NCBI GenBank assembly: GCA_003255025.1
Contig: QANY01002360.1
Location: forward strand, 558,001-622,000
Direction: 5' to 3'
Length of the DNA stretch: 64,000 bases
Source of the DNA: Datisca glomerata
Taxonomy: Eukaryota > Streptophyta > Magnoliopsida > Cucurbitales > Datiscaceae
Below, one piece after another: positions 1 through 64,000 of the stretch. The translations under genes were made by a program, and so were the position numbers. Position 1 is the stretch's first letter; each line of letters starts with the position of its first letter. Below the pieces are notes generated by a model. The model was not told the DNA's origin and ran no database searches. It was given only the letters and a program-made list of their open reading frames with translations.

Positions 1-430
1 TAAATATTACCGGAATAGTGATTTTTTGAATGCTAAAATTGGCTATCGTCCCTCACGGGGATGGCGTGGTCTGGTGGAGGGTAGGAAAATTCTCAATCAT
101 GGTCTTTGCTGGAAGATTGTTAATGGGAAAAAGGTGGATATCTGGAAGGATCTATAGATCCCTAGATTAGTGCTTTTTAAGGTTTTTTCCCCACCTAATC
201 AGAATTGGTCTACCGTTGAAGATCTTATTGGCACGAATGGTACTTGGAACAAATAGATGATTGATGACTAATTCTATAAGGAATATGTTAAAGCTATTCA
301 GTCAATTCATTTTAGTTCTTTCATTCACGAGGATAAGCTTATTTGGTTCTACGCTAGGGATGGGGAGTATTCGGTTAAATCTGGTTATAAAGTTGCCCTT
401 AATCTACTTCAGAACGGGAATCTCAATCAT
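1..430 (+). mobile_element. LINE family A fragment (ORF2 C-terminal part)
   Basis: This stretch aligns almost base for base with 3899-4320, which lies in the ORF2 region between the reverse transcriptase and the zf-RVT zinc-binding domain of the longer LINE at 1201-4574. The frame is broken by several stops, for example a TAG where the other copy encodes a codon after the 'GTWNK' motif. Similarity stops abruptly near 428 and non-LINE AT-rich DNA follows. It is a dead fragment cut by the left edge of the window, lying in direct orientation with the next LINE, so it may be a remnant of a tandem LINE A pair. Confidence 0.85.
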
Positions 431-1200
431 CAAATTACGGGAATCTTTAATTGATGATCGGGCTATTCAAATAGATCTAAACAGTTTAGATCAGACTAAC
501 TAAATAATAAAAAAGAAAATAAGAATTTTTTAAAAATATTTACAACTCAAGTAAGATCTATGTGATTCAGATATGATCTGTTGGCACATGATATCCCAAC
601 TACATATGTCATTTGATTTGCAACAATCTCTCCCCTTTCTTAAACTCCTTTGTCTATTTCTATCTTTTATAACTTCCAAACTCCTATGTCTATTTCTATC
701 TTTCTCTTAAACTCCTCTGTTGTTTGATATCCCAACTTTCTATTCTCAATCTTTTTCATATTAATATTGTTAGGATTTTCTAACATGAAGTGATGTTTGA
801 GCGATTTGGGATTTGAACTGAGATCTTAATGGTTCAGATTAGTTCCACGTGATAATAAAAAAAATTCTCTATCTTTTGTTTTTTTCTTTCATTTTTAGTT
901 TTTGAGGTCAAATCTAGTCAATCAATTTTTTTCTTGGACGGATTAAATTAAACATGACACTCTCATCATGTTCGTCATAACATAAGAGAAATTCATTCCC
1001 TTTTTTAGTGGATGGTACCCATACATGTTATTTTCTTTCTTTTATTCCTCTATGGCACTAACGCATGCAATGATTTGAACTAATAATTCTGACTTGAGAC
1101 AATGTTATTTATATGTGGTGTGTAATTTTCCCATGATATGATCCAATCATTGTTTTGCTACTTAACTACATAGATTTGAGTAATCTCAGGCGAGGATAAG
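431..1200. other. AT-rich intergenic DNA between two LINE A fragments
   Basis: I see no gene here. The only structure is an imperfect, roughly 35-bp repeat built on 'aaactcct.tgtctatttct', seen about three times between 640 and 725. It is probably old transposon-derived spacer. Confidence 0.5.
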
Positions 1201-1324
1201 CTTTTTATGAATGTTAACGTTGACACGTTAAGTTCTCCAGAAGAAAAGAGAAGGAAAATTGACCTGGATCTTTCTATAAGGGTGGAGGAAGCCAGCTCAA
1301 ACTGGTCCCACATCCATCAATGAT

Positions 1325-1816
1325 ATGTACTGGAATTGCCTGGGTGTGAGGAGCCCCTTGACAATTTCTTCTCTTAAGAAGCTGCTTAAGCTTCATTGCC
1401 CAAATGTGATGATTTTGAGTGAGACTAAGAATTATGCTAAACGGATGGATAGAGTACGTAGATCATTGGGTATGAAATTTTATCTTCCTATTAATCCATG
1501 TGGTCTTAGTGGTGGCCTTGCACTTCTTTGGAATGATGACGACTGCATGGTAATTTCTAAATACTCTGATTTTTTTATTAAAGCTGGTGTTTTTTATCCT
1601 TTAATTAATAAACATTGGTGTTTGTTTGTTGTGTATGCTAGTACTAACGAGGTTACTAGGCGGGATCAATGGAATTTACTTAGGTGTCATTTATCTAGAT
1701 TATTTAAACCTTTTCTGATTTGTGGAGATTTTAATGCTATCTCTTTTACTACTGAAAAGAGGGAGGGAATCATATCTCTTGGTCTTCCACTGATGATTTT
1801 AACCAATTTTTTTTAG
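1325..1816 (+). pseudogene. LINE A endonuclease domain fragment
   Basis: The 163-codon open stretch starts at the usual plant LINE ORF2 opening (M-Y-W-N-C-L-G). It contains the AP-endonuclease-like motifs 'SETKN' (metal-binding Glu) and 'CGDFNAI' (catalytic Asp-Phe-Asn). The frame then shifts, and the rest of the domain continues in another frame at 1820-2164 (YSGVPFTWTNRR). In an intact LINE this domain nicks target DNA to prime reverse transcription. Here it is a fragment of a dead element. Confidence 0.8.
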
Positions 1817-2160
1817 ATTGTGGATTTGGTTTATTCTGGAGTACCTTTTACGTGGACCAACAGAAGAATGGACGGGAATCTCATTCAGGAACATCTTGAT
1901 AGATGCCTTAGTAACGAAGCTTGGATCGAGGCTTATCCTGAAGTCAAACCGGAACATATTCCCTGTTGTGGATTTGATCATATCATTTTATTTGTTGACA
2001 TAAATAAAAGATTTAGGAGTTGGAAAACGGATTTTTTGATATGCAGACGTCGGGTGAATTTTGAGGATTGTCGTAAGCTGGTCGAGAATTGTTTGAAGAA
2101 GGCAAACGGTTGGAAAACCTATAAACGAAAAACTACACAATATTCAAAAAGGCTGTTGAG

Positions 2161-4400
2161 ATGAAAAAAAAAGAGCCGCTAGGTAATTCAAAAATTTTAG
2201 CCAGTAAGCTGGAGACTCAGTTAAAAGATCTTTACTCCCAACCTTTGGATAAGGTGGACTTGAACTATATCAATGATCTTGAACATAGACTTGGGACTAC
2301 TCTTACTCAAGAAGAGACTTATTGGAGAGATAGAGCTAAGGTGGAGTGGTTGCAAGAAGGGGATAAGAACACTAGGTTTTTTCATGCCAAAGTTCAAGGT
2401 TGCAGGAGGCATAATAAGATACATGGTCTAGCTCGTCTAAGCCTAAGGACTTTGGACCAGCCCTTAGTACTGCTTCCAGTAGACTAGATGATCTTGATGC
2501 GGCCCATCTTGTGCAAACTGTGGAGGATTGGGAAATGGGTAGGGCGGTGAAGGACATTGGGGAATTGATGGCACCTACCCCTGATAGTTTTCTGGCTAGT
2601 TTTTACAAACAACATTATAAGATGTTACATGATGATATTTGGCATCTTGTTAAGAATATTTTTGATAATTTTGACATGCCTAGGGATATCAATTATACTT
2701 TTATTGCCCCGTCCCTAAAATTAAAAGCCCGTAGAGTATGAAAGATCTTCGTCCTATCAGTTTGTTCAATGTGTTGTATAAAATTATACCTAATATTCTT
2801 ACTAATAGGTTGAGGAATGTTATTAATAAATTAGTTAATAAATCCCAAAGTGCTTTCATTCAGGGGAGGAATATTGGTGACAATATCCTTATTGCTCATG
2901 AGATCATGCATTCTCTCAGAACTAGGAGGAATAAAGGGAGTAGAGAGGCCGCTATTAAACTTGATATCTCTAAAGCTTATGATATGGTGGAATGAGACTT
3001 TTTTATTGTTGGTACGAGACGTATGGGTTTTCCTGATACTTGGTGCAGATGGATTTATCTTCGCTTTTCCAAAATATCTTTCAGTGCCATTGTTAACGGT
3101 GACATTTCTGGCATTGTCTACCCGGAAAGAGGTATTCGGCAGGGGGACCCGTTATCACCATATCTTTCTATCTTGTGCTCGAAAGTGCTCTCTTTGCTCT
3201 TGACTGCTGCTGACGTGTCGGGAGCCATACATGGTTTCAAAGCCTCTAGAGATGGTCCGTCGATGTCTCATCTTTTCTTAGCCGATGACAGTCTTTTATT
3301 TTCCAAAGCGTCAGAAATCAAATTCAGGAAGATTGAGGCTATCTTGGCAATCTATGGCTCAGTTTTAGGTTAGGTCATTAATTTTCAGAAAAGTAATATT
3401 GTTTTTAGTATTAATGTGAAGACAGCGGATCAAAAATTACTCACTAGTATTCTCTGGATGGAGGTTAGTAGTAATCTGGGAAAATATCTGTATCTAGAAA
3501 CCAATTTTCATTTATCTAAATAGGATATTTTCAATGATATCAAGGATAAAATTCTGATTAAAGTTAACGGTTGGGCTGAGAGGTGGCATTCTGCTGCGGG
3601 TCGAGAGATCATGATTAAAGCTATTGCTTAGGCGATTCTGATTTATGCTATGTCCTGCTTTAAATTACCATTATCTTTAATTGATGACCTCTGCATCAGA
3701 CTTGGTAAATTTTGGTGGGGTGCATCTTCTGATAGAGTGGGTATTTCTTGGGCCTCCTGGAGTAAACTTACTAATAGTAGGGATACTGTAGGTATAGATT
3801 TTAAAGATCTTCATTGTTTAATTCTTTCGATGCTTGCCAAATAAGGTTGGAGAATTATTAAAGATCCAGACTCCCTTTTATCTAAATTTTTGAAAGCTAA
3901 ATATTACCGGAATAATGATTTTTTGAATGCTAAAATTGGCTATCGTCCCTCGTGGGGATGCCGTAGTCTTTTGGAGGGTAGGAAAATTCTCAATCATGGT
4001 CTTTACTAGAGGATTGCTAATGGGAAAAATATGGATATCTGAAAGGATTTGTGATTCCCTAGACTAGTGCTTTGTAAGGTTTCTTCCCCACCTTATCAGA
4101 ATTGGTCTACCGTTGAAGCTCTTATTGGCTCGAATGGTACTTGGAACAAACATATGATTGATGACTATTTCTATAAGGAAGATGTTGAAGCTATTCGGTC
4201 AATTCATCTTAGTTCTTTCACTCACGAAGATAAGCTTATCTGGTTCTACACTAGGGATGGGGAGTATTCGGTTAAATCTGGTTACAAAGTTGCCCTTAAT
4301 CTACATCAGAACAGGAATCTCAGGCGTTCGGTGGTGTATGGAGTTTCTAGCTGCCCTTCATACAAATCTACTCATTGGAAAAAAAATCTGGTAACTTAGA
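2161..4400 (+). pseudogene. LINE A reverse transcriptase and zf-RVT remnant
   Basis: Separate frames encode recognisable plant LINE ORF2 pieces. These are the WLQEGDKNTRFFHAK linker (about 2350), the RT motif 'LRPISLFNVLYKII' (from 2750), 'QSAFIQGRNIGDNIL', 'LDISKAYD', 'RQGDPLSPYL' and the active-site 'FLADDSLLF'. They are followed by the 'FWWGASSDRVGISWASW' region (3700s) and the start of the zinc-binding region (4067-4399). A TGA after 'AYDMVE' at 2993-2995, a TAG after 'YGSVLG' and others make it inactive. Confidence 0.85.
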
Positions 4401-4574
4401 ATCCCTCCCAAATCAAGTTTCTTATGGAGATGTTCCGAAAAAAATTTGGCATTGAAAAATAACCTTGTTAAAAAAGACATGAATATTTCTGATTGTTGCT
4501 CCTTCTGTGGCATGGATCAAGAACATGGTCTTCATGTTTTCCTCAGTTGTGAATTTAGTCGTGCCTTTTGGTTT

Positions 4575-4964
4575 GATGTGTATTAAATCTTTATGATAAA
4601 CGGTACGTTAATAAAGATATTAATTCACATCGGTCCTGTCATATATAATCTTATTATATAAAGTACATTCACTAAGATATATATCCACATCAATGATCCA
4701 GATCTTGATCACACGTATTCATAAAACTTAGTGAACCATACTAGCAACCATTCATTAAGGATTTCATACTTTATTCATTAATTATGATCTTAATCCTCTC
4801 GTACTAATACAAGTTCATAGTCTCATTAATGAATATGAAATTTTCACATATTTATAAAAATTATTCAACAATAATTCAAAAGAACAATATAAGAAAAATG
4901 TAATCCTCTTTAAATTTTGTATCAAAATGTTAATACACATGCTTTGAGTGCATAACCCCCAAAA
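4575..4964 (-). repeat. Truncated 3' LTR of copia 1
   Basis: It aligns with 12632-13035. On the - strand it begins at about 4964 next to the polypurine stretch 'AAGTGGGTGA', where the usual TGTTGG LTR start has decayed to TTTTGG. It ends after about 390 bp at the LINE A junction. The remaining 1.9 kb of the LTR, present in the 5' copy, is missing here. Confidence 0.88.
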
Positions 4965-4989
4965 ATCACCCACTTGCCCTAAAGCAAAT

Positions 4990-6294
4990 GTGGCATCTCT
5001 CTTAAACCCATGTTACGCACGTGACCCTCAAACAATTTCGCAGGAAGTGTCTTTGTAAAAGGATCAGCTAGGTTATGTTCCCATGTTATCTATATAACAG
5101 TTACATTCCCTTGATGCACGATCTCTCTTACAAGATCATATTTCCTCTCTATGTGCTTGCCCCTCTTGTGACTCCTCTATTCCTTGAAATTTACTATTGC
5201 CCCATTGTTATCGCAGTATAGTGGCTTGTCCATATCTGGAACTACTTCTAGATCAAAATAGAACTTTCTGAGTCATACCGCCTCTTTCGTAGCTTCACAA
5301 GTCGCTATATATTTGGCTTCCATAGTGAAATCTGCAATGCTGGATTGTTTAATACTTCTCCAGAATACAGCTCCTCCACCTAGGGTGTATATTGATCCAG
5401 ATGTCGACTTTCAACTATCTTTATCTGATTTAAAATCAGAATCAGTATATCTAGTGGGGTTCAGGTTTCCACCTGAATAAATAAGCATATAGTTTCTCGT
5501 TCTCCTAAGATACTTGAGAATGTGCTTTAATGCAATCTAGTGTTCTGAACCTGGATTCGATTGATAATGACTGGCAATCGTCACTGCATAACAGATGCCC
5601 GGTCTCGTACACAACATGGAATACATGAAACTTCCAACTGCTGAAGCATATGGAACCTTTCTCGTATCCTCTTCCTCCTAAGGTGTCTGAGGACATTGTT
5701 CTTTGGAAAGGAAAATTCTATATATGGTCAGTTGTTGACATTTCTTAGAATTTTCCATAGAAAATATCTTCAGCACCTTATCAATATAAGATGTCTGAGA
5801 AAGTGCCAAGAACTTGTTCTTTCTATCCCTTAGGATTTGGATGCCTAGAACATAGCTCGCTTCTCCCAAATCTTTCATTTAAAATTTCTTAGGTAACCAC
5901 ATCTTTACTTTTGACAAAGTTTCTACAGCATTCCTAATAAGTAGAATATCATCAATATAAAGAACTAAGAAAACCACTATCTTATTTTTTGTGTATTTAA
6001 AAACACAGACTTCGTCAACATTTTCCTCGAAGTCATAAGACTTTATAATCTCATCAAATGTAAGATTCTAAGATCTAGATGCTTGCTTTAATCCAACAAT
6101 GGATTTAAGCAACTTGCATACTTTCTGATCTTACCCCTTTTGTACGGACCCTTCTGGTTGCATCATATAGATATTTTCTTCAAGAGAGTCCTTCGAAAAA
6201 GTTGTCTTGACGTCCATTTACCATATCTCATAGTCAAAACTAGGAGCTATGGATAAAATGATGCGAATGGATTTTAGCATGGCCACAGGGGAGA

Positions 6295-6333
<39 letters not shown>

Positions 6334-6460
6334 TGTATGGCCCTTGGCTGCTAAATGTGCCTTGAAAGTCTATACTTTTTTATTCTTCAAGATCTATTTA
6401 CATCCAATGGGCTTGACATCTTAGGATAGATCTACAAGTTCCCAGATGGAATTGGAATGA
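4990..6460 (-). pseudogene. Copia 1 reverse transcriptase-RNase H remnant
   Basis: On the - strand from 6460 downwards I read the copia RT landmarks 'YEIW.MDVKT', 'GLKQASR', the catalytic 'VLYIDDILL' (YxDD box) near 5960, 'MKDLGEASYVLGIQI' (5678-5878) and 'YIDKVLKIFSM'. RNase H landmarks follow: 'VGSFMYSMLCTRP', 'ALKHILKYLRRTRNYML', 'TDSDF', 'FTMEAKYIA' and 'RSHKRGKHIERKY'. Stops and shifts interrupt the frame, for example just after the integrase join and within RNase H. A (CT)n microsatellite has expanded inside the RT N-terminus. Confidence 0.88.
6298..6330. repeat. (TC)n microsatellite inside copia RT
   Basis: About 16 perfect TC repeats sit where the - strand should encode the start of the RT domain. 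They are probably a post-insertion expansion that further disrupts the frame. Confidence 0.95.
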
Positions 6461-6479
6461 ATAGATTCGATTTCTCGGT

Positions 6480-7720
6480 TCATGGCATCTTGTCATTTCT
6501 CCTTTTCAGGATCATACATTTGCTAGAGTGTGGAATCCCTCCCACTACGATGTTACACTGGGGTTTCCTTTGTAAGAACTGTGTTTCTCTTGTTTGCCAT
6601 TTATCAGTAGAAATTGAAGGTGGTCTGATCTCATCAGTCGTTGATTCCTCAAGAACTACTTTGTTAGGAGGTTTATAGTTTTGCATATAGTCATGCTCAA
6701 GAAATGTTGCATTTATCGACACAAACACATTTTGATTATTGTGACTATTAAAGTAATCACCTCTAGTCACTAGAGAATAGCCAACGAATATGCATACCTC
6801 AGACCTTGAATCTAACTTTATGGTCTTAGGTCTAAGAACATGAGCTGGACACCCCCATATACGGAAATGACGTAAATTAGGTTTGGAGCCATTCCATAAC
6901 TCTAAAGACGTCTTGCTTACAAGCTTAGAGGGAACTATGTTAAAAATGTAAGTTGTTGTGTGTAGTGCATATCCCCAAAATGTAAGTGACAATGATAAGT
7001 AACTTAACATCGACCTAACCATATCTAATAAGGTTCGGTTTCTCCTCTCTCTCCAACACCATTTTGATGTGGTGTTCTAGGTGCTGTGAGTTGGGATATG
7101 ATTCCACACTCAAGAAAATAATCCTTGAACTATAAATCCAAGTATTCACCACCTCGATCGGATCGAAGATTTTTAATGATTTACTTAATTGCTTTTTAGC
7201 TTCAGCCTTGAAGTTTTTAAACTTTCCAAAAGTTTCAGACTTTCAATGCATTAGGTAACTATAACCATATCTTCAGTAGTCGTCAATGAAAGAACAAAAT
7301 ACTCATACCCACCAAAAGCTTGTATATTGATCGGTCCATAGACACCACAATGTACTAACTCAAGTGGTACCTTGGCTCTTTGGACCTTTCCTGTGAAAGG
7401 TCTCTTAGTCATTTTATTCTCTAGACATGATTCACAAACATGAAGAGTTCAAACTTTTAGCTCTCTCAAAACACCATGCTTTGTTAACCTATTTAACCTA
7501 TCTATATGTCCCAGCCTAAGATGCCACAAATATGTGTTATCATCATGAGAAACTCTTTGTCGTTTGTTATTTTTAAGTTTTGTTACTTTAAATAATTCAG
7601 AATTATTTAACGCGCGTTCAGTCGATTTAAGAATATACAGTCCATTTATAATTTTAGCATGACAGATATCAAATCCATTCTTAGAAATAATAAACTCTTT
7701 ATTAATGAAAGAAATTTCGA
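6480..7720 (-). pseudogene. Copia 1 integrase remnant
   Basis: On the - strand the pre-integrase motif 'LWHLRLGHIDRLNRL' (near 7510) and 'CESCLENKM' (near 7430) give the HHCC zinc finger. They are followed by 'PLELVH..VYGPI' and 'GGYEYF', the start of the catalytic core. The 6480-7022 stretch is open for 180 codons and holds the C-terminal integrase region ('SFWGYAL..T..Y..N..PSK', 'LRHFRIWGCPAHV', 'CIFVGY'). Stops lie between the two blocks, so the DDE core is not intact. Confidence 0.87.
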
Positions 7721-7724
7721 ATAA

Positions 7725-8872
7725 TTATTCTTGCAAAAATGAAAGAGAAATCCAATTCCTCGAAAAACCACGAATATAATAAACATCATTCAAAACTAAG
7801 TAATTATATCCAAAAAGTAAACGGGTTGTCCCTAATGCTTTAGCTGACACGAGCGCACCACTGCCAACTCTCAAAACAACCTCACCATCAGTCAGCTCCC
7901 TTGATGAATCAAGCATCTGCAAAGAAGAACTCACATGGTTAGTGGCTCCTGAATTAAGTATCCAGAATGACAAATCATATTCCACTAAACAAGCTTCAAG
8001 TACAAGTAAATCATATTTACCTTTCTTTTTCAGCTTAGAGAGATAATTGTTACAGTTTCTCTTCCAATGACCTTCAACCTCACAGTGGAAACATTTTCCT
8101 TTGGGCTTGTAATCTTTATTGTTCTTCTTGAGTTTTGGCGATGTCGTGGCTTTCTTTACTCTTTTGTTCTTACTTTTGTCCTTACCATTGTTCTTCTTCC
8201 TTTTCTTGTTCTTAAAAATATTGGAAGAAGGCTTTTGCTCGACAACATTTGCCTCGCCCTCTTTGGTCATTCTAAGGTTAAGTGGCTCAAAAGTCTGCAG
8301 TTCATTCAACAATTGGATTATGTTGACCTACAACTTGTTCATAACATAGTTAGTCATGAACGCAGAAAAAGATGGTGTGAGCGACTCTAGTATGATGCTA
8401 CCTTGAGTCCGCTCATCAATGGTCACCCCATGTACTTCCGCCGCATGCATTAGTTGATCGTGTTCAAAACATGTTCTCGAACAAAAGTACCATTCCTCAT
8501 CTTAGTTGTCATATAGCTCCTAGTGGCCTCATGACGACTTTGATTAGACTGCTGCCCAAACATTGTCTGTAAAGATTCTATAATCTCATAGGCAGTCTCC
8601 ATGCTTTCAGGCTTGGTTCTCAGAACATCATTCATGCTCACAAGCATGTAGCACTTTGCCTTGTTATTTGATATGATACAAGCATCATATTAGTCCCTAA
8701 CATTCTTAGGAGCATTAGCAGTGGGCTCCTCAGGACATTACTCAGTAAGAATGAACTTATGGTTCACACAAATCAGCATTCAGTTCATATTTGATTTTCA
8801 ACGTACGAAATTATCACCATTCAATTTTTCAAGAGCGAGTCAAGCAGTAATAGGATTGCCCATGGTAGACAT
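7725..8872 (-). pseudogene. Copia 1 gag and protease remnant
   Basis: The gag start is the ATG at 8872 on the - strand (MSTMGNP.., then 'LEKLNGDNF'), but a TGA follows ten codons later. A 65-codon piece at 8450-8647 matches the UBN2-type gag core. The open stretch 7725-8312 carries a basic linker, a CCHC knuckle (C-x2-C-x4-H-x4-C, 'CFHCEVEGHWKRNC') and the protease, where the catalytic D-S-G has become 'NSGATNHV'. The active-site Asp is therefore lost. Gag would form the particle and the protease would cut the polyprotein. Confidence 0.88.
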
Positions 8873-10756
8873 AATTTTGATAACTAAAATTTAAAACATA
8901 CATGATTCAATATAACCGATAAATATCTAGAATTCAAAAAGTAAACGTGATGCATGAATGCAATCATAATATACACATAAATTTATCATTTACTAATCAC
9001 GATAAAACAACCCGACGATTAATGTGTCACCTTAGGGTTGATCAGATTAACCTCAAACTGTCTATGAGACATTCATATCTTTATTTATTTAAAATTTAAA
9101 ATATCTCATACTTTCTCTTTTAACAATAAGGTAACGTTTGTTCGGTCAAGTCACAACTATCGACATGAAAACTTAATTGTGACTTTATGAGTGCAACCCA
9201 TCATTTCTGATTTCATGACTTCATTTAGAATATGTTGTCTTAGGATCGGTCAAAACTAAACTACATCACTTCTTCCTATCTTCTTAAGAAGTGCAACCTT
9301 GGTATTATTACAGCTTGAAACCTTCCTTAATGGGATGAAAACAAAGCCATCTTGAGGCCCTCACTACACCTCACGGTGTTGTACTAATGATAAAGACCAT
9401 ATGTTACATTGACATGTCAACCTTCTCTCACTCACTATTTTAGGATAATGAATTTCTATTTTAGTTAATCAATTAATTCTAAATTAATTACTAGTTAAAA
9501 TAATAACCCTATGAATATTTAATTATCAGTTAATCTAATCTCATTGGTCTAAGTTCATTTAACTTTCTGATGCGCCTAAGTCATAATTATGTCAACTTAG
9601 ATTAACTAATTAATTGTATTCATCAAACTTTAATAAAACTCTTTTACTAAATTGGTTAACCTAAAGGTTACAATAGCCTTTAGTGTGGCGTGATTATCAA
9701 GTTTTAACTAGTTAAAACCTAGCAGTTTATATGTAATTAATTTCATAAAATAATAGGACAATCATAATAAATCATGTTTATACAGATGAGTGCATGATTA
9801 AATAAAACTGTGTTGGATTTTCATGTATGGCATGTGATCGACTAATGCTTGGACATGTTATCAAACATAACAATTAAATAGTTATTTAACAATTAACTAA
9901 AATAATAATGGACCGAGTGACTATTTAGTATTTCTAAATTACAACCCTTAAATTAAAAAATAAAATTATAAAATGGACTTTAAGATTACATATTTGTCAA
10001 ATTTTGCCTTCTCCTCCTGATATCCATATTCATAATCTTCAAGTTTTGAACAAAACATGTTTTAATTAGAAAATTTATTTTTCTTAATTAAAATAATTTC
10101 TATAATTATCCCTTTAAATATAGTTGACTTTGACTTAGTCAAATAAATACTTTATTTGATTATCAAACTTGAGTCAAACACAATCAACCTATTAATTTTT
10201 AATTTTCATAAAATCAAAAATTAATAATTAATTTTAAAATTTAAATGGAAAATTAAAAGAGTTTAGGTTTTAATGAAACACTTAGGTGATAGAGTTGGTT
10301 GCATGGTTTGTTGGAAACTTTCCTAAAGCGTGACAACAGTTGTCACCGACGATAGAACTCTCTGATCGCCGCCCATCACAATCGCTGCCCGTCTCACCGA
10401 CTGCGCTAGACAGCACTATTCATCGCCGGAAGAGTAAATTCCTTGCCTGAATAGTGTTTTCACGTGAACAATAAATTTCTGACGTTCGTCTCGTGCGTTC
10501 TTTGTCTTCTCGCGTACGAAATAACTACAATAATATTTAAAATAAAATTATAAAAATTCATACGCCTCAATTCGGCTTACACAAGATCTATGAAAAAATA
10601 AAACAAAGTCTAACCCAATAATCACCATACAATTAACGATCCATTATTTTTCACACATTAAAAAATATATAACCATTCATCATCATACATATCTCATATT
10701 ACATGAATAATGCAAGAAAACTCACATGGCATTTAACATATAAATATATAAAGACC
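8873..10756 (-). other. Long untranslated leader of copia 1
   Basis: About 1.9 kb of AT-rich DNA separates the primer binding site from the gag start. I find no coding similarity in it. Copia 2 has a leader of nearly the same length (about 1.7 kb), which suggests a family trait rather than a nested insertion. Confidence 0.6.
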
Positions 10757-10768
10757 GCTCTGATACCA
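10757..10768 (-). other. Primer binding site of copia 1 (initiator tRNA-Met)
   Basis: The - strand reads TGGTATCAGAGC, the complement of the 3' end of plant initiator tRNA-Met. It lies two bases after the LTR end (..CAGCA). It fixes the element's orientation and the inner edge of the 5' LTR. Confidence 0.95.
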
Positions 10769-10770
10769 CT

Positions 10771-13035
10771 TGCTGGTCGTCGCGGCGGAAGCGTGGTGGC
10801 GTGTGGCCTTTTTAAAAAATATATTTTTAATAAAAATCGAATCTTTTAATAAAATAAAACTTGTGCAACGCCACGATAACCAAATAAAATTTTTTTTATT
10901 GAAAACTTTTTTTCAATCAGTCAAGATACATTATATATTTATAAGTTAAATCTACAACATACAAGATTAGGAATCATATACTTCTTGTAGTCTATATCAA
11001 GTGTCATTGTAAAAAGTGATCGATCATCCGCTCCCACGTAATCGTTCCAATGATCTGTAGACTCCGAGATCCACACTAAGATCTTCCAAGTCAATCCTCA
11101 ATGCACTAGGATGTGTGTGAGCACGTAGAATATTACAAGACAATTTTTCTGTCTCTAGATGTTCTGAACACATGAGATCTAGAGATTTACTTAGAAGGAC
11201 TTTAGTGAGGCAATTCTCTAAAAGAACGTGGTGATTATTCTTTTAGAGATTTGATTAACGCTTAATCACAGAAGAAAATCTATCTGACACCAATAATGTT
11301 CTCAATTCAACTCTTGATTCACGAACCGATGATCTGATCAACAGATTCTCTCATCTTCTTTCAACAACCAAAGCCATTAGAATAATATCTGTAAATATTT
11401 TAGATAATGGCGTATCATATTTTTAGGGATAAACTGAAATAATATTTAATTGTAAAATTATCAATTGCAGTGAAACCCACTGCAATTGTGCACGACTGCA
11501 GTGTCACATAGCACTGCAGTGTGCCGTGAGCCAGTACACTGCCTCACGACACTACTGTAGTGCCATGTGGCACTACAGTGTTGCACACTCACTATTGTAG
11601 TGTCACGTGGCACCATAGTAGTCCATGTCAATTTCTGATATCATATCAATGATTGACATGTGGCAATTACTGTGAATTAAATACTTATTTTAATCACATA
11701 ATTATCTAGATATGAGTTAATTCAAAATTAACATATTTGATTATTTCTATTAATTAACTTATTTTTTATCTCACAAATAACAGATTTAATTTTTTAAAAT
11801 TATTATATAATAATAATTTAATTATCTTATTTTACAAATTAGATATTCTGTCTCACAAATCGATAGTTATTTATACATACAATTCCAAAAATTATATTTA
11901 AATATATAAATAATTTAAAAAATTAATTCTTAATTAATTAATCACGTATAATTATCTCATAATTATATAATTGCACTAGAATAAAAAAAAATTTGCAAGT
12001 CAGTCATCTCATGTCCTGCAATATTCACTCTAGATAGCGTAATATAAATGTGACTTGGGGACCAATGACCTATAATCCTAAGCTCCAATAAACCAAATTA
12101 TTAATTAAACTCTTTAATTAAATAATCTTATTTATTAATTCTATTATTACTACACTACAGATATGGAATTGCACTCTTAGAGATTATAGAATGTATTTAC
12201 AGAGTATTCTCATGTAGTCCGCTGACATAATCATTTCATATAATTTTGTCATCCAATTATTGGTTCGTAAATTAGAACTGATCAAAATTATCATTTTACT
12301 CTTCTAATTACTTCTTGATCTTTAAGTACCATTAATCCACTAATGAATGGTCAATTTATAATCTTATTATAAATTTGAGCCCAATAACCATTCAGTTCCA
12401 GAATTAACACTTAAGAGAACCAATATACGATCCGGTAGAAAAACTTAGATTCTAAATTTTGTAAGATCATGTCTCCAGCCATCCACATCACTGAATCTTC
12501 AAAACAAAAGTCACTAGCCTGATTAACAAACAGACTTTAACGAGTGAATCAAAAGATCAAGTATACATGCATAGGAGTTCATGACTACTCAAGATTCAAA
12601 CTGATCTACATATGATCATTGAATTGATGTGCATTAAATTTTTATGATAAAAGACACGTTAATAAATATATTAATTCACATCAGTCCTATCATATATAAT
12701 CTTATTATATAAAGTACATTCACTAATATGTCTATCCACATCAATAATCCGGATCTAGATCACACACATTCATAATGCTTAATGAACCGTACTAGCAACC
12801 ATTCATTAAAGATTACATACTTTAATATATTGCTGACAATTTTATTAATTATCTATGATCTTAATTCTCTCGTACTAATACAAGATCATAGTCTCATTAA
12901 TGAATATGGAATTTTCAGATATTTATATAAATTATTCAACAATAATTTAAAAGAACAATTATAAGAAAAATGTATCCTCTTTCAACTTCATATCAAAATG
13001 TCAATACACATGTTTTGAGGGCATAACTTCCAATA
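10771..13035 (-). repeat. 5' LTR of copia 1
   Basis: The inner edge is set by the primer binding site. The outer edge is set by alignment of 12632-13035 with the truncated 3' LTR. The LTR is about 2,265 bp and very AT-rich, and it contains three palindromic mini-repeats at 11495-11622. Its outer terminus reads TATTGGAAG in place of the family's TGTTGGAA. No target-site duplication can be tested because the other end of the element is lost. Confidence 0.87.
11495..11622. repeat. Three palindromic mini-repeats in copia 1 LTR
   Basis: Units at about 11495-11522, 11551-11580 and 11591-11622 share the pattern CACTRYAGTGYCAC-RTGGCACTRYAGTG, and each is close to its own reverse complement. The centre of the units is CACATAGC, CCATGTGGC or CACGTGGC; the last contains a G-box-like CACGTG. 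They can form short hairpins or act as protein-binding sites in the LTR. Confidence 0.75.
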
Positions 13036-13612
13036 AGGCAGACCAGTAAAAAAAATATTAAAGAAAGAAAACCCAACGAGTGAAGAAAACTGAAAAAAAG
13101 AAAGGAATCAAGGGACGAAAACTAGTGATGTTGAACAAAATTGATACCACATTATCGTGTTCAAAGAAGTTTTTTTTAAGCCAATAATTCGACATGTTGT
13201 TGACACCACATTAAGCCTTTGTGAAGATTTTGACACCACACTAAGCATGCATCAACAGATTAAAAGAAAAGAAAAGCAACAGAATCAAGAAAAGGTTATG
13301 CCAATTGTAATACCACTAGATATATGTTTTAAAGCCAACAATTTGAATGGTTGGCAGTTGACTATGAAGAGAAAAAGGAGAAGGAAAAAAAGGGCACGTG
13401 GGAAGCTTAAGATGAACAATTTGATAAAAGGTGGAATTCAATACCTTTGAGCATGTATTAGATGGCAAGTGGGCTATTCGGCTCTTTCTACACAAAGCCT
13501 ATTTATAAGCATTTGAACGTGTGAGATAAACGCTTGAGGATGGTGCACGATCTGAAGAAACTTATTTAAACGTAAAGAGAGTAGTCTAGATTTAGCATTA
13601 GATTTGTGCGTA
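13036..13612. other. Unassigned DNA between copia 1 and the WDR6-like breakpoint
   Basis: No gene is recognised. The stretch contains a short repeat (the phrase 'gacaccaca.taagc' at about 13201 and 13230) and a 97-codon open stretch at 13157-13450 that ends in a Lys/Arg-rich tail with no recognised domain. The last 25 bases before 13612 copy a piece of WDR6-like exon 15 (see findings). Confidence 0.45.
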
Positions 13613-13613
13613 C

Positions 13614-15014
13614 ATCCTCGATTTCTTTTCTTTGAAGATTCGAACCTGATTTAGCATTAGATTTCGTGTTCAACTCATTTTGAGCCACCACTTCCTCGCA
13701 AATATCTATTTTATTATGGGAACGACTAGAGTATTTAGTTGGCATGTCACTTGAGAGCCACTGGAAAGAAATTGATGAGGAGAATTCAGATGAAGGCCCA
13801 TTGTCGATAGACATTCTCCCATGTAGAGAAGTAGAAAGAACAGCTTCTTTCTGGTCCATCTTCCAAGATTTTCGTAGCCAAGCAGTTAATACTCGCTTTG
13901 CACCAGCTGAAATTAATAAATACGGATCCTCGGTGTTCCCTGAGTCAGGTAAGTTTGTCGGTTTCTTTTATCAGAAGCAACATTTATATCTGATGCAATT
14001 ATGTGCATCTTCGAGATGGAGCATATAGATCTCACGGCAGATCCCCCAACATGTTCCCCAAGCAAATTTGAAGAAGACCAATTCTCTATACCAGGAGTGT
14101 ACCTATGTTTACCATCAGAAAATGGCACGCTGAGTAAGAATATAATATTAATAGCCATTTTCCTTACAAGAAATGCAAAGGGAAAACTTCTGTCTTCTTT
14201 AAAATAAAAACTCCCATTCAATTAGCCATTATTCTTCCAAGAATACCAGAAATAAACTATCAGTGACATACCTTGTCAATCTCACAGTTCCATCTTCACA
14301 ACCAGTTGCAATCCAACTAGAGATGGCATGGTTCTGATCAGCTGTCAGTTTGTTGTCTTCAGATACGAAACATAATGAATGCAGCTCTCTTCCATGAAAT
14401 TGCATGTGCATATTAAGGGGAAATATCTTCCTTTCGTTGTCTCTTACCCAAAGTCTATGAACATATATTTTCTCGTCCTAAAGTGGAAAATGTAGAAAAA
14501 CCATAAACATCGCAGGTAATTGAAAAACTGAAAAGTGGATGAGGCATGATGGAAATAAAACACCACTCTGTTTTTCTATTCCCTTTTACAATCTTTATTT
14601 GATTATAAAATTGAGTGAGAGAAGTTCTGAGGAATGGAGGAGACCTTTACATAAGCAAAACAATTTTTCAGCTCTGGTACATCACCAAGATAATAAGTAT
14701 GAGGTCTGCGCCATCCACCACAATGTATTTGCACAACCTGCTCCACAGTGAACCGTTTGAAACCAGAAAGGAAAACATGTGCAAATATTTGTATCAATCA
14801 AAGGGAGGGAGGGAGGGAGGGAGCAAACCTTTGCCTCGGTAACCAGGTTCCATACAATGAAATCGGCCGATGCAAAGCCAGCTGCGTACTTATTGCTTGC
14901 CAAACCATGAGTATAATTTCTATCAGCAGAAACAGTCAGAATCAAACTCAATTCTTTCACTTGTCTCATCCCTATAAATTCCAAAATTTGGCGGTTTCTG
15001 TCATATTCCATATG
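13614..15014 (-). pseudogene. WDR6: Decayed 3' part of WDR6-like copy 1 (exons 12-15)
   Basis: After the TGA at 15017-15015, the - strand copy still contains the rest of exon 12 (to 14829), exon 13 (14737-14645), exon 14 (14477-14272) and part of exon 15 (from 14102). All are nearly identical to the + strand copy at 35022-36415. Exon 15 carries a 2-base insertion ('ag' at about 13952-13953) that shifts the frame. At 13613 the gene similarity ends in the middle of exon 15, so exons 16-20 are absent. This part cannot make the normal C-terminus. Confidence 0.88.
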
Positions 15015-18000
15015 TCATATGCACCCATCTCCTCCAGTCTGGATAACAAAAAAAAATTATACTGATCATTAACTCTATTATCGGCGTGAAACTTAGCTCA
15101 TGACTGTGGCAGTTCCCAGTGGAAGAGGATTCTTTTCGGCATTCTATTATTGTCAGCGAGTATGGATGGCGTGAGAATGGCAGGGAAGGTGGGAGGATGG
15201 CTAGAGGGTCTCACAGAAGTCCCTGGAAATTCATTTGTGTAAGGTATACATCATTTCTCTTCTTTTTGTAAATTTCATGTCAGAAACTATTCTAGGATTA
15301 AGTTCTAGGAAGTTTGTTGGATTGCTTAGTCTCCTCTTTGTCTTCATCCTCCACGCCTTTATGATCTTTAAGGGCTCATAATAAACCAATTTCTCATCTT
15401 CTTTGCTCGTTGAGTTCTCAAAGCTCTTTGCAGTTAGATTTCTTTAGAAACCTTAACGAAAGGGGGAATTCTTAACCTCTCTTCGTTACTGCCTATTTTG
15501 GAGGGTATAGCTATGTCTCCCACTTCTGTAGATCCTAGGACATGGATTATAGATTCCCTTGGGGTTCTCTAGTAAATCCTCATTTGGTACTCCCCTGGCG
15601 GTTACTTTAATATGATTTGGAAGGCTAAGGTTCCAAGGAAATCCTTCTCTTTGCTTGGTGCTTTTCCCATATACAGATTAACACGTGTGATGTGGTACAA
15701 TAGAGTTTTCCTTCTTTGTTTTCCATCCCCTCATTGATGCGTGGCTCAGCAGTGGAAGATATGGATCATCTGTATCCCACTGTCCGTTTTCTGTCTTGCT
15801 TTGGAAAAGTGTTCTGGAAAGTGTGTTGATATTTCTTGGTGTTCCCGGCTGAAATTTGTCTGGGTAATTATCATGGAAAGAAAGAGAACTCTGTGATCCT
15901 CTGCGGCTCGAGCTCTTTTTTGGTCTGACTGGAAGGAAAGGAATCTGAGCTTTTTTTAGGACAAGTCAGACGTTAGACTAATTATTTGTTTTAACCTGTT
16001 TTTTAAGCTTGCCTGTATCATATTCATGGCACTCCTTTTTTTTTTTTTTTGCTTCCAATTGTTTAACTTATGGGTTGTCTGTTTTTTTACGTTGAGCAGG
16101 GTTTCTTGTCCCTTTCCATTGTGAATATTTTCTTTCAATGCAAAATTTGTTTCCTATAAAAAATAGAAAAGAAAAAGGCCAATAAACTCTATTAACATCA
16201 CCCAGAACACACATATAGGTTGTCTGTTTTTTTTACGTTGAGCAGGATTTCTTGTTCCCTTTCCATTGTGAATATTTTCTTTCAATGCAAAATTTGTTTC
16301 CTATAAAAAATAGAAAAGAAAAAGGACAATAAACTCTATTAACATCACCCAGAACACACATATTAGACAATTACCCAAACAAAGTAATCATGTTACCCGT
16401 CATGACATTTTGGTAACGCTACATTCTTTTTTTTATAGGAAACAAAAATTGTATTAATAAAAAGATAGGTACAATCTTTAGTTCGGAGGATAAGCCATCC
16501 TAGCCAAAATCAAAAGATAGAGTCAATCTATACAAAGAGTCAACCAGTCAGAATTAATAAAATATTTAGGAATATCCTTAAACCATTTAGAAGTAGACAC
16601 CCACAAAGCAACCCAAAAATGTATCTTATCTCACAAAAGGTCAATATCCGTTGAAACATCTTCAAAAAATCTCTTATTCTGTTCTAACCAAACGCCCCAT
16701 AGGATTTCCATGGGTCAATAAGGCCAATAATGTTAATCCTAGAGATGTCAGATTCCTATATTTTGGTTTTTTATCAGTAAATTTCATAAACAAACAGCTG
16801 TAGGACTAATCACCAGCATTTCAACAAAATGAAGAATGGTAAGGACAATTGTTTCGGTCAGAGATAATCATATAATGCCAACTAAACATGTGGAAAAGTG
16901 GAGCATCGAGCACCCATGTAGTACGATGATGGCAGCTTAAGATGTGTATTTAGGAAGTTACTGGAACAATTTTTCTAGAACTATTGTAATTTGTACTCAT
17001 GCCAGTAACAGTGACAGTAATCATCATTGTTTCTCCTATGACTGAGAACGAATAGGACATCAATTGATTTCTTTGGCTATCGCCAGTAAAAAATATAGGT
17101 TCTTAGAGCATAACAAAAAATCACTTGAGGGCGATCTGAGCAATACCGAGCGGATTTCTGTTCGATTTGAGTTTAATCTGACTACTGCAATACTTGAGAC
17201 AGTGGATATTCCATGAGCTCCTTTAAAAAACCTGACTGGAGAAATCTTTACTCTTGACCCAGCTGAGGCATCTACTAATACGTCATTTGATAGAGGGAAT
17301 ACAACAAGATTACCGCGAAGATCACCACACACCAGCATCTGGAAGAATTTACAGCAAAATGTGCATTGAGTCATGAAGTAGACAGAATAAAAAACTTATC
17401 GAGTTACCCATCAAAAAAGAAAAATATATTGAGACCAAGAAGAGGCTTCACGAGACCGTATTTTCATTCTGTACTGCTAGTTATAACACATTAAAAAATG
17501 TTAAAAAATTCTATCTCCCATGCATCTTTGAAAATATACTTTATTTCATCTCCCCTGGAAAATTTTACAAAATTTAGACTGGGACGTGCTCATGGAACAT
17601 ATAGGCTTGAGAATGCGGCAATTAAGGAGCGTAGGCTTGAGAATGACGATGGCAGAAAGTGCAGCAAGGGATGTGGAAATGGACAACATAGAAGTCAAGA
17701 AACACCATAAAAAACATAGAAGTCAAGAAATATGATAGCGGAAGGTACATCAAGTATGTGAATGTGAAGCACCATAAATATCATCACCTACTAACGGGCT
17801 GTGATATAAACGTACAACCACTGTAAGCTCATCAAATATCTTATTTATTATAATGAAGCAACTCAATCTTAAAGCCACTCACAGTTCTATATAAAAGTAG
17901 AAATGAAAGTTAAACCTCTTCCTCAAGAGATGCATCCAGACACATAATTCGCATCCCAAAACATGATGTGAATTCTGCTACAAGATACACATCATATCTT

Positions 18001-21000
18001 CTTGTAGTATCCTGAGGAGGAGAGGGTCCAAGATCACACAACCTCCACAGCTTCAACATTCCCCTAGGATCGGCAGTGAAGATATACCTATAAGATAAAT
18101 TAGAGATTTAAGATCATAAATTATCACTGAGTATATCTTGTACGACAAAGAAAATTTAGCCATCTATCAGCTGAAACTCTCCAGAGAGCTGATGCGGGCA
18201 TCTGCATATCCAAATGTAATCAAGCAAGAACGTAGAACTAAATCACCACCCAGTACTGCCTATATAACTGGTGGAGAAACCAAATGCACTGCCTCTTTCG
18301 CATTTATAACATAAAGGCTAATCCTATATTGTTGATGGTTTAAACATCAATCATAAACAATGATAATTCCAGAACCTGTAAGGTCACACACACAGCTAAA
18401 ACATGTATGGCCTAATAAAGACTTTGCAAATCATCGTTAAAAAAATTAGAAGACAAGGAATGGCCTTCACCTATGTCCCAGTGACTTGCACCAAAAGGTT
18501 CCTAAAAGCTGTCTCTCTAATTCAGCTGTCCAATTCCATGATATGGTAAGTTTAGGAGAACAAACATCAGTGATGATTTTAACGACCGTCATTTTTCCTC
18601 GACCATCTCCAACGGCGATCCAATCGTCAACATCAGAGGGAAGCTTGGATGGGCTTTGAGACGGCAAATCCATACACACAATCGGAACCTCTTCACTGGT
18701 GCGAACAAGTTCAGTCCATATCACATCCCCGGTATCAGATAATCTTGCATGGTACAGATAACCACGATTTGTAGCAACATATAGAGAAACTTCAGAAGTA
18801 AATCGCAGACAACGTACATATTCGCTTTTGCTGCAACCGGTAAGAAGAACCAATGATCCAATTAAATAAATGTGCAAAGTTATTGTAACAAAAGGAGTGA
18901 AACAGAAAGATAATGTATTTGTCTAATAATATGTACTGTCAATCAACCCTCGCATTGTCCTTCTTAGGAATAGAAAATTTCAGAATAAAAAAGTTGAAAA
19001 GATTAAGAAATTGTATGAAGTTGGAATATGAGTAGTGAGTGTTACCTGTCCATGAGTCCAATATGCCCCGAAGCATTTGGGATACTAGCAGTGAAAATCT
19101 CTTTTCTGTCATTGAATGCAGAAACCTCAGCGGGTTCATCATAATCACCATATAAAGATGCAGGCAGATGATGCACTTTAATTGCAGAGTCAAATCCCGC
19201 AGTAACAAGAAGCAAAGAGTCCGGATCATATAAACATCGCCATACACCTCTTCCTCTAAACAATAAACAAAACTGTCAGACTAGATTTCTGATTAACAAG
19301 TTAGAATCAGTAAATTAGATATTGGTAAGAAGATTAACATCACTAGATGCTTTCCGCTGATTTAATGTTAATAAGACATTTGAAGAATAGTAAACTAATT
19401 CGAAAGCTCAAATCACTAGCTCAAACTCGCTTACCATCAATAACATAAAGCTGCAAAAAATAATGGAACATTTATGGTATCGCTGAGCTGCCCCATTGTC
19501 AATGTTAAGTCAATTAAACACAAGCTTGACAAAAAAATGTAAAGCATACTTAATAAACACAGTCAACTAATCTATTTCCAAGAGCTTGTTAGTTCTCCAC
19601 ACTCCACACAAATTTGACCAGAGTTTCATCAGGCTTTTGGTTTTAGTGTTACTACAAAATACAAGTAGTCCTGGGATTGTAGCATTTTTCTTAACTCTTT
19701 CTAGTTTTTCTTTTCCCATATTGGGTGGGTGTGAGTTATTATGCCCAAATTCTATATCACAAGAATAGCTTTATTCTTAGAACGTATTGATATGACTCCA
19801 TAAGCGGGACCACCACCCCATAGCATGTTGCGACCAGAATCAGAACCCCATATTTATTCTAGAGGATCTCCTAATTATTCCAGAGCAACTAGAAGGAAAT
19901 TCTTTAACCAAAAAGAATTCAGTTCCGATGTGGGATACCTATCCTGAAGTTTTCGTTTTTTTACCGACAAAAACTCACGCTCGAAAATAAAAAAATATAT
20001 ATATATTTATTTTCGAACATGGGTTTTTCTAGTCCAAGTCCAAGTGTATCTTGTTTTTACTACTAATAACTTTCCTTAGTTAACAATAGCCGTAGTTTTG
20101 CCAATATTCGCGGTTCCTTACTTTTCTTTCTCCCTCATAGAGGAAATAAGATAATTAGATGGTATGCTATTTGTATATGTGCAATCGAACTGCTTCTAAC
20201 AACCTATGTAATCTGTTGTCATTTTGAATTAGACGATGCCAACAGCTAGTCACCAAAATCAACACTATTCTTCATTGTGAATGACCACTTCATCTATATT
20301 ATAAAGTGAATAAGCATAAAGTAAAGGATAAACCGAATATTATCTCCATTCTTGAATGTTCTGTAGTTCTTCTGTTTTGTTTTTTCTTGGTGGATTCCTT
20401 TTCCTCCATTCTTGTAATTTCTTCTCTATCAATAAAATTATATTTCTTAACAAAACACAAATTATCTCAGCTCTAAATCATTAAACAGGAAAAAGACAGG
20501 TATGCTGCAGCTTACATGTGCTCCTTGATGATTTTAATCTGTTTCCCATCCTGTCTCCAAGCACGACATGTACAATCCTCACCAGCAGTGATAATCAACT
20601 ATAATAATATCCAGGTGAAAACGTTTTGCGTCAATATGATATAAAAAGTCTTCTCTGACTTCTTTCTCTCTTCATTTGATTCCCGCATGGTTAGAATATA
20701 AGAACTATAAACGCAAATAGTGTGGCTTACTGAATCATAAATACAACAGTCCCAAACTCTAGCATTATGACCGAAAAGCACGACATTGTCCGCGGGATCA
20801 CCATAATCTTTCCTTTCTATGTTAAGTGTCCAAATACGAGCACTGCAGCAAAGAAAACTATTATAAGGAAACTGATTCTGTAAACACTAAGCGATAGAGC
20901 AGATAAGAATTAAGAGACACATTCACCTACGATCATCAGAAACAGAAACCAATTTGGATCCATCGGAGGACCAAGCTATGCGAAAAATTGAACCCTCATG

Positions 21001-22355
21001 TCCAGCAAGCCTACATATATGAACAGCCCCATACTGAAGATGGTGAAGCAGGAAATTATTACTCGTTCGAACATGGTCTTCGGTTACATTTGTTAATGGA
21101 GCAAAAGCATCTTCTCGTACTACTTTCCAAACAATAATCTGCGAAAAGTCAAAACTGGCCATGATACTTGGAGATTGTATGAGAACCACCAAACCCAAAA
21201 TTCAAAGCATGCTCGAAATGCCACAGTCTAATCAAGAAACGCTGATCAGCATGATATACAAAAATCAAACTTATGTCTACTTTTTGTCCCCAAAAAAAGT
21301 AGGAGAACATAAGTCAGAACCTTAACAACGGATGAGGTAAGGGAATATCACATATGAAATCCTAAACTATAAATAGAAGGATGCAGCAAAAGGAAATGAT
21401 AAATGGGGGGAAGATTCTTCTAAAGACAAAGATTAGGCACCTCATTAAAAATAGTACCAGATGCAATACGGAGAGCTTCAAACTCATCACCCCATAATCG
21501 CATTGAGTAGAGAAGGCACCTCTCTTCAGTGGAAAATAAGAACAAGCCGAGTCAGAAAAGATAGGAAATTCAGAAGAAGAAGAAAATAATAAATACGCAA
21601 CTGAATATCAAAGTTCGACACTTCATCATTATGACCTGGAGATTTAACTTCAAGAAGAATAATGGATTCTGAAATATCCCAGATATGAATAGAATTGTCA
21701 CTGCAACCTATGGCAAGAAAACGATTTTCTTCGGACGAAGAAGCTCCAAAATTGTTCTGCAATCAAATAACACAAAGTTAGCATCAAAGCAAATGAGAAG
21801 AATATAATTCAAGGCCTATAATAAGCAATGCAACGAGATAAAGTTAAGAAATACTACACCTTCAAGAAGCATACGTCCAGCACCCAATGACTAAACTTTG
21901 GCAAAGAATACAGTTGGATCAAATTCACAGATTCTTCAGCAACCATTCCAATGCATAAACTATAAAGCTTAACTCTTCTCTCTCCGAAAACAGCAAGTTT
22001 GAAAACGACCTCAGTTGAAGAAGATGATGTTTCGGCTGAATTGCCCGAGCTAGAAACGATACCATGCACGCGAATCCCATCAAAAATTTGAAACGACCGT
22101 ATCATTCTCATCGATTCTAAGTCATACAAGAGCATTTGAGAGCCAGAACCTGTATTTCGAACCACAATGACAGATTACTCTGTGAAACAACCACAAACTA
22201 AAAAAAGGAAGGAAAAAAAAAAACAAGAAGACTTCACCAGCGAGGAGAAGGGGGAGAGGGGAGAGATGTGAAGGTAAATGGAGAAAACAGAGGGCTGAAA
22301 TTTCTCCAAGATACTGTCCGGTATGCAGACGCCACTCAGTGAGCTTCTCGGCCAT
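15015..22355 (-). CDS. WDR6: WDR6/TRM734-like WD40 protein, copy 1, N-terminal half ending at a premature TGA
   Basis: This is a homologue of WDR6 (yeast Trm734/Rtt10), the WD40 partner of the FTSJ1/Trm7 2'-O-methyltransferase that modifies tRNA position 34. I place exons at 22355-22238, 22149-21860, 21756-21597, 21523-21441, 21138-20927, 20842-20731, 20598-20516, 19255-19046, 18830-18471, 18087-17916, 17338-17147 and 15038-15015. All junctions are GT-AG and all phases agree. The start is the ATG of MAEKLTEW, followed by '[16 protein letters not shown]'. A further in-frame ATG 54 bases upstream lies in a tandemly duplicated segment and is less likely. The reading frame is open for 671 codons and has WD repeats such as '[10 protein letters not shown]', '[23 protein letters not shown]' and '[11 protein letters not shown]'. 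It stops at TGA at 15017-15015, where relatives encode Cys in 'DGCIC'. Intron 11 is 2.1 kb and holds LINE debris. Whether the half protein is made is unknown. Confidence 0.82.
15105..16165 (+). mobile_element. LINE C fragment in intron 11 of WDR6-like copy 1
   Basis: The + strand, antisense to the host gene, encodes broken pieces of a plant LINE ORF2 C-terminus. These are a trailing RT segment, then the zf-RVT region ('[11 protein letters not shown]', '..CVAQQWK', '[19 protein letters not shown]') and a 3' tail ending in 'tttcctataaaaaatag'. The same fragment is present at 33870-34935 in the other WDR6-like copy, so it inserted before the gene was duplicated. Confidence 0.8.
16073..16363. repeat. 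145-bp tandem duplication in intron 11 of copy 1
   Basis: The block starting 'ggttgtctgttttttt' at 16073 is repeated from 16218 with only a few differences. It covers the LINE C tail and some flank. The other WDR6-like copy has the block only once (about 33830-33970), so this duplication arose after the two gene copies separated. Confidence 0.9.
16432..16745 (-). mobile_element. LINE D 3' fragment in intron 11 of copy 1
   Basis: The - strand reads '[13 protein letters not shown]', '[21 protein letters not shown]' and '[11 protein letters not shown]', the usual end of a plant LINE ORF2 zinc-binding region. A 3' tail 'tttttgtttcctataaaaaaaa' follows at 16432-16450. The same fragment lies at 33440-33755 in copy 2. 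It is another insertion older than the gene duplication. Confidence 0.78.
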
Positions 22356-22369
22356 GGCTGCTGCTGGTA

Positions 22370-22529
22370 GCGTTACGAGAGTAAACTCTTCATGTGTTAA
22401 AAGTCGCACGGGGAGTCTCTGTGAATTGGACTAAAAACGAGACGGAGGTGCGTTACGAGAGTAAACTCTTCATGTGTTAAAAGTCGCACGGGGAGTCTCT
22501 GTGAATTGGACTAAAAACGAGACGGAGGT
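22370..22529. repeat. 80-bp perfect tandem duplication upstream of WDR6-like copy 1
   Basis: Two head-to-tail 80-base units (22370-22449 and 22450-22529) are identical over their length. They lie just upstream of the chosen start codon at 22355, in the 5' leader or proximal promoter. Each carries an ATG that is in frame (22409) or lies upstream of the main start, so the duplication could alter translation initiation. Confidence 0.95.
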
Positions 22530-22625
22530 TTTAGCAATCAACGGATAGGTGGCCGTTAGCTCTTCTTACAAAGCCCGTTCGAAAGAGGCCCAGACGACAA
22601 AAGGAATAAAAGAGACTAAAATAAC

Positions 22626-22629
22626 AAAA
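22626..22629 (-). terminator. Pol III T-run after tRNA-Phe
   Basis: The - strand reads TTTT one base after the tRNA end, the usual RNA polymerase III stop. Confidence 0.75.
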
Positions 22630-22630
22630 T

Positions 22631-22654
22631 GCGGTGAGCGTGGATCGAACACGC

Positions 22655-22697
<43 letters not shown>

Positions 22698-22702
22698 CCC
22701 GC
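22631..22702 (-). tRNA. tRNA-Phe-GAA: tRNA-Phe (GAA)
   Basis: The reverse strand folds as a complete 72-base cloverleaf. The acceptor is GCGGGGA with TCACCGC, including the G5-A68 mismatch that I recall as typical of plant cytosolic tRNA-Phe. The D stem is GCTC/GAGC, the anticodon stem-loop is TCAGA-CTGAAGA-TCTGA with anticodon GAA, and the T arm is GCGTG-TTCGATC-CACGC. It contains an A box (TAGCTCAGTTGG) and a B box (GTTCGATCC). There is no intron. It lies about 275 bases upstream of the WDR6-like start and points the same way. It appears functional. Confidence 0.97.
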
Positions 22703-23784
22703 TTGACACTCCCACTAATTTGTTTTTAAAGTAATTAATCTTTCTTTCCAGAGTTGTACTATGCTAAATTATTTAAGAAAGGCCTTGTTTGAAAAATGTC
22801 TTCACTCGTGAGAGCAGAATGAGGTTATGAAACAAATATATAAAGACATGTGCCAAAATATTATTTATTATGGTTAGAAATACTAAGGATGAGTTTTGCA
22901 GTGTTTTTGTTTTAAAGTCTTTTAATATACTAAAAAACTATATTTTAAAATAAAATTTTATTTCATGAATGTCTTAACTCGACATGCATTTTGATAGTTG
23001 GAAGTACTTCTCCAAGACACATACTCAAATATTTTATAAAATGCTTCTAAAATATAAAGTAATATGGCTCAAAGTATATACAAGTGTTTCAACTAAAAAT
23101 AAATATAAAGTAAATAGGTGATATATAATTTAACAAAAATATTTCTGAATACAACCACTCTTTCAAACACATTATAAGGTCTATTGATTTATATTAACAA
23201 ACTATTACAACACATGCACAATGGTAAATATCCGTATTTAAAATTAAGTTGCAACTAACTCAAACTCAATTAGGGGAAACAAGTAATGAATCAAACAAAT
23301 ACCCCTTAATTGCTCTTTACAAATTTTTCAAATACACATAGGGTTATGTATAAAAAAAAAGAGAGTGGATCTACATTAACATGCTAATAAGTGATCGAGA
23401 CGAGTCAAAGTGATTGTGTGAGAAGCTAAATAAAATTAACGTCATTGCATAATATTTATTTTATCGTTAAGTTAGATTTTCAACAAGATTATATAAATAA
23501 GAACATAAAACAGAACCACATACAATTTGAATGAACTCTGTGCATTGAAAATGAGCTTTCAAGACATGTGATCGAGCAAATAATAAATTCTCAATCTCTT
23601 GTTTTATTTACAACAATTTTGGTATCAAAATGAATGGTAGAAAAATCTTATAAAGTTGCGATGTAAATAGAAAGATTTTTTCGAGAAAAAATGGAAAGAG
23701 ATTTAAATTAATAAAGTAAAGAGGCCAAGAAGTAAATTCACTTTATATGATCATATACTTTAAAAATGCTTGCTAAGATAGGTA
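22703..23784. other. AT-rich intergenic DNA between the two tRNA-like genes
   Basis: About 1.1 kb with no open frame, repeat or transposon signature that I can support. Confidence 0.5.
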
Positions 23785-23857
23785 GGGAGTGTAGCTCAAA
23801 CGGTAGAGTGCTCGCTTTGCTTGCGAGAGGTATGGGGTTTGACACCCTGCATCTCTA
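23785..23857 (+). tRNA. Degenerate tRNA-Ala (TGC), likely pseudogene
   Basis: The D arm (GCTC..GAGT), the anticodon stem CTCGC/GCGAG and the anticodon TGC in a loop TTTGCTT match plant tRNA-Ala. The acceptor stem, however, reads GGGAGTG against CATCTCT with several mispairs (G1-T72, A4-C69). The B box has decayed to GTTTGACAC, and the T at position 37 replaces the usual purine. Transcription and folding are doubtful. No T-run follows directly; one lies about 13 bases on. Confidence 0.7.
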
Positions 23858-23948
23858 GTTTAGGATTTGATTTTTTGCTTTGGTTTTTTTTTTCACCAAA
23901 TCCTCAAGATGGACCTTGATCCAATTAAAGAACATATTTAAAGATGTA

Positions 23949-24330
23949 GGGGTGTTCATGGTTCGGTCAGCTTTTTTGTAAAAAATCAACCTGAAACTTT
24001 GGTTCGACAATAAAACTGAATCAAACTGTTTAAGTCAAAAGAATCGAACCATGGGTTTTGGTTCGGTTCGATTTTATATGAAATGATATATATGATATAA
24101 AATCAAAGTGTATATATATGTGTGTGTATAATAAAAATAATAAGAATTAACATTTCAGTTCAGTTCGATTCGAAAGCTACCAAAATTTCGAACCGAACCG
24201 AAATTTCAATTATCTCATTTTCTCGAACTGAAACGAACCAAGCACATTACCATAAATCATAACTGAACCAGTCATTTTTTGTTCGATTAGGCTTTGTTGA
24301 TTCGGGACAATTTTGAACACACATACTAAT
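23949..24330. mobile_element. MITE-like element rich in GGTTCGGTT motifs
   Basis: The segment opens with 'AGGGGTGTTCATGGTTCGG' and closes with 'TTTTGAACACACAT', so the ends are short imperfect inverted repeats (GTGTTCA/TGAACAC). Inside, 'ggttcggttcg' and 'cgaaccgaaccg' face each other and would fold into a long hairpin. A start of TAGGGGTGTTCA is common in hAT-type MITEs. I could not find a clean 8-base target duplication. Confidence 0.45.
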
Positions 24331-25032
24331 ACGAAACATTGCCGTAAACATAAAAGTAATTAGTTCTCCACCAATTATTATACAAATGGAAATTATAGTA
24401 CTTAGGAACTTTAAAATTGCCACTTAAAAGAATGTTAGTTCTTTTAAATAATTGCGTTAATGTCAAAATTTTCACTTTATTCTTTGTAACCGTTTATGGC
24501 AAAGACTATTTTATCATTTTATCCATGCAACGTTCTGTCTTCTTTTTTGCTATTTTGAAGTTTTCCGGGCAGTTATAACATCAGAGTGGTTGGTTAAAAT
24601 TTACTAATCTTTTCTTTATATGAAATTTGAGATCTAATAACATTTAATTATATCTATGAATGAAAAAAATCTATTCTAGTAACATTTGATTATTTATTCA
24701 TCTTAAATTCATTATTTTCTAAAGATTTATATATAGTTAGACGGAGACGGTTTTGAGTTTTTGATATGTTTATGTTTTGTTCAAAATTTAAAATATAGAT
24801 TTTACTCATACATCATTAATTAAATATAAGTCATTTGTTTCATATATACAAGAACGACCTTATTTGGGATTAGGGGTAGATCAGGCATATTGATATCTCT
24901 CAAATTGAATCTAATCAAATATTGACATTTTACTAATTATTTATATTTTCTAACATTTATCTAATCGGAGATAGTAATTTGTATAGATGTCTAAAAATCC
25001 CTTATACAAAATACTTCCAAAATTTATAATTA
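24331..25032. other. AT-rich intergenic DNA
   Basis: No gene, RNA or transposon signature is visible in this 0.7 kb. Confidence 0.5.
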
Positions 25033-25558
25033 CTAACTCAGTGTTATGCGCGTTGCATGTTTTATTTTTAATTAGTATCAATATCATTTACAAATAAAAA
25101 TTTGAATATTTATAATATAATCTTAATGAAATACGAAAAAAGTAGATAAAAAAATATTTTATTGTACTGACACTTTTATGTATACTATTTTTTGTCAAAT
25201 AATCTTTTTAATCATTTTTAATACACAAAGAACAATCAGAAAAACTAAACGGAGATAAATGTATGAATCCATTGTGAAAATGAATGAATGCAAAAGTTAT
25301 TACGTGAATGAAACTACATTTCAAAAGTCACTTCTTATTCCATTACATTTCAAAAGACATATTTAAAAATGTCACTTTCAATTCATATTTCAAAAGTCAC
25401 TTTTCAATTGATACATTTTGACACATCTTTATTTGATGAGCAAATAAAAATACGTAAAATTATACTTTGAAGGGCAATTTTGGATTAGTAAAAATGAAGA
25501 CGGACAGAATTGTCTAAAAAAATTCATTCCCTACTTTCACTTTTTAATATATTATAGA
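25033..25558 (-). mobile_element. Small non-autonomous Helitron
   Basis: On the - strand the element starts TCTATAATATATTAAAAAGTG after an A. It ends with a hairpin (ATGC-loop-GCAT at 25058-25046), nine bases of spacer and TTAG followed by T. This is the Helitron layout (5' TC, 3' hairpin plus CTRR, insertion between A and T), with the last motif decayed from CTAG to TTAG. It is 526 bp and carries no open frame. Confidence 0.65.
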
Positions 25559-26689
25559 TTTGTGGCCAGAATTTGTTGATGCATTTAACGATCTTTCTCT
25601 TAAAGTTTGTTTATTTTGAACGTGTGACGCATACACAAGCGAATTTGATAAATAAAATTAATTAGAGATTAATATTTTAGTTTGTTCATTTGAAAATATG
25701 AAACATAAACAAGCAAAACATAAAAATGATGAGTATAGAATAAGTATTGAGTAAGGATATTATAGTGTATAATTATTGAAGTTTGACAAATAATGAAGGG
25801 AAAATTCTTTTAGGTATTATCTTTTTTTCTTCTTCTTCTTCTTTCTTCCTGCAACTCCTTCGCGCCTGTCAGACCGAGACGTCAATTGTATAGCAGATTT
25901 TAAGCTTCTCTAATCTCAGTTATTGATATTCTTCTCTAATTCGTTAGTTATGAAAGATCTGTATCATGAATAGCATATTTTTTGGCTGATTTGGTGCTCT
26001 TCACTGTAATATCCGGTTGATTCATAATTGTATTTTGGGTGCATTTATGAATAATTTTATTTAGCAAATTCTTTCGGGATTGATTAATAATTGAAATCAA
26101 GTATATTAGATTTTAGGGATTTTAAGTTCCGTTTACGTTTTCTGCAATTTTCTATTATTGACAATGATAAGAGTATAAATTTTCATTTTCTGTAGATTTT
26201 CTGTAAATTTCCGTAATCAATGGCATGTAGTATATGATTATACTATAGGTATATAATTGTCGATGATATTTTATATTCTCGTACTGATAGTATAAATTTT
26301 TATACCCATAGTATATTATTATGTACATCATATAACAACTTTTTATTATAACTATGTGCTCATAGTATATTATTATATAGTGATAGTATAGATTTATGTA
26401 CTCATAATTTCTATGACAAATATGATGAATATTTTTAATATGATGATAAATAGTAAACTTCTGATGATATATATGAATTGTGTAATGAATGATATTGTTT
26501 TATGATAGAAGTATAGTTTGAAATAATTTTAAGGATTGATAATGGTTTTATGATGATGTGTATAATGTTTCATCAAATATATTTCAAGTGATAGCTTTAT
26601 GGTTATATGATACTAGTACATAAATATATATTGTATATTTATATACGATTTTATTTTTTTTAAATATGTGATCTTTATAATACTTAACC
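25559..26689. other. AT-rich DNA between the Helitron and LINE B
   Basis: No gene is seen. From 26220 to 26420 the phrase 'atagtatattatta' and its variants recur several times, making a loose AT-rich repeat cluster. Confidence 0.45.
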
Positions 26690-26815
26690 ATGGTTTCAGT
26701 TTTTTCTCTCGACTCTGAGATGCGCTCTGTCCGACCCTTAAGTATGTCTCTCTTTCCACTCTTTTTAAGTGGTTTGTCCTTTCTACAAAAACGTTTGGTG
26801 TCTAGTTTGGAGTAA

Positions 26816-28165
26816 ATGATAGAAAAATGGAGGCAACTCTCTCTCGCGGAAGAGGAAAACAACATAGTGGAGATACTAAGTGAGATAGTGGCAACAGAAA
26901 TCGACCCATCCCGATGTCTTCTCGGTAAGGTCATTTCCCCACACTCTATCATTAACTCTACATTTAGAAGCATGATGTTACAAGTTTGGAACCCTCGGAG
27001 GAAAGTTTCCATTAGAGTTGTAGGTGAAGCTCTGTTTTTAATCGAATTTTATGAGGCTCTAGACAATAAGAAATTGCTTCAAAATGAACCATGGCACTTT
27101 GATAAGGCCTTGGTAGTGATTGAGAATATACGTGGGTTTTGCCAACCCCTACGGACACCCCTCAACATTTTTAAAATATGAGCTAGGGTCTTTAATCTTC
27201 TGGTGTTGTGTATGACTTCAAAAATGACAGAAATAATAGGGAAGAATTTGGGTGATTTCATAGTAGTTGATGAACACTTAGAAGGGGCTTTATGGTCAAT
27301 ATCTACGTATAAGAGTTCGGTTAAACACCTCCAAACCACTGTGAAAGGGAATGAAAATCAGAATTGATAACGATGAAGACATTTTGTGGGTTAATTTCCA
27401 ATATGAACGATTATCAGATTTTTGTTATTTGTGTGGCTGCATCTATCATGTGGAAAAGGGATGTTCGAAGTGCCTCGGGGAGGAAGAGCAATCTATTAAA
27501 TTAAACCCTCAATTCGGGTCTTGGCTCAGGGCTCAATCCCAGCGGAGGTTTAAGGAAGCAAAGGGGGAAGAAGAACGGAGCTCCTCAGACATGGAGAACA
27601 ACACAAAGGACTTTCGCAGAAAATTAGAAGTCTTTGTTACCCAAAAGGGGAGCTTATTCTTGGAGGAGAGTGGATTTGGCCGATGGAGATAATAGAAGAG
27701 AGGTTGTTACGAATAAGTTCAAAAATAGGAAGGAGACGTACATAGTGGCATACTATCCAATACGGAGGAGGTGGGAGTGAAGGAAATGTTTCCCAACTTG
27801 AGGAAGCCACGTCAGGCCCAAATGATTGTAGGATGATGAAAGGTGTGGAGGTAGTTTCAAAAAAGAAAGGAAAAGAAGTCTACGAAGAAAGCCAAAAGAA
27901 TTCTGGGAACTCCAAGGACCCGTCTTCAGTAATTAGGCTGGACGGACTGAATGTGACTGTTAGGCCGATGACTGGAGAGGTTTCTTTGGGATTTAAATCA
28001 GAAGTGGATCAAAGGATGAAGATACAAGACATGGATCATTTGGGAACCAACTCAGAGAATGGTCAAATAAAAATAAAGAAATGCACTTTGAGAAGTATCC
28101 AGAACCAGAAGAAAGAGAAGCTTTCTTCTAGCCCCCCTCAGAAGAAGGAGTTCCATAAGAAATGA
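26816..28165 (+). pseudogene. LINE B ORF1 (DUF4283-like plus CCHC zinc knuckle)
   Basis: The first 121 codons (26816-27181) resemble the DUF4283 RNA-binding domain found in plant LINE ORF1 ('WRQLSLAEEE', 'CLLGKVISPHSI', 'LLQNEPWHFDKALVV'). After a TGA the frame resumes at 27351 with 'ILWVNFQYERLSDFCYLCG' and a C-x2-C-x4-H-x4-C knuckle (C-Y-L-C..H..C). Further basic, low-complexity stretches follow (27833-28165). It would coat LINE RNA, but it is broken here by stops. Confidence 0.82.
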
Positions 28166-28279
28166 GCAGCACAAGATCTGTCGTTATCTAAGAAATGGAA
28201 GAAAATTTGTATGTACATATTTCTTCCCAAGATTTCACCCCAGTAACGCGTCTCCTCGATGGAGCTTGCTGCTCGCAGT

Positions 28280-31000
28280 GAAAATTTTGAGCTGGAATGC
28301 TCGGGTGCTTTGGGAACTGATGGGCATTCAAATCGTTGGAGATGTTGATAGCCACCAAAGATCCCACAATGGTCTTCCTTCTGAAGACTAGGTGTTTTTC
28401 TAACAAAGGTAACGATTTACATTTTCATTTAGGTTTCGATTTCGTTTTTGTTGTTCCTAGCAAATGTCTTAGTGAGGGTCTGATAATTCTTTGGAAGAAC
28501 TCAATTGATCTGGAGATTATGTCCTATTTTAAAGGGCATATTGATTCTATTGTGGAGATGGGGGATGGGTTAAAGTGGAGATTTTTGGGTTTTTATGGAA
28601 ACCCAGATAAAAAGGAAAGATTTCATTCTTAGAGTTTGATACGTAGATTGGGGAGCCTATGTGATTTACCATGGTTTATTTGTAGAGATTTCAAAGAGAT
28701 TTTTAGATCAATCGAAGCAATTGAGGGTGTTTGTAGAGAGAAGAAATTGATGGATTACTTCCGAGAGGCTATTAACGGCTGTAATTTGATGGAGATTGGC
28801 TTCAAATGGCCTAAATTCACTTGGAATAATAGGAGATCAGGGAAAGCCAACATCCGGAAGGTCTTAGACAGGGGTTTCTGCTGCCAGAGGTGGAGATCTT
28901 ACTTTCATATGACTTTTGTCGAACACGATCGATACCTTTCCTCAAACCACAAAGCCCTCTTCTTCCGTCTGAGGCAAGCGGGGAGGGATAACAGGGCTAA
29001 TTTGTTCATGTAGATTTCATTTTGTGTCCATATTGGCAGAAGATGAGGAGTGTGAAGGTATCATTGGGGAAGCCTGGGAACAGGTAATGTTGGTATTACT
29101 GAGGTTCTTAGCCAGTATGCAGTAGCTTCGGGCCAAATTATTAACACTAACAAATTAGTTATAGCTTTCGGCCCGAACACTCCAGCCCATATACGTGATG
29201 TCTTTGATTCTACCCTCAACATAAACACGGGCCCATGCCTGAAGTCTTACTTGGATCTTCCAATTTTCCTGGACTATAGTGGGAAAAGTAAAGAAGCTTC
29301 TCATGCGCCAGCGAGAGATATAGTTCTCGGATGGAGGGAAAGAAGTTCTAATTAAAGTTGTTATTCAAGCGATACCTACTTAAGTAATGAGCTGTTTTAG
29401 AATCTCAAAGGGCCTGTGTAAGGAAATTGAAGTTGTCACTTCAAACGTCTGGTGATGTTTCTTTGATTTGGGACAAAAAAATGCACTGGTCTACCTGGAA
29501 AAAGCTGTATAAGCTGAAGGTGGAAGGGGGTTTGGGTTTTAAAGCTCTTGAGTTGTTTAACAAATCTCTATTTTTTAAGCAAGCTTGGCGACTGGTTCAA
29601 AACCTGAACAACTTACATGCTAGGATTTTTTAGGCTAAGTACTATCTAGGGTCTACTTTCTTGGAGGTGGAAGCTTCTCCATCTTCATCTTTTGTTTGGA
29701 AGAGCATTCTGTGGGGTAGAGACCTCCTTTAATTTAGCTTGAGATGGTAAATGGGCAATGGAAAATCAATCAAAGCTTTTCAGGAAAAATGGATTCCAAG
29801 GCCTTCTTCATTCAAGGTAATATCTTCCCATCCGGTCTCTTTCGAGGGTGTTTTAACGGCTGACTTTATTGATGAAAATGGTTGGAAAGAAGATTCTTTC
29901 TCACGTTTCTTTTTTCCTGATGATGTTGATCGGATTCTGTCCATCCCTCTCCCTATATCTGATTCTAATGCTTATCTGATAAATTCGGTCAATACTTGGT
30001 TAGAAGTGGGTACAAAGTGGTAGTTTCTAGTTTATCCTTGGAGGGTTTCTCGGTTTTGACATTAGTGGAGTGGTAGAAATTCTTCTGGAATCTAAAGCTC
30101 CCAAATAAGATCAAAATATTTGTATGGGGAGCAGCTTTAAATGCTCTTCCTTGCCTGAGTAATTTAGCTTGTAGAGGTATTAATATCTCAATTTCATGCA
30201 AGGTGTGTGGGAAGGAAGAATCTCTAGTGCATGCTCTATTCAAATTTTCTGTGGCTAAAGCTGTTTGTAGAGCCTCTTGCATTTTAGGGCTTCCTAAAAT
30301 GGCGGCTACCATGGATGTTTTTCTGGTTGTGAAACGTATTGTTCGACCTTCATATTTTTCTCATTTTATTACTTCATGTTGGTCGATTTGGCGGAACAGG
30401 AACGGTGTTAATAATGATCGAAGGACTGTCTCATGAGAAAGTATTATGTGCTGGGCAAATTCATTTTTAAATGGGTTTGAATCTTGTAATCAGGTCTTGG
30501 GGAAGGCTGCCACCCCCTGGTAGATTGGTTGTTCGGCATTGACGTCCTCCTCTGGTTGACTATTTCAAGCTCAATGTGGATGCCACATGCGGGTATTCCT
30601 TTGGCACATGTTTGAGCATTGTCATTCACAATGCATCAGGAGAAGTTATAGTGGCTATGGTGAAAAGATGACCTCGTAATCTTTATGTTGAAGCTGCCGA
30701 GGCTTATGCTTTATTGGAAAGTCTTTTGTTGGCCTCATTTATAGGTGTTCCTATCCATGCAGCGGAATCTAATTCTCTTAGCACGGTCAGAGCTTGCCAA
30801 GGTGTTTCAAATCTTATTGTGGAGACGTATGCTTTCATTAACGATTATATATCTTTGTTATCGACTTTTGATTGCTCCATTTGTCATATTCCTAGGAATG
30901 AGATTGACTAAATTAGTCATGTTGGAGGCTAACTATTCAGTTTGGCTTGAGGATGCTTCCCCTTCTATTTGAGATGTTTTGTTTGAGGATTCTCATTGGT
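28280..31000 (+). pseudogene. LINE B ORF2 remnant (endonuclease, zf-RVT, RNase H)
   Basis: ORF2 starts with 'ILSWNAR' near 28285. Endonuclease pieces at 28336-29013 include 'FLLKTRCFSNK' and 'PWFICRDFKEIF', where the conserved GDFNE has decayed. After the deletion junction come 'SYLDLPIFLD', 'DKKMHWSTWKKLYKLKVEGGLGFKAL' (29427-29633), the zinc-binding 'CKVCGKEESLVHALF' (30195-30240) and the RNase H start 'DYFKLNVDAT'. A TGA after 'MVKR' and others block the frame. Confidence 0.85.
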
Positions 31001-31050
31001 GTTCTTAATGAAAGATGTTTAGTTTCCAAAAAAAGAATCATGGTTTCTGC

Positions 31051-31841
31051 ACACATATGGTACTATGTTGTACGTGTATATAAATATATATTATTGAAAG
31101 TTTTAATATTAATAATAAACTTGACGTTGGATATTCTCATTGACATAAGAATCTTGACTCAATTTCTTAAGATGAAGTATGGATTATTAACCATATTGTA
31201 TTTAAGAACAAACAAAATTATAATAACAATCAATAAGTTATGCTGACATACAAAATAGTATGTAATTATATAGTATATAATCTTATACTTTGAGTATAAT
31301 AATATACTATATAACAAAAAGTACGAGAAATCTGTAGAATATAGAAAAGTATACTGGTTTGCCTTTAGAAAACAGAGAAAAACAGAGGGACAAACTGCTA
31401 ACTCGTTAAATAGATATACTAAGTCAGTTTCATGAAAAAAAAAAAAAACTAAAAAAAACTCAGAAAAATCTCAGAAAAATCAGGCATAAACTTTAGATTA
31501 CGCCTAAATCACAAGCACAAAAAACTTACCTGTAATATACTGTTATATAAAAAAATGAAAGCTGAAATTTTAGTTTACAATCGCGATTTTTCCTGAACGC
31601 TACGTTGTTAGATGTAGATTCACGTCAATTTGCTTCGATTTAGTTTTGTGATGAAGATTTTAAAGATTTTCTCTTAGATCTTGAAGCGTCGCCGCGTGAG
31701 AGAATTATGGGCTAGGATTTTGATTGTTCGTTGAAATGAGACGTGAGAGAGGTAGTTTTCCTTTTATTATTAAGGATAATTTCGGCAGTTTACTATTATT
31801 ATTAGATTTTCATGCAGGGTTCTAGTTAATTCGACTATTTG
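31051..31841 (+). repeat. Segmental repeat flanking LINE B, shared with 45827-46711
   Basis: The DNA following the LINE B tail aligns with the DNA following LINE B copy 2, including 'agattcacgtcaatttgcttcg' and the stretch around 'cttagatcttgaagcgtcg'. Shared flank means that the two loci are copies of one insertion rather than two insertions. The alignment ends at 31842-31845 (TGCA), where WDR6-like exon 2 begins. Confidence 0.85.
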
Positions 31842-33439
31842 TGCATTGGAATGGTTACTGAAGAATCTGTGAATTTGATCCAGCTGTATTCTTTGCCAAA
31901 GTTTAGTCATTGGGTGCTGGACTTATGCTTCTTGAAGGTGTAGTATTTCTTAACTTTATCTCGTTGCATTGCTTATTATAGGCCTTGAATTATATTCTTC
32001 TCATTTGCTTTGATGCTAACTTTGTGTTATTTGATTGCAGAACAATTTTGGAGCTTCTTCGTCCGAAGAAAATCGTTTTCTTGCCATAGGTTGCAGTGAC
32101 AATTCTATTCATATCTGGGATATTTCAGAATCCATTATTCTTCTTGAAGTTAAATCTCCAGGTCATAATGATGAAGTGTCGAACTTTGATATTCAGTTGC
32201 GTATTTATTATTTTCTTCTTCTTCTGAATTTCCTATCTTTTCTGACTCGGCTTGTTCTTATTTTCCACTGAAGAGAGGTGCCTTCTCTACTCACTGCGAT
32301 TATGGGGTGATTGAGTTGCTTCATTATAATAAACAAGATATTTGATGAGCTTACAGTGGTTGTACGTTTATATCACAGCCCGTTAGTAGGTGATGATATT
32401 TATGGTGCTTCACATTCACATACTTGATGTACCTTCCGCTATCATATTTCTTGACTTCTATGTTTTTTATGGTGTTTCTTGACTTCTATGTTGTCCATTT
32501 CCACATCCCTTGCTGCACTTTCTGCCATCGTCATTCTCAAGCCTACGCTCCTTAATTGCCGCATTCTCAAGCCTATATGTTCCATGAACACGTCCCAGTC
32601 TAAATTTTGTAAAATTTTCCAGGGGAGAGATGAAATAAAGTATATTTTCAAAGATGCATGGGAGATAGAATTTTTTAACATTTTTTAATATGTTATAACT
32701 AGCAGTACAGAATGAAAATACGGTCTCATGAAGCCTCTTCTTGGTCTCAATATATTTTTCTTTTTTGATGGGTAACTCGATAAGTTTTTTATTCTGTCTA
32801 CTTCATGACTCAATGCACATTTTGCTGTAAATTCTTCCAGATGCTGGTGTGTGGTGATCTTCGCGGTAATCTTGTTGTATTCCCTCTATCAAATGATGTA
32901 TTAGTAGACGCCTCAGCTGGGTCAAGAGTAAAGATTTCTCCAGTCAGGTTTTTTAAAGGAGCTCATGGAATATCCACTGTCTCAAGTATTGCAGTAGCCA
33001 GATTAAACTCAAATCGAACAGAAATACGCTCGGTATTGCTCAGATCGCCCTCAAGTGATTTTTTGTTATGCTCTAACAACCTATATTTTTTACTGGCGAT
33101 AGCCAAAGAAATCAATTGATGTCCTATTCGTTCTCAGTCATAGGAGAAACAATGATGATCACTGTCACTGTTACTGGCATGAGTACAAATTACAATAGTT
33201 CTAGAAAAATTGTTCCAGTAACTTCCTAAATACACATCTTAAGCTGCCATCATCGTACTACATGGGTGCTCGTTGCTCCACTTTTCCACATGTTTAGTTG
33301 GCATTATATGATTGTCTCTAACTGTAACACAATTGTCCTTACCATTCTTCATTTTGTTGAAATGCTGGTGATTAGTCCTACAGGTGTTTGTTTATGAAAT
33401 TTACTGATAAAAAACCAAAATATAGGAATCTGACATCTC

Positions 33440-33755
33440 TAGGATTAACATTATTGGTCTTATTGACCCATGGAAATCCTATGGGGCGTTTGGTTAGAAC
33501 AGAATAAGAGATTTTTTGAAGATGTTTCAACGGATATTGACCTTTTGTGAGATAAGATACATTTTTGGGTTGCTTTGTGGGTGTCTACTTCTAAATGGTT
33601 TAAGGATATTCCTAAATATTTTATTAATTCTGACTGGTTGACTCTTTGTATAGATTGACTCTATCTTTTGATTTTGGCTAGGATGGCTTATCCTCCGAAC
33701 TAAAGATTGTACCTATCTTTTTATTAATACAATTTTTGTTTCCTATAAAAAAAAG
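33440..33755 (+). mobile_element. LINE D 3' fragment in intron 11 of copy 2
   Basis: Mirror image of 16432-16745, with the same '[12 protein letters not shown]' region and the 'tttcctataaaaaaaag' tail. Confidence 0.78.
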
Positions 33756-33869
33756 AATGTAGCGTTACCAAAATGTCATGACGGGTAACATGATTACTTT
33801 GTTTGGGTAATTGTCTAATATGTGTGTTCTGGGTGATGTTAATAGAGTTTATTGTCCTTTTTCTTTTCT

Positions 33870-34935
33870 ATTTTTTATAGGAAACAAATTTTGCGTTGAA
33901 AGAAAATATTCACAATGGAAAGGGACAAGAAACCCTGCTCAACGTAAAAAAACAGACGACCCATAAGTTATACAATTGGAAGCAAAAAAAAAAAAAAGGA
34001 GGGCCATGAAAGTGATACAGGCAAGCTTAAAAAACAGGTTAAAACAAATAATTAGTCTAACGTCTGACTTGTCCTAAAAAAAGCTCAGATTCCTTTCCTT
34101 CCAGTCAGACCAAAAAAGAGCTCGAGCCGCAGAGGATCACAGAGTTCTCTTTCTTTCCATGATAATTACCCAGACAAATTTCAGCCGGGAACACCAAGAA
34201 ATATCAACACACTTTCCAGAACACTTTTCCAAAGCAAGACAGAAAACGGACAGTGGGATACAGATGATCCATATCTTCCACTGCTGAGCCACGCATCAAT
34301 GAGGGGATGGAAAACAAAGAAGGAAAACTCTATTGTACCACATCACACGTGTTAATCTGTATATGGGAAAAGCACCAAGCAAAGAGAAGGATTTCCTTGG
34401 AACCTTAGCCTTCCAAATCATATTAAAATAACTGCCAGGGGAGTACCAAATGAGGATTTACTAGAGAACCCCAAGGGAATCTATAATCCATGTCCTAGGA
34501 TCTACAGAAGTGGGAGACATAGCTATACCCTCCAAAATAGGCAGTAACGAAGAGAGGTTAAGAATTCCCCCTTTCGTTAAGGTTTCTAAAGAAATCTAAC
34601 TGCAAAGAGCTTTGAGAACTCAACGAGCAAAGAAGATGAGAAATTGGTTTATTATGAGCCCTTAAAGATCATAAAGGCGTGGAGGATGAAGACAAAGAGG
34701 AGACTAAGCAATCCAACAAACTTCCTAGAACTTAATCCTAGAATAGTTTCTGACATGAAATTTACAAAAAGAAGAGAAATGATGTATACCTTACACAAAT
34801 GAATTTCCAGGGACTTCTGTGAGACCCTCTAGCCATCCTCCCACCTTCCCTGCCATTCTCACGCCATCCATACTCGCTGACAATAATAGAATGCCGAAAA
34901 GAATCCTCTTCCACTGGGAACTGCCACAGTCATGA
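33870..34935 (-). mobile_element. LINE C fragment in intron 11 of copy 2
   Basis: Mirror image of 15105-16165, without the 145-bp duplication seen in copy 1. Confidence 0.8.
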
Positions 34936-35021
34936 GCTAAGTTTCACGCCGATAATAGAGTTAATGATCAGTATAATTTTTTTTTGTTATCCAGACTGGA
35001 GGAGATGGGTGCATATGACAT

Positions 35022-38000
35022 ATGGAATATGACAGAAACCGCCAAATTTTGGAATTTATAGGGATGAGACAAGTGAAAGAATTGAGTTTGATTCTGACTG
35101 TTTCTGCTGATAGAAATTATACTCATGGTTCGGCAAGCAATAAGTACGCAGCTGGCTTTGCATCGGCCGATTTCATTGTATGGAACCTGGTTACCGAGGC
35201 AAAGGTTTGCTCCCTCCCTCCCTCCCTCCCTCCCTCTGATTGATACAAATATTTTGCACAAGTTTTCCTTTCAAACGGTTCACTGTGGAGCAGGTTGTGC
35301 AAATACATTGTGGTGGATGGCGCAGACCTCATACTTATTATCTTGGTGATGTACCAGAGCTGAAAAATTGTTTTGCTTATGTAAAGGTCTCCTCCATTCC
35401 TCAGAACTTCTCTCACTCAATTTTATAATCAAATAAAGATTGTAAAAGGGAATAGAAAAACAGAGTGGTGTTTTATTTCCATCATGCCTCATCCACTTTT
35501 CAGTTTTTCAATTACCTGCGATGTTTATGGTTTTTCTACATTTTCCACTTTAGGACGAGAAAATATATGTTCATAGACTTTGGGTAAGAGACAACGAAAG
35601 GAAGATATTTCCCCTTAATATGCACATGCAATTTCATGGAAGAGAGCTGCATTCATTATGTTTCGTATCTGAAGACAACAAACTGACAGCTGATCAGAAC
35701 CATGCCATCTCTAGTTGGATTGCAACTGGTTGTGAAGATGGAACTGTGAGATTGACAAGGTATGTCACTGATAGTTTATTTCTGGTATTCTTGGAAGAAT
35801 AATGGCTAATTGAATGGGAGTTTTTATTTTAAAGAAGACAGAAGTTTTCCCTTTGCATTTCTTGTAAGGAAAATGGCTATTAATATTATATTCATACTCA
35901 GCGTGCCATTTTCTGATGGTAAACATAGGTACACTCCTGGTATAGAGAATTGGTCTTCTTCAAATTTGCTTGGGGAACATGTTGGGGGATCTGCCGTGAG
36001 ATCTATATGCTCCATCTCGAAGATGCACATAATTGCATCAGATATGAATGTTGCTTCTGATGAAAGAAACCGACAAATACCTGACTCAGGGAACACCGAG
36101 GATCCGTATTTATTAATTTCAGCTGGTGCAAAGCGAGTATTAACTGCTTGGCTACGAAAATCTAGGAAGATGGACCAGAAAGAAGCTGTTCTTGCTACTT
36201 CTCTACATGGGAGAATGTCTATCGACAATAGGCCTTCATCTGAATTCTCCTCATCAATTTCTTTCCAGTGGCTCTCAAGTGACATGCCAACTAAATACTC
36301 TAGTCGTTCCCATAAAAAAATAGATATTTGCGAGAAAGTGGTGGCTCAAAATGAGTTGAACATGAAATCTAATGCTAAATCAGGTTTGAATCTTCAAAGA
36401 AAGGAAATTGAGGATATTGAGTCTTGCTCTGCGGATAAGAGTGAAGATGACTGGAGATACTTGGCTGTTACTGCCTTTCTTGTTAATTATTGCGGGTCTA
36501 GGTAGGTACATATGGCATAAGATTCAGTCCTTTTGATCTAGTTTTTACTTTTTGAATTACTGAAGAAATTTTCTTCTCCTTTGTTTGCCTTCCAGGATTA
36601 GCGTATGTTTTGTTGTTGTTGCATGTTCAGATGCCACACTTGTGCTTCGTGCACTCATTCTGCCTTACCGTTTATGGTAATTATCAGAATTAAAAAAAAA
36701 TGGTTTGTCGGTTTTTTTCTCAGTCCATTTCCACCTGATGCTGTAACTGTCTTTCATTGATCTTATTGCAGGTTTGATGTTGCTTTGTTGGTTCCTTTAT
36801 CATCACCAATTTTGGCATTACAGCATGTTGTTATCCCTAAACATCTTAGTTCTGAAGGTCTGTTGCTCCGATTTTCAACTATAGAGAAATTGGCATATGT
36901 TGTCAACATTCCTCCTTCAGATAACTTGTTCATGTGCTTTACATTATCTTAAAAAAAATCATTCCGTATTCCATGGAATTTGGTTCAATGATGAGTGGTA
37001 CATACAAGCACTTCAAGTGCATTGGTAATTAATGAACTTATTCATGTTCTTATGCTTGGTGTGCCAATTATTTTTCATGTTCCCATAGGATGTGCTTTGC
37101 CTTCTATAATAATAGATTTTATTAGCAGGGGACATTCAGAATGGAAGTGTTTATCTGGTGATTGGTGGAGCCACTGACGGAAGTATTACCTTCTGGAATT
37201 TGACTGGAAATGTTGAAGCATTTATGCAGCAGTTGACTAATTTGCATCCTGATAAGCTCATTAGTTATCAGAAACGGCCTCGCACTGGAAGAGGAAGCCA
37301 AGGTGGCAGATGGTGGAGATCATTGAGTAGTAATATAACGAAAAGAAGACCTGTCAGTGTTTCAGTCCCTATAAAATTTGGAGAGGCAGGCAACTTAAAT
37401 ACTACTGATCGAGTTTCATCTGAAAGCTCACTAATAGTAAATAGTCATGAAATTGGCAAAACATCTTGTTCCCTGCCTATTTATACTGATAATGAGCCAG
37501 AAGTGAATTCTGACGATTCCACCTTCGAGATATGTGAAATAAAGTCTATACACATTTTCAATAATGTTCACCAATCTGGCGTAAATTGTATCCATGTTTC
37601 GGTTATAAAGAACCGTCAAAGTAGTGGAAGTTTTTTCACGTACCATGTGATAAGTGGTGGGGATGATCAAGCGCTTCACAGTATTGTATTTGATTTTTTG
37701 CGACTACCAGCAAGCTGCAGTTCTGAATCAATGACGCCAGGATTCATAAATTCAACAACTAAGCTCGAAAGTACCAATGAATTTATTTTGCTTAGTAAAA
37801 ACCTCAACTTGAAATATATGTTTAGATTCCTGTGCTGTCAAAGTATCGCATCAGCTCACAGCTCTGCTGTAAAAGGTGAATACTCTGTTTCAATTTGTTT
37901 CCTTATCAGTAGTACCCTTTCAAAAAGGATTTCTCTTATGAACACTTTGGCTTCTAAGTATATAACTAGTTAATCTTAAACTGATATATCAAATTTTTCT

Positions 38001-38461
38001 TCTTGTGGAAAATTTCAGTCAAATCCTTACTTCACAGTTCCATGAGTTTTGATAGATTTATTGAGAACTGTCTGGAAATATTATGAACTTTTGCAAACAT
38101 ATGTATTGAACTCTGTTTTTTTATTCGTGAAGGTGTTTGGACAGATGGTATGTGGGTGTTTTCTACTGGTCTTGATCAGCGAATCAGGTGTTGGCACCTT
38201 GTGGAGCACAATAAGCTTTTTGAATATGATAACTTGATCATTAGTGTGCCCGAGCCAGAGTCATTGGACGCTAGAGCCTGTGGCAGGTAGCAAAACATCT
38301 GATTACAAGCACTTTAGTCAGTTTAAAAGGGTAACTTTGCAACATGAGTATGATCTTAGTTTCTATGTCTTATCTTCTCCAGGAACCATTACCAAATTGC
38401 TGTAGCTGGAAGAGGTATGCAAATAGTTGAGTTCTCTGCAGTCTGTGGCATAGACACATGA
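35022..38461 (+). CDS. WDR6: WDR6/TRM734-like WD40 protein, copy 2, C-terminal half open from an internal ATG
   Basis: From the ATG at 35022 (MEYDRNRQ, two codons after the TGA), exons 35022-35204, 35294-35386, 35554-35759, 35929-36501, 36596-36676, 36772-36857, 37129-37875, 38133-38286 and 38383-38461 join with GT-AG introns and consistent phases. They give 733 codons with no stop. The product matches the C-terminal half of plant WDR6: 'CGGWRRPHTYYLGDVPELKNCFAYVK', 'SWIATGCEDGTVRLTR', 'LISAGAKRVLTAWL', 'VIGGATDGSITFWNLTG' and 'WVFSTGLDQRIRCWHL'. The natural stop is the TGA at 38459-38461. The annotation as a gene depends on whether this ATG is used. The sequence upstream is a broken copy of the N-terminal half with no recognised promoter. 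Confidence 0.75.
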
Positions 38462-39058
38462 GAATGAAGTTCTTTTTGGGAATTGCTTCGTCCCAGTCAA
38501 TACTTAAGTCATGGAATCAAGTAAGAAACTTAACTTCTAAAGCTGTGAATCTTTGTTTTCGCTCTTACTTTCCTGGAAAGGGTATGACTATTTTATGGGA
38601 TTGTAATGGTTTGAACATTTGACTTTGAAGTTTGCTGGCAATTTTTTTCTTTGGAGCTTATACATGAGACTGGACTATGTTAAATGCCCCACTTGCTTTC
38701 CCTCCGCTTACTTGTGCAGATTTTTTAATGGTTATTGTTCTATTCCTCTGTGATTTCGAATATTCAGAAGAGAAGCCTCTTTAGAACCTCTAATTTGTTC
38801 ATCTGATTTTTGAAGGCTGGCCTGCAAATTTTAGCTGCATGGAACTTGATCTCCATTTTCCCCGAAACTTTCCTTTTTTACATAGTTTTCATTGTTTTGT
38901 GATCTTATGTAACCTTATGTTCTAGCGACTTTAATCATTTCAAGCATCAAATAATGTAATTTGATATCTAGACAGCATATATACCAGCTTAAGCTTCCAA
39001 TATGGAAGAATCAGAAGCTAAGTTAAACATAACTGTATCACTTCCCAAAATAGTAGCA
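38462..39058. other. Intergenic space between convergent WDR6-like copy 2 and LHCB1
   Basis: About 0.6 kb that must hold both 3' UTRs, since the two genes end tail to tail. I see no repeat or transposon. Confidence 0.6.
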
Positions 39059-39862
39059 TCACTTCCCAGGGACAAAGTTGGTGGCATAAGCCCAGGCATT
39101 GTTGTTGACAGGGTCAGCAAGATGATCAGCAAGGTTCTCTAAAGGTCCCTTTCCGGTTACAATGGCCTGCACAAAGAATCCAAACATGGAGAACATTGCA
39201 AGCCGGCCATTCTTAAGTTCTTTCACCTTAAGCTCGGCAAATGCATCTGGGTCATCGGCAAGTCCTAGTGGATCAAAGCTACCACCTGGGTAGAGAGGGT
39301 CAGTAACCTCACCAAGGGGTCCTCCAGCAATGCGGTAGCCCTCAACAGCACCCATCAGGATAACTTGGGTTGCCCAGATAGCCAAAATGCTCTGAGCATG
39401 AACAAGGCTTGGGTTCCCGAGATAGTCAAGACCGCCTTCGCTAAAGATTTGGGCACCAGCTTTGAACCACACTGCTTCACCGAACTTGACTCCGTTTCTG
39501 GCAAGTAGCTCCGGAAATACACATCCCAAAGCTCCAAGCATAGCCCACCTGGAGTGAATAACCTCGAGCTCTCTGTTCTTAGCAAAAGTCTCGGGATCGG
39601 CTGATAGCCCTGCAGTGTCCCAACCGTAATCACCGGGAAATTCACCGGTCAAGTAGGATGGAGCCTCACCAGAGAATGGTCCAAGGTACTTGACTCTATC
39701 GGGGCCATACCAAGGGCTTCCTGATGAGGCAACAGGTTTTTTCCCTGCCGTCTTCCTCATCGAGACTTTCCTGTTGCTTTGAACTGTTGATGAAAGCTCT
39801 TTTGATGGGTTCAAAGGAACTACCTTGCCTGTGAATGAAGAAGAGAGAGCCATGGATGCCAT
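39059..39862 (-). CDS. LHCB1: Chlorophyll a/b-binding protein of LHCII type I (Lhcb1), chloroplast precursor
   Basis: This intronless gene encodes a 267-residue precursor, the normal length for Lhcb1. The product binds chlorophylls a and b and carotenoids in the trimeric LHCII antenna of photosystem II in thylakoids. A Ser-rich transit peptide of about 35 residues precedes the mature start RKTAGKKP. The trimerisation motif WYGPDR follows. The pigment-binding helices show '[17 protein letters not shown]' (helix B), '[18 protein letters not shown]' (helix C) and '[17 protein letters not shown]' (helix A). The protein ends in NFVPGK. I chose the ATG of MASMALSS; another in-frame ATG five codons upstream (39877) is less like the family. 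No defect is visible. Confidence 0.97.
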
Positions 39863-39950
39863 GTTTTGCAATTTCAAGTATCCTAAAAAAGGCTAAATGC
39901 TGATGAGCTTGTTAAGCTACTTGATGAATGACGAAGGGATACGGACTTCT

Positions 39951-39958
39951 CTTATATA
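39951..39958 (-). promoter_or_regulatory. TATA box of LHCB1
   Basis: The - strand reads TATATAAG about 90 bases before the start codon, at the usual place for a short LHCB leader. Confidence 0.85.
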
Positions 39959-39975
39959 GTGTCTGGTGGGGCTCA

Positions 39976-39986
39976 CTATCTTATCC
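39976..39986 (-). promoter_or_regulatory. GATA/I-box pair of LHCB1 promoter
   Basis: The - strand reads GGATAAGATAG, giving two GATA cores (GATAAG and GATAG) just upstream of the TATA box. GATA motifs between CCAAT and TATA are the classical light-response layout of cab promoters. Confidence 0.8.
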
Positions 39987-40010
39987 ATGTAGATCTTCAT
40001 CTTCATCCTG

Positions 40011-40015
40011 ATTGG
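40011..40015 (-). promoter_or_regulatory. CCAAT box of LHCB1
   Basis: The - strand reads GCCAATCAGG, about 25 bases upstream of the GATA pair. A second CCAAT in the opposite orientation lies at about 40062. Confidence 0.75.
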
Positions 40016-40070
40016 CTAATGTGTTGATGATGGGGACTAAAAATCTGCCATACTCCCCGGGCCAATCAGA

Positions 40071-40944
40071 AGAATCCTAACAGGATTTGGTACAGCTCAT
40101 TTGGGGTTTTATCCATTATAATTATATATATTTACTTACAAAGTCACGAGAGTTCATTAATTGACCCATTGTACGATGGGTAGAGAGACAACACTACCAA
40201 GAAGACAATCTTGTGGAAAAATTTAATACCTAAAACAAACTATTTTTCATGAAAAATAGACAAGGAATTGATCAAATAAGGAAATATACTATATAGCATC
40301 AACATTTTGCTTATTCAGCACAACCATGTGAAATGCCAACGGTTACATGATTCTGAATTCTCTCAATTTGTTAGTTCGGCTTACAAGGGCAATATTAAGC
40401 GAATATAAATATCTATTTAAGTATCTATTTAATTTTAGAAACATTATTTAAACTAAGGGTTAGATAATGTGTTAAGAGCTTGAGCGTTTTTGTACATTCA
40501 AAACATGTATTTCAAAAATATTTGAATAAATGATTATTGAAGAAGTGCTTTCTAAGTATAAAAAATTATTCAAGAAAAAATACGTACTAAATAAGGAGAT
40601 TGATTTAGTATGTTTAGAAGCATACTTTGAGAAGAGTTCCCAAACTCACCATTTTATAATTGAATCATTAAAGTGATTCTACATTTGTAACCAACTCAGA
40701 AAAGATACTTGGATTGTGTTGGTAGTTATGATGTGAGAATTATCTCATACAAGATTATTGAGCATTTTGTATTATTAGTAGTTGTTGAAGCCGGAAATCT
40801 TAACAATATAAATACGTGCTCTCCCTTTGATGACTAGAAATCTTTTCTGCTAAGAAATCTGTAAAACACTAACAAAGAACCCAAAAAACCCAAAGAACGA
40901 GGAGAGCCGAGGGTTGGTTTAGATTTTGAGATAATTACCCATAC
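40071..40944. other. Intergenic DNA upstream of LHCB1
   Basis: There is no gene. The part 40717-40920 ('tgttggtagttatgatg...', then 'aatataaatacgtgc') looks like a piece of an LTR with a TATA box, but I cannot find a partner for it in the window. Confidence 0.4.
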
Positions 40945-42129
40945 AAATTTTGTTTCCATTTTTGTTGTTCCTGGCAAAGGTCTTAGTGGGGGTCTGAAAC
41001 TTCTTTGGAAGAACTCAATTGATCTGGATATTATGTCCTATTCTAAAAGGCATATTGATTCCGTTGCGGAGATGGATGACGGGTTAAAGTGGAGATTTTC
41101 GGGTTTTTATGGAAACATAGATAAAAAGGAAAGATTTCATTCTTGGAGTTTGATGAGTAGATTAGGGAGCCTGTCTGATTTACCATGGTTTATTTGTGTA
41201 GATTTCAACGAGATTTTAGATCTATCGGAGAAAATTGAGGGGTGGTTGTAGAGAGGAGAAATTGATGGATGACTTCCATGAGGCTATTAACGACTGTAAT
41301 TTGATGGAGATTGGCTTCAAAGGGTTTAAATTCACTTGAAATAAGTAGGAGATTAGGGAAGGCCAACATCCCGGAGGTCCTAGACAGGGGTTTTTGCTGT
41401 CAGAGGTGGAGATCTTACTTTCCTATGACTTTTGTTGAACATGATCGATACATTTCCTTAGACCACAAAGCCGCCTTCTTCCATCTGAGGCAACCGAGGA
41501 TGGATAATAGTAGGCTGATTTGTTCGCGTAGATTCCGTTTTGAGTCCATATGGGCAGAAGATGAGGAGTGTGTGCGGGTATCATTGGGGAAGCCTGGGAA
41601 CAAGGTATTGAAAGTTCAAATTCTGCTTCCATTTTGTCCAGGTTGAGTTCATGCGGAAAAATGGTCAAGATGTGGGGCCAAACAAAATTCGGTTCTAACA
41701 CGAAAAAGATTTCCAAGACTTCGAAGACTCTAGAGAGTCTGTATAATTAGGATTTGAATGAGGTAGACTGGAACTCTATATCTCAACTAGAGATGTCCCT
41801 TAAAAATCTTCAAGCTCAAGAGGAAATTCTGTGGCATCATTGATTAAGAGTGAATTGGCTGAAATCAGGGGATCAGAATACTACTTGTTTTCATTCGCGA
41901 GCGAAGGAACGTCGAAGGAAAAATACCATTGATGGTTTATATGATAAATTTGGGTCCTGGATAGAGAACCAAAAGGATATGGGTGTTATTGTGGCTGACT
42001 ATTTTGAATTTTGTTTAAATCTTCGAATCCTTCTAAGGAGGACTTAAGACCTATTATTAATAATATTGATAAGAGCATTTCTGGTGAGCAAGTTAGGTCT
42101 TTGTCTATCCCGTTCTCAAAGGAAGAAGT

Positions 42130-43213
42130 TTGGGCAGCCATTTAATCAATGCATCCGACCAAAAGCCCGGGCCCAAATGGCCTCTCGGCCTATTTTATAA
42201 ATTTTTTTGGAGTATTATTGGGGAGGATATCTCCCGAATATGTTTAGGATGCCTCAATGAGGACATGGATTTAAAGCTATTCAATTCGACTTTGATTGCA
42301 TTGATACCGAAAGCGAAAGGGGTAAAACATATGAAAGATTTTCGCTCGATTAGTCTGTGTAATGTTATTTACAAGATTATTGCTAAAGCGATTGCCAGTT
42401 GGTTAAAGCCAATTCTTCCAACTATTATTTCAGAAAACCAGAGCACGTTTGTTGGGAGTCGTCAAATTACGGACAATATTTTGGCAGGCTTTAAAATTAT
42501 TCACTCCGTGAGGGAGAGGAAATATGGAAAATTGGGACTGACATCGATTAACCTGGACATTAGCAAGGCTTATGATAGAGGTAAACTGAGCTCTTTGTTT
42601 GCGGTCATGGAAAAGATGGGCTTCCCCGAGAAATAGATCTCCTTTATTCGCCGTTGTATCTCATCAGTCAAGTTCTCTTTTATTATTAACAGATCGATGT
42701 ATGGTTACATATCTCCCTCTAGGAGCCTCCGTCAAGGGGACCCTCTATCCCCATATTTGTTTTTGATTTGTATGGAGGGCCTCTCGAGGATGTTTACAAA
42801 TGCTTTGGTTTCTCAAGCTATGTTTTACAGCCCAGTTCGCCAATGGGGACCAACGGTTTCCCATCTATTTTTTTACGGACGACACATTGATTTTCTGTCG
42901 AGCAGATGCCATTTTGAATGTTGGTATTATTGAGGTTCTTAGTCTGTATGAAGCAGCTTCAGGCCAAATTGTTAAGACTGACAAATCGGGTTTAGCTTTC
43001 AGCCCGAACACTATAGCCCATATACATGATGTCTTTGCTTCTACCATCAACATAAACACAGGTTCATGCCTGGAGTCTTACTTGGATCTTCCGATTTTCC
43101 TAGATATAAGAAAGAAATCAACTTTCAATTATATAGTGGGAAAAGTAAAAAAAGCTTCTCATGCACGGGCGAGAGAGACAATTCTCGGTTGGAGGGAAAT
43201 AAGTTCTAATTAA
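42130..43213 (+). pseudogene. LINE B reverse transcriptase remnant
   Basis: The RT landmarks are in order: 'LFNSTLIALIPKAKGVKHMKDFRSISLCNVIYKIIAKA', 'NQSTFVGSRQITDNIL' and 'INLDISKAYDRGKL' (42130-42636), then 'RQGDPLSPYLFLICMEGLSRM' (42697 on), and the catalytic 'FTDDTLIFCRAD' in another frame (about 42868-42903). A TAG after 'MGFPEK' and one or more frameshifts inactivate it. This is the segment deleted from LINE B copy 1. Confidence 0.88.
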
Positions 43214-44097
43214 AGATGTTATTCAAGCAATACCTACTTATGCAATAGGCTGTTTTAGAATCCCAAAGGGTCTGTGTAAGGAAATTGAAGCTGTCACTTT
43301 AAACTTCTGGTGGGGTTTCTCTGATTCGGGACACAAAATGCACTGGTCTGCCTAGAAAAAGCTGTGTAAGCCGAAGGTGGAAGGGGGTTTGGGTTTTAAA
43401 GCTCTTGAGTTGTTTAACAAAGTTCTACTGGCGAAGCAAGCTTGCCGGCTGGTTCAAAATCTGAACAACTTACTGGCTAGGATTTTTAGGCCAATTACTA
43501 TCGAGGGTCTACTTTCTTGGAGGTGGAAGCTTCTCCGTCTTCATCTTTTGCTTGGAAGAGCATTCTGTGGGGCAGAGACCTCATTCAATCTGGCTTGAGA
43601 TGGTAAGTCGTCAATGGGAGATCAATAAGAGCTTTTCAGGACAAATGGATTCCAATGCCTTCTTCCTTTAAGGTAATATCTCCCCCTCCGGTCTCTTCGG
43701 ATGGTGTTCTAGTGGCTGAAGATTCTCTCTCACGTTTCTTTCTTCCCGATGATGTTGATAAGATTCTGTCCATCCCTCTCTCCATATCTAGTTCTAATGA
43801 TTATCTAATATGGCATTATGATAAATTCAGTCAATACTTGGTTAGAAGTGGGTACAAAGTGGTGGTTTCTAGTTTATCCTTGGAGGGTTCCTCGGTTTCG
43901 ACCTTAGTGGAGTGGTAGAAATTCTTCTGGAGTCTAAAGTTTCCAAATAAGATAAAAATATTTGGATGGAGAGCAGCTTTAAATTCTTTTCCTTGCCTGA
44001 GCAATTTAGCTTGTAGATGTATTAATATCTCAATTTCATGCAAGGTGTGTGGGAAGGAAGAATCTCCGTTGCATGCTTCGTTCAAGTGTTTTGTGGT

Positions 44098-45826
44098 TAA
44101 AGCTGTTTGGAGAGCCTTTTACATTTTGGGGCTTGCTAAAATTGTGGATACCCTGGATGTTTTCCTGGCTGTGAAACGTATTGTTCGACCTTCAGATTTT
44201 CCCCGTTTTATTACTTTGTATTGGTCGATTTGGTGGAACAAGAACGATGTTAATAACGATCGAATGCCTATCTCGGAGGAAGGTATTCTGTGCTGGGCAA
44301 ATTCGTTCTTAAATAAGTTTGCATCTTGTAATCAGGTCTTGGGGAAGGCTGCCACCCCCTGGTAGATTGGTTGTTTGACATTGGTCTCCTCCTCTGGTTG
44401 ACTATTTCAAACTTAATGTGGATGCCGCATGTGGGTATTCCTTTGGCACGGGTTTTAGCATTGTCATTCGCAATGCATCGGGAGAAGTTATGGTGACTAT
44501 GGTGAAAAGATGACCTCGTAATCTTTATGTTGAAGCTGCCGAGGCTTATGCTTTATTGGAAAGTCTTTTGTTTGCCTCATCTATAGGTGTTCCTATCCAT
44601 GTAGCAGAATCTGATTCTCTTAGAACAATAAAACTTGCCAAGGTGTTTCGAATCTTATTGTGGAGACCTATGCTTTAATTAACGATTCTATATCTTTGTT
44701 ATCGACTTTTGATTGCTCCATTTGTCATATTCCTAGGAATGAGATTGACTAAATTAGTCATGTTGGAGGCTAACTATTCAGTTTGGCTTGAGGATGCTTC
44801 CCCTTCTACTTGAGATGTTTTGTTTAAGGATTCTCATTGGTGTTCTTAATGAAAGATGTTTAGTTTCCAAAAAAGAATCATGGTTTCTGCACATATATGG
44901 TACTATATTATATGCGTATATAAATATATGTTATTGAAAGTTTTAATATTACTAATAAACTTGACATTGGACATTCTCATTGACATATTATGTAATTATA
45001 TAATAAACTTAACTTCAATTTCTTCCTTCATCTAAAGCTGTTTGGAGAGCCTCTTGCATTTTAGGGCTTCCTAAAATTGCGGATACCCTGGATGTTTTTC
45101 TGGCTGTGAAACGTATTGTTCGACCTTCAGATTTTCCTCATTTTATTACTTTGTGTTGGTCGATTTGGTGGATCAGGAACAGTGTTAATAACGATCGAAG
45201 GCTTGTCTCATGGGAGGGTATTCTGTGCTGGGCAAATTCATTTTTAAATGGGTTTGAATCTTGTAATCAGGTATTGGGGAAGGCTGCCACCCCCTAGTAG
45301 ATTGGTTGTTCGGCGTTGGTCTCCTCCTCTGGTTGACTATTTCAAACTCAATGTGGATGCCGCCTGCGAGTATTCCTTTGGCACGAGTTTGGGCATTGTC
45401 ATTCGCAATGCATCGGGAGAAGTTATGATGGCTATGGTGAAAAGATGACCTCGTAATCTTTATGTTGAAGCTGCCGAGGCTTATGCTTTATTGGAAAGTC
45501 TTTTGTTGACTTCATTTATAGGCGTTCCTATCCATGTAGCGGAATCTGATTCTCTTAGCACGGTTAAAGCTTGCCAAGGTGTTTTGAATCTTATTGTGGA
45601 GACCTATGCTTTAATTAACTATATATCTCTGTTATCGACTTTTGATTGCTCCATTTGCCATATTCCTAGGAATGTAATGAGGTTACTCATAGATTGGCTA
45701 AATTAGTCCTGTTAGAGGCCAACTTTTCAATTTGGCTTGAGGATGCTTGCCATTCTATTTGAGATGTTTTGTTTGAGGATTCTCATTGGTGTTCTTAATG
45801 AAAGATGTTTAGTTTCCAAAAAAAGA
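44098..45826. repeat. Tandem duplication of the LINE B 3' end
   Basis: The sequence from 'aaagctgtttggagagcct' (44098) to about 44960 recurs from 45036. The junction is a short AT-rich filler (44985-45035). The unit is about 0.94 kb. Confidence 0.88.
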
Positions 45827-46023
45827 ATCATGGTTTCTGCACATATATGGTACTATATTATATGCGTATATACATATATATTATTGAAAGTTTTAATATT
45901 ACTAATAAACTTGACGTTGGACATTCTCATTGACATAAGAAACTTGACTCAATTTCTTCCTTCGTCTACCTGCATGATAAAGATGAATTATGGATTATTA
46001 ACTATATTGTATTTAAGAACAAA

Positions 46024-46080
<57 letters not shown>

Positions 46081-46711
46081 CAATAAGTTACGTTGACATA
46101 TAAAATAGTATGTAATTATATAGTATATAATCTTATACTTTGGGTAAATAGTAATATACTATATAACAAATTTTAAGCACGAGAAATCTGTAAAATATAG
46201 AAAATACAATGGTTTGCCTCTAGAAAACAGAGAAAAATATAGGGACAAACTGCTAACTCGTAAAATAGGTATACTAAGTCGGTTTCATGAAAAAAAACTC
46301 AGAAAAACTCATAACAATCCAAATCTCAGAAAAATCAAGCATGAACTTTAGATCACGCCTAAATCGCAAGCACAAAAACTTGCACGTAATATACTATTAT
46401 ATAAAAAAAATGAAAGCTGAAATTTTAATTTACAATCCTGATTTTTTTTGAACGGTGCGTTGTTAGATGTAGATTCACGTCAATTTGCTTCGATTTAGTT
46501 TTGTGATGAAGATTTCGAAGATTTTCTCTTAGATCTTGAAGCGTCGCTGTGTGAGAGAATTATGGGCTAGGATTTAGATTCTTTGTTGAAATGAGACGTG
46601 AGGGAGGTATGCTTCCTTTTGTTAATAAGGATAATTTCGGCAGTTCACTATTATTATTAGATTTTCATGCTGAGTTCTAGTAAATTTGACCATTTGTGCA
46701 ATTTACTAATT
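45827..46711 (+). repeat. Flank of LINE B copy 2, duplicate of 31051-31841
   Basis: It aligns with the flank of LINE B copy 1 up to 'atttgtgca' (46695-46703). Here the sequence continues into unrelated AT-rich DNA, whereas in copy 1 it jumps into the WDR6-like gene. Confidence 0.83.
46025..46082. repeat. (AAT)n microsatellite
   Basis: About 18 AAT units lie in the LINE B flank. The matching place in copy 1 (31205-31225) has only a short 'aataacaatcaat' stretch. Confidence 0.95.
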
Positions 46712-47658
46712 TTTGGACCATTCTCTCATTTATTTTTCTATAATGGGTTAGTTCTCTAATTGAGCCTATCCTTAGTAGTTTTCTACACTAATAAAGTTAA
46801 ATCGAGGATTTTAACATCATGTGACATAACCTAGGTAACTGTTTATATCTAAGAGGTTTAGAATCTGAAATTTTGAGTAGAGCAAATCTCTAACTCTAAA
46901 GTCTTCACCACAGGTTAATCGCTTGGATTACATTCTATGTGTCCTCGTAAAACAATCCTTAAATCGTTAGAATTTTTTTTGCTAATGAGTAAAGAGTTAC
47001 ACCGTTATAATATGATAATAGATATGATGAAGATCACTTATACATTTTGCAATATAGTTTATTTTTATATAGTAAATTGAACGTTCAAAATTTTATTGAA
47101 AATCTTAATCAGACCATAAAATGAATTAGATGACAATGTTTTGACTCCCTCAAATAAATCGTATTTCGACATTTAGAATAGAGGAATATGCATTTTCAAT
47201 TCTTGTGGTCGGTTTGTCAAAGAAAGGAAGAATAAATAATAAATTACTTGTGGTTAGCGGTGGATAAATTGATTAAAAAAAACTATGCATGTTTAATTTG
47301 GTTTTTTGTTTGGTCAAAGGTTAATTTGGAATTCTTAGTCTTGGTATTTTATTGCGTATGAGGAATGAGTTCCCCGACATACCTTCACATTTGACCATGA
47401 CACTCAAAGTTGGCTGCAGACTAGTTCCAGCAGCTTAGTTACTGTCACTTAATATTGTTTTTGACTCTAAAACACACTTAGTCCCTCTAATTTGATCTTA
47501 ATTAGTTTTAATTTAATTCCTCAGTTTATATTATCTGAATTTTATCTATATGCTTTCAAAGTCATTTCAATCTCATCCTTATGTCCATATTCACAAATGA
47601 AATTTGAATAATTATCTTATAAATTATGTCATATTATCAAAATTAACTACCAAATTAT
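46712..47658. other. AT-rich intergenic DNA
   Basis: I find no gene or recognisable element. Confidence 0.45.
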
Positions 47659-47713
47659 GGGGGGGGGGGGGGGGGGNNNNNNNNNNNNNNNNGGTGGGGG
47701 GGGGGGGGGGGAG
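47659..47713. other. Poly-G tract with a 16-base N gap
   Basis: G runs flank the Ns at 47677-47692. Long G homopolymers around a small gap suggest a sequencing or assembly artefact, or a true G tract that could not be resolved. Confidence 0.95.
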
Positions 47714-48203
47714 GGGTATAGAAATGAATCAGCTGTCCATTTTTTTGTATACTTTAATATAAAAATGTAGAAGTGGAGAAAATATCTTTTGACAATATTA
47801 TCCTTAACTATTTTTGAAATTCTCTACATTATTGTTAAACTCAAAATTAAACATACAAAAGCATATGAAGATTTTTTCAAACATTTTGTTTAAATTATTA
47901 TCTTTAAAGACGTTTTCTCTTCATTATTACTATTTCAAATATAAAAAAGATAAATTATAAAAAAAATATTATTCTCACATTAACTCAGTTTACGTAGCTA
48001 TTTAATTTAGGTAGCATGATTTACAAGACTATCTTAAACTAAATGGAAAAAATTAATATTAAGCACACTAAGCTAATCTCTTTTTCTGTAAATAATTTAT
48101 TTTAAATTTGACTCCAATTATTTTTTTCATATCATTTTTATGTCATTGTATACCTCCATGTAGACAAAATCTGTGAATGGATAAAATATCATAAGTCGAG
48201 ATG

Positions 48204-48230
48204 CGTGCAACGCACGTGATGTTTTACTAG
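48204..48230 (+). mobile_element. Helitron 3' terminus
   Basis: A hairpin CGTGC-AAC-GCACG (48204-48216) is followed by ten bases and CTAG (48227-48230), then T. This is the canonical Helitron 3' end. The 5' end of the element is not certain; it may lie near or beyond the N gap. Confidence 0.7.
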
Positions 48231-48930
48231 TAATATAATACTAAAAGTGGTCAGGAGATGATAATTATTTTTTTGACAATTTTGTTAGTTTATTATTGAT
48301 ATATACAAAAAATAACCTTCTAATTTGCACGTGTCATAATAATTGGCACTTTTAAAATTATAATAAATTGATCAACGTATGCACTGATTTTTATATTCGT
48401 TCACTTATTTAATGAATTTGAAAAAAAATATCAAGTAATTAAAAAATTTAATGTTAATCTTAATTTGATAACTTTGAATGAATTGTGACAAGTTATCTAA
48501 AAATATATAGAGAACACTATCTACAAGTTTCTACTTATTTTTTTAGTAAAGAGAAAAAGTGAATTGCCTCTATAAAATATAATTAAACTATAACATACTT
48601 TTAAAAATTCTAGTTATACTATATTTTATGTGTTAGTATAATTAACATGTTACATATAATTTTGCAAATTGAAACTTTATGATCAAATTGAGATAAATGG
48701 ATTCATGGACCAAATAGATATATTACTAAGGGTACCAAATTGAAAAATAAAATTAAGGCCATGGCTCAATCAGGAATAATTAGAATCTAATTAGATGTGT
48801 CTGCCATCCTATAAACTTTATTCATTAACATAAAATATACTCTTCTATGAAATCAGCACAAATCTAAACCGTTAGGTTCAATACTGAATGTTTGAAAGAT
48901 CAAATATTGATCATAGGTTAAAACAATGTC

Positions 48931-49346
48931 AAATCCAAAGTTTGTCTTCTACTTCAATTAAAGATTAATATATAAATTATAGCGAAATTTAGCAATAATC
49001 TGAATATAAATTTAACAATGGTGGTTAAAAATAGGAAAAGGCCACCATGATGTACTCGGACTTTTTTCTATTAATAGAATATGTTTTAATTGATAAGAAA
49101 AATTATAGATTAATGTTTCTGACATAAAATTTCTCATCAAGATAAATATTTTTATTGATTTGTGAGGAAATCACTTAATTATTAAGTAGAAGAGTAGGGG
49201 AGAAAGGAAGCAGCTAGCAATTAGCAGATGAGAAAAAAGTAAGGAAATGGGGATTATTGGCTTAACACAAATCGTCCATTAAGGAGGCTGCAAAGAAGCA
49301 ATTAGACACAATAGAACACAGTTCAACTTTGAAAACCTTCAACTTG
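48931..49346 (+). repeat. Peroxidase upstream segment, duplicated at 51880-52740
   Basis: Phrases such as 'aaagtttgtcttctact.caattaaag', 'gttaaaaataggaaaaggcc' and 'gagaaaggaagcagctagcaatt' occur in the same order in both places. The segment ends about 205 bases before the peroxidase start. Confidence 0.85.
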
Positions 49347-49480
49347 AAATAATTAATCTAATAGTAATTAGTAAGACCCAGCTTGCTAGCTGCTGCTAAT
49401 TTTTTACTTGCTTTCGTTTGGTGCAAGAATAAACCAACTCTCCAACCTCTCTTTTTGACAATCGATCTTCTTTTTTCTCA

Positions 49481-49488
49481 TATAAATA
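49481..49488 (+). promoter_or_regulatory. TATA box of the peroxidase gene
   Basis: The sequence TATAAATA lies 70 bases before the ATG, followed by a pyrimidine-rich leader. Confidence 0.8.
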
Positions 49489-49551
49489 CCCTATCAGGTT
49501 CACCCTTTTAATTATCTCCATTCCTCCATCTCTGTTTCTCTCTCTAGCGTA

Positions 49552-50682
49552 ATGGGTTGTAATGATAGCAGCAGCAGCAGCAGCTATAGGTTCCAATTTA
49601 GTTCGATGTTTTCTTGCATGATTTTCTTGATATTGGCTACTACTTTAGCTTCCGCAAATTTAAAAGTGGGATTCTACAAATCAACATGTCCATCTGCTGA
49701 AGAAATCGTGAAAAAGGCTGTTGACAAATTTGTGTCTCGCAATCCAGGCATTGGTGCTGGTCTCATTCGAATGCATTTCCACGACTGTTTTGTCAGGGTA
49801 CATGTGTTTAATTCTCTAGCTCACATTTAAGTTTTTAACGGTTTTTTTCTCTCGCTAGCTAGTTCCTATTTTTTTTTTCATGAAAATTAATAATTTTGAA
49901 TTGTGTTTCAGGGTTGTGATGCTTCGGTTCTGTTGAAATCAACTCCAGGAAATCCAGCAGAGAGGGAACATATAGCCAATAATCCAAGCTTAAGAGGCTT
50001 TGAAGTGATTGATGAAGCAAAGGAACAAATTGAGGCCAGATGTCCCAAAACTGTGTCGTGTGCAGACGTTCTCACGTTTGCTGCCCGAGATAGTGCTAAT
50101 AAACTTGGAGGCATAAACTATGTTGTGCCAGCCGGTCGTAGGGACGGGCGCGTATCAATCATGGTAGAAGTAGGTGAAAATCTACCGCCTCCATTTTTCA
50201 ACACTCAACAACTCATAGATAACTTTGCACGTAAAGGACTAACCGTGGATGAGATGGTGACTCTATCAGGAGCACACTCTATTGGTGTCTCACATTGCTC
50301 TTCATTCGCCACCCGTCTGTACTCTTTCAACGCTACTCATCCTCAAGACCCTTCAATGGATCCTGCTTATGTCTCGTTTTTGAAGAAAAGGTGTCCACCA
50401 GGTAATGGGGGTGGCAATGACCCATCTGTGGCCCTTGATTTTGCAACTCCTAATCGATTGGATAATAAGTACTATTCTGAATTAAAGACCCATCGAGGAC
50501 TATTAACTTCTGATCAAACACTATTGAGCGGCCCTTCAACTTCAAAGATGGTGTTGAAAAATGCAAAAAATAGTTCTAAATGGATTAAGAAGTTTGCAAA
50601 AGCAATGGTGCGGATGAGTTCCATTGATGTACTCACCGGTTCACAGGGCGAGATCAGAAGACATTGCAGTATCGTGAATTAA
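49552..50682 (+). CDS. Class III secretory peroxidase
   Basis: Two exons (49552-49797 and 49912-50682; GT-AG intron of 114 bases) encode 338 residues, within the usual size of the family. A signal peptide (about residues 1-35, hydrophobic [10 protein letters not shown]) sends it to the secretory pathway and cell wall, where it would oxidise phenolics with H2O2. Visible motifs are the first Cys (C46), the distal haem site with R73 and catalytic H77 in RMHFHDCF, 'GCDASVLL' (C84 pairing with C79), and the proximal haem ligand H204 in '[14 protein letters not shown]'. The Ser run near the N-terminus comes from an AGC repeat. The intron sits at the conserved first position, right after HDCFVR, but the other two introns common in this family are absent. 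All key residues are present. Confidence 0.96.
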
Positions 50683-50854
50683 TTGAGATGAACTCGTTAA
50701 TTTCTTTTTCAGTTTACACCTAAAGATTGATTTCATTCATTTATTTGTTATACTGTTTGAGTATTGTTGCAAAATGGGATTAATCCCATTTAGGGTAAAT
50801 CCAATCCCGAGTATTTGTTGTACCGGAAGTTGTAAAAAACAAGTTTAAACTAAG

Positions 50855-50862
50855 TCAATAAA
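50855..50862 (+). promoter_or_regulatory. Possible polyadenylation signal of the peroxidase
   Basis: An AATAAA-type signal lies about 175 bases after the stop codon. Confidence 0.5.
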
Positions 50863-50869
50863 AAAAAGA

Positions 50870-51879
50870 CAATTTAATAATGAGTCATTTTATATAATTT
50901 CTTAATTATAATTTACAAATATTAAAACTAAATCTCAATAGGTTTGAAAATTGAATGATCAATGACAGTTTTAGAACTAATAAAATATCATATACGTACA
51001 TAATAAATAAATATTAATTATTAATGTGTGACTTGAATAATTGTTTAGTAATACTTAATATAATTTTTGTTTTTAATTATATATTATGTATCATCATTTG
51101 TTAGAATATTTATTAATTACACTTTATTTAACGTAATAAACTGTATAACTTAAATTAAGAAGATACCATGGTGAGTCACAGCTTCCCTCTTGTCAAAATT
51201 CAATGGGGTGAATAAAATAAATAAGCTTTTTTTTTTATTCAGGGCAAAGCAAAGCCAAATTCAATCAAGGAAATTAGTCTCCCTTCTCCCATGCCAAGTC
51301 ACAAGCAATGGCTCAGAAAGCACAGACCAGCCACATGCAGAAAAACTTACACGTGTGATTTTAGCCAGGGACTTGACCACGTTATACTCTACTAACACGT
51401 GTATGTCTCCTTAATAAAATACATAAAAAATGTAAAAAAAAATTAAATATAATTTTATTAGTTAAATACATTATCAAAAAACTCTAGAATTGAAACAACT
51501 ATATGAATTGTTTATATAATTGGAAGAAACCCAATTTTAAGGACTTCATTGAAGCTGAATGTTTAATTGAAATTATGCGCGTGCTTATATATTCATATTG
51601 AAAGCTTCTTGACTATCCCTCAAAGTTTTGTTTTTTAATTTTCGTTACCCTCAATTAAATGAATCGTTTATTGTTTTAAATAACATTCAAAGCAATAATC
51701 TACAAAACCCAAATCTTGCTAAAAAATCTATAATGGCCAAGGATATAAAAAGAAGTCTATTTGGTACAAAATAATTAATTAATCCTGTACATATTTCGTG
51801 ATATATTTGATTGAAAATAAATAAAGAAAAATGTCATATATAACACTGTATATTTTAGTGGGCTTTCGAGTTTTGCAGT
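50870..51879. other. AT-rich DNA downstream of the peroxidase
   Basis: There is no supported gene; a 74-codon open stretch at 51190-51414 has no recognised features. Confidence 0.45.
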
Positions 51880-52850
51880 TAAAAACAATGTTAAATTAAA
51901 GTTTGTCTTCTACTGCAATTAAAGATGAATATATAAATTATATCGAAATTTAACAATATTAGAGTATGAATTGTTTTTGTAGTTCTTAGTTTTCCTATAA
52001 ATATTGTAGGCTTAATCGAAAATTAGAAGTTGGCGGTTAAAAATAGGAAAAGGCCACCATGATGTGCTTGGACCTTTTTTTTTTCCTATTATTATAATGT
52101 ATTTTAATTGAAAAAAAATTATTTGATGTTTCTGACATAAAATTTCTCACTATGATATATATATTTGTATTGATTTGTGATATATCACTTAGTTATTAAG
52201 ACTTTGATCAGTGTAGAAATATATATATTTTTGGAACTTATATATGATGAAGCTTCACGTCGAAGCTGGTTAATAAGATTATTCAAGTAAAACTTCACAC
52301 ACAAGCTAAACTATCTGAGATTAATGAGAAATCAAATAATTAGTAAATGCATGCCAAATGAAAAAAAATTCAAAGTAGAAGAGTGGGGGAGAAAGGAAGC
52401 AGCTAGCAATTATTTATTTTATTTTACTTGTTAAAAAGAATGGCTATTATTCTAGAGATATGCAATGTGTGATATTACAATTCTGTGATAGTCAAATAGG
52501 AAAACTGTCTAACTAAATACACTCTAAACCCTCAAAACTCAACCTGGCTAATTTATGAGCTATAACATTATGCTTTCTAGGTACATGGAAAAAAGACGAT
52601 TTAAATAAACTTTTAAAACATAAAATATCCGAAATTACTGCATCACTTCCCGTGTCTAGGCTAGAAGCTTCCATTAAGGAGTGCAAAGAAGCAATTAGAC
52701 ACAAAAGAACAGTTCAGCTTTGAAAAGCTTCAACTTGAAAGAGTGATTAGACACAAAAGATTGATTTCATTCGAATGAATTCATTTATTTGTTTACTGTT
52801 TGAGTATTCTTGCAAAGTGTAAATCCCATATTCTTAATGTCTAAATGTTT
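51880..52850 (+). pseudogene. Remnant of a duplicated peroxidase locus without its coding region
   Basis: 51880-52740 repeats the peroxidase upstream DNA (48931-49346). 52757-52850 repeats the peroxidase 3' UTR ('gattgatttcattc', 'actgtttgagtatt.ttgcaaa', from 50725). The promoter-proximal DNA, both exons and the intron are missing between the two. A short LINE fragment (52443-52690) is inserted in the upstream part. The join carries a duplicated 'gattagacacaaaaga' filler. Confidence 0.8.
52443..52690 (-). mobile_element. LINE 3' fragment (RNase H tail)
   Basis: The - strand encodes the end of a plant LINE RNase H: 'SDAVISDILCFKSLFKSSFFHVPRKHNVIAHKLARL', then 'QNCNITHCISLE'. It resembles, but is not the same copy as, the RNase H of LINE A at 53188-53496. 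Confidence 0.8.
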
Positions 52851-52856
52851 GGGTCT

Positions 52857-55800
52857 TTTTTTTTGTCAAAAGAAATGGGGTGTACAAAAAACACCCCATA
52901 AGTAAGCCCTTCATTAATAAAATAGAATATTATAAACTGCAAAGGGCATACCCCAGGAAATATAGACCAAAAATAAAAAGAAAAAATGATTAGGATTAGA
53001 AAATCAAGAAGTGCACCGGGACATCCCAGCTAGGCTGGCACCTCCTTAGTACCCTTATCATCTAACCTGCACCCAACCGACCAAACCCCCTAGCTAGCCT
53101 CATTAAAACCTTTAACTGGAAAAAACCCCAAAGGGGAAAAGTCAGAGAAAGAAAAAAGAGTACTAGCCACTAAAGACGAGACATATATTAACAGGATAGG
53201 TAAGAAGCAATATTACACTCCCTAGACAACCAAAGCGGCATATTGTCTACCCAAACCTGACATAACCCATCTCTACCCAATCTAGCAAACTTATGTGTAA
53301 TCTGATTTTCATTCCTAGAAACATGCTTAAATGACAGGCGATAAAATTCCTTCAAGTAAATAACATCAGAAATAATAGCATCACTAGTAGAATCTTTGCT
53401 ACGCATCTCTAAAATGAATTTGATCAATTCAAGAGAGTCACATCTAATCTCAATTTCCACACCTTGGTCAAAGCCGCCTTTGTTAAGACCCCCCACATGA
53501 CAACTTTAGCCTCAATAGAGAAAGGATCCCTGCATGAAGGAGAATTAGAGCATCCAACTCTTATGATGAAACCTGAATTATCCATAGATAAGAATCCCAA
53601 ACCAACAACATCATTGACCTATGAGGTGTCTGTCCAAAGCACGATTTTCCTATTAACCACATCCTCATAATGTCTCCTTAAATCATTAATAGCGTCCAAA
53701 GGTGAAGTAGACATCCCTCTGAATCAAGCAGTATTCTGATATTTCCAGATGCGCCAAATCCCTAGAACAAACCAACGTAAACATGCTTCTTCATCCGAAT
53801 GATCTTTTAACAACAAAATGGTCGATGCGGAAAGACAAGGGGATTGCAAACCAAAAGGCACGACTAAATTCACACCTGAAGAAAACATGAAGACCATGTT
53901 CTTGCTCCATGCCACAGAAGGAGCAACAATCAGAAATATTCACGCCTTTTTTAACAAGGTTATTCTTCAAGGCCAAAATTTTTTCGGAACATCTCCATAA
54001 AAATCCTTTATTTTGGGAGGGATTCTAAGTCTCCAGATTTTTTTTTCCAATGAATAGATTCGTCTGAAGGGCAGCTAGAAACTCCATACACCATCGAACG
54101 CCTGAGATTCCCGTTCTGATGTAGATTAAGGGCAACTTTATAACCAGATTTAACCGAATACTCCCCACCCCTAGTGTAGAACCAGATAAGCTTATCCTCG
54201 TGCGTGAAAGAACTAAGATGAATTGACTGAATAGCTTCAACATCTTCCTTATAGAAATAGTCATCAAACATCTGTTTGTTCCAAGTACCATTTGAGCCAA
54301 TAAGAGCTTCAACGGTAGACCAATTCTGATTAGGTGGGGAACAAACCTTAAAAAGCACTAGTCTAGGGATTCACAAATCCTTCTAGATATCCACCCTTTT
54401 CCCATTAGTAATCTTCTAGAAATGACCATAATTGAGAATTTTCCTACCCTCCAAAAGACTACGCCATCCCCACGAGGGACGATAGCCAATTTTAGCATTC
54501 AAAAAATCACTATTCCGATAATATTTAGCTTTCAAAAATTTGACTAAAGGGGAGTCTAGATCTTTAATAATTCTCCAATCTTGTTTAGCAAGCATCGAAA
54601 GATTGAAACAATGAAGATATTTAAAAGATTTACCTCCAGTATCCCTACTATTAGTAAGTTTACTCTAGGAGGCCCAAGAAATACCCGCTCTATCAGAAGA
54701 TGCACCCCACCAAAACTTACCAAGTCTGATGCAGAGGTCATCAATTAAAGATAAAGGTAATTTAAAGTAGGATATAGCATAAATTGGAATCGCCTATGCA
54801 ATAGCTTTAATCATGATCTCCCGACCCGCTGCAGAAAGCCACCTCTCAGCCCAACCGTTAACTTTAATCAGAATTTTATCCTTGATATCATTGAAAAACT
54901 CCTGTTTAGATAAACAAATTGGTTTCTAGACCCAGATATTTCCCTAGATTACTACTGATCTCCATCCAGAGAATACTAGTGAGCAATTTTTGATCTGTTG
55001 TCTACACATTAGAACTAAAAACAATATTACTTTTATGAAAATCAATGACTTGACCTGAAACTGAGTCATAGATTGCCAAGAAAGCCTTAATCTGCCTAAA
55101 TTCAATTTCTGACGCTTTGCAAAATAAAAGACTGTCATCGGCAAAGAAAAGATGAGACATCGACGGACCATTTCTAGAGGCTTTGAAACCATGTATGGTT
55201 CCCTACACATCATCAGCAATCAAGAGCAAAGAGAGCACTTTCGAGCATAGGATAAAAAGATAGGGTGATAAAGGGTCCCCTGCCGAATACCTCTTTCCAG
55301 GTAGACAATGCCAGAAATGTCACCGTTAACAATGACACTGAAAGATATTGTGGAAAAGCAAAGATAAATCCATATGCACCAAGTATCAGGAAAACCCATA
55401 CATCACATGACAACAATAACAAAGTCTCATTCCACCAGATCATAAGCTTTAGAGATATCAAGTTTAATAACAGCCTTTCTACTCCCTTTATTCCTCCTAA
55501 TTCTGAGAGAATGCATGATCTCATGAGCAATAAGAATATTGTCACCAATATTCCTCCCCTGAATGAAAGCACTTTGGGATTTACTAACTAATTTATTAAT
55601 AACATTCCTCAACCTATTAGTAAGAATATTAGATATAATTTTATACAACACATTGCACAAACTAATATGATGAAGATCTTTCATACTCTACAGGCTTTTA
55701 ATTTTAGGGATGGGGGTAATAAAAGTATAATTGATATCCCTAGGCATGTCAAAATTATCAAAAAATTCTTAACAAGATGCCAAATATCATCACGTAACAA

Positions 55801-56362
55801 CCCATCATGTTGTTTGTAGAAAACCATCAGGGCCAGGTGCCTTCAAATCCCCAATGTCCTTCACCGCCCTATCCATCTCCCAATCCTCCACAGTTTGCAC
55901 AAGATGGGCCGCATCAAGATCATCCAGTCTACTAGAAAGAATACTAAGGGCTGGTCCAAAGTCCTTCGGCTTAGACGAGCTAAAAAGATCAATAAAATAC
56001 CTTTGGACCTCCTTCAAGATATCTTCATGTTTAACCACCCATCTGCCTTGTTGATCTCTCAGGCCATGTATCTTATTATGCCTCCTCCAACCTTGAACTT
56101 TGGCATGAAAAAACCTAGTGTTCTTATCCCCTTCTTGAAACCACTCCACCTTGGCTCTATCTCTACAATAAGTCTCTTCTTGGGCAAGAGTAGTCCCAAG
56201 TCTATGTTCAAGATCCTTGATATAGTTCAAGTCCACCTTATCCAAAGGTTGGGAGTAAAGATCTTTCAACTGAGTCTCAACTTACTGGCTAAATTTTTTG
56301 AATTAGCTAGTGACTCTTTTTTTCTCCATCTCAACAACCTTTATTAAATATTGTGAAGTTAT
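52857..56362 (-). mobile_element. LINE family A, 5' truncated, with intact 3' end
   Basis: On the - strand from 56362, the element begins in the linker after the endonuclease and covers RT (56269-55000), zf-RVT (54358-53724), RNase H (53700-53188), a 3' UTR and an A-rich tail (52866-52857). It aligns with 2105-4574. Its 5' edge abuts the LTR of copia 2 at about 56362. Stops and shifts are frequent. Confidence 0.9.
53188..56269 (-). pseudogene. LINE A ORF2 remnant (RT, zf-RVT, RNase H)
   Basis: Landmarks in order on the - strand are 'WFQEGDKNTRFFHAKVQGWRRHNKIHGL' (56269-55805), 'NVLYKIISNILTNRL' and 'LDISKAYDLVE' (55684-55427), the YxDD-type region near 55150 ('FLFADDSLLF' in a shifted frame), 'SVKSGYKVALNLH' (54358-54008), 'CCSFCGMEQEHGLHVFFRCEFSRAFWF' (53976-53791) and the RNase H end 'FKHVSRNENQITHKFARLGRDG' (53496-53188). 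No continuous frame remains. Confidence 0.87.
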
Positions 56363-56525
56363 TTACGTTGACAATAGTTCCAAGACTTGAGTAAATTATA
56401 AACGCACTTTAATTAATAGAAAAACTTTCATTTATTCATTAAATTCACTAATACAAAATGTTTGAGAAATAACTAAATACTCATAAAGAGTTATTACATC
56501 CTACTTTATGGACATAATTCCAACA
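56363..56525 (-). repeat. Truncated 3' LTR of copia 2
   Basis: It begins TGTTGGAATTATGTCC at 56525, next to the polypurine tract AAGTGGGAGGT (56526-56537). It lasts only about 160 bases before LINE A sequence takes over. Confidence 0.88.
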
Positions 56526-56539
56526 ACCTCCCACTTGAA

Positions 56540-57780
56540 CTAAAGTATGCATGTACAATCTCGCATCCCCATGCCCTGCAGATGTCCATCAAAGACATTA
56601 CCGGTTAAAGTCTTCATGAATGGATATGTCAGGTTGTTGACCATCAATATGTGTATTACTACAACAACTCTATGTTGAACAATCTATCTTATCAAGTGAT
56701 ACTTACGCTCAATGTGCTTGGATCTTTTGTGGCTCCTTGGTTCCTTCGAGATTGCTACATCCCCACTGTTATCGTAATAAAGTGTCATGGGTTTGTCAGC
56801 TTCTGGAAAAACTTTCAGAGTCTTCAAGAAATTTCTAAGCCATACAACCTCCTTAACAACTTTACAAGTTGTCACATATTCATGTTTCATGGTAGAATCA
56901 ACAATGCAAAATTGCTTGATACTTCTCCATATAACTGTTCCACCATTTAGGATGAACACTGATCATGAAATAGACCTCTTGGAGTCCTTATCAACTTTAA
57001 AAATTAGAATCTGTATACCCCTTCATATTCAAGTCACTACCTGAATACACAAGCATGTAATTTCTTATTCTCCCAAGATACTTAAGGATATGCTTGACGA
57101 TATTCTAATGCTTGATTCTAGGATTAGATTGGAAATAACTTACTATGGCTTCCTACAGTTGAGGCATAGGGTATCCTTCTCATGTCTTCCTCTTCTTGAG
57201 GAGTCTTGGGAGACTGCTCCTTGGAGAGACTTACTCCATGTCTAAAGGAACGAAATCACTTCTTATAGATTTACATACTGAAGCGATCCACACCTTACCA
57301 ATATAAGATGCTTGAAACAATGCTAGTTATCTGTTCTTCAGATCTTGGAAGATCTGAATACCTAGGATAAATTCAGTTTCTCCAAGATCCTTCATATCAA
57401 ATTGCTTTTCAAGAGAAATCTTGACAGCAGAAAATTTTCTTACATCATTTCCAATGAGTAGAACATCATCTACATACAAGACTAGAAAAACCACTTTCCC
57501 TTTGTCTATCATATTATACACACATGTTTCATTTACTAATTGTTAAAAATTAAAGTTCTTGATAGTTTTATCGAATCTAATATTTCATGACCGTGACACT
57601 TGCTTAAGTCTATAAAATGATCTTCAGCAGTTCGTAAAACTTTCCCACTTAGCCTTTCTCCATGAACCCGTCTAGTTGAGCCATATAAATGCGCTCTTCA
57701 AGATTGCCATTCAGAAAAGCAGTCTTGACGTCCATCTACTAGATTTCATAATTGAGGGCAGCAACAATGGACATGAGGAT
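56540..57780 (-). pseudogene. Copia 2 reverse transcriptase-RNase H remnant
   Basis: The - strand piece 57327-57521 has the catalytic 'VLYVDDVLLIGND' and 'QFDMKDLGETEFILGIQIFQD'. Further down are 'VKHILKYLGRIRNYMLVYSGSDL' and the RNase H part 'VIWRSIKQFCIVDST..EYVT' and 'KEPRSHKRSKHIERKYHLIR' (56684-56959). Many stops separate them. Confidence 0.88.
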
Positions 57781-58379
57781 TCAAATGGATTTAAGCATGG
57801 CTACCGACGAGAAGGTATTCTCATAGTCTATACCTCAATTTTAGGTGTAGCCCTTGGCTACTAGCCTAGCTTTTAATGTCTCCACATTCCCATCCAAACC
57901 TCTCTTTTTCTTATAGATCCATTTACACCCTATAGGTTTTACCAATTCGAGAGGATCTACAAATTTTTAGACTTTATTCGAATACATCAAATGTATCTCA
58001 ATGTTCATGGATTATTGCCATAGGTTTGCTTTAGGATTAGCCGTGGTCTGTGAGTAGGAGATAGGTTCATCATGATCCTTATCTGAGACTATTATTAAGG
58101 CATCTCAATAAGACATGTATCTGTCAGGCTGTCTCACAGCCCTCCACTACGTCCAAGCTCTGGCCCCAGCTATGGTTCTTCCATTATTGAATCAGAAATA
58201 GTTCCTAATTGGGGAGTCAATGTCCTCCTACTCAATAATTCCTCTAGCACAAGAGTGTTTCTTGGCTTCACACTTCTGATATAGTTATCTTCAAGAAAAT
58301 TTGCAATCGTGCTTACAAATATTTCCTTGTCTGTCGGACTATAAAAGACATACCCCTTCGTTCCTTTAGGATATCCTAC

Positions 58380-59340
58380 AAATATGCATAATTCTAATCA
58401 TCTTACCTGTCCTTTATTTCAGAACATGTGCTGGGCACCCCATATTTTAAGGTGGTTAACGGACGACTTTCGTCCATTCCATATTTCATATAGCTTGCCA
58501 GGCACCGTCTTCGTTGGAACTTGGTTTAGAATGTATGTTGCTATTTTCAAGGTTTATCCTCAGAATGAATCTGAGAGGGATAAGTAACTCATCATGAATC
58601 TAACTATATCCATCACAGTTTGATTCTTTCTCTCTGACATGCCATTACGTTCTGGAGTGCCAGGTGCTGTAAGATGAGAAAGAATACCTTCTTTCTTAAG
58701 AAAGTCTTCGAACTCTCCTAATAAGTACTCTCTACCATGATCAGATCGTAGCGTTTTGATTTTATTTCTCTAATTTCTTTTCGACCATACCCTTGTACTC
58801 TATAAACTTTTCGATGGTTTCAGACTTTTGGTGTATTATATAAACATGTCCAAAACGTGAGTAGTCATCAGCTAATGTTACAAAAGTATTCATAACCTCC
58901 TCTTGCTTGGATAATCAATGGCCCACATACATCACTATATACGAGTTCGAGGCATTGAGTAGTTCTTTCACCCTTTGCTGAAAATGGTATCTTGATCATT
59001 TTACCTTTTATACAGGATTCACATGTGGGTAGTGATCCCACACTTAAAGTTTGCAATGGACCATCATTTGAAAGTCTTTTAATCATGTCCAAGTTAATGT
59101 GGCCAAGACGTAAGTGCCACAAATATGTTAGATTGGTTCAGCCAGACTTCAACCTTTTACTATCCCCTTATAAATCAATATTTATTTCAATGTCACATAT
59201 CATTAGAACTACAGTTTTACGTAAAATAATTTATTTATCAAACGTGCAGTAGTAATCAAGCAATCATTTCTGAAAATTCTAATATTTTTATCAATGAAAT
59301 TCAAACTGAATACTTGCTCAATTAAACTAGCTACTGAAAT
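58380..59340 (-). pseudogene. Copia 2 integrase remnant
   Basis: 59122-58868 holds the pre-integrase 'MWHLRLGHINLDMIKRL', 'CESCIKGKMIKIPF' (zinc finger) and 'LELVYSDVCGPL', where the first catalytic Asp of the core is visible. Downstream, around 58740-58380, there are fragments of the core and C-terminal region in several frames. Confidence 0.85.
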
Positions 59341-59344
59341 AAGG

Positions 59345-60428
59345 TTCTTCTAAAAAACTGAGATATAATAAATATCACATAAAACCATAAAACTATTATT
59401 GAACGACAATTTAATAATTCGAACATATACATCTGATACTAGTACTCCATTACCCCAACGGAAGCTGAGCTCACCCTCGTCAAGCTTTCTGATCTTCCTG
59501 AACCCTTGCAAGGAACAACATGTATGGTTAATGGCTACAGAGTCTAGAATCCATGAAAAAATAGAGTCAGCCACATAATAGGCCTCAGTGACAAGTACTA
59601 TACCTTTAGATCTCAACTCCTTGAGATAGTCTGGGCAGTTACATTTTCAATGACCACCGGCTCCACAATGATGACACTTTTAATTCGACTTGTCCACTTT
59701 TGCGGCGTCCTTACCTTTTGCAGCTTTTGAGTTCTACTTCTTAGCCTTCTTCGAACCTCTCCTATGTTTCTTTTTGGAGCCAGAAGTGGAAGGCTTACTT
59801 TCAATAAGGTATGTCTCTCCAGTCTTCTTCTTGCCCTTTAGAAACAGTCTCTTAGCAACTTGCAGTTCCTTCATTAGCTCTGGAAAATGAGCACCTCAAC
59901 TTATTCATCGAATAATTAAGTATGAAGTTCTTAAAAGTCTTAGGCAGAGCCTTAAGGATCATATTAACTTGTGTCTTGCCATCTACCTCAACACCCATGA
60001 TCTCCATCTCATTCAGATAACTAATGATCAACATCATATATTCTCTAACAAGAGGTTACATCCTACAGTTCATGAAGTTTCCTACAACATCCTATTTGGC
60101 TTGGCCACCCTGATTTCTGAATATTTTGGTCATGTTCAACATCATATCAGCAACAGTTTCCATGTTTGGATGCTGTTATTGCAATACATTACTAACAGAA
60201 GCCAAGATGTAACACCTAACGATCTCATCAGAACATAACCAAGAAGCATAAACATCATTTTTCTCTTGAGTTGATCCAGCAATAGGCTCAATGTGACAAG
60301 GAGTGGTGAACACGAACTTGTTCTTTTCTACAGCCAGCACGATATCAAAATTACATTTTCAATCCACATAATTTTCACCAGTAAGTTTGTTCGCGTTTAA
60401 AATAGTTGTGAGTGGGGATAACGACATG
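59345..60428 (-). pseudogene. Copia 2 gag and protease remnant
   Basis: Gag starts at the ATG near 60428 ('LNANKLTGENYVDWKCNFD'). It continues through 'MMLIISYLNEMEIMGVEVDGKTQVNMILKALPKTFKNFI' (60037-59852) to a basic region with a decayed zinc knuckle (about 59660). The protease segment 59616-59350 reads 'FSWILDSVAINHTC', so the D-S-G catalytic triplet has become D-S-V. Confidence 0.84.
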
Positions 60429-62163
60429 GTTACTAAAAAGAATAAATAAAGTGATGTAAACAAATACTCAATCATGTTGGAAAGTATGATGCATGATACA
60501 AATACTTAAATATTTAAACAATGCAATAAAAAATATTTCTTCCATGATGTTTCGATCAACAACGATAACTTGTCTTATCTAAGGACAACGTCCAAGCTAC
60601 TTTCTATGGCATCGAGACTCCTCTCGTTTGGTTAACGTTTCTCAAGATGTCACTGCATCTAGCTTAACCAATCACCAATGATTTTGGTCACCTTAACCCC
60701 ATTGACTAGCACCTAGGTGGGATTCTAATTTAATTCGGTCTAAGTGTTTAACCAACGCATCAGGTTTAAAGGATCTCATGAACTAACAGTCCGTCTAGGA
60801 ACGGTCCTGCCTCACCACTTATTTTACAAACTTTAGTTTCTTAAGCAACTCGATGACTCAAAGCAACACGATTCCCAAGCTTCTACCGTTGAAGAGAAGA
60901 AAGCTAGGGCGGATCTAAACCATTCCTCGTGTCGTGATCAAGTTTGCGTTGGGGACCTTGATGACATTTCAACGTAAACGACTGTCCAACTTAGTTTTTG
61001 GAAAAATATTTTTTTTTTGTTATTCAAAAATTTTAACTCTTTATTAATTTGGAAAAACTAGTTTAAAAAATTATAAACTTTTATAAAATTTAAATTCCAA
61101 TTTTAAAAGTATAACTTTTATAAATTTCACATTGTATTTAAATTATGAGCCATTATAAATTAAACTACAATGATGCATGTACATGCTATATGGTATATTG
61201 ATATTGGCATATCTCTATTTCTATATGGCATGTTATATGATGATGCGAGATTAATAATAAACCATCAATTCAAAATTAACCTCTCTATTGGTCCGATTCT
61301 AATTACAACCTATAAAAGAATAATAAATAAATTATAATTAATTTAAATACTAGTTTTCATAGAGCCTGTAATTGTCTCATTGTTATTCAGAAAGTTCCAC
61401 CAATTTTGTAACTCTTTACAACACTACAGTCCCAATTTCAAAATTCAAAATTTTGATCAAAATCCTTTAATTAAGGAAAAATATTTTCCAAATTAAATAA
61501 TCCCTTTAAAAACCTTTTAAAATTTAAAATTCAAAAGATAAAACAATAAATTGATAATTATCTTTCAAATTCAAAATTCAAAAGATAAAATAGATAATAT
61601 ATATAATTATCTTTTGAATTCAAAATCCAAAAGATAAAAAGATAAAATAGATAATTATCTTTTGAATTCGAAATTCAAAAGATAAAAAGATAAAAATTGA
61701 TAATTATCTTTTCAATTTTAATTGTCTTTTATCCTTTTCAAAACCAAAAAATATTAAAAGTTACAATTTATAAGATAAAAGATGATTAGGGGTTTTGTGA
61801 AACATTACAGTGTTTTTTAAACCCTAATTGTTATCGCCTAAGGTTTCACAAACCCTAGTCACCATGTAGGGCACGATAGCGGACAACATGAGGTGGCGCG
61901 GCACAGCGGCGGACGACAACGGCGTCAGATTTCTGAGGCGGCGACGAATTACATTAAATTTAAAAAATATAATTTTTTCAAAATAAATTACATAAAATCC
62001 TATGTCTCAATTGAAAACTAAAATGCCTAGAGCCAATAGATCGGGATCCATTCATAAAACACATTCAGAACTATTTTGAATCTACCATCCAAAAATATGC
62101 CAATATCACAACATCCAATGATATATACATTTAATCAAAAAATATACATAAGCAAGATAACTA
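60429..62163 (-). other. Long untranslated leader of copia 2
   Basis: This is AT-rich and non-coding. From 61555 to 61725 it contains three or four imperfect inverted units of 'aattcaaaagataaaa' and 'ttatcttttgaatt', able to fold into hairpins. Confidence 0.65.
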
Positions 62164-62176
62164 GGCTCTGATACCA
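62164..62176 (-). other. Primer binding site of copia 2 (initiator tRNA-Met)
   Basis: The - strand reads TGGTATCAGAGCC, complementary to the 3' end of plant initiator tRNA-Met. Confidence 0.95.
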
Positions 62177-62182
62177 ATTATT

Positions 62183-64000
62183 TGATCAGGTGTTAAATTT
62201 TGTAGAAAAATCATTGAACCACGGACATTTCGTGGCCAGAATATCAAAATTTATAACATCAACCAATTTAATCATATTAAATATTAAAACCATACATCTA
62301 ATTATGCATACAAAGTTAAACATATTCAAAAGAGGTAGAAACAATTTTATAATTGCCTTGTATCGAAGAAATTCTGATTTGGTGGAATCCTATTAGTCGT
62401 CTCACGTTCTTCGTTCTTCATAGAACTCAAATCAGTCTTCACACCAACAACCACTCGTAAAATTTAAAAGTATATCTCAATTGGATGTTAATCATGTCTG
62501 GGCTCTTAAAACAATGAGAGAATAAAAATCAATTTTTTCCTTCTCCTCTATAGAATTCGGAGGCAAGGAGGGGAGGGAGAGAAACACTTTTCTGCTCTGT
62601 GTAATCACACACTCTGCTAGGGTTAGAGATGCAACCCTATTGCCATATCTTATACAATAATTACAGAATATACACATATGCCCCAATATGTTATATTACC
62701 AAAAATTCACACTCTAATCTTTACTATTGCCGAGAATTGCATATCTCCCAAGAGTCAATGTTGTGTCTAAATTCATCAATCCAAATTGATCTCTATCAAT
62801 TAACTAATTAATTTCTTTTATTTTAATTAGAAAATAACCAATTAATTAATTTGAACATTAATTAATTGGTTTCTACTAATTAAGTTATAACACCCATCAC
62901 ATACGAGTTCGGGAAATATACATTTGGTGAAAACATATTTTTGGTCCAACTAGTGTTGTTTGTCATTCTTGTTCTTATGAGCTACTCCTGAGACCGAATG
63001 AACACACATAGATAAATCTATAAGACTCAAATATCGGTGAATTTATCTTCATAAATTCCCAACCTATTTAATCCTCACATCGTACGACTTTACTATAAGT
63101 TTGATGCCGAATCAACTCTCGATTCATGCACGTTACATTTTCTCTTGGTGCAAATAAATATTTTTATTTCATGGTCCATAGAATATTTAACACATTACTC
63201 TTTGCGAATATCAGTGACAAGATCAGGATGTAAGATTACCATTTTACCCCTCTTGATATTATTTCCTTAACTCCTTTATGACTGTGAATAAGAAAGATTA
63301 ATAGTAAATTATCTCGTACAAATTCCCATGTCTTATTGAAGATTAATTTCAACGAATACCTAGCCCGGTTAATTTATTTGCACACCCATAAATCAAGCAT
63401 AATGTGATCTTGTTGCATTTTACAATCTAACCACGAATTTCCATATATGTGAGTCGCGCAACTCCAACATAGTTGAATCACGATCCTAATAGCCGAGGTA
63501 TTGTCTGGTAATTCGAACTCACTCCTTTTGCATATCAAAGATCGTAACTAACTAGGTCATGTTTCATATTCACCTCAGGATTAAAGTAAATATGAAAAAA
63601 CCGTTAAGGTGTAACAATTAGACTTAGAGCTAGATAAATGGCTTTACTCCATATTAATTTGTTACTGGTCTATTCAACATGCTCCATAATATTTCTAAGT
63701 CAACCGGTAGAGTCTCTACTCCCATGCCCTGAGACTAGCATCCTTTGGTTCAACCTAATAGTCATAACCAGACTTGATTGCCTAGTCGATTCTAAGACTG
63801 TGAATAACATTCTGAACTGTTTCAGAAGAGTTTGTCTAGAAGACCCCCCAGTCTTTACTCTTCTTACGTTGACAGTAGTTCCAAGACTTGAGTAAATTAT
63901 AAATACACTTTAATTAATAGAAAAAACTTTAATTCATTCATTAAATTCAGTAACACAAAATGTCTGAAAAATAACTAAATACTCATAAATAGTTATTACA
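62183..64000 (-). repeat. 5' LTR of copia 2, truncated by the window end
   Basis: It is bounded on the left by the primer site. The stretch 63867-64000 matches the remnant 3' LTR. It is at least 1.8 kb, AT-rich and without genes. Confidence 0.85.

Follow-up and report, generated by a model that had tools for sequence, protein, structure and literature searches.

Does a gene that survives as two open halves on opposite strands represent one gene becoming two, or a gene that has recently been lost? The question is raised by a 64,000-nt stretch of contig QANY01002360.1 of Datisca glomerata (hereafter the window), which contains a WDR6/TRM734-type gene in two copies, inverted relative to each other and arranged head to head. 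WDR6 is a widely conserved tRNA-modification helper gene, and WDR6/Trm734 is the partner of Trm7/FTSJ1 for tRNA Gm34. The original prediction interpreted the pair as gene fission by duplication and complementary degeneration, by which one protein becomes two separate polypeptides. Our analysis suggests instead, with a probability of roughly 60%, a young unitary pseudogene of WDR6 that was split when an inversion duplicated sequence at its breakpoints; the locus is most likely the D. glomerata WDR6/TRM734 orthologue, very recently lost.

Structure of the two copies and the search for a third

The gene was modeled in 20 exons, guided by homologues, and its introns begin with GT and end with AG. 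Copy 1, on the minus strand (13614..22355), comprises exons 1-15 as judged from the homology of relatives, with exon 15 cut. Its reading frame starts at the ATG at 22355 and remains open for 658 codons before a TGA; further downstream, comparison of the copies places a frameshifting 2-nt insertion in exon 15 (13952..13953, minus strand). Copy 2, on the plus strand (31838..38461), retains a fragment of exon 2, then exon 3 and the opening 38 nt of exon 4, and also exons 11-20; the sequence between that point in exon 4 and intron 10 is absent. Its C-terminal half (35022..38461, plus strand) covers exons 12-20: an ATG at 35022, two codons past the TGA of copy 2, begins a run of 733 open codons that reaches the natural stop. 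Wherever both copies exist they share about 98-99% identity, with 45 substitutions in 4572 nt (~1%).

This arrangement agrees in outline with the original prediction, which had described two opposite WDR6-like copies, and its details needed slight correction. Copy 1 is indeed open to the TGA and then frameshifted and cut, although over 658 codons rather than the 671 claimed; the loss of exon 1, most of exon 2 and exons 4-10 from copy 2 is borne out except for the 38 nt of exon 4, and the 733-codon frame was correctly described. When read through, the protein reaches up to 62% identity with plant WDR6 over 100% of its length. A single uninterrupted protein is not encoded, given the TGA in both copies, the frameshift and the deletion. 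Copy 1 also carries a ~147-nt tandem duplication in intron 11 (16066-16363), which copy 2 does not have, and an exact 80-bp tandem duplication (22370-22529) lies directly upstream of its ATG.

Searching the genome for an intact WDR6 had been proposed as a possible refutation of fission, and none was found. Protein searches against the plant's own assembly (677,961,422 bases, 1358 contigs), with all first-look candidates scored (23/23 and 11/11), gave 17 matches for the N half, 14 at the WDR6 locus and three in WD40 stretches with 30-35% identity, while the 14 matches for the C half were all at the locus. Thus, neither half revealed another WDR6 copy, intact or allelic, in the 678-Mb assembly, a negative result that covers the assembled sequence alone. 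Because the locus matches tile both halves, an intact paralogue or an allelic contig should have appeared. In the protein databases, queried with the whole protein and with each half, no entry exceeded about 67% identity among the matches listed, so D. glomerata's own proteins seem to be absent from those databases.

The common stop codon and the middle propeller

The TGA is codon 8 of exon 12 and codon 659 of the gene. Exon 12 of copy 1 (14829..15038, minus strand) is 210 nt long and in frame, and its counterpart in copy 2 (34995..35204, plus strand) contains the same TGA together with the ATG of the C-terminal half. Cysteine occupies this column in 102 of the 102 full-length relatives compared, in contrast to the Datisca locus. 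Because the stop is common to both copies, it does not represent the complementary loss that the degeneration model envisaged; it is therefore either older than the duplication or was spread between the repeats by gene conversion. Its presence in both copies suggests that it arose before the duplication. Around exons 12-14, however, the copies are unusually alike: a 2000-nt interval there has 6 of the 40 block-B substitutions (p 0.0002 by shuffling). Gene conversion could therefore have moved the TGA across.

According to the textbook NMD rule, a stop located well before the next exon junction triggers decay, and this would apply to copy 1 because the exon 12/13 junction is still 186 nt away from its TGA. 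In copy 2, exon 12 contains two out-of-frame ATGs (35005 and 35015) upstream of the one that opens the C half. Both the NMD position and these upstream ATGs work against the two halves as products.

Two ways around the stop were considered and rejected. Splicing could bypass it, as skipping exon 12 would preserve the frame and in-frame AGs lie beyond the TGA at 150 and 204 nt into the exon; neither copy could then yield a full-length protein, and a bypass explains at most the ancestor. Similarly, readthrough would leave neither copy full length, and the context of the stop is TGACAT, not the strong readthrough motif TGACTA.

The predicted structure of a relative suggests a three-domain fold matching 6jp6_A, which may be a likeness with WDR6/Trm734; sequence searches of solved structures returned Trm734 among many general WD40 chains. 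In the model of relative P0130, the first propeller spans residues 20-370 and the matching cysteine is residue 658, located by counting from the conserved TGxDGCxC pattern, in a predicted strand at 656-663. The third propeller starts at about 774, a position transferred from a poorer first model (P0104; pLDDT 52) whose structure matches were used solely for this rough placing. Since the split falls after propeller 1 and before propeller 3, it lies inside the middle propeller, and in the relative's model the TGA cuts within a predicted strand rather than at a domain boundary. Gene fission usually, if not obligatorily, splits a protein at such a boundary.

Truncated plant WDR6 entries were examined as candidates for recurrent natural N-half isoforms, an idea that was discarded. 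Seven of the mapped entries (P0122, P0123, P0129, P0138, P0142, P0158 and P0184) end at or beside exon 11/intron 11, at reference residues 659-664. Others end at 731-736 (six), 1078-1087 (six), 538-541 (four) and 597-599 (three), and with ends at so many positions the entries seem to reflect intron retention of a generic kind or gene models that were split. In Ilex, the N and C parts are present as separate entries, P0129 and P0249.

Junctions and a candidate inversion

The two copies divide between them the surroundings of one gene: the 5' end, the 5' flank and a tRNA-Phe gene are on copy 1, whereas copy 2 has the 3' end, followed downstream by an LHCB2-like frame (named by eye). Flipping 13614-31837 on paper restores a single gene in collinear order, in which exons 2-15 occur twice, and inverted duplicates of otherwise single-copy DNA flank the segment. 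The complementarity of the halves follows from the way in which the flanks of a single rearranged locus are shared out, the 5' flank to copy 1 and the 3' flank to copy 2.

At the 3' end of copy 1 (13589..13614, minus strand), homology stops at 13614, and 8 nt beyond lies a 17-nt filler, AAATCTAATGCTAAATC (13605-13589), that repeats exon 15 sequence starting 59 nt away (13664). The deletion junction of copy 2, from exon 4 to intron 10 (32305..32315, plus strand), shows a GAT microhomology, and a TGCA microhomology marks the junction between exon 2 and a repeat block (31838..31845, plus strand). The filler and the microhomologies fit break repair. This repeat block, on the 5' side of copy 2 (28434..31845, plus strand), consists of a LINE-like element, recognized by eye, and about 0.7 kb more. 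It has a direct repeat, about 87% alike, at 40948-46700, and the pair brackets copy 2 and the LHCB2-like frame. As its two copies are 13% diverged, the repeat block is older than the gene duplication.

From the flank geometry and the junctions we infer an inversion of ~18 kb, one of whose breakpoints fell within the gene; it would have duplicated exons 2-15 at its ends and thereby split the gene, with staggered breaks and end joining as the probable route of duplication. During later drift, copy 2 would have lost exon 4 to intron 10 through a microhomology deletion, and copy 1 would have acquired the 2 nt in exon 15. The exon 2 junction would also arise from a tandem duplication spanning exon 2 through the repeat block and a later inversion, a less likely route because divergence is about 13% between the repeat blocks but about 1.5% between the gene copies.

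Comparable structures are known from Drosophila. PMC3355041 describes an inversion with a 7.1-kb inverted duplication, one copy of which has eroded to 2.7 kb, and in its cases 2h and 2q single-copy DNA is duplicated in inverted orientation at both segment ends, as at the WDR6 locus. One duplicate of 2h has eroded, and in 2q a gene was duplicated without its first exon, both likewise resembling the WDR6 locus (PMC3355041). The WDR6 locus differs from these cases in its small segment of ~18 kb, in its plant host and in that its un-inverted order is inferred.

Divergence and the weighing of explanations

The exons of the two copies differ at 21 of 1447 nt and the introns at 24 of 3125 nt, with exons the faster (Fisher p 0.036). 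Of the exon substitutions, one lies in the microhomology at the exon 2 junction and another in what is left of exon 4. The count of synonymous and nonsynonymous changes that had been recommended, run here between the copies, gives 7 and 14, respectively, where 72% nonsynonymous is expected under neutrality (p 0.63), and the divergence looks neutral-like. Nonsynonymous changes were polarised by eye from alignment columns, leaving out 7 of the 14 as ambiguous; five of the remaining seven lie on the half that would be dead under fission and two on the half that would be live (17181 in copy 1 and 14902 in copy 2), a weak lean towards fission from too few changes to count.

Against these signs of neutrality between the copies stand the intact conserved columns. 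Where the relatives are at least 95% conserved, departures number 2 among 169 N-half columns and 9 among 188 C-half columns, and all are mild, from which it follows that function persisted until recently or persists still. Among the 102 other relatives, 58 have an N-half count as high or higher, and one has a C-half count as high; with the threshold at 98% the C half departs at 2 of 147 columns (35/102 as high), and at 90% at 9 of 231 (24/102). A hidden age betrayed by damaged conserved sites was rejected, as the N half shows none and the C half is high at the 95% threshold alone, with mild changes.

How readily would both halves remain open by chance? In a neutral-decay simulation, the joint probability was 0.48 with substitutions only, 0.16 at the exon indel rate, 0.10 at the higher divergence and 0.03 at the whole-block indel rate. 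Chance preservation, which the original prediction had named as the main alternative, is therefore plausible, and two open halves are not improbable without selection.

A unitary pseudogene is a disabled single-locus gene without an intact copy. The WDR6 locus likewise is single, carries disabling lesions and has no intact copy in the assembly; unlike in a typical case, both halves are open, and these would be the unselected remnant of the ancestral frame after little time. Loss is unexpected because full-length WDR6 entries occur across many eudicot families. It is also conceivable, since yeasts differ in the effect of losing TRM734: PMC11170731 reports no obvious phenotype from this loss alone in S. 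cerevisiae and a growth defect in S. pombe. Counting against loss are the joint chance of just 0.03 at the whole-block indel rate, the five of seven polarised changes located where fission would permit them, and the assembly, which may be without an intact allele that exists. If the gene is lost, Gm34 on tRNA-Phe would be absent or made without WDR6, and the plant would offer a natural WDR6 null for studying the role of Gm34 on tRNA-Phe in plants and the tolerance of its loss. Among the matches listed in our search of the literature on Trm734/WDR6, gene fission and inversion breakpoints, no such case appeared by title or by the beginning of the abstract.

An intact allele on the other haplotype or in other members of the species, with the assembly displaying a null, rearranged one, is unlikely: the coding sequence is otherwise well conserved and the ~1% difference between copies is within usual plant heterozygosity, but the assembly matches tile both halves without any being an allelic copy elsewhere, and the TGA is in both copies. 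Fission in progress, in which copy 1 would supply propeller 1 and most of propeller 2 and copy 2 the rest, both joining Trm7 to methylate G34, appears decidedly unlikely; on this reading, the intragenic inversion would have turned one gene into two divergently transcribed genes whose products jointly complete one split central propeller. Fission draws on the open halves, the intact conserved columns, the five of seven polarised changes on the dispensable half and an assembly with no intact WDR6 left, which would also make it remarkable. Both halves would be needed, because Trm734 touches Trm7 through BPA and BPC, two of its three domains, as stated in PMC11170731. Opposed to fission are the stop, which on the relative's model falls in a predicted strand of propeller 2, its NMD-prone position, the overlapping upstream ATGs before the C-half ATG, the repeat block in place of the native 5' end of copy 2, and the neutral-like divergence. 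The claim of two selected polypeptides is consequently left unsupported: the flank geometry explains their complementarity, and exons diverge no slower than introns. Should both halves work, the locus would provide a natural split propeller and a gene fission so young that its breakpoints can still be read.

The monkey-king gene of Drosophila reportedly underwent complementary degeneration after duplication. Like the WDR6 locus, it is a gene split through duplication (PMC3395120); its expression is tabulated in that source, whereas the WDR6 locus is known from sequence alone and its stop is common to both copies, not complementary. Finally, a head-to-head misjoining of two haplotypes during assembly is very improbable. 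The copies are about 98.5% alike and a short N gap with poly-G flanks (47677-47692) indicates patched gaps in the window, but this gap is its sole N run, no N occurs at the junctions, and the templated filler and microhomologies resemble real break repair.

Other features of the window include the tRNA-Phe(GAA) gene (22630-22702, minus strand; Rfam), which shares its strand with copy 1 and lies 275 nt ahead of the WDR6 start. This tRNA is the substrate of the Trm7-WDR6 complex, and its position beside WDR6 is probably a coincidence; Rfam identified two tRNAs in the window and nothing else. A direct repeat with 85% identity (4573-4965 and 12624-13036) surrounds minus-strand frames that appear copia-like by eye, and a partly duplicated region at 48920-52829 contains a class III peroxidase-like frame, also named by eye.
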